Below, piece after piece: positions 1 to 47,975 of a DNA stretch of 47,975 bases. Source of the DNA: a virus. The stretch is taken from the IMG/VR virus record IMGVR_UViG_3300031857_000328, positions 1-47,975 of that record; one strand, 5' to 3'. A model generated the notes under the pieces. That model saw only the letters and a program-made list of their open reading frames with translations. It had not been told where the DNA came from and made no database searches. A program made the translations under genes and the position numbers. Within the stretch, counting starts at the first letter, position 1. Each line of letters opens with the position of its first letter.

Positions 1-1
1 C

Positions 2-709
2 TCAGAACCACGTAAACAACTATTACTTGAGTTTTATACTAAACATGAGGAACGTTTCATTATGATGCCTGCGTCTCATAAATCTCAGTATCATAATTGT
101 TTCCCAGGTGGTTATATCGACCACGTGAATAGAGTAGTAGCTGCTGCCTTAGCATTCAATACTGTATGGCATGAGTTTGGAATGATAGACACTTATACAA
201 CTGAGGAACTAGTATTCTCAGCTATCAATCATGACTTAGGTAAGTTTGGAGATGAGGAAAACGCTGCGTACATTGAACAAACAGATCAATGGAGACGAGA
301 TAAACTAAACGAAACTTATATGTTCAACGATCGTTTAGAATATATGACTGTTCCTGATCGTGGTTTACATTTGTTACTTAGTAATGGTATTATACCTACT
401 AAAAACGAAATGATAGCTATCAGAACTCATGATGGACTATATGATGAATCAAATAAGGCTTACTTAATGGGTTTCACACCAGAAACTAAACCTCGTACTT
501 CACTTGTATATGTTTTACATCAGGCGGATTTAATGGCGGCTAGAATTGAGTTTGAAAAGGAATGGTTACCAAAACTACTAGGCCCAAAACAAGAAGCACC
601 TAAGAAAGAAAGTAACTTTAAATTAAATAAAAATAACTCAGCTGTTAAGCAGAAGGCTCTTAAAACAATGGCCAACCCAGCTTTAGCTGAACTAATGAAA
701 AATATATGA
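2..709 (+). CDS. HD-domain phosphohydrolase, 5'-truncated by window edge
   Basis: The reading frame is open from base 2, and the 20 codons before the first ATG (62) read as a normal part of the protein, so the true start lies upstream of the window. Counting from the Met at base 62, metal-ligand candidates of the HD superfamily are His21 (in GGYIDH), the His57-Asp58 pair (INHDLGKFG), His123 and Asp156 (HQADLMAARIE). HD enzymes hydrolyse phosphate mono- or diesters of nucleotides using bound metal; related phage proteins are usually annotated only as HD-domain phosphohydrolases. The substrate cannot be told from sequence. The C-terminus is Lys-rich and looks disordered. Its stop overlaps the next start (ATGA), suggesting co-translation with the membrane protein and sigma factor downstream. 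Confidence 0.8.
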   Translation, partial: SEPRKQLLLEFYTKHEERFIMMPASHKSQYHNCFPGGYIDHVNRVVAAALAFNTVWHEFGMIDTYTTEELVFSAINHDLGKFGDEENAAYIEQTDQWRRDKLNETYMFNDRLEYMTVPDRGLHLLLSNGIIPTKNEMIAIRTHDGLYDESNKAYLMGFTPETKPRTSLVYVLHQADLMAARIEFEKEWLPKLLGPKQEAPKKESNFKLNKNNSAVKQKALKTMANPALAELMKNI

Positions 710-978
710 TAGTAGGAATTATAGCAATCGTATTATGGGTAGCCACTGTAATTGGTTACATTATTTGGAATCTAAATAGTAAAGTAGCTAAATTAGAGCA
801 AATCGCCGCTAAACAAAAAATTATTATTGATAGTGTATCCGCGATAGTTGAAGAATCAAATAGACAACTTTCTCAAGTTGAATTAACTGATGCTTTTAAA
901 TCAGATGATCAAATTGGTTTCTTCTTCCGTAACTTACAAAACATTCAAGATTCGTTAAACCATTATTTGAGAAGCTAA
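706..978 (+). CDS. small membrane-anchored protein
   Basis: A 90-residue protein not recognised by family. Residues about 2-22 form one hydrophobic segment (IVGIIAIVLWVATVIGYIIW), followed by a charged, helix-forming region (SKVAKLEQIAAKQK) that could be a short coiled coil. The expected topology is an N-terminal anchor with a soluble tail. It overlaps the HD gene by four bases and is followed one base later by the sigma-factor gene, so the three are probably one transcript. Function unknown. Confidence 0.6.
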   Translation: MIVGIIAIVLWVATVIGYIIWNLNSKVAKLEQIAAKQKIIIDSVSAIVEESNRQLSQVELTDAFKSDDQIGFFFRNLQNIQDSLNHYLRS

Positions 979-979
979 G

Positions 980-1732
980 ATGAGTGAAGAAGTAGTATTA
1001 CTAACGAAGAAGGGGACTGTCCGTAAACGCAAACCAAAACAGTCAATTAATTATTTCACTCAGGAAACTGAGGATGCTATTGTTGAGTATTTAAAATTAA
1101 AAAGTCCTAAGAAACGAAATAAACTTTTTAATGAAAAAATTAATTATGCGTTTCATAAGTTAGCTGAGAATATCATTCATACTTTTAAATTCTACTATAC
1201 TGAAGTAGATACAATACCAGAATTACAACATGAGGTTGTAGCATTTTTACTTGAAAAATTACATCTTTATAATCAAAGTAAAGGTAAGGCTTATTCTTAT
1301 TTCGGTACTATTGCTAAACGTTATCTTATTCTATACAACAATGCTAACTACAAGAAGCTAAAAGATAAGGCACCTGTTGAAGCTGTTGATGAGGATAAAT
1401 CAATATTAATTGATCTAGTTAATGTTAGTGAGGCAGCTCACGATATTCAACCTGTTTCATTTATGAAGCAGTTTGTTAAATATATTGACCATAACATGTT
1501 TGTTTTATTCCCTAAACAACGTGATGCCCAAATAGCAGATGCTATTATGGAATTATTTAGAAAAAGTGAAAACTTAGATATATTCAATAAGAAAGCTTTA
1601 TACATCTACATTAAGGAAATGACTGAAGCGTCAACACCGCAAATAACTAAAATTATAAAACGTCTAAAAGTAATATATGTTCGTAAGTATAATGAGTTTT
1701 ACGAACACGGACGTATCACAATGGCGCTGTAA
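980..1732 (+). CDS. gp55-like late-transcription sigma factor
   Basis: Predicted to bind host RNA polymerase and direct it to late promoters. The best evidence is residues about 82-118, resembling sigma region 2 as kept in T4 gp55: an ELQHEVVAFLLEKL helix, then YNQSKGKAYSYFGTIAKRYL, matching the phage pattern of Phe/Tyr-rich FxxIAxRxL. The N-terminus is basic (KKGTVRKRKPK). A later helical part (residues 180-240, ITKIIKRLKVIYVRKYNEF) could hold a second DNA- or polymerase-contacting element. It is longer than T4 gp55 (250 against 185 residues). Downstream structural genes carry a recurring TATTTATA element that could be its target. Assignment rests on motif resemblance; a general sigma-like protein is the alternative. 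Confidence 0.68.
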   Translation: MSEEVVLLTKKGTVRKRKPKQSINYFTQETEDAIVEYLKLKSPKKRNKLFNEKINYAFHKLAENIIHTFKFYYTEVDTIPELQHEVVAFLLEKLHLYNQSKGKAYSYFGTIAKRYLILYNNANYKKLKDKAPVEAVDEDKSILIDLVNVSEAAHDIQPVSFMKQFVKYIDHNMFVLFPKQRDAQIADAIMELFRKSENLDIFNKKALYIYIKEMTEASTPQITKIIKRLKVIYVRKYNEFYEHGRITMAL

Positions 1733-1748
1733 CTCTTTGCACTTTCCA

Positions 1749-1756
1749 TATTTATA
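1749..1756 (+). promoter_or_regulatory. TATTTATA element, candidate late promoter core
   Basis: Exact TATTTATA, 12 bases before the ATG of the first structural gene (1769). It is the first copy of the element after the sigma-factor gene. Confidence 0.5.
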
Positions 1757-1768
1757 TCAAACACTAAT

Positions 1769-2131
1769 ATGGATTTTAACCAAGTTATATTTAAAGACAA
1801 AACCTTCTCAAACTTACTAGAGGATATATATAAAAACGCAACTCGTAAGGAAAAGGAAATTAAATCATTAATCGACCAGCTCAAACCAATGATTCAAGAG
1901 CCTGGTGATGCAATGATGCTTGTTCCATTACTTAAAGAGTATATGGAAATAGCTGTTAAGAACGATGACGCCTTAATTAAAATGGCAGGTATTGTTCAAC
2001 GTGCTATGTCTGCTGGACCTGGTGATGGTGGTGATGGAGGTATATTAAGTGAGCGTGATAAAGAATTGTTATTCCAAGAAATTAGTGGTATTAAAATAGG
2101 TGAGCCTAAACAATTAGGAAATGGGAACTAA
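1769..2131 (+). CDS. small conserved phage protein, probable structural/assembly role
   Basis: A 120-residue acidic, helical protein. Residues 1-80 contain Lys/Glu-rich helices; residues 83-92 are a Gly/Asp linker (GPGDGGDGG), followed by a short C-terminal helix. No enzymatic motif is visible. It opens the structural block directly behind a TATTTATA element (1749-1756), 12 bases before the ATG, and overlaps the next (hub-like) gene by 11 bases in another frame. A role as baseplate or tail assembly partner is inferred from position only. Confidence 0.6.
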   Translation: MDFNQVIFKDKTFSNLLEDIYKNATRKEKEIKSLIDQLKPMIQEPGDAMMLVPLLKEYMEIAVKNDDALIKMAGIVQRAMSAGPGDGGDGGILSERDKELLFQEISGIKIGEPKQLGNGN

Positions 2132-3251
2132 TACAACTAGATCAAATAAAACATTTACACCTACTCCTAGAATGGCTGGGGGTAGTACTAGTAATATAAT
2201 TAGAAATACCTCTCCTTTTTTTTACGGTGTTGTTATTTTTATCGATCCATCAAATAGATCTATTCAATATGATGTCTTAGAAAACAATATTGGAACTGGT
2301 AAAATAGGTAATGCGATTCCATCTTACAAAGATAATATAACATTACCTCAAATAAATGATGTTGTACCTTTATTTACCGCTCCTAGTTTTGAATCAGGAT
2401 TAATAGGTGAACAATATACTAAAACTGTTTATTATTTAAATCCTATATCTAATCTAGGAGAACTATCTGAAAATGGATTAGTAAGGACACCTGAATTTTC
2501 ATTTGTCCCTGCTGAAGTTGCTCCTTCACAACAAGACTATTTAACATCAGATATTGGTTTTTCTCTTATTAACAATGAAGAATCAGGTAATATATCTTTA
2601 GCTCCACAAATTAATGGTTATACATTATATGAAGCTAATTCAAAACTTCCAAATGGAAGAACTGTACCTAAAGGATATGTTGTTACTATACCAAAAGCTA
2701 ATACATCTAAAAATTTAGCTTTAGTATTTGGAGGTATGTATTATGCTACTCCATCATGGATGGAAGATAAAGTATCTGTTACATTTAAGTCAAATAAAGT
2801 ATTTGTATTTGCTGATTCATGGAAATCAAATATTAAATTAGCAGGTGCTATAAAATTCATATCAGAAACTTTTGCTGGATATAATATAACATCAGTATCA
2901 GGTTTTTCATTAGGTGGATATCAAGCTTGGGAAGCAGCTAGAGAACGTAAATATAATTTTGTTGGTTTAATTGATCCATCAACTAGTGCTTCTGACGCTA
3001 AAGGAGCTTATAAATCACCAAATGTAATAATGGTTTATAGACCCAATAACTGGGTAGGATCAGGTAATATTAAATCAAATCAAATAATCGCTGCTAAGCA
3101 AATGGGAGCTAATGCTATATATGTACAAACACCTGTGAAAACAGAACTAATACAGCCTATTTCTCCCCCAAGAGATTATACAGATAATAATAAGTTTAAT
3201 CATGATCTTATACCTAAATGGTTTTTTGAAAATTATGGAGGCAAATTATAA
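2121..3251 (+). CDS. baseplate hub-like protein with C-terminal alpha/beta-hydrolase domain
   Basis: Two parts are visible. Residues about 31-89 (from SPFFYGVVIFID to NDVVPLFTAPS) resemble the beta-rich OB-type domain at the start of phage baseplate hub proteins. Residues about 165-376 look like a serine hydrolase: the nucleophile elbow GFSLGG at 261-266 puts Ser263 in position, Asp285 (GLIDPS) can act as the acid and His361 (FNHDLIP) as the base, in the usual order and spacing. Such a domain on the tail tip could deacylate or de-esterify host surface polysaccharide or lipid during entry; the substrate is unknown. It starts inside the preceding gene and overlaps the next at TAATGG. Fold assignment is good, role inferred. 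Confidence 0.65.
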   Translation: MGTNTTRSNKTFTPTPRMAGGSTSNIIRNTSPFFYGVVIFIDPSNRSIQYDVLENNIGTGKIGNAIPSYKDNITLPQINDVVPLFTAPSFESGLIGEQYTKTVYYLNPISNLGELSENGLVRTPEFSFVPAEVAPSQQDYLTSDIGFSLINNEESGNISLAPQINGYTLYEANSKLPNGRTVPKGYVVTIPKANTSKNLALVFGGMYYATPSWMEDKVSVTFKSNKVFVFADSWKSNIKLAGAIKFISETFAGYNITSVSGFSLGGYQAWEAARERKYNFVGLIDPSTSASDAKGAYKSPNVIMVYRPNNWVGSGNIKSNQIIAAKQMGANAIYVQTPVKTELIQPISPPRDYTDNNKFNHDLIPKWFFENYGGKL

Positions 3252-3754
3252 TGGATAATAAACAATATTATAGTGACTTATCACCCAATGAACAATCAAT
3301 TGAATCTAGAAAAGGTAGTAAAATATTAATGGATTCAAAAGGTAATGTTCTACTAACAACCTCTAGAAGACCTGAGTATGTAAATCAACTTAGAGAAGAA
3401 TATTATCAAGGTAATATTGCTTTAAATCCTGATGAGGAAGGATCTTATTTTTTTGTAGGCACTGATCAAGTAGATATTAATCAAGCAGGTAATGTAAATC
3501 AAGATTCTATAAATGTTAAATCTAATGTGGCATCTCCTGAATTTGGAGTTAGTACTTCATTAGATGAACCAAATTTTATTCCTCTTCCTGTTAATAAAAA
3601 TACATTACCTGATGATGAATACTCATATGATAATAGTGCTTGGCTTAATAGTAATGGAGACAATGGTGAAGGATCTGGTTTTGAAGGTACATTATCTCCA
3701 GAACAATTAAAGGAACTTAATGATTTCTTTTATAGTATTGATAATATCACTTAA
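3251..3754 (+). CDS. tail/baseplate-associated protein sharing an N-terminal domain with the TIG protein
   Basis: A 167-residue protein whose first ~85 residues are clearly paralogous to the start of the protein at 4861-6324. Both begin MDNK-QYY, then share SIESR-G-KI, RPEY--QLR-EYYQGN and a Q-GNV turn. The rest (90-167) is acidic and Asn/Ser-rich with no recognised domain. The shared N-terminus probably docks onto a common baseplate or hub partner, and here appears without an enzymatic cargo. Start overlaps the previous stop (TAATGG). Confidence 0.65.
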   Translation: MDNKQYYSDLSPNEQSIESRKGSKILMDSKGNVLLTTSRRPEYVNQLREEYYQGNIALNPDEEGSYFFVGTDQVDINQAGNVNQDSINVKSNVASPEFGVSTSLDEPNFIPLPVNKNTLPDDEYSYDNSAWLNSNGDNGEGSGFEGTLSPEQLKELNDFFYSIDNIT

Positions 3755-3763
3755 ATAAAAGTT

Positions 3764-4861
3764 ATGGCAAAGGTACAGGCTTTAAATGATCTTGAATTAT
3801 ATACAATATCCACATGTAAATCAAAAAATGCTGTAAATTCAGCTATTTTGATGAATCCAACAAATTATTTTGCACCAAATCCACTTACTTTATTCTCTCC
3901 TTTACCTTCACCAATCCCCCCAATTATTATATCTGAAAATAAATTAGGAGCTTATAATAATTTAAATCCTAATTTGTACAATACAGATAGTGTTCCTAAT
4001 AGAAACATGCCGCCTCTCACTAACATAAAACGCAATGGTCAATTAACTTACCAAAGAACTAATGGTTGGTTTCATAAATGGTCACCAATGTTTTCAGCAA
4101 TATTAAAAATAACAGAGGGTCCTGATGATTTATTTTGTGCTATGGGTATTACAGCAGCGTTTACTGCTTGTAACCCTCAAAAAGGTAATATATATAGTAA
4201 TACTGGAGGATTTCCTGGAAGTTCTAGTTCTCAATTAATAGTCGGAAGTACATTTAAAGATATTAAAACATTCCGTGATGCTTTTGATTATGATGAAAAA
4301 GGTTACTTAACAGATAATGGATTAATAAAAGCTGAAGCTATAAGAAATTGGAAAGGTGCTGTTTATAATTTCACTTACCAAAACAATACAGGACATATAG
4401 GTATGGTTTTAGGAGCTGAAATACTACAAGAACCTATAACTAAAAAATACAGGTGTTGGTTATATACTCTTGAATATAATACAAAAATAAGTAGTGCTAA
4501 TGATCCAAGTGTAATAAATAATCCTGAAGAATTTATTAGACAAAATTTAGCTATACCAGGTATTAATTATTATATGCGAACAGAATTATCTAAAAATCCA
4601 AAATATATACTTCGTAAACCTAATGGTGTAGAAGATCCTCAATGGTCTAAATCGGGTGGTAATGATGAAAGAACAGGTGGAAAATTAGCCTTTAGAATAC
4701 GTTTACTTGGTGGTAAAGGTTCTAAACCTATAACAAGGTATGCTTTAGGTAACACTGAGAATTTTAATGGTGGGTCATGGGCTCCAAATGGGCTAACTCA
4801 AGCTAACGAATATTTATCTATAGGTAATTGGAAAGAAAATAAAAAAATATTTGAGGTATAA
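3764..4861 (+). CDS. tail-tip protein with possible papain-like (NlpC/CHAP-type) hydrolase core
   Basis: A 365-residue protein with no confident family. Residues 120-136 (Cys125 in GPDDLFCAMGITAAFTA) and 209-219 (His211 in TGHIGMVLGAE) have the look of the catalytic Cys helix and His strand of papain-fold cell-wall hydrolases. Residues 38-55 are Pro-rich. It lies between two proteins that share an N-terminal docking domain and follows a hub-like esterase, so a peptidoglycan- or envelope-degrading role during infection is plausible. The Cys/His pairing is my reading of short motifs and could be coincidental. The stop overlaps the next start (ATAATGG). Confidence 0.45.
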   Translation: MAKVQALNDLELYTISTCKSKNAVNSAILMNPTNYFAPNPLTLFSPLPSPIPPIIISENKLGAYNNLNPNLYNTDSVPNRNMPPLTNIKRNGQLTYQRTNGWFHKWSPMFSAILKITEGPDDLFCAMGITAAFTACNPQKGNIYSNTGGFPGSSSSQLIVGSTFKDIKTFRDAFDYDEKGYLTDNGLIKAEAIRNWKGAVYNFTYQNNTGHIGMVLGAEILQEPITKKYRCWLYTLEYNTKISSANDPSVINNPEEFIRQNLAIPGINYYMRTELSKNPKYILRKPNGVEDPQWSKSGGNDERTGGKLAFRIRLLGGKGSKPITRYALGNTENFNGGSWAPNGLTQANEYLSIGNWKENKKIFEV

Positions 4862-6324
4862 TGGATAATAAAAAACAATATTATAATAATTTAAAACCTG
4901 GTGATACTTCTATAGAAAGTAGGCTAGGGGCTAAAATATCAATGAGTGATGATTTAACCATTAACGCGTCATTACGACCAGAATATTTAGATCAATTACG
5001 TCAAGAATATTATCAAGGTAATGTTGATCCAAGTCTTGATAAAAATACCTCTATTGTTTATATGGGTAATAAACAAGTTACTTTAGACCAACAAGGTAAT
5101 GTTACTCAATTATCACTTGGTATCCAACAATCAACAAACACTGTCATAGCTCAGCCAGGTGTTAACAGTGGTTTACCAACTACAGAAACAGGTGAAAAAC
5201 CAATAATTGAGTCTATTAGTCCTAATAAAGTTAAAAAAGGAGATATAATAACTATTAAGGGTAAAAATTTACAAAACATAACACGTGTTATTATTAATGA
5301 TGAAACATCAGCTCTATTTACAGAAAAAGGACCAGATACTTTAGAAGTTACTACACCCGATCTTGGTAATGAAGATATAAGTAATGTAAATATAAAAATA
5401 GTTAATCCATTTGGACTTGATGAAAGAAATACCTTAAATTATATATCTACACCAATCGTTCAAGATCAATTACCAGGTAAAGATCCTGAAGAAGTTTTAT
5501 ATGAAACTGATAATGATGATGAAGGAGCTGAAGAAATTAACCCACCAACATTACCAACTATAGGTGGTGGTAATAGAGTTATAGCCGCTCCTCCTCCTAC
5601 TGGAGGTGGTGGTGGTGGTGGAAGAGGAAGAGGTGGAGATGCTAATGCTGGAAGAGCTGGATTCACAGGTAATAATTATACTATAGTTGAAAGAAATAAA
5701 GTTATAACCGCTTTAAATGGTAACACTAACATCATAGCAAAAAGTACAAACCCAGTTAACGCCGCTAGATTAACTCAATTAGCTGAGCAAGAAATAGCTT
5801 TATGGAACAATGGAGGATATAAAGAAAGTCAAGCTAGTGAAAGTGCTACAACAGGTATTGAAAAACAATTATGGGATGCTCTTTTGAAATATGCTGATGG
5901 AAATGTAGGTATGGCTAGACAACTTAGATCTAATGCTGTTCCATGGAGTGCTTATTTTATATCATGGTTAGTAAATCAAGTTGATAATACTTTTCCTAAG
6001 GGTGCAAATGGAGCTAGTCATTACAAATATAATATTGAAAATAGGTCTAATTTATGGTCTCTATATCCACTTCCTAACCTAAGAGACAACCTAGCGAGAG
6101 ATATTAAAATAAAAATAGAAGTTGGTGATGTACTAACAAACCCAAGAAGAGGTGATTATTATTTTAGTCATGGTGATGTTGTTTATAAAATAGAAGGAAA
6201 AAAAGCATATTTAGTAGGAGGAAATTTAGGCGACTCAGTAAAAAAACTCCCCCTTGATTTAGATGATAATGGGTATTTTACTAACATTGATACTTCTAAA
6301 TTAATAATAATTAAACGAAAATAA
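4861..6324 (+). CDS. multidomain tail protein: docking domain, IPT/TIG domain, DUF2272-like C-terminal domain
   Basis: Residues 1-90 repeat the docking domain of the protein at 3251-3754. Residues about 114-197 are an IPT/TIG immunoglobulin-like fold (PIIESISPNKVKKGDIITIKG, then VTTPDLGN and VNPFG), typical of extracellular binding modules. Residues 245-259 are a Gly/Arg-rich hinge. Residues about 300-487 resemble DUF2272, a papain-like candidate peptidase family: PWSAYFISWL at 361-370, SHYKY at 386-390, SHGDVV at 436-441 and VGGNLGDSV at 452-460. The position often held by Cys in NlpC-type enzymes is Ser363 here, so activity is uncertain. Context suggests a surface-recognition and wall-degrading element of the tail tip. 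Confidence 0.65.
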   Translation: MDNKKQYYNNLKPGDTSIESRLGAKISMSDDLTINASLRPEYLDQLRQEYYQGNVDPSLDKNTSIVYMGNKQVTLDQQGNVTQLSLGIQQSTNTVIAQPGVNSGLPTTETGEKPIIESISPNKVKKGDIITIKGKNLQNITRVIINDETSALFTEKGPDTLEVTTPDLGNEDISNVNIKIVNPFGLDERNTLNYISTPIVQDQLPGKDPEEVLYETDNDDEGAEEINPPTLPTIGGGNRVIAAPPPTGGGGGGGRGRGGDANAGRAGFTGNNYTIVERNKVITALNGNTNIIAKSTNPVNAARLTQLAEQEIALWNNGGYKESQASESATTGIEKQLWDALLKYADGNVGMARQLRSNAVPWSAYFISWLVNQVDNTFPKGANGASHYKYNIENRSNLWSLYPLPNLRDNLARDIKIKIEVGDVLTNPRRGDYYFSHGDVVYKIEGKKAYLVGGNLGDSVKKLPLDLDDNGYFTNIDTSKLIIIKRK

Positions 6325-6755
6325 TGGCAGAAAGCATAAATACATACACAGGTGAACAAATAGTATTATCATCAGGACGTTTAGTTTTTAACTCACGTTC
6401 TAATGATGTATTTATAAGTTCTAGACGTTATATCAACTTATCAGCTGGAGATAAAGTAACAATTGATGTTGGAAATATTGATAGTGATAATGAGCAAAAT
6501 ATGTTCTTAGTTAACGCTCCTAGAATGCAACTTGGATTAGAACGTTATGGTAAACCAGAACCAATCACTAAAGCTGATCAATTGGAAGAAATTTTAATTG
6601 AAATAATTAATGCTTTAAACACTTATAGTGATATGTTACCTGCTTTAACAGGTATACGCTCATTAAAAATAGCTTCTACTTATTTAAAAGGTAAATTATC
6701 TGCTTCTAAAAGTAATTTTTATAGGTTTAAATCTAAAAACTCATTCACTATATAA
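6324..6755 (+). CDS. baseplate central spike-like protein
   Basis: A 143-residue protein whose first ~85 residues are short beta repeats (IVLSSGRLVFNSRSNDVFIS, YINLSAGDKVTIDVG, MFLVNAPRMQLG). This resembles the C-terminal beta-helical part of phage central spikes, which usually end in a run such as NAPKIQLG followed by a helical tail. The remaining residues (about 85-143) are helical and charged. It sits in the hub block with overlapping start and stop on both sides. In T4 the corresponding function belongs to the C-terminus of gp5, so here the spike may be a separate polypeptide. Family identity is inferred from repeat pattern. Confidence 0.55.
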   Translation: MAESINTYTGEQIVLSSGRLVFNSRSNDVFISSRRYINLSAGDKVTIDVGNIDSDNEQNMFLVNAPRMQLGLERYGKPEPITKADQLEEILIEIINALNTYSDMLPALTGIRSLKIASTYLKGKLSASKSNFYRFKSKNSFTI

Positions 6756-7804
6756 TGACTATTATACCAAACATACCAAGTAATTTAAACCCAACTCAAT
6801 TAAGTTCACTCACTTCGTCTATACCTAGTGTTCCGAATTTATCAAGTACAGGTAGTTTAAATAAAGAAAAAATTGACGGTATTAAATCACAAGCAACTGA
6901 AAAATTAGCTAATTTATCTCCTACTAACCCAGCTGATGTTGTAAGTTTAGTATCTAAAAAATCTGATAAAACACCTGCTGAATTAAAAAGTACTATATTA
7001 GCTATAGCCACACCATTATTTCTTAAACTTATTAATACAGACGCTATATCAGATAGACTAATTAATACATTAGTTCGATCAACAACTAACCAATTAAAAC
7101 AAAAAGGACGTGTTGATATACAAGGAGGAACAATAACATTTGTACCTATACAGCCAGGTAATTATGATATATTTAAGCAAAACTTTGATCAAAAAGTAGA
7201 TAATTTAAAGAAGGCAATGACATCTTTAAAAAAGACTGTTGATGCTATTTCTTTAATACTTAAATTTCTTAGAATAGGTGTATCGGCTATTAGAGTGATA
7301 AGAGGTATTATTAAAAAGAAAAAACAAACATTAGCTAAAACAGCTAGCGCTGAGTTAGCTTCACCGTCTCCTATTAAACCTACTTTTTCTATTTATATGG
7401 CTACTAAGGAAGAAGATGATGATAGAGAAAAGGACTTAGATAAAAAACTAGAAGCATATACTGATGTTTTAATAATTGTTGATGGAATGTTAGGAGTCTC
7501 TAAAAATATTGTCAATCAATTACAAATTAAAATAAACTCACTTAATATTAATATTAATAACCAACAACCAGCAACACCATCAACTCAACCATTATCTAAC
7601 ACATATAATACAACCCCTGGTAAAGATAGTGAAATGGATGAAATGTATGGGAAATATGAACTAAAAGTCATATCATTACCATCAGGAGCTATACAAGGAG
7701 TTGCGTATGATTCATTTAGTAAAATGAAAATAACACAAACAGCTCCTAGTAAACTCAAATCAGCTGATAAATTAATTGATGAACTTAAACAAATACTAGG
7801 ATAA
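6755..7804 (+). CDS. predicted baseplate/tail structural protein
   Basis: A 349-residue protein rich in Ser, Thr, Pro and Lys, not recognised. Residues 1-60 are low-complexity (NPTQLSSLTSSIPSVPNLS). The centre (about 85-195) is helical with hydrophobic stretches, including KFLRIGVSAIRVIRGIIKKKKQ, which could be an amphipathic or membrane-active helix. Residues 250-300 include Asn/Gln/Thr-rich linker sequence. It lies between the spike-like gene and the gp25/gp6 wedge genes, so it is probably a baseplate component or tape-measure-like internal protein. No enzymatic motif is visible. Confidence 0.5.
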   Translation: MTIIPNIPSNLNPTQLSSLTSSIPSVPNLSSTGSLNKEKIDGIKSQATEKLANLSPTNPADVVSLVSKKSDKTPAELKSTILAIATPLFLKLINTDAISDRLINTLVRSTTNQLKQKGRVDIQGGTITFVPIQPGNYDIFKQNFDQKVDNLKKAMTSLKKTVDAISLILKFLRIGVSAIRVIRGIIKKKKQTLAKTASAELASPSPIKPTFSIYMATKEEDDDREKDLDKKLEAYTDVLIIVDGMLGVSKNIVNQLQIKINSLNININNQQPATPSTQPLSNTYNTTPGKDSEMDEMYGKYELKVISLPSGAIQGVAYDSFSKMKITQTAPSKLKSADKLIDELKQILG

Positions 7805-7809
7805 TAAAA

Positions 7810-7817
7810 TATTTATA
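7810..7817 (+). promoter_or_regulatory. TATTTATA element before 7821
   Basis: Exact TATTTATA but only three bases before the ATG; a promoter -10 here would place the transcript start inside the gene, so it may act differently or the gene may be leaderless. Confidence 0.35.
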
Positions 7818-7820
7818 ATC

Positions 7821-8285
7821 ATGAAAGCGGATACATTCGTAAAATTATTAAGAAAAGTTGTACGTGAAGAAGTGCAAGCTGTTGTAAGGGAAGAGCTAGG
7901 AATTTTGCTAGAGGCGCCAGCCCCTAAGCCAGTTGTGGCAGAGACCAATAAAACAACTGTCAAGAATTCTATGGTTGAATCTATAAGACCTGCCAAACCT
8001 ACACAGCCATCCAAACCCGCATCATTCACTAATAACAATATCTTAAATGATATATTAAATGAAACTGCTAATAGTGGTGAATGGCGCTCTGTAGCTGATA
8101 TGAATTCAAGTAACGCTATGGGTTTTGGAGGTCATATGATGGGCGCTGAGCCTGTAGTGGTAAATAGTGTGAACGAAATGTTTGCTAATACTAGACCTGC
8201 TGGAGATATCAACGCTGTTAGAATAGACGCTGTACCTGACTTTACTGGTATAATGGCTAAAATGAAACAAGAAGGACAAATATAA
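7821..8285 (+). CDS. small virion-associated protein with amphipathic N-terminal helix
   Basis: The 154-residue product begins with MKADTFVKLLRKVVREEVQ, a regular amphipathic helix continuing through VVREELGILLEAP. A Pro/Lys-rich linker (residues about 31-72) and a mixed C-terminal part follow. The N-terminus resembles the short helical leaders common at 30-42 kb and could be an assembly or capsid-targeting tag, but its place between hub and wedge genes also fits a baseplate adaptor. A TATTTATA element ends three bases before the ATG. Overlaps gp25 at ATAATG. Confidence 0.5.
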   Translation: MKADTFVKLLRKVVREEVQAVVREELGILLEAPAPKPVVAETNKTTVKNSMVESIRPAKPTQPSKPASFTNNNILNDILNETANSGEWRSVADMNSSNAMGFGGHMMGAEPVVVNSVNEMFANTRPAGDINAVRIDAVPDFTGIMAKMKQEGQI

Positions 8286-8707
8286 TGCTAAACAGACCAA
8301 CATATCGCCTTAATCCTCAAGACATAGGTCAACCTAAAGGAATAGGTATCAGTGTTTTATTTAACAATGATGACGCTATTTTTTACAATACAACTACAAC
8401 TAAAGAACAAGTTAAATCTAACCTAGTTAATTATATATTAACAAATAAAGGTGAACGATTTTTTGATCCAACATTTGGAGGAGATTTAAGAGCATCCCTA
8501 TTTGAACCAGATACATCATTCGATAGTGTAGCTGCTAGACTAGAACAAGAAATTATAGCTTATGTACCTAATATTATAATCAATAATCTAATTATCAAGA
8601 AATTCTCAGATAGAAACGCTGTGAATATAATTTTAGATTACTCAATAAATAACCAAAATGATACTTTAGTATTAAATGTGTCAACAACTGAATTAAGCAA
8701 ACAATAA
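8285..8707 (+). CDS. 25: baseplate wedge protein, gp25/GPW-like
   Basis: A gp25-family wedge protein, the small conserved piece of contractile-tail baseplates and type VI secretion (TssE). Diagnostic features are a GIGISVLFNN strand, then KSNLVNYILTNKGERFFDPTFGGDLRASLFEP (residues about 41-72), the family signature of an N-terminal helix followed by GER--P-FG--LR--LFE. A second half (YVPNIIINNLIIK) leads to strands and NDTLVLNVS. Length 140 residues, close to T4 gp25 (132). The next gene is gp6-like, the same order as in T4-like phages, and overlaps at ATAATGG. Confidence 0.9.
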   Translation: MLNRPTYRLNPQDIGQPKGIGISVLFNNDDAIFYNTTTTKEQVKSNLVNYILTNKGERFFDPTFGGDLRASLFEPDTSFDSVAARLEQEIIAYVPNIIINNLIIKKFSDRNAVNIILDYSINNQNDTLVLNVSTTELSKQ

Positions 8708-10581
8708 TGGCAAACGTACCTGATATAAAATATTATGATAAAGATTTTAGTACCTTAAAACAGGACTTAATCAATTATGCTAGAACATACTTCAAGAACA
8801 GTTATATGGACTTCAGTCCATCTGCTCCAGGTAATATGTTCATCGAAATGGCTGCTTATGTAGGTGATGTATTATCATTCTATGCTGATAATCAGTTACA
8901 AGAATCATTATTATTATACGCTCAAGAGAGAAAAAACATTATTGCTTTAGCTTATGCTTTAGGTTATAGACCTAAAGTAACAAAAACCGCTTCTGTTTTT
9001 CTAGATATATTTCAATTATTACCATCAACAGGAGCACCTAATTATAGACCTGATTGGAGATATGCTTTAAAAGTACAAAAAAATTCTTCTATTAGTTCTA
9101 TATCTAAACCTAATATTACATTTATAACTCAAGATTTAGTTGATTTTGGATTCTCATCTTCATTTGATCCAACAACTGTCACGCCATATCAATTTTTTAC
9201 AGGTACTTCAAATATACAATATTACTTAGTTAAAAAACAAGTTGAAGCTGTATCTGGACAAATCAAAACAACTACATTTGCTTTTGGTAATCCTGAACAA
9301 TTTCCAACTGTTGAGATAGTTGATAATAATATTATTGAGGTAATGCAAATAACAGATAGTGATAATAATACTTGGTATGAGGTACCGTATTTAGCTCAAG
9401 ATACAATATTTGATGAGTCGCTTAACTTACCTGTAAATGAACCTAACTACTATAATGATGATGATAGTGCTCGTTTCTTATTACGTCTTAAAAAAGTAGA
9501 TAGACGTTTTGTCACTCGTTTCTCTGATGATAATACTTTACAATTAGAATTTGGTAGTGGAGTTACATCATCACCAGATGAAGTAATTATTCCAAACCCA
9601 GATAATGTTGGTTTAGGTTTAGTGGATGGAGTTGATAAAATGTTTATGGCTTATGATCCATCTAACTTCATGTACACTAATGAATATGGTATTGCTCCTT
9701 CAAATACTACTTTAACAGTAACCTACTTAGTAGGTGGTGGTATTGAAACTAACCTACCAGTGAATGATATTGGATTAAATCAAACTGTAGAGACTGATAT
9801 CAATTCATATAATTTAAATTCATCTATAGTTACCATAGTTAGAGATTCAGTTCGTTTTAACAATCCACAACCTTCATCAGGTGGTGGTCCTGGTGAATCA
9901 ATTGAAGAAATTCGTTTACAAACTTTAGCTAACTTTCCAACACAAAATAGAAACGTAACTAAAGCTGACTATTTAGTTCGTACTTTATCTTTACCTTCTA
10001 AATATGGTTATGTAAGCAAAGCTTATGTAGCACAAGATTATTTAGTAACTAATGATACAGATAGACAAAATTTTATCACAAGTAATCCATTAGCACTTTC
10101 AGTTTATATTTTATCAACTAATTTAGATGGTAAACTAACTAGAGCGTCTAATGCTATGAAACAGAATTTAAAAACATACTTATCATATAATAAGATGATG
10201 AGTGACGCTGTTATTATTAAAGATGCTTACTACGCTAATATTAAAGTTAATTTTGATATAACTGTATTACCAGCTTATAACTCACAAGAAATATTAACTA
10301 AATGTATTAATGTTTTAAAAGATTATTTTGATATATCTAAATGGCAAATAAACCAACCAGTTATTTATTCTGACATTTATAATTTAATTGGCGCTGTACA
10401 AGGTGTTCAATCAGTAATTAAAGTTGATATAAGTAACTTGGTAGGAGGTAATTATTCTCCTTACGGATATGATATTAAATCAGCTACAAAACAAGGTGTT
10501 GTATATCCATCAATTGATCCAATGATTTTTGAGGTAAGATATCCTGACACTGATATTTATGGTAGAGTAGTAACTTACTAA
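8707..10581 (+). CDS. 6: baseplate wedge protein, gp6-like
   Basis: Predicted gp6 homologue, whose dimers make the inner ring of the baseplate and pass the sheath-contraction signal. Length is 624 residues (T4 gp6 660). Typical features: an N-terminal DFSPSAPGNMFIEMAAYVGDVLSFYADNQ block (residues 37-65), the pattern seen in gp6/J-type proteins, then a beta-rich middle and a GGGPGESIEEIRLQTLANF block (about 396-414) with TKADYLVRTLSLPSKYGYV. The C-terminal part (KDYFDISKWQINQPVIYSDI) matches the baseplate-J-like domain. It directly follows gp25. Confidence 0.88.
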   Translation: MANVPDIKYYDKDFSTLKQDLINYARTYFKNSYMDFSPSAPGNMFIEMAAYVGDVLSFYADNQLQESLLLYAQERKNIIALAYALGYRPKVTKTASVFLDIFQLLPSTGAPNYRPDWRYALKVQKNSSISSISKPNITFITQDLVDFGFSSSFDPTTVTPYQFFTGTSNIQYYLVKKQVEAVSGQIKTTTFAFGNPEQFPTVEIVDNNIIEVMQITDSDNNTWYEVPYLAQDTIFDESLNLPVNEPNYYNDDDSARFLLRLKKVDRRFVTRFSDDNTLQLEFGSGVTSSPDEVIIPNPDNVGLGLVDGVDKMFMAYDPSNFMYTNEYGIAPSNTTLTVTYLVGGGIETNLPVNDIGLNQTVETDINSYNLNSSIVTIVRDSVRFNNPQPSSGGGPGESIEEIRLQTLANFPTQNRNVTKADYLVRTLSLPSKYGYVSKAYVAQDYLVTNDTDRQNFITSNPLALSVYILSTNLDGKLTRASNAMKQNLKTYLSYNKMMSDAVIIKDAYYANIKVNFDITVLPAYNSQEILTKCINVLKDYFDISKWQINQPVIYSDIYNLIGAVQGVQSVIKVDISNLVGGNYSPYGYDIKSATKQGVVYPSIDPMIFEVRYPDTDIYGRVVTY

Positions 10582-10591
10582 AAATTAAAAT

Positions 10592-11191
10592 ATGAATTTA
10601 GACAAATTAAAAGGACATGTTCCTGACAAAGTAATCGCCCAAATCCCAGGAGTAATGGAAAAATTCCAAATCAACACTCCACTACGTTTAGCTCACTTTT
10701 TAGCTCAATGTGGTCATGAATCAGGCGGATTCAGACTAACTAAAGAAAACTTAAACTACAGTGCTAAAGGTTTAGCAAATACATTTAAAAAATATTTCCC
10801 AACAGAAGCAGCCGCTGCATCATACGCTAGACAACCTGAAAAAATTGCCAACAAAGTATATGGTAATAGAATGGGTAATGGCCCTGAATCATCAGGTGAT
10901 GGCGCTAAATTCTGTGGTCGTGGTTACATCCAGTTAACAGGTAAAGATAACTACACAGCATTTGGTAAATCTATTAATGAAGACTTAACAAAAGACCCAA
11001 CATCAGTAGCAGACAAATATGCTTTATTATCAGCTGCTTGGTTCTTTAATAAAAATGGCTTACATAAGATAGCTGATGAAGGCGCTACTGACGCAGTTGT
11101 AACGAAAATTACTAAACGTGTTAATGGTGGTACTATTGGTTTAGCTGATCGTATTAAGCACTTTAAAGAATATCATCATTTATTAGCTTAA
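10592..11191 (+). CDS. GH19 chitinase-like endolysin
   Basis: Glycoside hydrolase family 19 enzyme, used by many phages of Gram-negative bacteria to cut the peptidoglycan glycan strand. Residues 33-57 hold the core HFLAQCGHESGGF with catalytic-acid candidate Glu43, followed by KENLNYSA (Glu52). The conserved GRGYIQLTGKDNY is at 109-121. The 199-residue protein has no signal peptide, so release would need a holin, or it acts from the virion: it sits inside the baseplate cluster, ten bases after gp6, so it could be a tail lysozyme rather than the lysis endolysin. No holin is adjacent. Confidence 0.88.
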   Translation: MNLDKLKGHVPDKVIAQIPGVMEKFQINTPLRLAHFLAQCGHESGGFRLTKENLNYSAKGLANTFKKYFPTEAAAASYARQPEKIANKVYGNRMGNGPESSGDGAKFCGRGYIQLTGKDNYTAFGKSINEDLTKDPTSVADKYALLSAAWFFNKNGLHKIADEGATDAVVTKITKRVNGGTIGLADRIKHFKEYHHLLA

Positions 11192-11208
11192 TCTCTGTGA
11201 TTATCCCA

Positions 11209-11216
11209 TATTTATA
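11209..11216 (+). promoter_or_regulatory. TATTTATA element before 11237
   Basis: Exact TATTTATA in a 45-base gap after the endolysin gene, 20 bases before the ATG. Spacing allows a short leader. Confidence 0.5.
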
Positions 11217-11236
11217 CTAGAATAATACTAATATAA

Positions 11237-12352
11237 ATGGGTGTTTACAAAATATTTCCTTCACAGGACACAACAATATACTCAGAGTATAATACTTTAA
11301 ATGCTGGGTTAGACTCTATATTAGACTTATCTAAGAATGAGTCTAACCTATATGCATCTTCATCAGTTAGTCGTGTCTTAATTAAATTTGATAACTCTGA
11401 CATAGCTGATGCTATTTCTAAATCAGGAGCAAATTTCACAGCCTCTTTAAAACTATATAATGCTCATGTTGAGAGTATTCCAACTAACTTTAATATAGAA
11501 GTACACCCAATCTATGAAAGTTGGGACATGGGTACAGGTAGATTTTCAAATGTACCTGTTACAACAGATGGTGCTAGTTGGAGGTATAGAAACTCAAACC
11601 AAACGAATATTTGGACAACAACAGGCTTACCAACAGGCGTAACTTCATCTTATTACTTACCAGCAAATGGTGGTGCTAACTGGTATACATCTTCTGTTAC
11701 TCAATCATTTAATTATTTTTCAACTAAAGATATTGATGTTAATGTTACTAGATTTGTAGGTTGGTGGACAGGAAGTGTTATTAATAACAATGGATTCATT
11801 ATTATGAACAGTATGTCAGCTTCAGCTACAGGTACTGGTTCATTTGAATTTGATCCTAATTATATATACACATTTAATTTCTTCTCAAGAGACACTAACA
11901 CTATTTACCCACCAAGCTTGGAGTTTAAATGGAATGATAGTACATTCAACACAGCATCAAGCGTGTTTATTACTGATGAACAAATAAACATAGCTATTGA
12001 AAATAATAAAAATATTTTCTATGATAATGAATATGTAAAGTTTAGAGTATATGCTAGAGAAAAATACCCACCACGTATTTATGCTACAACTAGTCTTTAT
12101 AAGTATAATAAATGCCTACCAGTTACTTCATACTATTCTATTATAGATTTAAATACCAACTTGAAAATAGTTGATTTCGATGATGTAGCCACTAAATTAA
12201 GTATTGATGGAACAAGCAGTTTCTTCAGACTATATATGAATGGCTTAGAACCAGATCGTTATTATAAAATACAAATTAAGTCTATCATTGATGGTGGTAC
12301 TTATATTTTTGATGATGATTATTATTTTAAAGTAATGCAAACTGTTGAGTAA
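11237..12352 (+). CDS. beta-rich virion structural protein (DNRLRE-like start)
   Basis: A 371-residue protein. The first ~190 residues (YKIFPSQDTTIYSEYNTLNAG, then SRVLIKFD and SASLKLYNAHVES-like strands) resemble the DNRLRE jelly-roll family, a carbohydrate-binding-like sandwich also seen in phage structural proteins. The remainder is beta-rich with aromatic residues and no catalytic motif. It probably belongs to the outer baseplate. A TATTTATA element at 11209-11216 lies 20 bases before the ATG and begins a new unit after the endolysin. It overlaps the next start (GTAATGG). Confidence 0.55.
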   Translation: MGVYKIFPSQDTTIYSEYNTLNAGLDSILDLSKNESNLYASSSVSRVLIKFDNSDIADAISKSGANFTASLKLYNAHVESIPTNFNIEVHPIYESWDMGTGRFSNVPVTTDGASWRYRNSNQTNIWTTTGLPTGVTSSYYLPANGGANWYTSSVTQSFNYFSTKDIDVNVTRFVGWWTGSVINNNGFIIMNSMSASATGTGSFEFDPNYIYTFNFFSRDTNTIYPPSLEFKWNDSTFNTASSVFITDEQINIAIENNKNIFYDNEYVKFRVYAREKYPPRIYATTSLYKYNKCLPVTSYYSIIDLNTNLKIVDFDDVATKLSIDGTSSFFRLYMNGLEPDRYYKIQIKSIIDGGTYIFDDDYYFKVMQTVE

Positions 12353-12720
12353 TGGATGAAAATTTAATTATTCCTGATTCTACTAGTATAGCTAAAACAA
12401 TATATGACTTAAATGAGTTTAATAATGTTGTTGATACTAGTTTCTCAGAATTAGCAGTCACTACTAATCCTGATGATGTTAATGTACAACCTGATTTAAA
12501 TGTTGATCAATTTTTTGTTGAATATGATAATTTATATTACCAAATTCCTCCTACAGGTTCAGTTCAATCTCATCTTGAATTAGCTGGTAGAAGCTTAGAA
12601 GCAGTTGGTATATCATTAGATGATTTACAAAGCGAAATTGAAATTTTAAGAACTGAAAATATTGATTTAAAAAATCAAATAATTGTTTTATCTCAAACTA
12701 ACCTTGGAACTTTAGCATAA
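12352..12720 (+). CDS. small acidic virion-associated protein with C-terminal coiled coil
   Basis: 122 residues, strongly acidic. Residues about 83-115 (LEAVGISLDDLQSEIEILRT and on to IVLSQT) form a predicted coiled coil with leucine/isoleucine heptads, suggesting trimerisation or binding to the giant neighbour. No known family recognised. It is translationally coupled to the preceding gene and separated by one base from the 1670-residue protein, so it is probably an accessory or chaperone-like part of the same substructure. Confidence 0.5.
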   Translation: MDENLIIPDSTSIAKTIYDLNEFNNVVDTSFSELAVTTNPDDVNVQPDLNVDQFFVEYDNLYYQIPPTGSVQSHLELAGRSLEAVGISLDDLQSEIEILRTENIDLKNQIIVLSQTNLGTLA

Positions 12721-12721
12721 T

Positions 12722-15700
12722 ATGGCTACAACATATACACGAATATTAAACAATAATAATATCCTATCAGGATCTTTAGAAGGCCAAGTTTTGACCAAAG
12801 ACATGACTAGAAACTTTGTCTTCAATAGTGATGACTATGTTGAAATGCATGTCTTTGACCCAGCTAATAAATTAATATATTCAATACCTAACTTTAAAGG
12901 ATATAATATTCCTGGCATACCAGCTTCAAATAATTTTTTAGCTGTACAAGAATTGATATTCAACCCAGGAAAAGATTTAACAAATTTAGGTGTTAGAACA
13001 GGTAAATATAGAACAGTCTATAATGTTTTAAGACCAAAAATTGTTTTTAGTTCATCTGAGACCTTTTTTATTAAAGAAATATCTCCAAGTAGAAAGGAAA
13101 TTCGCTTAAGAACAGGTAATCTAACCAATGAAGAAATACAAACTCAGACTTATAATTTTATAAATGAAATTCAAGGTGCTGGTTATTTTAAAGAATACTA
13201 TTTAAATTTTGGTGAGAATAAGTTTATACCATTTGTAAATGTAGCTTTAGATTTAGGTCCAACTACAACAGTAATTGATCCTGTAACTAGAGTTGCTACA
13301 TCTGCTTTAACAGGACAACCAACAATACTAGTTAAACTATTAGATCCATTACCTGTAAATTATCAGGTAAATGACTCATTATCAGTAGTTGATTTCTTAT
13401 CAAATCCTATTGAGTATGATGTTTCAATGACTGTTGATCCTATACCTGTCACATTTCCTACTCTGCGTGGTCCTAACTTTGATTTAGATTTAGATAATTT
13501 AAGAGTAGGTCCTACACCGTATTTTAACTTTAATCAAATTACTAGTTCACAAGCATCATTTGGTCCATTACAAGAATTACTTGGTCAATTAAGTGCTTCA
13601 AATTTTGCTATTAATGTTGATTATGCTACTTATGAAGACTTTGTTCACTTCTCTTCTGCGGCTCGTAGATTAGAAGGATTCCAATATAAATTAAACAGAA
13701 TTGAATTTTTCACTTCTGCTAGTGCGTCATTAAATGGTCTTATAGATCCAATTTCAGTAACTCAATCTGTAAACTATCAAAATAGTTTAAATGGTACAAT
13801 CCAAAGTTTTGATGGATATGAGCAATACTTATATTATAATTCAAGTTCATATGCTTGGCCAAAACAAAACTCTGTTAAACCGTTTGTAAATTATTCTGTT
13901 TCTTCTTCTCAAGCAGTGGTTTGGTATAGTAGTAGTTTTGAATCTGCTTCATTGTATGACGATAATAATCAGAACTATTTGCTTTACGCTGTACCTGGTT
14001 ATGTAAATGAAAATACAGATAATGAGTCATTGTTTAAGTTTATCTCTTCAATGGGTCAAATGTTTGATGATGTTTGGATTCATATTAAAGCACTTTCAGA
14101 CTTATATAAAACTAAAAATGCTCTAAATCAAGGTATATCTAAAGACTTAGTGTACTTTGCTTTACAATCAATGGGTATTGATGTTTATACTGATGAAGAT
14201 GGAACAAATGTATTTAAATATCTTTATGGTATTAGTCCTGATGGTAGTTATAAGCCTATAACAGGTTCATATGATACTTTAGTTAGTGCGTCTAATTATC
14301 AATTATCAGGACAAGACTTACAAAAAGGTATATACAAACGTATGTACCATAACTTACCTTTATTACTTAAAGCTAAAGGTACAAATAGATTCATTCAATA
14401 CTTAAACACTATATTTGGTGTTCCTAGTACTGTAATGAGTTATCTTGAATATGGTGGTGTAGATAAAGTAACATCTTCATTTGAATATGAATTTGATAGA
14501 TTCACTTATGCTTTAGATGTTAGTGGTTCTAATACTATACGTGTACCTTGGACTTACACTTCACAAAGTGCTGTAAGAACAACTTTCACAGACATAGTAC
14601 CTAATGGTGTTGAATTTAGATTTAAAGCATTCCCAACAAGTAGCTTTACTACTCAATCATTATTTCATAGTGGTTCTGATGTACAATTTAATTTATTATA
14701 TGCTCCAACAGCATCTGATAACTCAATATACTCAGGTAGTACAGGCCAGTTTGGATATTTCCAATTTAAATTAGGTTCAAATTCAGTAACTTCATCTACT
14801 ATACCTGTTTATTATACAGGATCAAATAGTGACTCTGATGCTGATACTGATTGGTTTACTGTATTAGTACAAAGAAGAAATCCTAATTTAAGAGTAGGAC
14901 AAACAAGTACTTCTCAAACATATGAATTCTTTGTTAAGAGTAATGTTTGGGGAGAAATAGGACATAAAACAAGTGCTAGTTTAACTACAACTACTGACAA
15001 CATATTATGGTACCGTGAAGGTGCTATGACATTTGGAGGTGGATCTAATCCATTTAGTGGTTCATTACAAGAATTAAGATTATGGTCTAACTATGTATCT
15101 GAATCTGTATTTGACTCTCATGTATTAAATCCTGAATCAATTGAAGGTAATACTTATAGTTCTTCATTCTCTGATTTAACAGCTAGATGGCCATTAGGTA
15201 ATAACCTATACACTTATAATCACAATACAACTACAACTGTAGCTTCTGTAGCCCCAGATTTAACAATTCAATCTTGGACTGCTACATTTGCTAACTTCTT
15301 AAATAAAAATAACTACACATCATTTACAGAAACATATTATGCTGATGTTGCTAACTCAGGATATGCTAACCCAGTAACTGATAAAGTAAGAATATACAGT
15401 GGAAGTACTTATGGTAATTTATTATTACCAAATAAGAGTATTGAAATACAACCTACAATTCCTTTAACTAAGGATATTCATATACTTGATGCTAGTTTAT
15501 CTCCACAAGATGAAATTGACAGAGCTATTATAGCAGCGTTTGGTTCATCTTATAACATGGATGATATTATTGGTAATCCTGCTACAGGTTCATATCAATT
15601 TTTACAACCATTACAATCTGAGTTCTTTAAGAAATTTGTAAACAAATACAACTATAAAGACTTTATTCGTTTAATTGAGTTTTTCCATAACTCATTATTT

Positions 15701-17734
15701 AGAACACTTAAAGACTTTACACCTGCTAGAACTAACTTATCTACAGGTATTGTTATTAAACCTCACTTACTTGAAAGACCAGTAGTATATAGACCTGAAC
15801 CTGAAATTTATAACTTAGAATATAGTCAATCTATTGATACTGCTTTTATAACAGCTAGTAATGGTGGTGATTATAGTCAATCAATTTATGGGTATACAGT
15901 AGAAGGCAAATTAGGTCCTGTGTCTATGACATCAGATGCTAGAGACTTCTTTACAGGTGTTTTCCCAAGTGGAACACTTGATACATTTGTAGATCAATAT
16001 AATCCATTTACTTCTTATAGACCAACTAATACAAGTTCATATTCAGAATCAATTTGGAATTATGATTATAATCCATTATTGAATAATGTCTCTAATGTTG
16101 AGCAATCAAATATTAGACGTAAAGCAGAATATATTACTAGTGGAAGTAGATTTTTACAAATTTTAACTAGTGGTTCTATTCAAGATTTTACTTACACTTA
16201 TGCCCGTCACGCTAGACCAAGATTTATTGGTTCTCAAACTAATAGTACAAACTATAACTTCTTTGAGGATGATGATCTTAATTTATGGAGTGTTGGTTTA
16301 GGCCCATATGGTAGAAATGCTGTAATTGATAAAAACACAATTCAATTTGCTTTCTTCTCTGAAGCAGTAGCTACAGGATCATTCTTAATAGCTATGCCTG
16401 AGAGAACAAACATGTATATTAAATACTTAATTGACGCTTCAGGATCATTAACTGAATTAACTCAACGTAATTACAATATTGTTACAAATAAAGAACTTTG
16501 GAATTTATATCAAGTACAAAACATATTTAAACCAAGTGAAATTTATGATGAGCCTGGTATAGCTAATATCTCATTATTTGATAACCAAAATCCATCTAAT
16601 CAGAAATCTTTAGATGGTAATAAAGAAATATTTGATAGTGGATACAAATATGTTCCTACATTATGGAGAATAGCTCCTGGAGTAATCCAGAGTTATTATG
16701 TCCCATCAGGAATAAGTAGTGTACCTGCTTTAAATAGAGCTAACTTTACAAGTAATGTTACTGCGAGATTAGTGCAGCATTACCTATATAGAGAAACTAT
16801 TCTTGAAGGAACACTTTCATATACAGGAGGTGGAGTTTTACCATATGATGTTGATGTTGTATTTTATGTAAAAATGACACCTACATCTACTGGTAATGGA
16901 TTAACAAATCCTGACCCAAGAATCAATTCTGTATCCCATGGTTACTATGCCTTTTATTATGGAGTTGTTCCTGTTTCTGCTACAATGAGAGCAGGTACTA
17001 ATTCAGTTAGTTGGAGAGTTGATTGTGGGTCAAATATAGGAAATGTTAATGGAGGAACACCTCCTGTTGTCATATTTAGTGTTAAACCATCATCTGGTAT
17101 AGCGTCAGGATTTGCTTTTTCAGATAGAGATCAAAACTCATGGTTAACAGTTCATTCTGAATCTACAGTTACTGGTTATGAACCAACCAATATTGTATCA
17201 TGCTCAGCACAGATGGCTCTCTATTATAATAGCAATTTTTATTTTTCAGGTAGTAGTATTTCAAACCCTTCCACTCCAACTGAAATAGATAAATTAAATA
17301 ATGTTTATAATAGATTTACCATTCCAGAGCTTCCATTTTCATTAACACCTGGAGATGTTGTAAGATTTGATAGTACAGGTTCAGCAATAACTGAAACATC
17401 ATTTCCAACTTACACATTTAAACCAGTTAATGAGTATACAATTCTTGAAGTATCACTTGCTAGTACTACTGGTCCATTAATATTTAAACTTGATAGAAAT
17501 GTGGACTCCGCAGTTACTTCCAGTAGATTTGGTAGAATTGATCGTTATGTATTTTCTAAAAAAATACCTGATGAAACTAATATTGTAGTTGAACATACTA
17601 AATCTATAGGTCCAACTTCTGGTGGAATTATTAAGAAAAATAATTTAAAACTAGAAATAGATGATAATATAGCTAATATTGTTAGTGAACTTAAGAGTAA
17701 GATATTTAGTACTATTTTAACTTTAGGAAACTAA
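12722..17734 (+). CDS. giant tail/baseplate structural protein with LamG-like domain
   Basis: At 1670 residues this is the largest protein in the window. The N-terminal ~400 residues are beta-rich; the middle (about 440-560: SLFKFISSMGQMFDDVWIHI, then YKRMYHNLPLLLKAKGTNRF) is helical and looks like a wedge-type structural core. Residues about 625-805 form a concanavalin-A/LamG-like sandwich (GVEFRFKAFP, then FSGSLQELRLWSNYVSES), a glycan- or protein-binding fold. The C-terminal ~350 residues are Ser/Thr/Gly-rich strands. It probably occupies the place of gp7/gp10-type outer wedge or fibre-attachment protein, but I cannot assign a T4 counterpart. No protease or glycosidase motif was seen. Confidence 0.65.
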   Translation: MATTYTRILNNNNILSGSLEGQVLTKDMTRNFVFNSDDYVEMHVFDPANKLIYSIPNFKGYNIPGIPASNNFLAVQELIFNPGKDLTNLGVRTGKYRTVYNVLRPKIVFSSSETFFIKEISPSRKEIRLRTGNLTNEEIQTQTYNFINEIQGAGYFKEYYLNFGENKFIPFVNVALDLGPTTTVIDPVTRVATSALTGQPTILVKLLDPLPVNYQVNDSLSVVDFLSNPIEYDVSMTVDPIPVTFPTLRGPNFDLDLDNLRVGPTPYFNFNQITSSQASFGPLQELLGQLSASNFAINVDYATYEDFVHFSSAARRLEGFQYKLNRIEFFTSASASLNGLIDPISVTQSVNYQNSLNGTIQSFDGYEQYLYYNSSSYAWPKQNSVKPFVNYSVSSSQAVVWYSSSFESASLYDDNNQNYLLYAVPGYVNENTDNESLFKFISSMGQMFDDVWIHIKALSDLYKTKNALNQGISKDLVYFALQSMGIDVYTDEDGTNVFKYLYGISPDGSYKPITGSYDTLVSASNYQLSGQDLQKGIYKRMYHNLPLLLKAKGTNRFIQYLNTIFGVPSTVMSYLEYGGVDKVTSSFEYEFDRFTYALDVSGSNTIRVPWTYTSQSAVRTTFTDIVPNGVEFRFKAFPTSSFTTQSLFHSGSDVQFNLLYAPTASDNSIYSGSTGQFGYFQFKLGSNSVTSSTIPVYYTGSNSDSDADTDWFTVLVQRRNPNLRVGQTSTSQTYEFFVKSNVWGEIGHKTSASLTTTTDNILWYREGAMTFGGGSNPFSGSLQELRLWSNYVSESVFDSHVLNPESIEGNTYSSSFSDLTARWPLGNNLYTYNHNTTTTVASVAPDLTIQSWTATFANFLNKNNYTSFTETYYADVANSGYANPVTDKVRIYSGSTYGNLLLPNKSIEIQPTIPLTKDIHILDASLSPQDEIDRAIIAAFGSSYNMDDIIGNPATGSYQFLQPLQSEFFKKFVNKYNYKDFIRLIEFFHNSLFRTLKDFTPARTNLSTGIVIKPHLLERPVVYRPEPEIYNLEYSQSIDTAFITASNGGDYSQSIYGYTVEGKLGPVSMTSDARDFFTGVFPSGTLDTFVDQYNPFTSYRPTNTSSYSESIWNYDYNPLLNNVSNVEQSNIRRKAEYITSGSRFLQILTSGSIQDFTYTYARHARPRFIGSQTNSTNYNFFEDDDLNLWSVGLGPYGRNAVIDKNTIQFAFFSEAVATGSFLIAMPERTNMYIKYLIDASGSLTELTQRNYNIVTNKELWNLYQVQNIFKPSEIYDEPGIANISLFDNQNPSNQKSLDGNKEIFDSGYKYVPTLWRIAPGVIQSYYVPSGISSVPALNRANFTSNVTARLVQHYLYRETILEGTLSYTGGGVLPYDVDVVFYVKMTPTSTGNGLTNPDPRINSVSHGYYAFYYGVVPVSATMRAGTNSVSWRVDCGSNIGNVNGGTPPVVIFSVKPSSGIASGFAFSDRDQNSWLTVHSESTVTGYEPTNIVSCSAQMALYYNSNFYFSGSSISNPSTPTEIDKLNNVYNRFTIPELPFSLTPGDVVRFDSTGSAITETSFPTYTFKPVNEYTILEVSLASTTGPLIFKLDRNVDSAVTSSRFGRIDRYVFSKKIPDETNIVVEHTKSIGPTSGGIIKKNNLKLEIDDNIANIVSELKSKIFSTILTLGN

Positions 17735-17761
17735 TTTAGTAACAAATTTAACACATTAATA

Positions 17762-17769
17762 TATTTATA
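17762..17769 (+). promoter_or_regulatory. TATTTATA element before 17788
   Basis: Exact TATTTATA within ATTAATATATTTATATAA, 18 bases before the ATG, in the gap after the giant structural gene. The site at 30319 shares the ATTAATATATTTATATA context. Confidence 0.55.
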
Positions 17770-17787
17770 TAAAACAACATAGTTAAA

Positions 17788-18456
17788 ATGGCGTATTTAA
17801 ATAACCAGTATGTAACAATAGATGCGGTCTTAACAAAGAAGGGCCGTGAATTGTTAGCGCGTAATGATGGTTCATTCCAAATTACACAATTTGCATTGTC
17901 TGATGATGAAATTGATTATACTCTATATAATCCAAACCATCCATCAGGTTCCGCTTTCTTTGGTGAAGCGATTGAAGCAATGCCTTTATTAGAAGCTTTT
18001 GTTGACGAAACACAGTCAATGAAATATAAGTTAGTAACTTTACCTCGTGGTACTTCTAAGTTACCTGTATTGAATCTTGGTTTAGCAGCTGTTAGTTTAC
18101 GCCAAGCATCAGCTATTAATATTACTCCACAAACGTTAAACTACTTAGGGGCTACAACAACAATTGAGCCTTCAGGTTATATGATGACTGTGGGAGACTC
18201 AAGATTATTAAGTACATTCACTGGTGCTGGAATTGATACAACTGGATTAAATTTAACTCAACCACTACCAAATTCAAGTGGTGCTAGTTTATCTAAGAGT
18301 CAAATTGGTACATCTTTTTCATTAATAGGTACTACCACAAACGTTTTATTCCCAACAACAGCTAAAGCTGGTGATCCAATCACCACCACTATAACTGTTA
18401 TGGGTAGAGACAGTGGAGCTAGAATTACTATTCCTTTATCATTAATTAAAACCTAA
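17788..18456 (+). CDS. conserved virion structural protein
   Basis: A 222-residue protein whose start, AVLTKKGRELLARNDGSFQI followed by TQFALSDDEIDYTLY, is a pattern I associate with conserved structural proteins of marine T4-like phages. The LTKKGR-LLA...F.I..FAL.DDEIDY block (residues 13-45) is the best landmark. The C-terminal half is Thr/Ser-rich beta sequence. Preceded by the element at 17762-17769, 18 bases before the ATG, and by a 53-base AT-rich gap. Exact virion location unknown. Confidence 0.6.
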   Translation: MAYLNNQYVTIDAVLTKKGRELLARNDGSFQITQFALSDDEIDYTLYNPNHPSGSAFFGEAIEAMPLLEAFVDETQSMKYKLVTLPRGTSKLPVLNLGLAAVSLRQASAINITPQTLNYLGATTTIEPSGYMMTVGDSRLLSTFTGAGIDTTGLNLTQPLPNSSGASLSKSQIGTSFSLIGTTTNVLFPTTAKAGDPITTTITVMGRDSGARITIPLSLIKT

Positions 18457-18463
18457 TTAACAT

Positions 18464-19558
18464 ATGTCTTTTGGAGCATACCAACCTGAAGATCAGGTAC
18501 TAAGTTCAGACGTTCTTGTAGCCCCTATGTGGAGTGGAAACACTACTCAGTTGACCACTTTCTTTAGTTGGTCATTACAAGAATCAACTAATCCACAAGG
18601 TAAATTTTATCTTAATGTATTTAAAGATAATATTAACCTACCAGCTAGTCAGAGCGCTGAGACTCAATTCTCAATAGCTTACGGCCATTACGCCGGCTCA
18701 GGTTCAGCTTACTTTAATCCTTTAGTACCAGATAAAACCCCAACAAGAGATATCTATGGTCAATATAGATCATTAATCTTTGGTGATGAAAATTCATCAT
18801 TTACTTTTGGTTCAAATACTTCATCTGGATCAAGAGATATTATTGTTATATCTGTAGCTAGATCTCGCTTTAAAGAGTCATTTAATCCTGGTTCTTTCTT
18901 CTTACGTATTACAAGTGGTAGCTCACCAGTATCAATTGGTTTAGTAGATGATTCTACAGTAGCAACAACTTCAACATATGTTGGAACATCTCGTGTTTAT
19001 CAGTTATTAAGTGGTTCTTATAACCCAAATACTCAAACAACTGTTCCATCTTCTTCTAATTATACAGTTAGTGGTTCTTATGGTATGATTATTCCTGATG
19101 AAGGATTAATCATCTTAAACCCAAGAGCTTTAGCTTTACCAGTTGGTGCTTTAGGTGGAGTAGGAGCTATATTTAATGAATTTAGTTCATCTCAAGCAGC
19201 TGCTTTCTTTGGTCCAAATACTGTATACAATATTAATAACAGAATGATATTCCAGATGATTTCTTCATCTGCTGTTTCTCAATCATTGTTTAATTTACAA
19301 AGTTCAGAAACAATTTCATCTCGTTATTTCTTTACTCGTGTTAAAAATAGTGAATTTAATTACACATCAAACCCAACAGTAATTGATTCTAATGGTAATT
19401 TATTATATACATCATTAATTTATAACCCACAAACATTTATGACAAGTGTTGGTTTATATAATAATACTGGTGATTTATTAGCTGTTGCTAAATTAAATAA
19501 ACCATTGGTAAAAGATTTTACTAAAGAATTATTATTAAGAGTTAAATTAGACTTCTAA
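18464..19558 (+). CDS. predicted tail fibre/structural protein
   Basis: 364 residues of Ser/Thr/Gly/Asn-rich beta sequence. The N-terminus ([20 protein letters not shown]) is not recognised. The C-terminal ~75 residues ([12 protein letters not shown], then [21 protein letters not shown]) are related to the N-terminal domain of the protein at 21559-22467 (SEFSPYVTAVGLYND, ELLAIAKMS), so the two share a module. It is followed by the repeat-stalk adhesin genes, suggesting a common distal fibre or decoration structure. Confidence 0.55.
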
Positions 19559-19568
19559 TGTTACGCCC

Positions 19569-20843
19569 ATGTCAGCAAACATTTACAAAAGGTTTAACGT
19601 ATCTGATACTTTCGTAGTACCATATACAGCGAATAAAAGCTGGGATATAGATTCCGGCTCATTTGCTGATAATAGAATTGTAGTTAATATTGGGGTAAAT
19701 AAGAGTGGATCTATTTTTGATCCAAATACTGAATTTATCACTAATGGGCAGTATGAACGTTTAGTTTATAACTCAATTAATTTAAACTATTATCCTAACT
19801 TTTTACCTACATCATCTCATTTATATTTAACTGAGAGACAAGGTACAGCATATAATGATGGTACTTTAAGTACTCAATCTTATTATAATGGATTTGTCAA
19901 TCCAGGTAACTTAGATACAGTAAAATTCTTTCCAACCGCTTCTGATAGTGTTATTTATGTTGTTAACATACCTAAAACATTAACAAGCGAAAAGATTTTA
20001 CCAAGTACTTTTGAATTATATTTTAGTAGTGGTTCAACATACACAGCTAAAATATATGATGATGGAAATTATAATTTATTTTACAGTGGAAGCTCTGTAG
20101 CTTCATCAATTGGATCCACATTAACTAATGGTTCTTATATTGGTAATGTATTCTATGAACAAAATGTAGCTGTACTTACTATTATCCCTAACGCTGTAAG
20201 ATTATTAGGATGGAGAGGAGCTAATCCTTTCTGTATTCAAACTTCTCCTTCTCCTACTCCAAGTATAAGTGTAACTCCATCTGTGACACCTAGTATAAGT
20301 GTTACACCATCACAAACACCATCTATTACACCAAGTATAAGTATAACACCTAGCGTAACACCATCTGTTACACCTAGTATATCTGCAACACCATCTATTA
20401 GTATAACACCTAGTGTGACACCAAGTATAAGCATAACACCTAGTGAAACACCAAGTGTAAGTGTTACACCTAGTATAAGCATAACACCTAGTGAAACACC
20501 AAGTGTAAGTGTTACACCTAGTATTAGTATTACTCCATCAGTAACACCAAGTACCTCATTTAATCCTAACCCAACATTAACAGGAGTATTTGATAACCAA
20601 ACAATAGGTGGAGAATGTTTCCTATACCCAGGTGATTATGAAACACAACAGACATTCTATGTAACGTTTGCAGCACCTGCTACAATATCAGGAACTGTTA
20701 GAATTACCTTTGTAGACACTTCTTACTTAGACGCAACATTTGGTATAGGTGATACACAAACCAATCCTTCTACAACATTTAACTGTGGATGTGGTGTTAC
20801 TTGTAAATCAATAGCTAATGTAGTATCTTACGTTGTCTTATAA
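19569..20843 (+). CDS. adhesin-like fibre protein with Thr-Pro-Ser repeat stalk and Cys-containing tip
   Basis: 424 residues in three parts. Residues 1-~222 are beta-rich structural sequence. Residues ~225-330 are a long repeat of [10 protein letters not shown] type, a probable extended, flexible or glycosylatable stalk. Residues ~335-424 are a beta-sandwich-like tip with a GGECFLYPG turn and a CGCGVTCKS cluster. The layout (virion anchor, stalk, tip) suggests receptor contact. The stalk DNA contains a 48-base-period duplication that could recombine. Function inferred from architecture; no family recognised. Confidence 0.55.
20242..20559 (+). repeat. Thr-Pro-Ser stalk repeat array in 19569-20843
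   Basis: Degenerate 12/18-base units coding TPSI-S/TPSV-T. It includes a perfect duplication of 53 bases with a period of 48 (20424-20476 and 20472-20524), a sign of recent slippage or recombination. Confidence 0.8.
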
Positions 20844-20845
20844 AA

Positions 20846-20853
20846 TATTTATA
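20846..20853 (+). promoter_or_regulatory. TATTTATA element before 20858
   Basis: Exact TATTTATA four bases before the ATG of the second adhesin-like gene; spacing is too short for an ordinary promoter-leader arrangement. Confidence 0.35.
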
Positions 20854-20857
20854 AAAA

Positions 20858-21556
20858 ATGAGTAATACAGGATTTAAAGCATACACAAACTTAGAACAGT
20901 ACTATTTAGATAATGGTGTTGCTACTGGTGTTACTAAACCTAATACTATTGGAGATCCTGACTATGTTGCTCCTGTTTTAGATTTAACATTTTGTCCTTT
21001 ACCATCAGCTAGTCCTAGTGCTACCCCTTCAATAAGTGTAACACCATCAATTAGCGCAACACCTTCTATTACACCATCAATTACACCTAGTGTAACACCA
21101 TCTATATCTACTACTCCAAGTAATACACCAAGTATAAGCTTAACACCTAGTTTAACTCCATCTATTTCTATATCTGCTACACCTAGTGTGACCCCAACAG
21201 TGACACCAAGTATAACTCCATCACCATCTGTTGGTTATGCTCCTAGAGTAATAGACTTAAATGCAAGTACTAAATCTTGTTTTGGTGGTGGATGTAGTGA
21301 TTATTTAGGATGGGATATAACATTACTTGAACCAGTAAATGTAGATACAAACTATATTTTAGCTATTGAATTATATCAATTTGGTGTATATCAATACACA
21401 TACACAGCTTATGGTACAATCCTTGCTGGCCAAAACTATAATAGTAGTGATCCTTGTTTAGGTGGTGGTACTTATGTAGGATGTGGCTATACTGTGAATA
21501 ATGTTTGTATATCTTCAATTGATGCCCCAGTTAATCCATCAACTTTCGCTTGTTAA
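20858..21556 (+). CDS. adhesin-like protein with Thr-Pro-Ser stalk and Cys-rich tip
   Basis: 232 residues. A short N-terminus (residues 1-45, FKAYTNLEQYYLDNGVATG) precedes a TPS-type repeat stalk (about 48-127) and a ~105-residue tip with several Cys (SCFGGGCSDYLGWD, PCLGGGTYVGCGYT, VCISS, and a terminal Cys). The tip is unrelated at sequence level to that of the previous gene, although the stalks are alike, indicating modular exchange. A TATTTATA element ends four bases before the ATG. The stop lies two bases before the next ATG. Confidence 0.55.
   Translation: MSNTGFKAYTNLEQYYLDNGVATGVTKPNTIGDPDYVAPVLDLTFCPLPSASPSATPSISVTPSISATPSITPSITPSVTPSISTTPSNTPSISLTPSLTPSISISATPSVTPTVTPSITPSPSVGYAPRVIDLNASTKSCFGGGCSDYLGWDITLLEPVNVDTNYILAIELYQFGVYQYTYTAYGTILAGQNYNSSDPCLGGGTYVGCGYTVNNVCISSIDAPVNPSTFAC
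21001..21231 (+). repeat. Thr-Pro-Ser stalk repeat array in 20858-21556
   Basis: Degenerate 12/18-base units (CCATCAAT, ACACCAAGT themes) coding the stalk. More diverged than the neighbouring arrays. Confidence 0.7.
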
Positions 21557-21558
21557 TT

Positions 21559-22467
21559 ATGAATACTAGAACAATAAATACAGGAATTACAAGAGTAAAG
21601 TTTCAAAACAACCATGTTGTTTATGAGAACTTTATTAAGTGTTCTATAAAGGATTATGAATTTAATTTAAGTTATAACCCAACATTACTATCAGGTTCAC
21701 AAGCTGTTTTATTTCCATTTAGTTCATCTCTTAATGGTGATGTTTTTTATAATGTGACAGGATCTAAATACTTTGGTATATTAAAAGATTATGTGACTGG
21801 TTCTATTTCAGGATCAGAATTTTCACCGTATGTGACTGCTGTTGGTTTATATAATGATGCTCAAGAATTATTAGCTATAGCTAAAATGTCAGCTCCAATT
21901 CCAATATCATCTAATAGTGATATGACATTTTTAGTAAAATATGATACACAATGGACACCAAAACCATACTTTACACCAACTCCTTCACCTTCAGTAAGTC
22001 CATATCCATCACTTTCAATTAGTAATACACCAACGGTAACACCAAGTATTAGTGTAACTCCTAGTATGACACCAACAGTTACTCCTACTATAAGTAATAC
22101 ACCATCAGCAACACCATCAATAAGTTTAACTCCATCAATAAGTTTAACCCCATCAATAAGCTTAACACCATCAATTACTGCAACACCATCAGTGAGCTTA
22201 ACACCATCAATAAGTTTAACACCCTCACCTAGCGCACCTCCACCTTATTATTACTATTCACTTCTTAAATTTGATTGTAATAATAATTGTAGCCCAGTAT
22301 TCCCAGGTGGTGTAGGTAGATCAAGTACTCCATTAACATTAACTGGTCTTTATTATAAAATAGGTCCATATACATACCAACCTCAACAACTACTAGATCC
22401 ACAACCTTCATATGATGTTAATTTAGATGGTGCTCCATCAGATCCTGATTGTTTAACTGCTTGTTAA
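21559..22467 (+). CDS. adhesin-like fibre protein with shared N-terminal domain, repeat stalk and Cys-rich tip
   Basis: I chose ATG 21559 over an upstream TTG at 21550, which would overlap the previous stop. Residues 1-~130 form a domain also found at the C-terminus of the protein at 18464-19558 (VTAVGLYNDAQELLAIAKMS). A TPS-type stalk follows, encoded by at least six 18-base repeats, then a ~70-residue tip (YYYYSLLKFDCNNNCSPVF, ending DCLTAC). The architecture again suggests a host-contacting fibre or decoration protein. No enzymatic motif. Confidence 0.58.
   Translation: MNTRTINTGITRVKFQNNHVVYENFIKCSIKDYEFNLSYNPTLLSGSQAVLFPFSSSLNGDVFYNVTGSKYFGILKDYVTGSISGSEFSPYVTAVGLYNDAQELLAIAKMSAPIPISSNSDMTFLVKYDTQWTPKPYFTPTPSPSVSPYPSLSISNTPTVTPSISVTPSMTPTVTPTISNTPSATPSISLTPSISLTPSISLTPSITATPSVSLTPSISLTPSPSAPPPYYYYSLLKFDCNNNCSPVFPGGVGRSSTPLTLTGLYYKIGPYTYQPQQLLDPQPSYDVNLDGAPSDPDCLTAC
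21973..22245 (+). repeat. Thr-Pro-Ser stalk repeat array in 21559-22467
   Basis: Contains six successive 18-base units of CCATCAATAAGTTTAACA type from 22114 to 22221; the first three differ from each other by only one to three bases. Confidence 0.8.
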
Positions 22468-22486
22468 TCTATAAAAAAATAATGTT

Positions 22487-22915
22487 ATGAAATGGAAAAG
22501 CTGGGATGTAATTGAACCCGAAAAATATTATGGTTTTGTTTATAAAATTACCAACAACGTGACAGGTAAATTTTATATCGGAAAAAAAGTTTATTGGAAT
22601 AATAAAAAACATAAACTTACCAAAAAACAACTAGCAGAACAACCAACAGGACCTGGTCGAAAACCAACACATGAAATAATTCGTGTTGAAAGCGATTGGA
22701 AAACATATTGGGGTTCTAATAAACAATTACTTGCTGATATTAAACAGTATGGAGAGGAAAATTTTTATCGTTGGATATATAGACAATGTCTAACTAAAAA
22801 ACAACTCACATACTGGGAAATGCATCATCAGTGTAAAGAAGAAGTTTTAATCAGTAACAATAGATCTTACAACGACAATATACTAGGTAAGTTTTTTACC
22901 AAAGATTTGGCTTAG
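22487..22915 (+). CDS. GIY-YIG family endonuclease
   Basis: 142 residues. The start YYGFVYKITNNVTGKFYIGKK (about 14-34) is a GIY-YIG nuclease core (GFVY at 16-19 and FYIG at 29-32 as the paired motifs). WGSNKQLLADIKQYGEENF and a Glu within the helix YWEMHHQCK (about 107-115) fit the catalytic Arg/Glu region. No DNA-binding repeat domain follows, as in short free-standing phage homologues. It might be a homing endonuclease or a repair/recombination enzyme. It begins the block with early character. Confidence 0.75.
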   Translation: MKWKSWDVIEPEKYYGFVYKITNNVTGKFYIGKKVYWNNKKHKLTKKQLAEQPTGPGRKPTHEIIRVESDWKTYWGSNKQLLADIKQYGEENFYRWIYRQCLTKKQLTYWEMHHQCKEEVLISNNRSYNDNILGKFFTKDLA

Positions 22916-22942
22916 TAAAATAATTTAGCTATATTATTGGCT

Positions 22943-23878
22943 ATGATTAATGCAGCCTTACTACATACTGTAAACAGCGTATTAGGAAAAGGAAAAGAAA
23001 CGAGTAGTAACAACTACGCTTATAAATGTCCTTTTTGTAATCATCATAAGCCTAAACTAGAGGTGAACATGGTTCCTAATTTAAAAGGAGAAAATCCATG
23101 GCATTGTTGGGTATGTAACGCTAAAGGTAAAACATTAGTAGGTTTATTTAAAAAGATCAAAGTTACTTCTGACAAAATAGCTGAGTTAAAATCAATACTT
23201 GGTTTTACTCAAAAAGAAGAAGTAGTTCATGACAAAACAAAAGTAGAATTACCTAAAGAATATAAACCACTTACTAATCTCGCACGTACAGATATCGCCG
23301 CTAAACACGCTTTAATGTATTTAAAGAAACGAGGTATCAATAAGGCGGATATATTGAAGTATAATATAGGTTATTGTGAAGAAGGCAGGTATAACAACAG
23401 AATTATTGTACCATCATATGATGCTAACGGTGAATTAAACTATTTCATAGCCAGGGATATTAATCCTAACTCTAAGAAAAAATATGATGCACCAAAATGT
23501 AATAAAAACGAATTAATAGGACTTGAATATTTTATTAATTGGGATGTTCCTGTTATATTATGTGAGGGTATTTTTGATGCTATTGCTATTAAACGTAATG
23601 CAATACCATTACTTGGAAAAACATTTTCCAAAGCATTAATGATGAAATTAGTGCAATCAAATGTTAAAACAGTATACGTGTCTTTAGATAGGGACGCCTT
23701 AAAAGATGCTTTATCATACGCTGAACAACTTCTCAATTTAGGTAAAGACGTTTATCTGATTGATTTACAAGATAAAGACCCATCAGATATGGGTTTTGAA
23801 AAATTCACCAAATTAGTTCATGAAGCTGAGCAATTAACTCTCGGACAACTAATTTATAAAAAACTAGAATTAGCATGA
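22943..23878 (+). CDS. DnaG-type DNA primase
   Basis: Makes RNA primers for lagging-strand synthesis, alongside a helicase not in this window. I chose ATG 22943 over the in-frame TTG six bases upstream. Residues 29-58 form a zinc ribbon: Cys29, Cys32, Cys55, Cys58 in YKCPFCNHH and WHCWVC. The TOPRIM domain has Glu208 in VILCEGIFDA, Asp249 and Asp251 in YVSLDRD, and a DKDPSD turn near 277-282. At 311 residues it is close to T4 gp61 (342). The stop overlaps the next start, linking it to the exonuclease-like gene. Confidence 0.87.
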   Translation: MINAALLHTVNSVLGKGKETSSNNYAYKCPFCNHHKPKLEVNMVPNLKGENPWHCWVCNAKGKTLVGLFKKIKVTSDKIAELKSILGFTQKEEVVHDKTKVELPKEYKPLTNLARTDIAAKHALMYLKKRGINKADILKYNIGYCEEGRYNNRIIVPSYDANGELNYFIARDINPNSKKKYDAPKCNKNELIGLEYFINWDVPVILCEGIFDAIAIKRNAIPLLGKTFSKALMMKLVQSNVKTVYVSLDRDALKDALSYAEQLLNLGKDVYLIDLQDKDPSDMGFEKFTKLVHEAEQLTLGQLIYKKLELA

Positions 23879-24666
23879 TTGATAGAAACGTCAACATAAT
23901 CAAAGATCCAAAAATCAAACGTATTGTAGAATACAGTGCGGGTGATAAACAAGTAAATGTTTTAGACTCTCGTTTTTATAGACGAAATGAAGAATATTAC
24001 CCATCAGTAACTTCAGTATTAAACTTTTTCCCTAAAAATCAGTTTTTCCATTCATGGTTAAAAGATGTAGGACACAATAGTGATATTATTGCTTCTAAAG
24101 CAGCAGCTGAAGGTACTCAAGTACATACAGCTATTGATCGCTTCCTAAACGGAGAAGAAATTAATTGGTTAGATGAAAATGGTAGAGCTGAATATAGTTT
24201 AGATGTGTGGAAAATGATCCTTAAGTTTGCTGACTTTTGGAACACACATAAACCAGAACTAATAGTAAGTGAATATCATTTATTTTCTGATGAACATAAG
24301 TATGCTGGTACAGCTGACTTAATTGTTCGTATGAATGAAAAACTATGGTTACTAGATATTAAAACATCTAACTCACTCCATACATCATATGACTTACAAT
24401 TAGCTGCTTACTCTAAAGCATGGAATGAAACCCATGATGCTAAAATAGAGGAAACCGGTATTTTATGGCTTAAAGCAAACACACGTAGTGAAGGAAAAAA
24501 AGATAAAATACAAGGTAAAGGATGGGAATTAAGAGCAATAAGTAATATAGAAGATAACTTTGAAATGTTCATGAATATCTATAAGATATATAAACTTGAA
24601 AATCCTAACTTCAAACCAGTAACCGAATCATTACCTACCTCAATAAAACTTGACCCTAATCTGTAA
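23875..24666 (+). CDS. PD-(D/E)XK superfamily exonuclease (RecB/Cas4-like)
   Basis: 263 residues. The nuclease core is visible: His84 (TQVHTAID), Glu133 (VSEYHLFS), Asp148 in YAGTADLIV, the Asp161-Ile-Lys163 triad DIKTSN and Gln175-Tyr179 in LQLAAYSK. This is the RecB/Cas4 pattern with motif QxxxY. No iron-sulphur Cys cluster is present, separating it from true Cas4. Phage proteins of this type act in recombination or degradation of host or damaged DNA. It follows the primase with overlap. Confidence 0.83.
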   Translation: MIDRNVNIIKDPKIKRIVEYSAGDKQVNVLDSRFYRRNEEYYPSVTSVLNFFPKNQFFHSWLKDVGHNSDIIASKAAAEGTQVHTAIDRFLNGEEINWLDENGRAEYSLDVWKMILKFADFWNTHKPELIVSEYHLFSDEHKYAGTADLIVRMNEKLWLLDIKTSNSLHTSYDLQLAAYSKAWNETHDAKIEETGILWLKANTRSEGKKDKIQGKGWELRAISNIEDNFEMFMNIYKIYKLENPNFKPVTESLPTSIKLDPNL

Positions 24667-24687
24667 CATATCTTAATTTAAAATAAG
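24650..24687 (+). promoter_or_regulatory. TTGACC...AATAAG promoter-like element before the lipoprotein gene
   Basis: TTGACC at 24650-24655, overlapping the end of the exonuclease gene, and AATAAG at 24682-24687. The tract AACATATCTT before AATAAG is shared with the copy at 25862. Two further copies lie downstream. Confidence 0.5.
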
Positions 24688-24693
24688 TATGTT

Positions 24694-25860
24694 ATGAAAA
24701 AATTATGGTTATTAGTGACTGTGGTCACTTTATTTAGTTGCTCAAAATCAGAATTGAGCGTTATGAACACTCCTTCAGAAACAATTGTGTTGAAAGGAGA
24801 CATTACAACTAATAAAACGTTAACAACTAATAATGTTTACATATTAGATAGGAATGTTCATGTCAAAAACTGTTCACAATTAACAATTGAACCAGGAACA
24901 ACCATTAAAAGCAGTAATAAAGGGATGCTCATAATTGAGCAATGTTCTAAAATTATTGCTAATGGAACTAGTAATAAACCTATTGTATTTACTTCAGGTA
25001 AGCCCGATGGACAAAAATCACCAGGAGATTTTGGTGGAATTGTTATATTAGGTTACGCAAAAACCAATAACAGTAATGCTGTATTTAACTTACAATGTAT
25101 AGGTGCTCCTTATGGTGGAAATAATGACAATGATAATAGTGGTATTTTACGTTATGTAAGAATTGAGTATGGAGGATTTCCATTACCTGCTCAATTTGAT
25201 ATGGGTGCTTTAACATTAGGAGGTGTTGGTAAAGGAACTATAATTGAATATGTTCAAACAGCTTATTCAGGAGATTGTTCATTTTATTTTATGGGAGGCT
25301 CTGTGAACACTAGTAATTTATATTCATATGCTAGTGCTGATGATGATTTTAGTTTTGATTATGGTTATAATGGTACTGTAAAAAACAGTGTAGGTAAAAA
25401 AGACAAAATGTATTGTCATCAACCAGTACTTGGAGAACAATTTAATAATGGTAATGGTGTTGAGTGTAAAAACAATGGCTCAACTACTATACCAACTTAT
25501 CCTAAGCTAGATAACATGACATTAATTTTAGATTCATCAACTTTAAGAATTGGATCTGGTTTATATACTGAAGATGTCTCTAAATTTGAATTAACTAACT
25601 CAACAATAACTGAATGGAATAATTTAGGAGTATTATTGGGTAATAATAGTTACCAATCATATATGAGTAATAATAGTAAATTAACTAATAATAAATTTAA
25701 TTCAGTTTGGGGTTCAGTATGTTATCAAACAAAAGAACTTAAAACTAAAGCAAAAACTGAAGGTAATATTGAATCGTTTATTGATAAACATCAAATAGAA
25801 ACATTATCTAAACCAACTTGGACCAATACTTGGACACGATTCCCAACTAAAGGGAACTAG
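24694..25860 (+). CDS. exported lipoprotein with beta-helix-like repeats (Bacteroidota-type)
   Basis: 388 residues. Residues 1-16 are a lipoprotein signal: MKKLWLL, hydrophobic core, then lipobox LFSC with lipidation at Cys16. After it comes SKSE, loosely similar to the Lys/acidic surface-export signal of Bacteroidota lipoproteins. Residues about 40-360 contain repeated strands (YILDRNVHVKNCSQLTIEPG, then GTTIKSSNKGMLIIE, KPIVFTSG, DFGGIVILG), as in a family of Bacteroidota surface proteins predicted to form right-handed beta helices. In a phage this suggests a host-acquired conversion or superinfection-exclusion gene. Upstream is a TTGACC/AATAAG promoter-like signal. Function unproven. Confidence 0.75.
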   Translation: MKKLWLLVTVVTLFSCSKSELSVMNTPSETIVLKGDITTNKTLTTNNVYILDRNVHVKNCSQLTIEPGTTIKSSNKGMLIIEQCSKIIANGTSNKPIVFTSGKPDGQKSPGDFGGIVILGYAKTNNSNAVFNLQCIGAPYGGNNDNDNSGILRYVRIEYGGFPLPAQFDMGALTLGGVGKGTIIEYVQTAYSGDCSFYFMGGSVNTSNLYSYASADDDFSFDYGYNGTVKNSVGKKDKMYCHQPVLGEQFNNGNGVECKNNGSTTIPTYPKLDNMTLILDSSTLRIGSGLYTEDVSKFELTNSTITEWNNLGVLLGNNSYQSYMSNNSKLTNNKFNSVWGSVCYQTKELKTKAKTEGNIESFIDKHQIETLSKPTWTNTWTRFPTKGN

Positions 25861-25861
25861 A

Positions 25862-25900
25862 CTGACCGCGACTACTAACATATCTTTATTATATAATAAG
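25862..25900 (+). promoter_or_regulatory. TGACCGCG plus palindrome promoter-like element
   Basis: TGACCGCG at 25863-25870 and the perfect 14-base palindrome TTATTATATAATAA at 25886-25899 followed by G. The start codon is three bases on. A candidate -35/-10 pair is CTGACC and TATTAT with 19 bases between. Confidence 0.55.
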
Positions 25901-25902
25901 AA

Positions 25903-26103
25903 ATGAAAGATATGAACACACAAGAATTAATGAATAAAGTTTTATTGACCGCGGAAGAGCGTGATAGTGTAAATTCTGTTAATCCAGGATGGGTTAAACA
26001 GTTTTTATTTCATAATACATGGAATAATACGTATCTAAATTTAGACGTATATAGTGAGGTTGACCATGAAAAACGTCAATTTGAAATGGAACGTGGTTAT
26101 TAG
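25903..26103 (+). CDS. small hypothetical protein
   Basis: 66 residues, not recognised. It begins MKDMNTQELMNKVLLTAEERD and has a Trp/Phe/Asn-rich centre (NPGWVKQFLFHNTWNN) and a charged end. A promoter-like element with a 14-base palindrome ends three bases before the ATG, so translation would begin with almost no leader; the ATG at 25912 (MNTQ) is an alternative. Probably an early phage protein of the takeover type, based on size and promoter class only. Confidence 0.5.
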   Translation: MKDMNTQELMNKVLLTAEERDSVNSVNPGWVKQFLFHNTWNNTYLNLDVYSEVDHEKRQFEMERGY

Positions 26104-26109
26104 GATTGA

Positions 26110-26148
26110 TTGACCGCGGTTATTTCACTAAATTTATTATATAATAAG
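26110..26148 (+). promoter_or_regulatory. TTGACCGCGG plus palindrome promoter-like element
   Basis: TTGACCGCGG at 26110-26119 and TTATTATATAATAA at 26134-26147, then G; the same spacing as the copy at 25862 (23 bases from TGACC to palindrome). It precedes the gene at 26160. Confidence 0.6.
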
Positions 26149-26159
26149 AAATAAAAGTT

Positions 26160-26351
26160 ATGATAAACGAACAATTAGTACAAGAAGCAGTGGATTTATT
26201 TATTGAAACAAAATCATTAGAGAGTATGGATGCTGAACATCCGATGTTTGAAGAATTGTATCAAAAAGAATGTCAATTGTATGTACTATTTGGTAGTATG
26301 TCTGATGATGATGCGAATGAGTATAGAACAGTAGTTAAATATATTAAATAA
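26160..26351 (+). CDS. small acidic hypothetical protein
   Basis: 63 residues, highly acidic and helical (INEQLVQEAVDLFIETKSLE, DDDANEYRTVVKYIK). No known domain. It has the second copy of the block's promoter-like element just upstream (26110-26148) and is followed six bases later by the AT-hook gene, so the two are probably co-transcribed. Acidity suggests a protein-binding or DNA-mimic role, but that is speculative. Confidence 0.5.
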   Translation: MINEQLVQEAVDLFIETKSLESMDAEHPMFEELYQKECQLYVLFGSMSDDDANEYRTVVKYIK

Positions 26352-26356
26352 AAGTT

Positions 26357-26839
26357 ATGAAAGTAATTGATGTAGAAGCACCTATCTACCCACGTAAAGC
26401 ATATGTGGTAGAAGTTAATGAACAAGAATACTTGAATTTTACTAAAGGTATTGAGGTATTACCTGCCCAATATTATGAGAGTGATAGTGGAAATAAATTC
26501 TATTTTAAACAATATCACCCAGACGGAACTCCAGGTTGGAAAGGTGGCGGATATGAATGTACTGATACTACAGGTGCTAGTAGAGCATTCCATACTGACT
26601 CATTAATTATACATCCTAGATACTTTAAACGTAAAGCTAAAGCTGAAAAAATACGTACAAGTACAGGTACGGGTAAACGTGGTCGTCCAAAAATGGATCC
26701 ATCACTTAAAAAAGAACCTACTGTATATGTTAAAACAGGTGGTAAACGTGGCCGTCCAAAAATGGATCCAACATTAAAGAAATCAACTGTTTATGTTAAA
26801 ACAGGCGGAAAACGCGGACGCCCAAGGAAGGATAGTTAA
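26357..26839 (+). CDS. triple AT-hook DNA-binding protein
   Basis: 160 residues. Residues 1-~95 form an unknown folded part (KVIDVEAPIYPRKAYVVEV, PGWKGGGYECTD). The C-terminal third carries three AT-hooks, KRGRPK at 107-112, KRGRPK at 130-135 and KRGRPR at 152-157, each with the Gly-Arg-Pro core that binds the minor groove of AT-rich DNA. Hooks are spaced by near-identical linkers (MDP-LKK, TVYVKTGG), so the region arose by recent tandem duplication. In an AT-rich genome it could organise or regulate phage or host DNA. Confidence 0.8.
   Translation: MKVIDVEAPIYPRKAYVVEVNEQEYLNFTKGIEVLPAQYYESDSGNKFYFKQYHPDGTPGWKGGGYECTDTTGASRAFHTDSLIIHPRYFKRKAKAEKIRTSTGTGKRGRPKMDPSLKKEPTVYVKTGGKRGRPKMDPTLKKSTVYVKTGGKRGRPRKDS
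26676..26832 (+). repeat. tandem AT-hook coding repeats
   Basis: Three GGTAAACGTGGTCGTCCAAA-type segments, the first two also followed by AATGGATCCA, encode the AT-hooks and linkers. Synonymous changes between copies (CGTGGT, CGTGGC, CGCGGA) show they are not brand-new. Confidence 0.7.
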
Positions 26840-26847
26840 TATTTATC
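26840..26847 (+). promoter_or_regulatory. TATTTATC variant element before 26851
   Basis: One mismatch (last base C) to TATTTATA, three bases before the ATG of the P-loop kinase. It marks the switch from the TTGACC-type block to the accessory block. Confidence 0.3.
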
Positions 26848-26850
26848 GAT

Positions 26851-27600
26851 ATGAGGATTAGAATCAAAGAGGCACAACAAACGCCACAAGCAATATTCAT
26901 GGCCGGACCAGCTGGTTCCGGTAAATCCTTTATATCTAAATCATTACCACTTTCTAAATTCCAAGTAATAAATGTCGACGACACTTATGAGGAATTGCTG
27001 AAAGCATCAGGAATGGGCATGAAACAAAAGGATTTTGATCCTGAACAGTTGTCACAAGCCGCTAAATTAATGGGCCAAGCACAAAAAACTACTAAGGAAA
27101 AATACGCCAAAGCGCTCGAAAATTTAAACGACATTATTATTGATGGTACAGGTGCGGCATCTCGTCCTTTACTCAAGAAAAAGGCGGAATTAGAGGCTTT
27201 AGGCTATGAAACTATGATGGTAATGATATATGTTTCTCCAATGACATCACTTGAACGTAATGCTAATAGAGATCGTTCATTAATGCCAGGTATTGTTTTA
27301 AGAACATGGAGAGATATTAATCAAAATATTGATATTTACAAACAAGCGTTTGGAAATAATTTTGTTTTAATTAATAACGATTTAAAAGACGCTGATAAGA
27401 GTTTTGATCCTCAAGAAATAAAACGTAGATTTTTTGACACATCTAAAGCCAAAGGTAAACCAAAAACACCTGAAGAAATGGCTAAATCAAAAGCAGATGT
27501 TGAACAACTAAATAAAGATATAAACACACAACTACAGAACATTCCTGAATTTACACCAGTAAATGATGCTGTTAGTAAAATAAAGGCATTTATTAAATGA
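26851..27600 (+). CDS. P-loop kinase, zeta-toxin/polynucleotide-kinase-like
   Basis: 249 residues. The Walker A motif GPAGSGKS is at 19-26, followed by NVDDTYEELL, IIIDGTGAASRP, and a lid region with paired Arg (LERNANRDRS at about 134-143), as in zeta-toxin and AAA_33-type kinases. The family phosphorylates small molecules, nucleotides or nucleic-acid 5' ends; the substrate is unknown. It opens with MRIRIKE-A, giving an I-x-E|A prohead-protease-like site. An element of TATTTATC form precedes the ATG by three bases. Overlaps the fusion enzyme by four bases (ATGA). Confidence 0.75.
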   Translation: MRIRIKEAQQTPQAIFMAGPAGSGKSFISKSLPLSKFQVINVDDTYEELLKASGMGMKQKDFDPEQLSQAAKLMGQAQKTTKEKYAKALENLNDIIIDGTGAASRPLLKKKAELEALGYETMMVMIYVSPMTSLERNANRDRSLMPGIVLRTWRDINQNIDIYKQAFGNNFVLINNDLKDADKSFDPQEIKRRFFDTSKAKGKPKTPEEMAKSKADVEQLNKDINTQLQNIPEFTPVNDAVSKIKAFIK

Positions 27601-29402
27601 TAGATTTAAATACAATACTAAACGAGCTAAACGAAGAGGATACTCAACAAACACCTCCAGCTATCTGTTACTATCCAGGTGGATTTAAACCTCCACATGA
27701 GGGACATTTTGAAGTACTTAAAGATTTAGCTTCACGCCCTTATATTACTAAAGTAATAGTATTAATTGGACATAAAACTCGTGATGGTATAACTAAAGAA
27801 CAAAGTAAACGTATTTGGGATTTATATTTAGCTACATCTCCAATTGCAAAAGCAGTTGTTAAAATAAGTGAAGATGCTTCTCCAATCAAAGATATTTTTA
27901 GTGCTTTTGATAGGGATTTAGAATTAAAAGCATATGTTGCTGGTGCCAAAAATGAAGTAGAAGAACAAGATTATTTTACTCCACTACAAAAAGCATTTAG
28001 TACTAGAGTAATGCCTCTATCAATTGAAGAAAAAGTTGTGACAAACAATAAACGCCTATCAGGAACTCAAGTACGTGAATTAGTAACTAAACTAAAACAA
28101 TCAGTACTTGATTTACGCTCAGTATCAGATAAAAACTCAACTGAATATTCTAAAGCTAGAAATAATTACTTAAACACATATAAAGAATTAGAAGGCTGTT
28201 TCCCAGAAGTAATTGTTCAAAAAGGACAGTTTGATGATATACTTAAAATATTAGGAATACCAGTATTAAATGTAGATCAACTTCAAGAAGGACAAGAAGA
28301 TGGTAATTTAATTATACGTGTACCTTATCATTTAACACCTAAAATTGAGAATTATTTAAATACAATGTTAATACCATTTGAATACTCTCAACAAGCATTT
28401 AGTGGTAAAGAAAGACGTATGTTAATTCCTAATTTAGGAGATTCACCTGAACAAAAAGAAAAAGTACTTAATTATTTAAGTAAACATAATGTACCTGTTA
28501 ATGTTGAAGAAGATTTATTCACTATTAATTGGTGGAAATCAACATTAGAAGAAACATTAACTGAACCACAAGATAAAACAGACAATATTATAGCTGATTT
28601 TATTGATTTCGTTTCTCAGGCTCTTGATTTACAACAAGTACCTAAAATTACTTTTAGTGATGATGAGCAATTAGCTAAAAAAATGCACGCGTTAGGTGCT
28701 TATCAACCTAAAACTGATGAATTATTAGTAGTTAAAGGATCAAGACTAACAGCTGATATTTTACGTACATTAGCTCATGAGTTAGTACATCGTAAACAAG
28801 CCGAAATAGGACCTTTAAGTGCTGAAGATGGTAAAACAGGATCTGAGGCTGAAAATGAAGCTAATGCTGCTGCTGGTGTTTTATTAAGACAATTTGGACA
28901 ATATAGACCAGAAATATTCGAGGAAGATGTTAAAGAAAAAGCTGACTACAAGGTATATTGTGACATGGATGGTGTGTTAGTTGACTTTGAAAAAGGATAT
29001 AAAGAATTAACTGGTGAAGATGCTAGTTATAATACCAACCCAGAAGAATTTTGGGCTCCAATCACTAAAGCAGGAGCAGCATTTTGGATTAAATTACCTT
29101 GGATGCCTGATGGAAAACAATTATGGGATTATATCAAACCATATAATCCATCATTATTATCAGCTCCATCACGTGAGGAATCATCTAAAATAGGTAAATT
29201 TACTTGGGTAAAAAGAAATATGCCTGGTACTAAACTTATCTTACGTTCAGCAGAGCGTAAACAAGAATTTGCAACCCCAAACTCTATCTTAATTGATGAT
29301 AGAGCAGATAATATACAACGTTGGAAAGATGCTGGTGGTATTGGTATTCACCATACATCAGCTTCAGATACAATTCAACAGTTGAAAAAAATAGGTTTAT
29401 GA
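27597..29402 (+). CDS. three-domain fusion: nucleotidyltransferase, HExxH metallopeptidase-like, HAD phosphatase
   Basis: 601 residues. Domain 1 (about 20-165) is a cytidylyltransferase/NMNAT-type nucleotidyltransferase: GGFKPPHEGH at 28-37 (the HxGH motif) and LSGTQVRE at 154-161 (counterpart of ISSTxxR). Domain 2 (about 330-435) holds a zinc-peptidase HELVH at 394-398 with acidic ligand candidates in EAENEANAAAG (about 417-427). Domain 3 (about 450-601) is HAD-like: DMDGVLVDF at 456-464 and ILIDDRADN at 564-572, as in 5'-deoxynucleotidases. The first residues (IDLNTILNE, cut site L-N-E at 8-10) resemble a capsid-targeting leader. Domains are clear, physiological substrates not. Confidence 0.78.
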   Translation: MIDLNTILNELNEEDTQQTPPAICYYPGGFKPPHEGHFEVLKDLASRPYITKVIVLIGHKTRDGITKEQSKRIWDLYLATSPIAKAVVKISEDASPIKDIFSAFDRDLELKAYVAGAKNEVEEQDYFTPLQKAFSTRVMPLSIEEKVVTNNKRLSGTQVRELVTKLKQSVLDLRSVSDKNSTEYSKARNNYLNTYKELEGCFPEVIVQKGQFDDILKILGIPVLNVDQLQEGQEDGNLIIRVPYHLTPKIENYLNTMLIPFEYSQQAFSGKERRMLIPNLGDSPEQKEKVLNYLSKHNVPVNVEEDLFTINWWKSTLEETLTEPQDKTDNIIADFIDFVSQALDLQQVPKITFSDDEQLAKKMHALGAYQPKTDELLVVKGSRLTADILRTLAHELVHRKQAEIGPLSAEDGKTGSEAENEANAAAGVLLRQFGQYRPEIFEEDVKEKADYKVYCDMDGVLVDFEKGYKELTGEDASYNTNPEEFWAPITKAGAAFWIKLPWMPDGKQLWDYIKPYNPSLLSAPSREESSKIGKFTWVKRNMPGTKLILRSAERKQEFATPNSILIDDRADNIQRWKDAGGIGIHHTSASDTIQQLKKIGL

Positions 29403-29974
29403 GTGAAAACAACTTAAAAAAAGAATTCTCTAAACGTGATGTTCAGAGAATGAGAAACATTATCACCGGCAATGCTGGCTCAGCTACTGGTGTTCAAGTA
29501 GGTTATAGTAAACAATCTCAAGATTATCAAGAAGGTGATGTATGGGAGGAAAATGATAAGCAATGGACCATTAAAAATGGCATTAAGCAAACCATTACCA
29601 AACATGATAAACTAAGACAATTAATCACTATGCCTTTAGCTTGCCCTAATTGCGCAAAACCACTTAAATCAGATGATTTAAACAAGAAAATGTGGACAAT
29701 ACATCATATGTGTTTTGATTGTGTTATTGAAATGGAGGCTAAAATTAAAATAGATGGCAAATGGGATGAATATCAATCACAAATGATGAATTCAAATAAA
29801 AATTCTATGGTTGATGATTTTGAACAAGCGTTTGAAGAGTTTATAAATGCTAAAACTGACACATTTGTTACTGAACAAGGTGACATTGAAACATGGAGTG
29901 GTGGTAAGGTTAATGAGGATGAAATAAAACAAGTTAAGGAGTATATTAAGAAACTGCGCGAGACAGAAATATAA
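29399..29974 (+). CDS. zinc-ribbon phage protein
   Basis: 191 residues; the start at 29399 (MSENNLKKEF) overlaps the previous stop as ATGA. An upstream in-frame ATG at 29321 lies deep in the fusion gene and is unlikely. Residues 76-104 contain a treble-clef or ribbon-like metal site: ACPNCAKPL, then HHMCFDCV, four Cys plus His. The rest is charged and helical, with an EEFINAKTDTF segment and a terminal IKKLRETEI helix. Many T4-like marine phages carry similar proteins of unknown role. Could bind nucleic acid. Confidence 0.6.
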   Translation: MSENNLKKEFSKRDVQRMRNIITGNAGSATGVQVGYSKQSQDYQEGDVWEENDKQWTIKNGIKQTITKHDKLRQLITMPLACPNCAKPLKSDDLNKKMWTIHHMCFDCVIEMEAKIKIDGKWDEYQSQMMNSNKNSMVDDFEQAFEEFINAKTDTFVTEQGDIETWSGGKVNEDEIKQVKEYIKKLRETEI

Positions 29975-29977
29975 ATA

Positions 29978-29985
29978 TATTTATT
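29978..29985 (+). promoter_or_regulatory. TATTTATT variant element near 29989
   Basis: TATTTATT three bases before ATG 29989, or 12 before ATG 29998. Immediately upstream (29970-29977) is TATAAATA, the T4 late-promoter core in the forward direction, 11 bases before ATG 29989. Confidence 0.4.
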
Positions 29986-29988
29986 CAC

Positions 29989-30294
29989 ATGGCAGCAATG
30001 GATAATATCTACACAGTAATCATAACAGCTATAACAGTATTAGGTAGCGCTACAGCATTTAGATTCTATGAAAAAAAATCAATGCGTAAAGAACGTGATG
30101 AAGAATTTATTCGCCATGACTGTAAAGATCGTATCTCTAAATTAGAAGCATTGCTTATTGAATCAGCACGTGAAAAAGATGAGTTACGTAAAATGGTTTT
30201 AGAACTAACTAGAGAAGTAGCTTCATTACGCACTAAAGTTGAATTTTTTGAAAAAGGTACCGCGCCTATCAAAGCTAAAACTTCCCGTAAATAA
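29989..30294 (+). CDS. membrane-anchored coiled-coil protein
   Basis: 101 residues. Residues about 6-23 are hydrophobic (TVIITAITVLGSATAFRF), followed by a highly charged coiled coil (KSMRKERDEEFIRH to RTKVEFFEKG) with regular leucine spacing. This topology fits an inner-membrane spanin or a membrane-tethered scaffold, but no partner was identified. An alternative start at 29998 (MDNIYTV) would leave 12 bases after the TATTTATT element instead of three. A Lys-rich tail ends the protein. Confidence 0.55.
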   Translation: MAAMDNIYTVIITAITVLGSATAFRFYEKKSMRKERDEEFIRHDCKDRISKLEALLIESAREKDELRKMVLELTREVASLRTKVEFFEKGTAPIKAKTSRK

Positions 30295-30318
30295 TCGCTT
30301 TATTATTACCCATTAATA

Positions 30319-30326
30319 TATTTATA
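30319..30326 (+). promoter_or_regulatory. TATTTATA element before 30347
   Basis: Exact TATTTATA, 20 bases before the ATG, in a 52-base gap; same flanks as the site at 17762. Confidence 0.55.
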
Positions 30327-30346
30327 TAGGATAAAATCTATATAAA

Positions 30347-30922
30347 ATGCCATATACTCGTAAAGGAAATTGCGTATATAAAGAAACCGGTAAGAAAATG
30401 GGCTGTTCTAAAGACGCCTCTGCCGCAGAAAAATACATGAGCGCGTTATACGCCGCTGAAAAAGGACAACTTAAAGAAGGATTCGAACCAGAAACAATTA
30501 GCCCTAATGAGCCAGAATTAGCTGTGACTATTGAGTTACCTAATCCAACACAAGTAATGGCTAACTTCGTTTCAACATTTTTTGCATCTCGCACACAAGC
30601 ACATATATTCCATTTACAAGTTAAAGGACCAGGAGCATTCGCTGCTCATACAGCATTAAATGCTTATTATGATGGTATTATACCTTTAATTGATGCTTTA
30701 GTTGAGTCATTTCAAGGCCGCTATGGTATTATTACTGGTTACAAATGTGAAGGACAATGGATTGAAAATCCAAATGACGCTGTAAAATATTTTGAAGCAT
30801 TATGTATGTTTGTAGAAAAAAATCGTGGTTCATTACCTCAAGATTCGTATATTCAAAACCAAATTGATGCTTTTGTTGAGTTAATTGAATCAACTAAATA
30901 TAAATTAGTAAACTTACAGTAA
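30347..30922 (+). CDS. ferritin/Dps-like helical-bundle phage protein
   Basis: 191 residues. The N-terminal ~40 residues (PYTRKGNCVYKETGKKMGC) are a short Cys-containing module found at the start of several phage proteins. A likely processing site L-K-E|G sits at 42-45. Residues about 60-190 form a four-helix-like bundle (THIFHLQ-type HIFHLQVKGPGAFAAHTALN, then YYDGIIPLIDALVESFQGRY), as in Dps-related phage proteins; the metal site is not obvious. A role protecting packaged or host DNA is possible. The TATTTATA element lies 20 bases upstream. Confidence 0.55.
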   Translation: MPYTRKGNCVYKETGKKMGCSKDASAAEKYMSALYAAEKGQLKEGFEPETISPNEPELAVTIELPNPTQVMANFVSTFFASRTQAHIFHLQVKGPGAFAAHTALNAYYDGIIPLIDALVESFQGRYGIITGYKCEGQWIENPNDAVKYFEALCMFVEKNRGSLPQDSYIQNQIDAFVELIESTKYKLVNLQ

Positions 30923-31299
30923 TGCGCATTCGTATAGTTAAAGAAGAGGAGGATTTCACTCCAATAGCTGACCCAAAGGAACCAAAACCTGAGGCTAAGC
31001 AATTTCAAATATTAGCTACAATGATCACTAACACTAAAGTTAATGATCAAACTAACATATTATCTGCTATGCGTGCATTGCCAGGTGTTACTATTGTAAA
31101 TTCACAAGCTGCTATTCCTGGTTCAAATTCAGAAGGACAATTACGCTATAAAACAAATGTCGACATTAAGATTGACACTTCAGCTATTGAAGGTGATATT
31201 AAAGCCGGTATTAGAAAAATAGTTGAAGATATTAAGAAAATTGAAGGCGTAGTTGAGTTTAAGATATTACCAAAAGCAAAAGAAACAACTCCATACTAA
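30922..31299 (+). CDS. ferredoxin-fold-like small phage protein
   Basis: 125 residues. It starts with MRIRIVKEEE, one of the repeated Arg/Ile/Lys leaders of this region. The body has a beta-alpha-beta pattern (LSAMRALPGVTIVNSQAAIP, then TNVDIKIDTS and IEGVVEFKILPK) typical of ferredoxin-like or ACT-type folds; similar small proteins occur in T4-like marine phages without known function. Overlaps both neighbours at TAATG. Confidence 0.5.
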   Translation: MRIRIVKEEEDFTPIADPKEPKPEAKQFQILATMITNTKVNDQTNILSAMRALPGVTIVNSQAAIPGSNSEGQLRYKTNVDIKIDTSAIEGDIKAGIRKIVEDIKKIEGVVEFKILPKAKETTPY

Positions 31300-31946
31300 T
31301 GAATAAGGTACAATTAAAGGAGCATATTGAAAAAATCATCAGCTATGTAGGCCAAGAGTATAATCATGGTCCTAAGTTAGTTATGAATGAATCTAAAGAA
31401 CCTGTTTTCATCTCTGAAGGCATGTTTTATCATATTGAAAATAACTTACCATTAAACGAATCAATATATCGCCCTCAGTCCATGATGTTTTTAAAACTAT
31501 TTGTTGAGGCAAGAGAATTATATGAAGCTAAACGTTTAGTATTATGTGAATCAGATAAATATTATTTTGATAATACTGATGTTGGTACATTTGGTGAGTA
31601 TAATGGTATTAAAGTACCACTAGACTTACCCTTGACCGAGGAATTTTTGACAGAAGCATTAGAAGAAGAAAAGAAAACACCCCCAATTGGTAAACCAAAA
31701 CGTGGTGGTTCTAAGAAATTCTATGTATATGTTAGAGATAAAGGTAAAGTAAAAAAAGTATCATTTGGTATGGCAGGTGGTGGCTTAAGAGCCAAACTAA
31801 ACAACCCAGAAGCACGTCGTGCGTTTTCAAAACGCCATGACTGTCCTAATAAAAAGGATAGAACTAAAGCTTCATATTGGAGTTGTCGTTTACCTCGTTA
31901 TGCTAAATTATTAGGATTTAAAACAACATTCTCAGGATATTGGTAA
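31299..31946 (+). CDS. basic phage protein with conserved RHxCxxKxxKxxxYWSCRxPRY C-terminus
   Basis: 215 residues. The N-terminal ~120 residues are helical and acidic, with several (L/I)-x-E|S/G sites (L-K-E, I-S-E|G, L-N-E|S), consistent with processing. The C-terminal ~75 residues are basic (KPKRGGSKKFYVYVRDKGK) and end in FSKRHDCPNKKDRTKASYWS followed by CRLPRYAK, a conserved motif of small virion-associated proteins in marine myoviruses. Lys/Arg-rich character suggests nucleic-acid contact in the head. Function unknown. Confidence 0.6.
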   Translation: MNKVQLKEHIEKIISYVGQEYNHGPKLVMNESKEPVFISEGMFYHIENNLPLNESIYRPQSMMFLKLFVEARELYEAKRLVLCESDKYYFDNTDVGTFGEYNGIKVPLDLPLTEEFLTEALEEEKKTPPIGKPKRGGSKKFYVYVRDKGKVKKVSFGMAGGGLRAKLNNPEARRAFSKRHDCPNKKDRTKASYWSCRLPRYAKLLGFKTTFSGYW

Positions 31947-31972
31947 TTAAAAATAAAATTAAATAAATAAAA

Positions 31973-32443
31973 ATGTATCGTATTCAACTCGACCCAGGAC
32001 CTTGGGCACAATATGTAAAAAGAGCTGACAACATTGGTTTATCACTTTATGAGGTGACTAAAAAATATCAAATGGAGTCTAACTTGTATGCTACTCAATT
32101 ATTTGAAGCATTACAAGCGCAACAACAAAGTCTACAGAGTACAGCAGTAGCCGCTGTAGGTTCTGGTGGTGCTAGTGCTCCTCCAGCATCTCCAGTTTCT
32201 TCAAACTGTATTGAATTTGTAAATAATACAACTGATGGAACTTATTCAGAATTCACTATTACAACATCTGGCCCTACTAATTTTACAATAAACTGGGGTG
32301 ACGGTACAACATTTACTGATGTAGTAGACGGCTCATACACTGTTGATTACTCTTATGCAGATTCAGATCAATCATATAATTGTACCTTATGTTTTGATGA
32401 TATAAGTTTAGTAACTGAATTAGATTTCCTAGGAGACGATTAA
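31973..32443 (+). CDS. PKD-like domain protein, possible N-terminal part of a split gene
   Basis: 156 residues. Residues 1-~55 are helical (GPWAQYVKRADNIGLSLYEV), followed by an Ala/Gly/Pro linker (AAVGSGGASAPPASP) and a PKD-like beta domain (about 77-150: FTITTSGPTNFTINWGDGTT, YTVDYSYAD), where WGDG is the family landmark. It ends in VTELDFLGDD, which reads like the beginning of a leucine-rich repeat, and the next gene begins directly with such repeats, so the two may derive from one ancestral gene. Confidence 0.6.
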   Translation: MYRIQLDPGPWAQYVKRADNIGLSLYEVTKKYQMESNLYATQLFEALQAQQQSLQSTAVAAVGSGGASAPPASPVSSNCIEFVNNTTDGTYSEFTITTSGPTNFTINWGDGTTFTDVVDGSYTVDYSYADSDQSYNCTLCFDDISLVTELDFLGDD

Positions 32444-32478
32444 AAATACAAATAATACAATTAAAAATATAAATAATT

Positions 32479-33702
32479 ATGGGAGCAACGTTAACATCAA
32501 TAACAGGCTTACAAAATCTAACAAACCTACAAGAATTTAGAGCAGATTATAATAGTTTTACATCCATTGATTTATCTGGATTACCAAATCTTACTTACAT
32601 AGACATAAGTGATTGTGACATTCCTGGAACATCTACCAGTAGTTTAACATCTATTAACTTAGCAGGATCTACAGCTATTGAAGAATTACGTCTTGATGAT
32701 AGTAATTTCTCAGCTGGTATCCCTAACATGTCAGAGCTTACAAATTTAAATTATCTTGATATAGACGGAAGTAATATAGCAGGAGCTGTAGATATATCAG
32801 CACAATCATTCAATAATCTTACATATGTGGATTTTTCTGCTAATAATATTACGTCAATAGGATTACCTGAAGCATATATTAGCTATCTTAGTCTTAGTGA
32901 CAATGCTCTTACACAAGAAGCTGTAGACGATACATTACAATGGTTAGATGGAAGTGGTGTAGAGGATGGATCAGTATATTTAACTGGTGGTACAAATGCT
33001 GTTCCTTCAAGTGCAGGTTTTGAAGCCACAGCAAGCTTAGTGGATAAAGGATGGACTGTTCAAGTAAACGAACCACCTCCAGGCTATGTAGGAATAGCAG
33101 CTAGCACAGACTTTAATATTGTAGGAGACTTTACTATTGAGATGTTTGTCAATGTGACAGGTAATATAGGTGGTTTCCCACGTCTATATAGTTTTGGTTC
33201 ATATCCTGCCGCTAACGCAATATCAATTGAAGCTGGTGCAACTCAATTATACTTCTGGGGGAATGGCACAGCCCTTATGAATGGTCTAGCTACCTTTACA
33301 TCAGGATCATGGAACCATATCGCAGTGATGGGTTCTGGTTCTAATACTTATCTGTATCTTGATGGTGTTCAAATAGGAAGCAATGCTTATACTGGAAGTA
33401 TATCAAGCCAAGGATTACCATTGACAATTGGATATGGTAATGAAAATCAATCTGAATTTGAAGGATTGATGAGTAACTTTAGATGGAGTAATGCCGCTTT
33501 ATACCCAACAGCATCATTTACAGTACCAACAGCTCCATTAACTAGCTCAGCAGATACAGTATTATTAACATTCCAAGGAAATAATATAACTGATATATTA
33601 CTAGATAATAGTGGTAATAACCATGATGGAACAAATTCTGGAGCAATTTACTCTACAGAAAATCCATTTGCTGGAGTATCAGGATCATTACAAATGGGGT
33701 AA
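32479..33702 (+). CDS. leucine-rich-repeat and LamG-like adhesin protein
   Basis: 407 residues. Residues about 5-150 are leucine-rich repeats of the LTNL--L-adyn-F/I--idlsgl type (LTSITGLQNL, LTNLNYLDIDG, NNLTYVDFSANNI), followed by residues ~200-390, a LamG/concanavalin-like domain (YVGIAASTDFNIVGDFTIEM, SGSWNHIAVMGSGSNTYLYL, EFEGLMSNFRWS). It has no signal peptide or transmembrane segment, so it is probably carried on the virion. LRR-LamG combinations are characteristic of Bacteroidota surface and phage adhesion proteins. Start is 35 bases after the PKD gene. Confidence 0.68.
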   Translation: MGATLTSITGLQNLTNLQEFRADYNSFTSIDLSGLPNLTYIDISDCDIPGTSTSSLTSINLAGSTAIEELRLDDSNFSAGIPNMSELTNLNYLDIDGSNIAGAVDISAQSFNNLTYVDFSANNITSIGLPEAYISYLSLSDNALTQEAVDDTLQWLDGSGVEDGSVYLTGGTNAVPSSAGFEATASLVDKGWTVQVNEPPPGYVGIAASTDFNIVGDFTIEMFVNVTGNIGGFPRLYSFGSYPAANAISIEAGATQLYFWGNGTALMNGLATFTSGSWNHIAVMGSGSNTYLYLDGVQIGSNAYTGSISSQGLPLTIGYGNENQSEFEGLMSNFRWSNAALYPTASFTVPTAPLTSSADTVLLTFQGNNITDILLDNSGNNHDGTNSGAIYSTENPFAGVSGSLQMG

Positions 33703-33718
33703 TATATAATAAAATAAT

Positions 33719-33982
33719 ATGAGTCAACCATATACAGACTTATTAGTTACGAGTGAATATATAATTAGGGAATTTGATGAAAACATTGACCCTATAGAGC
33801 TAATGTGGCATCGAGATGATGAAAATAGGATGGTCGAAGCTATAGAACCAACAAATTGGCTAGTACAACTAGACAACCAGTTACCAATGTCTATGACTCA
33901 ACCAATATTTATACCACGTCATATGTGGCATAGAACTATAAAAGGAACAGGTAAATTAAAGATTAAAATATATAAATCATGA
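33719..33982 (+). CDS. small conserved T4-like phage protein with WHRD/WHR motifs
   Basis: 87 residues. LMWHRDDENRMVEAIEPTNW and FIPRHMWHRTIKGTGKLKIK (residues about 28-48 and 63-84) form the repeated pattern of a small family in T4-like marine phages; the two His-containing turns could make a metal site in a cupin-like half barrel. Nothing is known of its role. Overlaps the next gene by four bases (ATGA). Confidence 0.6.
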   Translation: MSQPYTDLLVTSEYIIREFDENIDPIELMWHRDDENRMVEAIEPTNWLVQLDNQLPMSMTQPIFIPRHMWHRTIKGTGKLKIKIYKS

Positions 33983-34419
33983 AAAAATCTGAATTAAAAC
34001 AATTAATCAGAGAAGCAATCGAAGAAGTAAAACCACAAGTTGAAGAAGAAATAATCAACGAAGGATTTTCTCCTGAAACTGATGAAGTAGGTGAATTTTG
34101 GGTGGTTGAAAAACCATCTACTAGTGCTACTTTAGATGATGTTTGCTTCAAATGCGAAAATGTAATGTACTTTGCTCGTCAAGTGATGGGTGGTTTAAAA
34201 CCAGAAGATATTAAAGGTGTATTTGTTAAAGAAGCTAAAGCTAAGAAATTAGCTGAAAAATTATTAGCAGATCGTGACAAGAAAAAAGACGAAGTAAAAC
34301 AAGCAGCTGAAGCTTACAAGAAAATGAAAGAAGAAACTTTAGCTAAAGTACAAGAGTACATGAAGAATAAAAAAGAAACTAAAAAAGTAGTTGACGAGTT
34401 AAAAGCTGAAACTAAGTAA
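33979..34419 (+). CDS. small internal-protein candidate with capsid-targeting-like leader
   Basis: 146 residues. It starts with the amphipathic helix MKKSELKQLIREAIEEVKPQ, a leader very frequent in marine phages; cut-site candidates are I-R-E|A (10-13) and I-N-E|G (26-29). The following EGFSPET recurs in the protein at 30347 as EGFEPET. The body (about 34-85) has two Cys (VCFKCENVMYF), then a long Lys/Glu coiled coil. Predicted to enter the prohead as a packaged protein. Function otherwise unknown. Confidence 0.55.
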   Translation: MKKSELKQLIREAIEEVKPQVEEEIINEGFSPETDEVGEFWVVEKPSTSATLDDVCFKCENVMYFARQVMGGLKPEDIKGVFVKEAKAKKLAEKLLADRDKKKDEVKQAAEAYKKMKEETLAKVQEYMKNKKETKKVVDELKAETK

Positions 34420-34715
34420 TGAAACGCTCTGATTTAAAAAACATAGTTAAAGAACTAGTTGAAAGAGAAATTGGTCAAAGTAAAACTGATCCTGAAACAG
34501 GTATCCAAACTACTTTAACTAATATAGACCCAGAAACAGATAAGTATTCTTGGGATGTATCATACGAAGTTGACCCTCAATTTTTATACACTAAATTAGA
34601 TCAATTAGTTGATTATTTAAAAAAAGCACCTGATGGTTCTGAATTAGCTCAGTTTAGAGATATTCTTAAAACTTTGAAAAATAAGACTGCTAGAGTAATA
34701 AACAAAAGTAAATAA
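34419..34715 (+). CDS. small internal-protein candidate
   Basis: 98 residues starting with MKRSDLKNIVKELVEREIGQ, another amphipathic leader with an L-V-E site at 13-15. The rest is acidic to neutral (LTNIDPETDKYSWDVSYEVD) and ends Lys-rich. No known domain. Overlaps the genes on both sides at TAATG. Processing by a prohead protease is inferred from the leader. Confidence 0.5.
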   Translation: MKRSDLKNIVKELVEREIGQSKTDPETGIQTTLTNIDPETDKYSWDVSYEVDPQFLYTKLDQLVDYLKKAPDGSELAQFRDILKTLKNKTARVINKSK

Positions 34716-35269
34716 TGAAAATTAGAATCAAAGAAATAGAGCCACTAGATCCACAAGCTACAGATACACTTGATGACTTAAAAGGTCAAATGAGTGCTCT
34801 TTTAGGCGGTATTGAAGATGCTTTAGAAGATAACTCTAAAAACCAAAAAGAAGGTATTGTTACTACAGCTAGTATAGCATTAGCTATGCCAGCTATTTTA
34901 GGTTTAGTAGCTCGTTTTGGTAGAACAGTTACTAGTATTGTTAATAGAACATTAGGTAAAAAACCAACTGATCAAGGAGGTGCTCAAAAATATTTCCAAC
35001 AAATGGGACGTATAGCTGATGAATTACATCATTTATATATGACACCGCTTGAATTAGTTATTAAACGTTTTGTTAAAGATGAAGCTAAAGCTAAAAAAAT
35101 AGCACATTTCTTATTCCACGTTATTGTTGGTATAATGTTATTAGCATCAGGCATTACAGCTGTTAAAGCTATACAATCAAAAGAATTATCACTTGCAACA
35201 CTTGAAACAGCATTAACTGCTATTAAAGGTGGTGAACTTAAATCATACATAACTAAATTATTAGTATAA
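34715..35269 (+). CDS. membrane protein with two hydrophobic segments
   Basis: 184 residues with leader MKIRIKE-I. Hydrophobic segments at about 48-70 (IVTTASIALAMPAILGLVAR) and 130-152 (IAHFLFHVIVGIMLLASGIT) suggest two transmembrane helices with a soluble middle containing a possible helix pair (FQQMGRIADELHHLYMTPLE). Related membrane proteins occur in marine T4-like phages without known function. A holin role is conceivable because no other holin is evident, but the leader is more like those of internal proteins. Confidence 0.5.
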   Translation: MKIRIKEIEPLDPQATDTLDDLKGQMSALLGGIEDALEDNSKNQKEGIVTTASIALAMPAILGLVARFGRTVTSIVNRTLGKKPTDQGGAQKYFQQMGRIADELHHLYMTPLELVIKRFVKDEAKAKKIAHFLFHVIVGIMLLASGITAVKAIQSKELSLATLETALTAIKGGELKSYITKLLV

Positions 35270-35637
35270 TGATTCGTTTAACTGATATATTAATTGAATC
35301 ACTTCTTGAAAAAAAAGAAGATCGTTGCAAACGAATAGCTGATAGACGTTATGACAAACCATCTGCTTATAAATCAGGCGCTATTGTTAGATGTCGTAAA
35401 GGTGATATTTGGAAAGATCTTAAAGAAGATGAATCATTACATAAATGGTTTAAACGTTCTGGTCCTAAAGGTAAAGAAACCGGTTGGGTAGATTGTAATG
35501 CTCCTGATGGAAAAGGTGGATATAAAGCCTGTGGAAGAAAAGAAGGTGAAAAAAGATCTAAATATCCATCGTGTCGACCAACACCTGCTGGATGTAAGAA
35601 AAAAGGTAAAGGTAAAACTTGGGGTAAAACAAAATAA
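35269..35637 (+). CDS. small basic Cys-rich phage protein (YPSCRPTPAGCKKKGKG family)
   Basis: 122 residues, very basic. It begins MIRLTDILIESLLEKKED, a leader with L-I-E|S. The body contains LHKWFKRSGPKGKETGWVDC and ACGRKEGEKRSKYPSCRPTP followed by CKKKGKGKTWGKTK, a conserved module of small virion-associated phage proteins. The spaced Cys residues may bind zinc. Likely enters the head bound to DNA; this is inferred from charge and context. Overlaps the previous stop at ATAATG. Confidence 0.6.
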   Translation: MIRLTDILIESLLEKKEDRCKRIADRRYDKPSAYKSGAIVRCRKGDIWKDLKEDESLHKWFKRSGPKGKETGWVDCNAPDGKGGYKACGRKEGEKRSKYPSCRPTPAGCKKKGKGKTWGKTK

Positions 35638-35645
35638 ATAAAAAT

Positions 35646-36650
35646 ATGCAAGACAATTTTAACATACATAGTTGGCAGTTAAAAACAGCTATAAATGAAT
35701 TAGAAAAAACAAACGAAGACGAAATTGGTTTATCTGATATCTTAGCTCGTGATTTATTTAAATTACAAGGTAAAATATCTGATGACTTATTTTATAAGTT
35801 AAGAAAATTAGTTAATTCACAAGACCCAGCTGCTTTAGCTAAAGCTAAAGAAATTATAAGTCGTATTAAACCAGAAGATGATCGTATCTATATGGGTGAA
35901 GAAAAAGGACAATGTCCTGAATGTGGATGTAAAATGGAAGCTGCAATGTGTAATGAATGTGGTTATATGGAAGAAGCTACATTCACTGATAAACATGATG
36001 ACAACCCTGAATTAAAAGGTGGTCAAAAAGATTTACCTGATGAAGTACAAGCTAAAATTATAGCTAAAGAAGGTGAAAATAATCCAATTAATATATTAAG
36101 AGATATTTATTATTTCGATAAATTAAATACTCTAGCTGCTAAAGAAGATATAGACCCTAAATACTATTCATACGGTACACTTTGGGCTAAAAAAGGAGAC
36201 ATATTTGATTCTGATTCTGAAGAATATGATATGATTCTTGGTTCTAAAGATTTAGAAAAAGGAGTAGATTATACTGAAGGATCAATAAATGAAAGTGAAG
36301 ATCATGAAGTATCAATGGCTCAAAATAGCCTAAAAGCTATCATTAGCTCAGCTAGTCAACTTATGGCTAAATTAGGCGATAATGAAAGAGACATTCCAGG
36401 TTGGATTCAAGATCATATTGCTAAATCAGAAAACTATATTGAACAAGCAAATCAAAGTTTCCATGAATTAGAACCATATGGTGATTCAGATGAAATGAAT
36501 GAAGCTATGTTCACATCAGCTAATTCTAACAATCCTGAAGGTGATAAATTAGTATTACGTTTCTTACAAGGTATTGCTAAGAAATTTGACTACCCAGTAT
36601 ATCAAGCTGCTTTATTTGTTAAAGATAGAATTAAAAAATTAGGCTACTAA
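35646..36650 (+). CDS. acidic phage protein with zinc ribbon
   Basis: 334 residues, acidic overall. Residues 89-110 form a zinc ribbon (GQCPECGCKMEAAMCNECGY) with paired CPxCGC/CNECG. The middle (160-215) has a beta-alpha segment, and the C-terminal ~60 residues (FLQGIAKKFDYPVYQAALFV) form a helical module repeated in other phage proteins. No catalytic motif visible. It lies in the run of suspected packaged proteins, but its own start lacks an amphipathic leader. Function unknown. Confidence 0.5.
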   Translation: MQDNFNIHSWQLKTAINELEKTNEDEIGLSDILARDLFKLQGKISDDLFYKLRKLVNSQDPAALAKAKEIISRIKPEDDRIYMGEEKGQCPECGCKMEAAMCNECGYMEEATFTDKHDDNPELKGGQKDLPDEVQAKIIAKEGENNPINILRDIYYFDKLNTLAAKEDIDPKYYSYGTLWAKKGDIFDSDSEEYDMILGSKDLEKGVDYTEGSINESEDHEVSMAQNSLKAIISSASQLMAKLGDNERDIPGWIQDHIAKSENYIEQANQSFHELEPYGDSDEMNEAMFTSANSNNPEGDKLVLRFLQGIAKKFDYPVYQAALFVKDRIKKLGY

Positions 36651-36653
36651 TTT

Positions 36654-38213
36654 ATGAAAAAATTTAGAATAATAAAATCACGTCCTATAAAAGAAGAGGA
36701 AGAAGTAATTGATCAACAAGATCAAGATGTTGCTCCACAGCAATCTGAAATTACTTATGAATCTAATCCTTTAGAGTTTATGTTAATGAAATATCCAACA
36801 TTAACTAAAACTTTAACTGATTTATTAACTGAAAATTTTAGAGATTATATTGTTGGTGTTTATATAATGGCACCTAAACCAACTATATTTAAAATTGTTT
36901 TACACAATAATCGCTCATTTCATTTAATATTCATGGGTGATGAAAAATATGAGGCTAAAGTAAGTGGTAAAAAGTATTGGTTATCCAATATAGGTGAATT
37001 TGAAAATGCTGTTATGTCTATAGCTGATTTATTAATGTTAGGTACTCCACCATCAACTCAAGGACCAGAAACAGAAATGGCTTCTAGTTCTGAAGAAGAA
37101 ACATCTACTATCACACCAGAAGAAACACCAGAAGAAGAAGAAGCACCTGAAGAAATAGCTGAAAGTAAGAAAAAATTTAAATTAAACTTACTAGAAAATA
37201 AATTACAGGAAGCTGAAACTGGGGAAGCAGTTTTATTTGAATCTGCTTTAGTATATGCTTGGTATAAACTAAACAAAAAACCAATCCCAGAAGATGCTAT
37301 ACTGCCAGCTGAATTAGAAAAATTAAAATCTAATCCTTCTTTAGTAAAAAGTGCCGCTAACGCTATAACTCAATTAAAATTAACTAGCGGTAAAGAAGCT
37401 AGAGGAACAGGTAGAGCAGGAAGTACAGTATCAGTAACTCCATTTTGGTCTAGTTTTGGTGCTTCAAATACTACTCCAAAAACAGATGTTATATTAGGTG
37501 ATAGAAAAATATCTGTTAAAGCAGGTAACGCTCAATTAATGAGTGGTGGTAAGAATGAATCAATAGCTACATTTTATGCTGCTGCTAAAAAAGTACCTAA
37601 TATTTTAAAAACAAAAGAAGCAAAAGATGTAATTGATACATTTGAAAAATTTGTAGAAGCTGGATACACAAAACAAGGTAGTGTTGATACAAATTTAAAA
37701 GCTGGTAAAGATAAAGTTATTAAAGCTGGAGATGCTGCTCATAAAGAAATGAGAGGTAAATTAGAAGCATTATTTAATAAAAGTCCTGAATTTAAAATAG
37801 CATTTGCTAAAGAAGCAATGTCAGGTCTTGAAAAATTTGGCCCTGGTAGCCCTGCTACAGCAGATTATGTTCTATCAGTTGATAGTAGTTATGGTAATCC
37901 ACAATTACATAAAACTCAAGATGATAAATACGCTGCTAAAATAGCTGATCAAATGAAATTAACAGTTAGATTTAAATCTACATCTGAGAAATTAAAAGGA
38001 GAAAAAACAGGACGTTATCGTTTCTGGTCAGTTGTTTCTTTAATTTCAGATCCATCTAAATTAAAAGAAGGAGTATTAGATAGTATTAAATCTGTAGTTA
38101 ATAAAGTAAAGGACTATGTATCTCAAGGTATAGCATCATTAACAAAATTTATTATTGGTGACAATCCAGAAGATGTAGACATTAGCTTAAATAACAATAT
38201 AGACTTTAGTTAA
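36654..38213 (+). CDS. large accessory protein with possible nuclease-like core
   Basis: 519 residues. The start MKKFRIIKSRPIKEEEE has an I-K-E site at 12-14; an acidic linker (about 140-170) is followed by I-A-E|S (168-171) and a second folded part. In this part, TPKTDVILGDRKISVKAG (about 274-290) with QLMSGGKNES is a short Asp...Lys pattern resembling restriction-endonuclease-like folds (Asp278, Lys289), but the expected acidic partner is absent, so this is tentative. It closes the transcription unit: a terminator hairpin follows within 60 bases. Confidence 0.45.
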   Translation: MKKFRIIKSRPIKEEEEVIDQQDQDVAPQQSEITYESNPLEFMLMKYPTLTKTLTDLLTENFRDYIVGVYIMAPKPTIFKIVLHNNRSFHLIFMGDEKYEAKVSGKKYWLSNIGEFENAVMSIADLLMLGTPPSTQGPETEMASSSEEETSTITPEETPEEEEAPEEIAESKKKFKLNLLENKLQEAETGEAVLFESALVYAWYKLNKKPIPEDAILPAELEKLKSNPSLVKSAANAITQLKLTSGKEARGTGRAGSTVSVTPFWSSFGASNTTPKTDVILGDRKISVKAGNAQLMSGGKNESIATFYAAAKKVPNILKTKEAKDVIDTFEKFVEAGYTKQGSVDTNLKAGKDKVIKAGDAAHKEMRGKLEALFNKSPEFKIAFAKEAMSGLEKFGPGSPATADYVLSVDSSYGNPQLHKTQDDKYAAKIADQMKLTVRFKSTSEKLKGEKTGRYRFWSVVSLISDPSKLKEGVLDSIKSVVNKVKDYVSQGIASLTKFIIGDNPEDVDISLNNNIDFS

Positions 38214-38263
38214 TAACATATAGACAGATTCATAGCCTGTCGACTTAAAAAAATTATGCAGCT

Positions 38264-38298
38264 GTGGCGCACCCAAAAGGTGTGCCATTCTCTATTTG
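38264..38298 (+). terminator. hairpin terminator after the 519-residue protein gene
   Basis: Stem TGGCGCACC / GGTGTGCCA (38265-38273 with 38279-38287), nine pairs with one G-T wobble, loop CAAAA, then a T-rich tail TTCTCTATTT. It closes the accessory unit and is followed by TTGACC at 38296-38301, a possible new promoter for the dimer glycosylase gene. Confidence 0.8.
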
Positions 38299-38328
38299 AC
38301 CTAAAAAATGAATTTATATTTAGTTATT

Positions 38329-38823
38329 ATGAATATATTTTACATCCATCCTGATCCAAAAATAGCTGCTAAGCAGTTAGTAGATGATCATATCCGCAAG
38401 ATGCAAATTGAATCTGCTCAAATGTTATGTACAACATTTCATCATTATGGAATAGAAGCTCCATATAAGAAAGCTCATTATAACCACCCATCAACAAAAT
38501 GGGTTCGTGAGTCAATGAATCATGTTAAATGGTTACTTGAACATGGTTTAGAGATATGTGATGAGTTTATTATTAGATATGGTAAGTCACATGCAACAGA
38601 AAAAGTTTTGCTTTGGGTAAAAGATAACTTATCTTTATTAGAAGGTAAAATTCCAAATAGTGAATTTATACCCCCACCACAATGTATGCCTGATGAATAT
38701 AAAAAAGACGATACATTGAACGCATATAGAGAATTTTATATTAAAGACAAAATTGGAATTAAAAAATTAAATTATAACAAACTAAATAACACCCCAGAAT
38801 GGATAAAAGAATCGTTATTGTAG
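38329..38823 (+). CDS. pyrimidine-dimer DNA glycosylase-like protein
   Basis: 164 residues from the internal ATG 38329 (MNIFYIHPDPK); the earlier ATG at 38308 adds seven residues not seen in relatives. The pattern MNIFYxxxDPKxxAxxxxDxHxxKMxxExAQ is that of the T4 endonuclease V-related (Pyr_excise) family, with NHPSTKWVRESMNHVKWLLE at about 52-71, DEFIIRYGKSHAT at 78-90 and PPQCMPDEYK. These enzymes repair UV dimers, useful for a phage in lit waters. It directly follows the terminator at 38264 and overlaps the flavoprotein gene. Confidence 0.72.
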   Translation: MNIFYIHPDPKIAAKQLVDDHIRKMQIESAQMLCTTFHHYGIEAPYKKAHYNHPSTKWVRESMNHVKWLLEHGLEICDEFIIRYGKSHATEKVLLWVKDNLSLLEGKIPNSEFIPPPQCMPDEYKKDDTLNAYREFYIKDKIGIKKLNYNKLNNTPEWIKESLL

Positions 38824-40136
38824 GAGCAGGAGTAGCAGGGATAAACGCCGCTACTAAACTAGTAGACAATGGATATCCTGGTGAATTAATCACCATTATA
38901 GACAAAGGTAATGACCCAATAAATCGCTTACCTGAAGAGGTAATGACAGGAATGTTAGGTGCTGGTGGTTGGAGTGATGGTAAATTAACTTATCATACTT
39001 CAATTGGTGGTCAATTGTCTAAGTATTGCGGTGAAGAAAAAGCAATGGAATTGATGAAGCAAGTAGTAGATAATTTTACTCGTTTTCACCCTAAACCAGA
39101 AGAAATATTCATGTCTGACCCACAGGAAGAACCTGAATTTATTAAGCCGTATTTTGGTTTAAGAATGTTTCCTGTATGGCATATTGGATCTAATTTCTTA
39201 CATGAAATTGCTAAAACATGGTATCAATATTTGTTAGATAAAGGTGTTAATTTTAGCTGGAATGTTGAAGTGACAGAAATTGATTTTAAAAAGAATTGGG
39301 TATCATATAAAAATCTTACTAATACAAAAGAAAATATAGGACCATTTGACATTACATACACCTCAGGAGGATTATTATACGATGAATTAATATTCGCAGT
39401 AGGTAAATCAGGTATTGATTTTGCACAAAAATTAGCTGATGATTATAAATTACCTAATGAACCTAAATCAGTACAAATTGGTGTTCGATTTGAAGCACCA
39501 CAAAAATATTTTCAAAAACTAATTGATGTATCGTACGACTTTAAGTTATATCAAAAGTTTGATAATGTATCTCTACGTTCGTTCTGTACTAACAACAACG
39601 CAGCTTATGTAGCAGTAGAAGAAACATACGGTGATTTAAGTTATAATGGTCATGCTAAAAAAGGAGAAGAATTTAGAAATAATATGACCAATTTTGGTAT
39701 ATTAATGGAAATTAAAGGTATTGAAGATCCATTTGCTTGGAGTAGAGATGTAGTTAATAAATTACAAATAGATGGAAAGGGATTATACTATAGTCCATCT
39801 AGAACTGTGAGTAAAACATCTGAAGGTACAGATGTGACAGCACATCAAATTAAATTTTTAGATGGATTTAAAGGAGCAATGGGTGAATATGCTGATTATG
39901 TTTTAAACTTTATTGATGATATGAATAAGGTATTTGAATTTGGTAATGATTGGGGTATGTACATTCCTGAAGTAAAATACTTATCACCTGAACCATTAGT
40001 TAACTACAATGATTTGTCATTAACAATTTATCCAAATGTTCACTTTGTAGGAGATGCTTTAAGTGCTCGTGGTATTACAGTATCAGGTGCACACGGCATT
40101 TATGTAGCTGAAAGCTTACTTAACCCAAGTAAATAA
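38799..40136 (+). CDS. FAD-dependent oxidoreductase
   Basis: 445 residues. A dinucleotide-binding Rossmann motif is at the start: RIVIVGAGVAGINAATKL with GAGVAG at 9-14 and acidic Asp35 (TIIDKGND). LGAGGWSDGKLTYH at about 53-66 resembles the GGAGTFSDGKL motif of uncharacterised FAD-dependent dehydrogenases, and a terminal motif VHFVGDALSARGITVSGAHG (about 412-431) is the second FAD-contact region. The substrate is unknown. Such a flavoprotein is unusual in a phage and may be an auxiliary metabolic gene. Start overlaps the glycosylase gene by 25 bases. Confidence 0.78.
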   Translation: MDKRIVIVGAGVAGINAATKLVDNGYPGELITIIDKGNDPINRLPEEVMTGMLGAGGWSDGKLTYHTSIGGQLSKYCGEEKAMELMKQVVDNFTRFHPKPEEIFMSDPQEEPEFIKPYFGLRMFPVWHIGSNFLHEIAKTWYQYLLDKGVNFSWNVEVTEIDFKKNWVSYKNLTNTKENIGPFDITYTSGGLLYDELIFAVGKSGIDFAQKLADDYKLPNEPKSVQIGVRFEAPQKYFQKLIDVSYDFKLYQKFDNVSLRSFCTNNNAAYVAVEETYGDLSYNGHAKKGEEFRNNMTNFGILMEIKGIEDPFAWSRDVVNKLQIDGKGLYYSPSRTVSKTSEGTDVTAHQIKFLDGFKGAMGEYADYVLNFIDDMNKVFEFGNDWGMYIPEVKYLSPEPLVNYNDLSLTIYPNVHFVGDALSARGITVSGAHGIYVAESLLNPSK

Positions 40137-40162
40137 ATTATATTTAATTAAATAAAAATAAC

Positions 40163-40393
40163 ATGGCTAAAGACGCAGGAGTTAAAAAATTAAAATCACC
40201 AGATGGTAGAATCGTATTTTATCTAGATGGTAAACTTCATAACTGGGAAGAACCAGCAGTAATATATCCTGATGGTAAAAAAGAATATTGGTTATTCGGT
40301 ATTCAATACACAAAAGATGAATTTCTTGATCGTAAACGTGATTCAAATGGTGTACCACCAGCTAAGGATCCGAAATATGATACACGTCTCTAA
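40163..40393 (+). CDS. small phage protein with DGKLH-type repeats
   Basis: 76 residues. Contains MORN-like beta repeats, SPDGRIVFYLDGKLHNWEEP and AVIYPDGKKEYWLFGIQYTK, found in many phage and bacterial proteins of the DGKLHREDGPA type. No catalytic residues. Role unknown; perhaps a small binding protein. Confidence 0.6.
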   Translation: MAKDAGVKKLKSPDGRIVFYLDGKLHNWEEPAVIYPDGKKEYWLFGIQYTKDEFLDRKRDSNGVPPAKDPKYDTRL

Positions 40394-40397
40394 TTAA

Positions 40398-40405
40398 TAT
40401 TTATA
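40398..40405 (+). promoter_or_regulatory. TATTTATA element before 40419
   Basis: Exact TATTTATA, 13 bases before the ATG of the NadR-type NTPase, followed by ATATCAAA flanks like those at 1749. Confidence 0.5.
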
Positions 40406-40418
40406 TCAAATACACAGT

Positions 40419-40940
40419 ATGAAAATAGGATTATGTGGTACAATGTCAGTTGGTAAAACAACGTTAGTTAAAGCATTGGCTAAAACTGCTGAATTTAAAA
40501 ATTATAAAACTGCTACTGAACGTAGTAAGTATTTACGTGACTTAGGTATTCCATTAAATACTGATTCGACTATTAATGGTCAGTTTGTATTTTTAGCTGA
40601 ACGCTCTAGTGAACTATTACATGAAAATATATTAACAGATAGAACAATATGGGATGTATGTTCATTTACAATGTTAGCTAAATCTATTGGAACACATGAC
40701 AAATCTCAGTTTGTGAATGCAGCAATGACATTAAGAGAACAATATGATATTGTATTCTATATTGAACCAGTTGGTGTAGAAATGGAAGATAATGGTGTAA
40801 GAGAAACAAATCTTGAATATAGAGCTGACATTAATCAAGAAATATTGCGTTTATTATCATTATTTCCACCTAAAAAATTAGTGATATTACATGGTTCAAC
40901 TAAAGATCGTGTGAAAACTGTATTAGACGCTTTAAAATAA
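40419..40940 (+). CDS. NadR/AAA_28-type P-loop NTPase or kinase
   Basis: 173 residues. Walker A is GTMSVGKTTL at 7-16, followed by the NGQFVFLAERSSEL region (about 47-60), the LTDRTIWDVCSF block (71-82, acidic-basic pair typical of this family) and a final arginine-rich lid. AAA_28 members include the ribosylnicotinamide kinase domain of NadR and thymidylate-like kinases. It might feed NAD salvage together with the nucleotidyltransferase domain at 27597. The TATTTATA element lies 13 bases before the ATG. Confidence 0.7.
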   Translation: MKIGLCGTMSVGKTTLVKALAKTAEFKNYKTATERSKYLRDLGIPLNTDSTINGQFVFLAERSSELLHENILTDRTIWDVCSFTMLAKSIGTHDKSQFVNAAMTLREQYDIVFYIEPVGVEMEDNGVRETNLEYRADINQEILRLLSLFPPKKLVILHGSTKDRVKTVLDALK

Positions 40941-40942
40941 AA

Positions 40943-40950
40943 TATTTATT
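40943..40950 (+). promoter_or_regulatory. TATTTATT variant element before 40970
   Basis: TATTTATT, 19 bases before the ATG of the internal head protein candidate. Confidence 0.4.
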
Positions 40951-40969
40951 AACATAACAACAACAAATC

Positions 40970-41929
40970 ATGGCAGATTTCGATTACAAAAAGTTTATAA
41001 CTGAAGCAAAACTTAACATTAAAGTTCCTGTAAAGGAAATGGCACGTATTGCTAAAGAAAAATACAAACTCAATACAAGTTTTCCACAAATTAAGGATAG
41101 AATTAAAAATCCAACTGGCTATAAATTAGATCGTAAACAACAAGTAATCAACTACTTCATTAAGAAAGCAAGTGATGAAAATATTGATCCAATGGAAGTT
41201 GAATTACTAAAGAGTGACATTGAAAAAAATGCTGCTCCTGGTGTTAACTGGTCTTTTACTCCTGATATTCGTAATCAATTATTACAAGCAACTACTGCTA
41301 AATCTGCTTCAGCACCTGAAGAAGAAGAAGGTGGATTTTTTGGTGATTATGGTGATGCTGAGGATATGTTTATAGGTAAATCAAAACTTAAAGGTAGAAA
41401 AGCTATGGACAAAGATGATGAAGAAGGTCCATCAGAGAAAGATTTAGCTAAACTTAAATTACCAAAATCTGCTCCTTTAAATTCTAAAGTAGGAGAATTC
41501 TTTAATAATCACTCAGCTTTAATTGATAAGATTATTAAGAAATATGCTACATCAACTATGAAAACAGGTCGTGTAGTTAAAGAAGCTGAAGACGGAGGAA
41601 TGTCAAGTGCTGATTTTAAATCTGCTAATATTAAATCAAAAGAAGCAGCTAAAGAAGCACTACCAGAATTAATTCAACAGCTTGTAGATGTACTTAAAGA
41701 TTTAAAATCAGAAGATCAAGTAGCATATGTTAAAGTATTAAATGATCTTGACAAATATAAGTTTACACCTACAAATACTAAGAATGTTCTTAAACAACTT
41801 CTTAGAGCATTAGATGAACCAACAATGCCTACAATAGCAGGTAAAAAGAAGAAGAGTGATGATGATGAATTAAAAGCTTTAGGAATTGATGATGAACCAA
41901 TTAACTTAGATGGAGAAGAAGAAATTTAA
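40970..41929 (+). CDS. internal head protein candidate with T4 IP-like leader
   Basis: 319 residues. The start MADFDYKKFITEAKLNIKVP closely resembles the T4 internal-protein leader MKTYQEFIAEA, and the I-T-E|A site (10-13) matches the gp21 protease consensus. The body is highly charged, Lys/Glu/Asp-rich and helical (LDRKQQVINYFIKKA, KSKEAAKEALPELIQQLVDV, acidic C-terminus), consistent with a scaffold or DNA-binding internal protein. Position just before terminase and portal supports a head role. Confidence 0.6.
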   Translation: MADFDYKKFITEAKLNIKVPVKEMARIAKEKYKLNTSFPQIKDRIKNPTGYKLDRKQQVINYFIKKASDENIDPMEVELLKSDIEKNAAPGVNWSFTPDIRNQLLQATTAKSASAPEEEEGGFFGDYGDAEDMFIGKSKLKGRKAMDKDDEEGPSEKDLAKLKLPKSAPLNSKVGEFFNNHSALIDKIIKKYATSTMKTGRVVKEAEDGGMSSADFKSANIKSKEAAKEALPELIQQLVDVLKDLKSEDQVAYVKVLNDLDKYKFTPTNTKNVLKQLLRALDEPTMPTIAGKKKKSDDDELKALGIDDEPINLDGEEEI

Positions 41930-41933
41930 ACTT

Positions 41934-42608
41934 ATGAAAAAATACATTTTACCTATTATTTTAATTTTAATTTTGTTATGGTTAGTATTTGATAAAGTAT
42001 CAAATATTGGTTTAACAGAAGAATTTAAAACTAAACAAGACAGTTTAGTACATGCTGTTGATAGTATGCAATTAGAAATTGCTAAAGACGATGCTGAAAT
42101 TGATTCTTTAGATATAGTAGCTGTTGAGTTACAATACAAACTGGATCATCAAAAAGCTAAAGTTAAAACTATTGTTGAGTATATTGAAATAGAAAAAAAT
42201 AGCATTGATGCTTATTCTGATCCTGAATTAGTAACATCATTTAACAATCGTTACCCAGCAGATACAATTACTAATCCACTATTAGTAGCACAACCAGTAT
42301 TAGTTAGTGCCGCTAAGGATTTAGTAGAATTAGATGGTGCTAAGCAAATCATAGTACTTAAAGATTCATCTATTAATACATTAGAAGAAAAAGTAACTGT
42401 TAAAGATAGTGTTATAGCTAAGTATGTTTCTAAAGAAAATACCTATAAGAACATGGTTGCTAATCAACAAACACAAATTAAAGATTGGAAATTTCAGTAT
42501 AATACATTACAATTAGAAAATACAAAATTAAAAGCTAAAAATAAGTTTACTAAAATTGGTGCTGGCTTAATAGCTGGTGGATTAGTATATTTAATGTTAG
42601 TTAAATAA
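41934..42608 (+). CDS. membrane protein with coiled coil, spanin-like
   Basis: I chose ATG 41934 (MKKYILPIILI), directly after the previous stop; an earlier ATG at 41910 overlaps the previous gene. 224 residues: a transmembrane segment at about 4-22 (YILPIILILILLWLVFD), then a long coiled coil (SLVHAVDSMQLEIAKDDAEI, LEEKVTVKDSVIAKYVSKEN) and a second hydrophobic segment at the end (IGAGLIAGGLVYLMLV). Such topology fits a two-membrane-spanning spanin or an envelope-linking protein. No lipobox. A terminator follows. Confidence 0.5.
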   Translation: MKKYILPIILILILLWLVFDKVSNIGLTEEFKTKQDSLVHAVDSMQLEIAKDDAEIDSLDIVAVELQYKLDHQKAKVKTIVEYIEIEKNSIDAYSDPELVTSFNNRYPADTITNPLLVAQPVLVSAAKDLVELDGAKQIIVLKDSSINTLEEKVTVKDSVIAKYVSKENTYKNMVANQQTQIKDWKFQYNTLQLENTKLKAKNKFTKIGAGLIAGGLVYLMLVK

Positions 42609-42613
42609 CCCCC

Positions 42614-42635
42614 GCTATAGTCTCAGTATTATAGC
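42614..42635 (+). other. small hairpin upstream of the terminator
   Basis: GCTATA (42614-42619) pairs with TATAGC (42630-42635) around a ten-base loop. It sits between the spanin-like stop and the main terminator; may be part of a double-hairpin terminator or an RNA processing signal. Confidence 0.4.
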
Positions 42636-42639
42636 TCTA

Positions 42640-42670
42640 GAGTCTAACCCCGTAAGGTTAGGCTCTTCTT
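42640..42670 (+). terminator. hairpin terminator before terminase
   Basis: Ten-pair stem 42640-42649 with 42656-42665 (GAGTCTAACC / GGTTAGGCTC, one G-T wobble), loop CCGTAA, then TTCTT. GC-rich in an AT-rich context. Ends the spanin-like unit; the terminase element lies directly after. Confidence 0.8.
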
Positions 42671-42673
42671 ATA

Positions 42674-42681
42674 TATTTATA
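42674..42681 (+). promoter_or_regulatory. TATTTATA element before terminase
   Basis: Exact TATTTATA, 13 bases before the terminase ATG and just downstream of a terminator hairpin, the best-isolated copy: an independent promoter is expected here. Confidence 0.6.
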
Positions 42682-42694
42682 TACAACAAGTTGT

Positions 42695-44284
42695 ATGAGT
42701 GATCAACAGAATATTAAAGATATAATCAAACAGGAGTATATTAAATGTGCTACAGACCCTGTTTATTTCATGAAAAAGTATTATTGGATACAACACCCAC
42801 AACGTGGACGTATCCAATTTAATTTATACCCTTTCCAAGAAGGAGTATTACATCAGTTTAAAAAGAACAAGTATAGTATTGTAAATAAGTCAAGACAATT
42901 AGGTATTTCTACCTTATCATCAGCTTATTCATTATGGCTAATGTTATTTAACAAAGATAAAAACATACTTTGTATTGCGACTAAGCAAGAAACAGCTAAA
43001 AACATGGTTACTAAGGTTAAATTTGCCTATGATAATCTACCCAGCTGGTTACAATTAAAAGCAATAGAAAATAATAAATTAAGCCTAAAACTAGCCAATG
43101 GATCTCAGATAAAAGCAATTGGTGCGACTGGCGACGCAGGTAGATCTGAAGCCGTGTCATTGCTGTTACTAGATGAGGCTGCCTTCATTGAAGGTATAGA
43201 TGAGATTTTCGCTTCTGCTCAACAAACCCTAGCTACTGGTGGTCAGTGTATAGCAATATCAACTCCATATGGTACAGGTAATTGGTTCCATAGAACATTT
43301 ATTGGTGGTGAAGAAGGAAAAAATGGATTTACAGCCTTAAAATTACCTTGGACTGTACACCCAGAACGAACTCAGAAATGGAGAGATGAACAAGATGCTA
43401 TTCTAGGAATTAGAAACGCTGCTCAAGAATGTGACTGTGACTTTACAACTTCAGGTGATACAGTTGTTGAACCTGATATTTTAAATTTTTATATTCAAAC
43501 ATATCAAGCTGATCCAATAGCTAAAGGAGGATTTGATGGTAATTTATGGCGTTGGGAATATCCTGACTACTCAAAAAATTATATTGTAGTAGCCGACGTT
43601 GCTCGTGGTGATGGTAAAGACTATTCCGCATGTCATGTTATTGATATTGAAGGTGCTAAACAAGTAGAAGAATACAAAGGACAATTGGGTACTAGAGACT
43701 ACGGTCATCTATTAGTATCTATAGCTACCGAGTGGAATAACGCTTTATTAGTAGTAGAAAACGCTAATATAGGTTGGGACACAATACAAACTATTATAGA
43801 TAGAGGATACCAGAATCTATACTACTCATCTAAGTCAGATACAGCTAATATCACAATGGATAATTTCTTAAGCAGAAATGATAATAACTTAGTACCTGGA
43901 TTTACCAACTCAACTAAAACAAGACCACTTGTTATCTCAAAATTAGAAGCTTATATGCGTGAACGAGCTTGTATTATTCAATCACGTCGTACATTAGAAG
44001 AATTAAGAACATTTGTTTGGAAACATGGTAAAGCCCAAGCCAATGATGGGTATAATGACGATCTTATAATGGCCTTTGGCATTGGTATGTTCTTACGTGA
44101 CACCGCTTTAAAATTCTCTCAAACAGGTATGGATTTAACTCGTGCTTCACTTGGAGGTATAGGAAGAATTTCATATAATACCGGAGCAACTAGCGTGTAC
44201 TCTCCACATAGTCCTCAAAGTAATAACCCATGGCATATGGATGATGGTAGAGGTGGTATGGAGGATATCAGTTGGTTGGTTTAA
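42695..44284 (+). CDS. 17: large terminase subunit, gp17-like
   Basis: Packaging motor ATPase and nuclease. ATPase motifs: Walker A-like SRQLGIST (66-73), Walker B LLLLDE with Asp160 and Glu161 (156-161), and coupling motif ISTPYGTGN (188-196). The nuclease domain has Asp301 in VVADVARGDGKDYS, Glu355 in LLVVENANIGWD and Asp456 in DGYNDDLIMA, the RNase H-like triad of T4 gp17. Length 529 (T4 610). It begins right after a strong terminator, with a TATTTATA element 13 bases before the ATG. No intron or intein. Confidence 0.93.
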   Translation: MSDQQNIKDIIKQEYIKCATDPVYFMKKYYWIQHPQRGRIQFNLYPFQEGVLHQFKKNKYSIVNKSRQLGISTLSSAYSLWLMLFNKDKNILCIATKQETAKNMVTKVKFAYDNLPSWLQLKAIENNKLSLKLANGSQIKAIGATGDAGRSEAVSLLLLDEAAFIEGIDEIFASAQQTLATGGQCIAISTPYGTGNWFHRTFIGGEEGKNGFTALKLPWTVHPERTQKWRDEQDAILGIRNAAQECDCDFTTSGDTVVEPDILNFYIQTYQADPIAKGGFDGNLWRWEYPDYSKNYIVVADVARGDGKDYSACHVIDIEGAKQVEEYKGQLGTRDYGHLLVSIATEWNNALLVVENANIGWDTIQTIIDRGYQNLYYSSKSDTANITMDNFLSRNDNNLVPGFTNSTKTRPLVISKLEAYMRERACIIQSRRTLEELRTFVWKHGKAQANDGYNDDLIMAFGIGMFLRDTALKFSQTGMDLTRASLGGIGRISYNTGATSVYSPHSPQSNNPWHMDDGRGGMEDISWLV

Positions 44285-44289
44285 ATAAA

Positions 44290-44297
44290 TATTTATA
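44290..44297 (+). promoter_or_regulatory. TATTTATA element before portal
   Basis: Exact TATTTATA, 17 bases before the portal ATG, within the palindrome ATAAATATTTAT. Confidence 0.5.
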
Positions 44298-44314
44298 ACA
44301 TATACTAAGATATT

Positions 44315-46201
44315 ATGGGATTATTTGACAATCTAAAACGGTTATTCTCTTCAGACGTCGTTATTCGTAACGTTGGCGGCGATGAACTAAGAGTAATTGA
44401 TACAGATCGTATACAATCATTAGGTACACTACAAACTAACGCGCTTGTAGACCGTTTTACTAAGATTTATACAACATCTGGCGCTGGTATTTACAACGTT
44501 AATAACGTTTATAACTACCAAACATTAAGAGTACAACTTTATACTGACTATGAATCAATGGATACAGACGCTATTGTAGCATCTGCATTAGATATTATAG
44601 CAGATGAATGTACTTTGAAAAACGAACATGGTGAAATGCTCCATATTCGCTCATCTGATGAAAATATTCAAAAGATATTATACAACTTATTCTACGATGT
44701 ATTAAATATTGAATTCAACTTATGGAGTTGGGCTCGTAACATGTGTAAGTATGGTGATTTTTATCTTAAATTAGAAATTGCTGAGAAATTTGGTGTATAT
44801 AATGTAATACCATTTTCAGCTTACTCAATTATTAGAGAAGAAGGTACTAACCCAACAAATCCTACTTATGTAAGATTTAAATACGATCCAACATCAGTAT
44901 CTGGTATCACAACTCCACAAACACAATACGCTTTAGGTACAGCTACATCAGATATTTACTTTGAAAATTACGAAATGGCTCACTTTAGACTAATAAGTGA
45001 TGTTAACTATTTACCTTATGGTAGAAGTTACTTAGAACCAGGACGTAAGATATTTAAGCAAATGGTATTGATGGAAGATGCGATGTTGATTCATAGAATT
45101 GTCCGCGCTCCTGAAAAACGTATTTTCTATATGAACGTAGGTGCTATTCCTCCAAATGAGGTAGAAGCATTTATGCAGAAAACAGTACAAAAACTTAAGA
45201 AAGTACCTTATATCGATCCTCAAACAGGACAATATAACCTTAAGTACAATATGATGAACATGATGGAAGACTTTTACATACCTGTAAGAGGAAATGACCA
45301 ATCAACACGTATTGATACAGCGAAAGGTTTAGAATATAATGGTATTGAAGACGTTGCTTACTTAAGAGACAAATTATTTGCTGCTCTTAAGATTCCTAAA
45401 GCATTTATGGGTTATGAAAAAGACTTAACTGGTAAAGCTACATTAGCCGCTGAAGATATTAGATTCGCTCGTACAGTAGAACGTATTCAACGTATATTAT
45501 TATCTGAATTAACTAAGATTGCCTTAGTACACTTATATACTCAAGGATTTGATGGTGAACAATTAACAAACTTTGAATTATCCTTAACAACACCTTCTAT
45601 CATTTACGATCAAGAACGTGTTAACTTAATGAAAGAAAAAGTTGAATTAGCTACCAACATCATGGATACTAGCTTATTACCAACTGAATGGATCTATGAC
45701 AATTTATTCCACTTCAGTGAAGATCAATATGATGAGTATCGTGATTTAATCATTGAAGACAAGAAACGTAAATTCAGATTAAACCAAATCGAAAACGAAG
45801 GCAACGATCCAGATGATTCAGGCCAGGTATATGGTACACCATCTCAATTAGCTACTGCTTATGGTAAAGGTAGAGGCGATGGCGCTGTACCAACAGGATA
45901 TAATGAGAAAAATCCAAATGAACCTGTACATCTTGTTGGTCGTCCTAAAGCATCAGTATCAAATATTAATCGTCAAGACAATCCATTTGGTAAAGATCGT
46001 ATTGGAACTAAAACATTCAGTACAGCTGGTACTGATCAAGAAGATACATTAGCTAAAACTCAATGGAAAGGTGGATCACCATTAGCTATGGAAACATTCC
46101 TTAAAAACAAAACAATGTTTGATGGTATGAACCGTCGTACAACTTTATTTGAACAAAGCGATTTATTAAATGAAGATAATATTCGCGATGAAATTAACTA
46201 A
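44315..46201 (+). CDS. 20: portal protein, gp20-like
   Basis: Forms the dodecameric DNA entry ring of the head and binds terminase. Family landmarks: VQLYTDYESMDTDAIVASAL (about 68-87), then LDIIADECTLKNEHGEMLHI, LRSDENIQ and KYGDFYLKLE near 150; the central KQMVLMEDAMLIHRIVRAPE with KRIFYMNVGAIPPNEVEAFM, and GYEKDLTGKATLAAEDIRFA (about 369-388), the most conserved stretch in T4-type portals. At 628 residues it is larger than T4 gp20 (524), with a Gly/Asn-rich C-terminal extension. The element at 44290-44297 precedes the ATG by 17 bases. Confidence 0.92.
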   Translation: MGLFDNLKRLFSSDVVIRNVGGDELRVIDTDRIQSLGTLQTNALVDRFTKIYTTSGAGIYNVNNVYNYQTLRVQLYTDYESMDTDAIVASALDIIADECTLKNEHGEMLHIRSSDENIQKILYNLFYDVLNIEFNLWSWARNMCKYGDFYLKLEIAEKFGVYNVIPFSAYSIIREEGTNPTNPTYVRFKYDPTSVSGITTPQTQYALGTATSDIYFENYEMAHFRLISDVNYLPYGRSYLEPGRKIFKQMVLMEDAMLIHRIVRAPEKRIFYMNVGAIPPNEVEAFMQKTVQKLKKVPYIDPQTGQYNLKYNMMNMMEDFYIPVRGNDQSTRIDTAKGLEYNGIEDVAYLRDKLFAALKIPKAFMGYEKDLTGKATLAAEDIRFARTVERIQRILLSELTKIALVHLYTQGFDGEQLTNFELSLTTPSIIYDQERVNLMKEKVELATNIMDTSLLPTEWIYDNLFHFSEDQYDEYRDLIIEDKKRKFRLNQIENEGNDPDDSGQVYGTPSQLATAYGKGRGDGAVPTGYNEKNPNEPVHLVGRPKASVSNINRQDNPFGKDRIGTKTFSTAGTDQEDTLAKTQWKGGSPLAMETFLKNKTMFDGMNRRTTLFEQSDLLNEDNIRDEIN

Positions 46202-46207
46202 ACTACA

Positions 46208-46215
46208 TATTTATA
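46208..46215 (+). promoter_or_regulatory. TATTTATA element before 46238
   Basis: Exact TATTTATA, 22 bases before the ATG of the post-portal head protein. Confidence 0.5.
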
Positions 46216-46237
46216 AGTAGTATCATTATACTAGACT

Positions 46238-47089
46238 ATGCGTATCAAACATAACAAATTTCGTAACACTGGTGTATTATTTGAGCTATTAGTGCGTCAA
46301 ATAGCATCAGATACGTTAGCTAATGCTGAATCAAAAGCGGTAAAAATTGTAAAAAAATATTACCACAATAGTGAAATATCTAAAGAGCATAAGCTTTATC
46401 ATACTATACTAACTGCCCCACGTTTAAGTGAGGGTAAGGCTGAAGCATTAGTTAATACAACTACTGATCTAGCTAAAAAATTGAACAAAGAAACATTACT
46501 TAAGGAAAAATACAACTTAATTAAAGAAATTAAGAAACATTATAATCTTGAAAGTTTTTTCAAAGCTAAAGTTAACAACTATAAAGCGTTAGCTGCTGCT
46601 TATACATTATTTGAATCAGCTATGGAAAATAAGTTTGTTGAGCCTAAACAATTAGTGCTTAATAAGCTTACCTTAATGGAACATATCACTAAGAAGACAT
46701 TAATTGAAAATACAGAATCAGAAGTATCACAAACTTTATCCAAAGAAGATAAAAATGTGCGTATCTTAGCGTATAGAATGTTAATTGAGAAATTTAACAG
46801 CAAATATTCAACATTAAGTGACCGTCAAAAGTCAGTACTTAAAGAATTTATTAACAATATTTCTAATCCTGAACACCTTAAAGTTTATATCAACGAGAAC
46901 CTTAATAAAGTTAAAACTGAATTAAGTGATTTAGTTAAACAAGTTGACGATAAGACAACTGAAATTAAGTTAAACGAAGTTATAACGTTGATTAAACCGA
47001 TTTCTAACAAGTCGTCTGTGAAAGATGAACATTTAGTAGCGTTACTTCAATATCAACAATTAGCTGAAGAAATTAAAAATATCAAGTAA
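46238..47089 (+). CDS. conserved head-module protein downstream of portal
   Basis: 283 residues. Start RIKHNKFRNTGVLFELLVRQ, followed by KEKYNLIKEIKKHYNLESFF (about 88-107) and NNYKALAAAYTLFESA, matches a conserved but unnamed family of marine T4-like phages found between portal and prohead protease. Mostly helical and basic; possibly a scaffold or chaperone for the prohead. A TATTTATA element is 22 bases upstream. Shares the A of its stop with the next start (TAATG). Confidence 0.65.
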   Translation: MRIKHNKFRNTGVLFELLVRQIASDTLANAESKAVKIVKKYYHNSEISKEHKLYHTILTAPRLSEGKAEALVNTTTDLAKKLNKETLLKEKYNLIKEIKKHYNLESFFKAKVNNYKALAAAYTLFESAMENKFVEPKQLVLNKLTLMEHITKKTLIENTESEVSQTLSKEDKNVRILAYRMLIEKFNSKYSTLSDRQKSVLKEFINNISNPEHLKVYINENLNKVKTELSDLVKQVDDKTTEIKLNEVITLIKPISNKSSVKDEHLVALLQYQQLAEEIKNIK

Positions 47090-47975
47090 TGGCTGATATA
47101 GAGTTAAAGACATACGGTGATTTAAAAAATGCTATTAACAGTATATCTTTAAAACAAAAAGGTGACAAAATAGTATCTCAAGGTAAGTCATTTGCTTTAG
47201 ATCAAGTATTAGGATTCTTTCCTGGAGCGTCAAACGCTAAAACATTATATGATTTTATAAAAGCAGCTACTTTAAGACCAGATGATAAAAAAACTAAAAC
47301 CTGGTTAGATAAATTAGATATAGATGATGACGTATCAGCAATTGTTGATGACACTGTAGAAAATGGTTTTTTAAAATATATATCTGATAGAATCAAAAGT
47401 AAAAATGATAATGATAGCTTAGAGAATGATTTTAACATGAATCAAGAATTAGCTAGCTATTTATCTGACAAATATAATAAAAGATATGTAGCTGGAGTTC
47501 CTAATAGTAATGTAAATGAAATGGATAAAAAAACTAAAATAAAAGAAACTTTAAAAACCAAACTTAAACAGGAAATGTCAGTAACAGGTACTGGCGCTTC
47601 TGTAACTCCAGGTGTTGGTGCAGGTGTAGCTACTAAATACGCTTTTGGTAAGCGTGATAATAAAGGCACTCCTAAAGATTGGAAAGCTGCTCCATCAGTT
47701 CCTAATCGTCCATCTAAAGCTATGGATTATAAAGAATTATGGGAGATAGAACGTGATCAAGAAGTAAAAATAACAAGTGGTCAATATGCTGGTAATACAG
47801 CTATTGTTCATGATTTTGATTCTGAAAAAGATAATGTATCTGGTGATGATTGGGTTGATGTTTTAATAGGTAGTAAAAAAGAAAAGAAAACAGTTAAAGC
47901 ATCTGAGTTAAAACCATTAAAAGAAATGGATGCTCAAAATTCTAACACAGATGAAATTTTAACTTACTTACAAGC
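47089..47975 (+). CDS. conserved head-module protein with KOW-like motif, truncated by window end
   Basis: The frame is open from ATG 47089 to the last base, so the C-terminus is missing (295 codons seen). The start ADIELKTYGDLKNAINSISL resembles a family adjacent to portal in marine T4-like phages, with FALDQVLGFFPGASNAKTLY and TKTWLDKLDIDDDVSAIVDD as landmarks. Residues about 225-262 (IERDQEVKITSGQYAGNTAI) resemble a KOW motif as in NusG or ribosomal proteins. Role in prohead assembly inferred from position. Confidence 0.62.
   Translation, partial: MADIELKTYGDLKNAINSISLKQKGDKIVSQGKSFALDQVLGFFPGASNAKTLYDFIKAATLRPDDKKTKTWLDKLDIDDDVSAIVDDTVENGFLKYISDRIKSKNDNDSLENDFNMNQELASYLSDKYNKRYVAGVPNSNVNEMDKKTKIKETLKTKLKQEMSVTGTGASVTPGVGAGVATKYAFGKRDNKGTPKDWKAAPSVPNRPSKAMDYKELWEIERDQEVKITSGQYAGNTAIVHDFDSEKDNVSGDDWVDVLIGSKKEKKTVKASELKPLKEMDAQNSNTDEILTYLQ

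Follow-up and report, generated by a model that had tools for sequence, protein, structure and literature searches.

A divergent phage-encoded beta-helix lipoprotein from a TBDT-linked surface protein family of Bacteroidota

The lipoprotein gene and its surroundings

We have analysed the complete IMG/VR virus record IMGVR_UViG_3300031857_000328, a stretch of 47,975 bases (hereafter the window) that is probably a genome fragment. Judged from its hallmark genes, which encode a terminase, a T4-type portal, a gp6-like baseplate wedge and a lysozyme, the DNA is that of a T4-type phage, and a search at the DNA level found no near relative among phages. The main features are collected in Table 1. Upstream of the lipoprotein gene, long TPSISVTPS-type repeats (phrog_15511) occur in three genes at 19569-22467; these genes are probably tail-fibre or adhesin-like. 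A GIY-YIG-like homing endonuclease (phrog_314) is encoded at 22487-22915, its top PHROG match being phrog_447, labelled NAD synthetase. The 601-aa product of 27597-29402 is a fusion of a nucleotidyltransferase-like start and a 5'-3' deoxyribonucleotidase-like end (phrog_2643).

Table 1. Positions of the lipoprotein gene, its neighbours, upstream elements and phage hallmark genes in the window
Feature	Positions	Strand	Basis or remark
388-aa lipoprotein, right-handed beta-helix, ElpS/FI-FIII-like	24694..25860	+	lipobox, homologues, fold
Signal peptide II with lipobox LFSC	24694..24741	+	Cys16 codon 24739-24741
Promoter-like element TTGACC...TAACATATCTT...AAAATAAG	about 24650..24687	+	resembles element before 25903
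Related element TGACCGCG...TAACATATCTT...ATAATAAG before gene 25903	25862..25900	+	
Element TGACCGCG...TTATTATATAATAAG before gene 26160	26110..26148	+	like element before 25903
DNA primase gene	22937..23878	+	phrog_47
Exonuclease gene, directly upstream of lipoprotein gene	23875..24666	+	phrog_298
66-aa ORF, function without assignment, next downstream of lipoprotein gene	25903..26103	+	
63-aa ORF, function without assignment	26160..26351	+	
gp6-like baseplate wedge (phage hallmark)	8707..10581	+	phrog_219, E 7.6e-19
Terminase large subunit (phage hallmark)	42695..44284	+	phrog_2, E 4.7e-47
T4-type portal protein (phage hallmark)	44315..46201	+	phrog_213, E 2.6e-60

The first-pass annotation had described the product of the lipoprotein gene as a lipoprotein with an LFSC lipobox and a beta-helix-like body, and both features were borne out. 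The N-terminus (MKKLWLLVTVVTLFSC-SKSE) comprises a basic start, a hydrophobic stretch and the lipobox with Cys16, and the frame stays open over 388 aa. It was the only convincing lipobox protein in a scan of the window; four further pattern matches were dismissed as TTG-start frames on the opposite strand. The AlphaFold2 model (mean pLDDT 82.9, pTM 0.84, with a confident body) aligned to right-handed parallel beta-helix enzymes and tailspikes, the top structural alignment being to AlgG (Z 22.9, 256 residues, 3.4 A). Foldseek alone gave low TM-scores, while VIA-align gave Z >19 to many beta-helices. Such matches of a predicted model support the fold only, not a function. Sequence searches of Pfam, NCBIfam and the PDB yielded neither a useful match nor a family name, and weak matches to RsiV and JUQZ were dismissed. 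The PHROGs search returned weak matches only (E >=0.18), none of them to a tail protein, and NCBIfam gave no match to the type IX secretion (T9SS) sorting domain TIGR04183 in this protein.

The element preceding the gene overlaps the 3' end of the exonuclease gene. Its comparison with the element before gene 25903 gave a local score of 18, where shuffled sequences averaged 8.2 (0/2000 shuffles); the elements before 25903 and 26160 also resembled each other (0/2000 shuffles), and the direct match between those before 24694 and 26160 was weak (p 0.19). Common to the elements before 25903 and 26160 is a GACCGCG box. It has three copies within 255 bases (25864-25870, 25947-25953 and 26112-26118), the only ones in the window (0.12 expected). 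Two of them precede small genes, with ATAATAAG 29 bases further on, an arrangement that looks like an early or middle promoter.

A different motif, ATATTTATA, occurred 12 times in the window against 5.0 +/- 2.1 expected and tended to precede structural genes. It was found upstream of 1769, 7821, 11237, 17788, 20858, 30347, 40419, 42695, 44315 and 46238, and the genes behind it include structural and packaging genes; it is likely a late promoter of this phage. The gene had been credited with a promoter-like signal of its own and with expression independent of late genes, and each of these proposals stood in part. The upstream element is indeed distinct from ATATTTATA, but a sigma-70 promoter reading was rejected, the window scan giving 15 such promoters against 24.6 expected in shuffled sequence. 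The late-like motif is likewise absent before the lipoprotein gene, but the element found there, which fits a separate promoter class, resembles that of the next gene and is no proof of timing.

These data also bear on the idea that the protein is a structural part of the virion, for instance a tailspike, which we regard as very improbable. Many tailspikes are beta-helices and tail-fibre-like genes lie 2-7 kb upstream, but the protein has a signal peptide and a lipobox, and its nearest sequence relatives are cell-surface proteins. Moreover, its gene sits between replication genes and small ORFs, without ATATTTATA upstream, and a PHROG tail match is absent.

Bacterial relatives and their TBDT and phosphate context

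A scan of bacterial genomes confirmed 568 candidate loci for the family. The top matches were 38-44% identical to the window protein over about 250-300 residues (E down to 4e-59), and the best 80 of the 568 loci were nearly all from Bacteroidota, in agreement with the earlier description of the protein as Bacteroidota-type. Distant kin were present in Pseudoalteromonas and other Proteobacteria. A beta-helix relative on the Pseudoalteromonas plasmid pPBSW1 (L176) lies within a cluster of ExbB, ExbD, TonB and TonB-dependent receptor (TBDT) genes, and thus the TonB link of the family reaches beyond Bacteroidota.

The gene neighbourhoods were examined in the best 80 of the 568 loci. Of the 73 loci with enough upstream DNA, 65 had a TBDT gene as the immediate upstream neighbour, in the same orientation. 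PhoB- and PhoR-like genes were both found within 5 kb in 11 of the 80 loci, six of which had the order TBDT, beta-helix protein, PhoB, PhoR, with the regulators directly downstream. Locus L081 (Flavobacterium micromati) had the layout PhoR, PhoB, TBDT, beta-helix gene; its regulator genes and those of L016 gave top or near-top scores against the PhoB and PhoR/PnpS models, below the equivalog cut-offs. At another locus (L038), a phosphate-selective porin and a PHO4 phosphate transporter were encoded nearby. A normal PhoU gene was present in 8 of the 48 host genomes tested, and because PhoU was absent from most of them the linkage test covers these eight genomes only: PhoU and a family member were at most 5 kb apart in two of the eight, where 0.036 would be expected (P about 0.0005). 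For the family as a whole, the evidence of a phosphorus role is correlative.

The best published match, likened by description and layout, is the group formed by FI/FII/FIII and ElpS. FI, FII and FIII of F. johnsoniae (Fjoh_3856, 0546 and 4889) are hypothetical lipoproteins, FII bearing a pectin-lyase-type fold signature (PMC8115612). The genes of FI and FII adjoin a TBDT gene, that of FII being part of the phoBR cluster and downstream of the TBDT. Phosphate depletion strongly induces FII, and in cells starved of phosphate no exoprotein is more abundant than FI (PMC8115612). The three proteins were likened by their authors to a low-phosphate Caulobacter lipoprotein (PMC8115612), which we take to be ElpS. 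ElpS (CC0170) of Caulobacter crescentus is an outer-membrane lipoprotein and phosphate-starvation product with an adjacent TBDT gene, its release depends on type II secretion, and homologues have been reported in Bacteroides (PMC2996285).

The gene neighbourhoods of the relatives, taken with the published expression data, place a TBDT partnership in the phosphate-starvation response first among the explanations. Hence, we tentatively favour, at somewhat less than an even chance, a host-derived surface lipoprotein that works with a TBDT, most likely capturing phosphorus. The gene would have been acquired from the Bacteroidota TBDT-partner family that includes FI/FII/FIII and ElpS. The infected host would lipidate the protein at Cys16 and display it on the outer membrane, where the beta-helix would most likely work beside a host TBDT and help the cell to take up the phosphorus on which phage DNA synthesis depends. 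We infer that the protein reaches the surface and docks to a host TBDT, that it serves the phosphorus supply and that this divergent copy is still active. The window record, itself probably a fragment, contained no TBDT (Plug domain), and none of its scanned genes was recognisable as a phosphate gene.

The same fold could instead serve a surface enzyme or carbohydrate binder with a new substrate, a beta-helix acting on host or environmental polysaccharide. Among solved structures, the nearest folds are those of alginate epimerases and lyases, of pectate lyases and of tailspike depolymerases, and FI-FIII were modelled on polygalacturonase (PMC8115612). However, identity to these folds is about 10%, the fold is generic and implies no function, and the linkage seen for the family is to TBDT and PhoB/PhoR rather than to glycan enzymes. 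We consider this reading rather unlikely.

Phage relatives and divergence of the window copy

The first-pass annotation had also stated that phages rarely carry such genes. This was contradicted by at least 80 IMG/VR contigs that encode relatives of the window protein (117 confirmed in the scan). Of the 41 relative-bearing records tested, 11 had a T4-type portal and 15 a match to terminase, several of the latter weak; many of the records are fragments, and the viral nature of the rest relies on IMG/VR. The relatives were of two types, namely lipoproteins of about 330-430 aa and proteins of about 520-590 aa with an ordinary signal peptide (signal peptide I). All four of the long forms tested carried TIGR04183, the type A sorting domain of the T9SS; a phage with T9SS sorting domains has already been reported (PMC7468147).

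A TBDT gene was directly adjacent in 20 of the 80 phage loci listed (60 of the 80 were without), mostly 2-6 bases downstream of the beta-helix gene, which is the reverse of the host order. In the tree, a phage clade of 18 rows was sister to host genes from operons of TBDT, beta-helix protein, PhoB and PhoR, and the TBDTs of this clade were 46-57% identical to those of the same operons. Judging by this branching, one large phage clade derives from kin of host PhoB/PhoR-operon genes. Some members of the clade, L130 among them, had a metallophosphoesterase and a glycosyltransferase encoded next door. Such a pair beside the beta-helix gene lies at 12566-13998 in L130 and at 11539-12971 in L114, and its metallophosphoesterase shares 38% identity with a counterpart from L081, a host locus linked to PhoB/PhoR; that these neighbours have to do with a lipid exchange that saves phosphate is conjecture.

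Bacteroidota phages repeatedly carry a family of outer-surface proteins, sometimes paired with a TBDT of their own. This repeated carriage, together with the kinship to PhoB/PhoR operons, suggests that phages rebuild the outer-membrane uptake machinery of the host during infection. The recurrence of a TBDT-linked surface family in phages is more interesting than the single gene of the window. Our literature search found no report of a phage-borne TBDT or of this family; its coverage was partial, and so it is weak evidence.

We have compared the window protein with 80 host rows and 41 other phage rows by alignment and tree. Seven residues were changed in the window protein only (E169D, N171G, D195C, E198Y, F200M, D220S and D259K); E169, N171, D195, E198, F200, D220 and D259 (window numbering) were kept in 80/80 host and 41/41 other phage rows. 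D194, D216, D217 and E257 were retained. The protein matched 63 of the 87 host-conserved columns; further phage lipoproteins matched 62-69 of these columns yet retained the invariant residues. The loss of otherwise invariant residues means that the activity of the window protein may be altered or lost, and points to a scaffold that has been preserved and a working site that has changed or disappeared. With these seven residues different, we have filed the protein as a divergent homologue and not as a proven functional member of the family. It shares with the family the homology of the beta-helix domain, the signal peptide II with lipobox and the right-handed beta-helix, and lacks the invariant residues and an adjacent TBDT, the latter being usual but not universal.

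In a phylogenetic comparison with host homologues, as the earlier annotation had proposed, the window protein stood on a long branch and its placement was uncertain. Judged by portal (52-54% identical) and terminase (57%), the phage lineage closest to the window phage is that of L101, which carries the T9SS form. Common origin with this L101-type gene was rejected (p-AU 0.011), so a separate acquisition of the window gene is likely, if tentative owing to the long branches. Grouping with the phage lipoprotein clade was not rejected (p-AU 0.44) and is a candidate placement only.

The long branch and the relaxed invariant residues would suit a neutral passenger captured from a host and without a role for the phage. 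Against this, the 388-codon frame is intact, the C-terminal motif of the family is kept and many phage lineages have genes of this kind. The GC (0.301) and GC3 (0.157) of the gene are typical of the window phage as well, so that it does not stand out as recently acquired. A passenger seems improbable to us.

The lost residues also make a blocking or decoy role conceivable. The protein could have kept its scaffold and docking surface and lost its working site, acting as a lid that blocks a host TBDT and excludes TBDT-using phages; we hold this, the main rival of the phosphorus reading, to be unlikely, though worth weighing. Only a little less credit goes to the specific version in which a phosphate-starvation lipoprotein has become an inactive mimic, capping the TBDT from outside against rival phages. 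Consistent with a decoy, the fold and the predicted lipid anchor are kept where otherwise invariant residues are lost, the family is genetically tied to TBDTs, the element before the gene differs from the late-like motif, and TBDTs have been proposed, by docking only, as Bacteroides phage receptors (PMC10569736). However, receptor binding and exclusion are putative here, the lost residues may mean a new ligand instead of inactivity, and related phages have intact versions and even their own TBDT, which is unlike blocking. Exclusion of other phages, which the first-pass annotation had put forward, is a possible but unproven role of the window protein. If the decoy reading is true, a receptor would be blocked by a decoy of its own natural partner. 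The carriage of this family by phages may also help to work out what FI/FII/FIII and ElpS do, and in the search for the working site the window protein, as a natural variant that lacks the invariant residues, lends itself to comparison.

Comparison with known systems

A lipoprotein that blocks a TBDT is known from phage T5, namely Llp, and as a decoy the window protein would be a surface analogue of it. The T9SS-sorted phage forms (L101, L088, L105 and L118) are phage-borne and share the beta-helix body, but they have signal peptide I and TIGR04183 in place of a lipid anchor, and their invariant residues are intact.

Phosphorus-acquisition genes are known from phages, and 17 kinds have been listed, pstS, phoD and ppa among them (PMC10987575). 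As would the window gene on the reading favoured here, they are thought to aid the phosphorus supply of the host; unlike it, they encode transporters, enzymes and regulators, with no TBDT or beta-helix lipoprotein among the kinds listed (PMC10987575).

ElpS resembles the window family in being a lipoprotein whose gene has a TBDT-gene neighbour, and differs from the window protein in being proteobacterial and released in a type II-dependent manner; the likeness is one of description. FI/FII/FIII are likewise lipoproteins, and the phoBR-cluster layout of FII is that of host locus L081. They differ from the window protein in being cellular, and are likened to it by description and not by sequence identity. 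The window copy, unlike the sampled members of the family, is without the residues that are invariant in them.

Follow-up and report, generated by a model that had tools for sequence, protein, structure and literature searches.

Leader genes beside the head module

The window, that is, the whole stretch of viral DNA analysed here, comprises 47,975 nucleotides (IMG/VR record IMGVR_UViG_3300031857_000328). Between 26.8 and 42 kb it carries about 12 genes whose products begin with short N-terminal leaders of at least five kinds, ending in [LI]xE or a near match, and a head module lies downstream. Lettered types below refer to four leader families: A, MKKSxLKxIIKEE..xLxE; B, FDLKKFLxExKL; C, RMQxLAG(I/L)(I/L)xE; and D, M(I)xLxxLLxE. 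Genes are named by their start coordinate, and a slash marks the predicted cut.

26851..26871, +, leader MRIRIKE/ of a zeta-toxin/polynucleotide-kinase-like kinase (gene 26851-27600); swapped in homologs, Glu7 invariant
26872..27600, +, kinase body, predicted cargo (Foldseek and PDB profile matches)
27597..27626, +, type D leader MIDLNTILNE/ of a 601-aa nucleotidyltransferase-like/HELVH/HAD fusion (gene 27597-29402)
30347..30478, +, 44-residue N-terminal module ending LKE/G, ahead of a Dps-like/DUF5856 domain (gene 30347-30922)
30922..30945, +, leader MRIRIVKE, with IVKE an inexact L/I-x-E (gene 30922-31299)
31299..31667, +, N-terminal region with a leader-like start and 8 [LI]xE through residue 123 (gene 31299-31946)
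33979..34062, +, type A leader MKKSELKQLIRE/A, second site INE/G at residue 28 (gene 33979-34419)
34419..34463, +, type A leader MKRSDLKNIVKELVE (gene 34419-34715); homologs in relatives L156 and L015
34715..34735, +, leader MKIRIKE/ (gene 34715-35269); kept in L156 and L015
35269..35310, +, type D leader MIRLTDILIE/SLLE (gene 35269-35637, DUF5872-like, 5.5e-6)
35646..35699, +, type B-like leader MQDNFNIHSWQLKTAINE (gene 35646-36650)
36654..36695, +, leader MKKFRIIKSRPIKE (gene 36654-38213); homolog leaders end RPLKE or RSLKE
40970..41005, +, type B leader MADFDYKKFITE/A (gene 40970-41929); widespread leader family
42695..44284, +, large terminase, anchor of the head module (phrog_2, 4.7e-47)
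44315..46201, +, T4 gp20-like portal (phrog_213, 2.6e-60)

All open reading frames and leaders named in the initial annotation, which had counted at least nine such genes, were recovered, and 35646 and 36654 are further members. The (L/I)-x-E that it placed after the leaders is present in most, but not in 30922 and 34419 (start MKRSDLKNIVKEL), which have I-V-K-E at the first position; likewise 30347 lacks a short leader but does possess the 44-residue module. EGF(E/S)PET is indeed common to 30347 and 33979, with EGFxP or EAFxP being all that close homologs keep of it. The description of leaders as amphipathic does not hold generally, because the hydrophobic moment of type B lies below that of shuffled sequences; that of type D is raised (0.43 vs 0.32 shuffled).

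Of the 23 genes in the leader region (26.85-41 kb plus two genes past 46 kb), 10 have an [LI]xE at residues 5-16, against 0 of the 32 other window genes (Fisher 4e-5), the baseline in internal windows of the same proteins being 11.6%; this count is biased in that the region was chosen for its leaders. For this reason an independent replicate was needed, and it is provided by the isolate Flavobacterium phage immuto, where 18/30 genes around the syntenic block have the early site as against 24/182 elsewhere (1e-7).

The product of 26851 is, by sequence and structural model, a member of the zeta toxin/polynucleotide kinase superfamily with a predicted Walker A kinase fold. It matches Pfam Zeta_toxin (PF06414, 1e-10), a PDB profile search recovers zeta toxin (2.4e-6), and Foldseek with the model returns zeta toxin 3q8x (E 1.2e-7) followed by polynucleotide kinases. 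In the AlphaFold2 model residues 1-8 are unfolded (pLDDT <50) and the body exceeds 80. At least four leaders besides MRIRIKE occur in this family (MI.L..LLKE, MNDFDFKKYLAEGRLLKE, MKTFLQIQE and MKLSQLILE), and the junction glutamate is invariant in 20 aligned homologs; two homologs, ~78-80% identical, have no leader. The body contains 1 internal [LI]xE vs 2.0 expected.

Among the other genes, the 27597 fusion has a second site, LNE, at residue 13; its HAD part matches a deoxyribonucleotidase family (phrog_2643, 3e-28), and its nucleotidyltransferase part is a putative assignment made from the GGFKPPHEGH motif only. The 30347 protein matches DUF5856 (5e-16) and weakly Dps (0.009), and the majority of its homologs are without the N-terminal module. 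A close homolog of 30922 (in L374) begins MRIRIVEAAS, more distant ones MKLSEIKKAIKEE and MKLLELRQLIQEE; homologs of 34419 begin MKRSELKNIVKELVE (L156) and MKRSELKKIVEDA (L015), the immuto homolog of 35269 begins MGKVNKAYIENIIKEILSE, and relatives in the widespread 40970 leader family begin MADNFDLRKFITEAKL. A start like that of 35646, MENNFDIHKWQAKFLKES, adjoins gp21 in immuto. Internal [LI]xE number 0 vs 1.9 expected in 34715 and 1 vs 4.9 in 35646.

Exchange of leaders among unrelated bodies

In viral contigs, leaders A, B and C precede 74, 70 and 76 non-homologous body clusters, respectively, comprising 90, 111 and 100 bodies, and a codon-reversed control pattern for leader A gave 0 matches. 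A search of 257 Gb of contigs from prokaryote genomes gave only 8 leader stretches, mostly on MAG contigs. On the ORFs of fetched loci, types A-D number 143, 150, 142 and 113 against at most 0.2 in shuffled sequences, the loci having been fetched by the A-C patterns. Two or three leader types occur in each of 18 body clusters. Since the leader regexes themselves contain [LI]xE, only unforced tests count. One of these is the second site of type A, with Glu at residue 20 in 46 of 95 proteins; the residues just past the site are mostly A/G/S/N. Where a B or C leader lies inside a protein, an [LI]xE precedes it in 12 of 15 instances. Such fusions, with cut sites flanking the internal leader, may be polyproteins that are split in the head.

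The Arg/Ile/Lys type (MRIRIKE) did not generalise past the close clade: it is rare beyond that clade (3/5,250 ORFs vs 0.7 expected from shuffling), is also found on about 10 close kinase homologs, and three such genes lie in this one window.

Searched with tblastn against phage records, leaders B and C matched only immuto, which has ~17 candidate leader proteins in its one genome, and leader A gave no match, probably owing to the low-complexity filter. As far as tested, the leaders appear restricted to T4-like phages. No paper was found in a literature search with the leader motif strings. Many of the cargo bodies are small, and their median pI of 5.2 rules out basic cargo as a class. In one relative a type C leader is fused to a match to Acb1 (anti-CBASS) above the Pfam cut-off; a PADLOC scan gave two doubtful hits only.

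Linkage with the prohead protease

In relatives, the region 3' of the portal encodes a gp21 protease, a gp22-like scaffold and a gp23-like capsid protein. The window stops short of the gp21 position, and the protease was sought in relatives. As the initial annotation had required, relatives have a gp21-type protease downstream. In immuto it is gp070, which follows the portal at a distance of a few genes; in L011 and L009, which share 91-92% portal identity with the window, it occupies the corresponding position. When the record that the window comes from was searched with Pfam S77, neither the protease nor any of the controls was matched, and we used our own gp21 alignment instead. With it, gp21 was found in 34/55 leader contigs of at least 40 kb vs 5/18 random contigs, and in 16/16 leader contigs of at least 90 kb vs 4/7 random ones. 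Of the 21/55 leader contigs without gp21, 13 encode the clade's gp6 and would seem to be fragments, and the other 8 lack both genes. The head proteins have comparable sites: the clade's capsid protein shows QL(I/V)xE/(A/S/T) in 32/34 cases, and gp21 itself has a conserved N-terminal site with an invariant Glu18.

Loss of internal sites and alternative explanations

Proteins residing in a prohead with an L/I-x-E protease would be expected to have few such sites in their bodies. Relative to other proteins of the same contigs, leader bodies show internal [LI]xE at a ratio of 0.57 (99% CI 0.46-0.69), with most control motifs near 1 and [LI]xxE slightly low (0.83). As a class they have 0.64 of the expected sites (0.63-0.80 by type). 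This depletion holds at the level of the clade; for the 12 window proteins by themselves the value is 0.89, vs 1.25 for the other window genes. As a yardstick, T4 IPII and IPIII have 0 internal sites, and the degraded gp22 has 14 vs 5.0 expected.

Alternatively, the leader proteins could be parts of the prohead core or scaffold which, as with T4 gp22, gp67 and gp68, are degraded and disappear in maturation instead of being kept and injected. Immuto indeed has leader-like proteins at the gp67/gp68 position (gp072, MKKSQIVKAVQEVLEE), many cargo bodies are small and acidic, and [LI]xE clusters as in gp22 are seen in 31299 and 36654, neither of which is depleted. In 31299 there are 7 post-leader sites vs 2.2 expected and 0 in the conserved C-terminal domain, a phrog_7595 match is confined to residues 122-197, and the AlphaFold2 model (pTM 0.41) is too weak for a structure search. 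In 36654 four of 8 internal sites fall at residues 170-196, which points to a cleaved linker or core-type protein. For these two, a core protein or long propeptide is a better match than an injected effector. For the leader proteins at large, however, a core role is unlikely, given that their bodies avoid internal [LI]xE, the opposite of gp22, and several are recognisable enzymes.

Short modular tags can have other targeting roles, and the raised hydrophobic moment of type D would suit a tag for a replication compartment, membrane, chaperone or degradation adaptor. We consider this quite improbable, as it leaves unexplained why the junction is [LI]xE, why that motif specifically is depleted inside the bodies, why gp21 is present in all 16 of the longest contigs and why the capsid, scaffold and protease proteins have similar N-termini; moreover, the hydrophobic moment of type B is low. 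That the shared N-termini are functionless leftovers of duplication or of recombination at a conserved DNA stretch is scarcely credible: recombination must be the route by which leaders are shuffled among genes, but four unrelated families take each other's place on shared bodies with the junction glutamate retained, and neutral remnants would not reduce internal [LI]xE.

A proposed capsid-targeting system

Modularity, a fixed junction site, co-occurrence with gp21 and loss of internal sites are all observed, and together they support the capsid-targeting reading put forward from the T4 internal-protein-like appearance of the leaders. On this sequence evidence, the leaders are very probably capsid-targeting propeptides of the T4 kind, and the cargo that they would carry is large and modular. 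We propose that they would bind the scaffold core during prohead assembly and so bring into the head proteins that have nothing else in common; a serine protease of the gp21 type would cut past [LI]xE and remove the leader; and the mature protein would remain beside the packaged DNA in the head until both are released at infection. Shuffling follows a plug-and-socket scheme, in which at least four leader families replace one another on homologous bodies. On the best reading, the predicted cargo includes the kinase, the nucleotidyltransferase-HAD fusion and the Dps-like protein, and in one relative the Acb1-like protein. Literature searches returned no virion proteomics for these phages.

More broadly, we lean slightly towards the view that this group of aquatic T4-like phages has a plug-in cargo system, in which any gene might become capsid cargo by acquiring a leader, and virions could deliver a changing first-strike set of kinases, nucleotide/NAD-related enzymes and counter-defence proteins before phage gene expression. 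Swappable tags on dozens of unrelated proteins suggest that the heads are loaded with varied cargo, which might accompany the DNA into the host. If so, a leader read from sequence would predict which of the many uncharacterised proteins of aquatic phages, an abundant group, are virion-borne; the few internal proteins of T4 would be extended into a large comparative system for scaffold recognition and protease specificity; and the bodies would be a likely source of proteins for host takeover and counter-defence, as the Acb1 match illustrates.

Comparison with known systems

In phiKZ, SPN3US and 201phi2-1 a protease related to gp21 cuts many head proteins behind a Glu, and these are ejected into the cell (PMC5694885, PMC9026906); there the site is S/A-x-E and propeptides are mostly >100 residues, a combination not found here, where the site is L/I-x-E and leaders have ~7-20 residues.

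The closer parallel is with T4 IPI, IPII, IPIII and Alt (PMC9026906, PMC5694885), which likewise have a short propeptide ending in L/I-x-E and a gp21-type protease, with the same head gene order, 20-x-x-21-22-23, and, for IPII and IPIII, mature bodies without internal sites, a feature seen class-wide here. As in T4, the predicted propeptide is of ~10-20 residues and unrelated to the mature fold, judging from the unfolded kinase leader and the leader swaps. T4 gp24 (MAKINELLRE/S) resembles type D (MI.L..LLKE/) and gp22 (MLKEQLIAE/A) the N-terminus of the clade's scaffold, although gp24 belongs to the shell and gp22 to the scaffold, and neither is cargo. The Pfam/PHROG matches included no IP or Alt family, and no sequence homology was detectable between the leaders and T4 internal proteins as families, so that the resemblance appears to be one of mode, by analogy, not of family membership. 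Whereas T4 targets a handful of proteins, with one leader common to IPII and IPIII, the unrelated bodies found here number well over a hundred, enzymes included, and their leaders belong to at least four interchangeable families.

Genome setting

The window is an incomplete 48 kb virus record of a T4-like phage, with the following features (genes are otherwise named by start position):

Near 8-10 kb: gp25-like and gp6-like baseplate genes
26851: zeta-toxin/polynucleotide-kinase-like kinase
27597-29402: fusion of a nucleotidyltransferase-like motif, HELVH and a HAD deoxyribonucleotidase-like domain
Leader-gene region: Dps-like DUF5856 protein
Leader-gene region: DUF5872-like protein
42695: large terminase
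44315: gp20-like portal
47089-47973 (and the gp68 position in relatives): protein with the motif EMSxTGTGASVTPGTGxGVATKYAFGKK

By portal, the nearest isolate is the Flavobacterium phage immuto (60% identity), followed by Microcystis phage Mel-JY01 (51%). Gene order in immuto (NC_055915) matches that of the window, namely primase and exonuclease, a mostly-unknown block, terminase and portal; downstream of its portal lie the prohead protease, a scaffold-like protein and then the major capsid protein. The initial annotation had tied its candidate capsid-packaged effectors to a downstream prohead protease (gp21 in T4); this gene lies beyond the window's end, and two related contigs whose portals share 91-92% identity with that of the window (L011 and L009) carry it at the matching place. 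Clade-wide, the EMSxTG motif follows short leaders in proteins encoded between portal and protease.

Leaders in the window and in immuto

The T4 internal-protein-like leaders described by the initial annotation at 26851-41929 are present; most have the L/I-x-E that it noted, but 2/10 (30922 and 34419) carry I-V-K-E, which is not an exact L/I-x-E. An [LI]xE occurs in residues 5-16 of 10/23 genes of the region versus 0/32 other window genes (Fisher 4e-5). Since the region had been picked for its leaders, immuto provides a fairer test: there, early [LI]xE is seen in 18/30 genes around the corresponding region versus 24/182 elsewhere (1e-7). BLAST within immuto recovered otherwise different proteins that are homologous over their first 23-34 residues alone: gp076 and gp092 both start with MENFDLKKFLVENKLT, and two others have MKKQILSEQF(R/K)RMQ(K/F)LAGIITES in common. 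Separately, a baseplate-cluster gene adjoining gp25 (7821-8285) starts with MKADTFVKLLRKVVREEVQAVVREEL, which resembles type A leaders and is matched by immuto gp114 (MKLDLLKKLIKEAVKEAV) and contig L398 (MDTKVFKKLIKEAVKEAI); this start may be a leader or a baseplate helix.

Leaders on unrelated bodies

Three leader types from immuto and the window were rewritten as degenerate DNA patterns for contig scans, in which all counts are lower bounds and gene calls in the fetched contigs are crude. In viral contigs, type A (MKKSxLKxIIKEE) precedes at least 74 non-homologous clusters, formed by at least 90 proteins whose bodies were long enough to use; the pattern with reversed codon order gave 0 matches in the control scan. 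The leaders are nearly absent from bacterial genomes, with 8 stretches for the type A pattern, mostly on MAG contigs, in 257 Gb of bacterial and archaeal genome contigs. The type B (FDLKKFLxExKL) and type C (RMQxLAG(I/L)(I/L)xE) patterns have no start-codon anchor; among the matches listed, 113/123 and 101/111, respectively, lie no more than 15 residues from the beginning of an ORF, with at least 70 and at least 76 body clusters. At least 18 body clusters bear two or three leader types, and one body family bears A, B and D (M(I)xLxxLLxE) leaders. At the sequence level, the leaders are thus modular.

The kinase at 26851 has homologs 34-86% identical that start with MRIRIKE, MIKLFDLLKE, MNDFDFKKYLAEGRLLKE, MKTFLQIQE or MKLSQLILE; two others, ~78-80% identical, have no leader. 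Its Glu7 is invariant in 20 aligned homologs. As homologs swap or miss leaders, and AlphaFold2 assigns residues 1-8 a pLDDT below 50 (nearly the whole body is at 80 or more), the kinase leader is not part of the fold.

Predicted cargo

In the window, the predicted cargo comprises the kinase, the 27597-29402 fusion, the Dps-like DUF5856 and DUF5872-like proteins and several proteins of unknown kind, and a Pfam search of leader-borne bodies elsewhere gave no family match for most. One Acb1/2H-phosphodiesterase-like protein with a type C leader (L391:4266-4826) matches the Pfam anti-CBASS family Acb1 (29.1 bits versus a curated cut-off of 27) and has both HxT-type motifs (EPHCTLLYG ... HPHMTIGY). 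Where a B or C leader lies inside a longer ORF, an [LI]xE immediately precedes it in 12/15 cases, as would be expected of fused cargo proteins that are split later in polyprotein-like fashion:

Type B leader inside a longer ORF: L234, L235, L260, L270, L298, L318
Type C leader inside a longer ORF: L334, L344, L348, L377, L390, L393

In 27597-29402 the zincin-like HELVH lies between the nucleotidyltransferase-like and HAD parts; unlike this fusion, the NadR-annotated gp088 and HAD gene gp087 of immuto are separate. Other window genes include two amid the leader genes with leucine-rich-repeat-like and lectin-like stretches (31973-33702), a leaderless 445-aa protein with a dinucleotide-binding motif, GAGVAGINAATKL (38799-40136), seen in 106 ORFs of fetched loci, and three adjacent genes with a common Pro/Ser/Thr repeat (19569-22467).

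The junction and the prohead protease

T4 gp21 cleaves after L/I-x-E, and the capsid targeting sequence of T4 IPIII is its first ten residues (PMC9026906). The leader/body junction looks like such a site. As the leader regexes themselves contain [LI]xE, we place weight on the kinase junction, the gene counts in immuto, the depletion in bodies and a second type A site that the pattern does not force. The Glu of this second [LI]xE is residue 20 in 46/95 type A proteins, and the next residue is mostly A, G, N, E, Y, S or T. Behind the type C site, S, G and N predominate. The clade capsid protein has QL(I/V)xE before A, S, T, Q or N in 32/34 sequences, and clade gp21 has an invariant Glu18 in a similar N-terminal context.

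Searched with an alignment of 15 sequences, gp21 was found in 34/55 leader contigs at least 40 kb long and in 16/16 at least 90 kb long, versus 5/18 and 4/7 control contigs fetched by an unrelated 16-mer. This co-occurrence is supportive rather than decisive, given the small control set and the frequency of T4-like phages among long contigs. Where gp21 is missing (21 leader contigs), clade gp6 is present in 13 and clade terminase in 2, and these look like fragments of such genomes; 8 have neither marker.

Proposed route and depletion of internal sites

The best-supported reading is that the leader would guide its protein into the prohead, presumably by binding the core, that gp21 would remove it by cutting after [LI]xE, and that the body would stay in the head, possibly to be injected. 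A search of the literature turned up no virion proteome of this phage group; core binding, cleavage, presence in virions and injection are inferred.

Internal-site depletion is the strongest test of this reading: bodies that must survive alongside an active L/I-x-E protease inside the prohead would be expected to avoid internal L/I-x-E. After removal of redundancy, and with expectation from shuffling each body's own residues, observed/expected [LI]xE was 0.64 in leader-borne bodies and 1.12 in other proteins of the same loci (ratio 0.57, 99% interval 0.46-0.69). Leader sites cannot cause this, because the leader and twelve residues past it were excluded. Control ratios were 1.04 ([LI]xD, [LI]xK), 1.08 ([LI]xQ, [LI]xS), 1.00 (Ex[LI]), 0.95 ([LI]xxxE) and 1.01 (KxE), with [LI]xxE slightly low (0.83) and [LI]xN (1.17) and AxE (1.28) slightly high. 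Taken separately, each leader type has bodies at 0.63-0.80 of expected. The twelve window leader proteins, too few to stand alone, go in the same direction (0.89 versus 1.25), with 31299 and 36654 opposing the trend.

Comparison with T4

The proposed route of prohead entry, leader removal by gp21 and body retention is that of the T4 internal proteins. The T4 capsid site (LTE before A) is positioned like QL(I/V)xE of the clade capsid protein, T4 gp24 (MAKINELLRE before S) resembles clade type D leaders, and the T4 scaffold gp22 (MLKEQLIAE before A) resembles the N-terminus of the clade scaffold. T4 Alt is neutral for internal [LI]xE; the retained IPII and IPIII have 0 such sites and the degraded gp22 has 14 versus 5.0 expected, a difference that parallels the depletion in leader-borne bodies.
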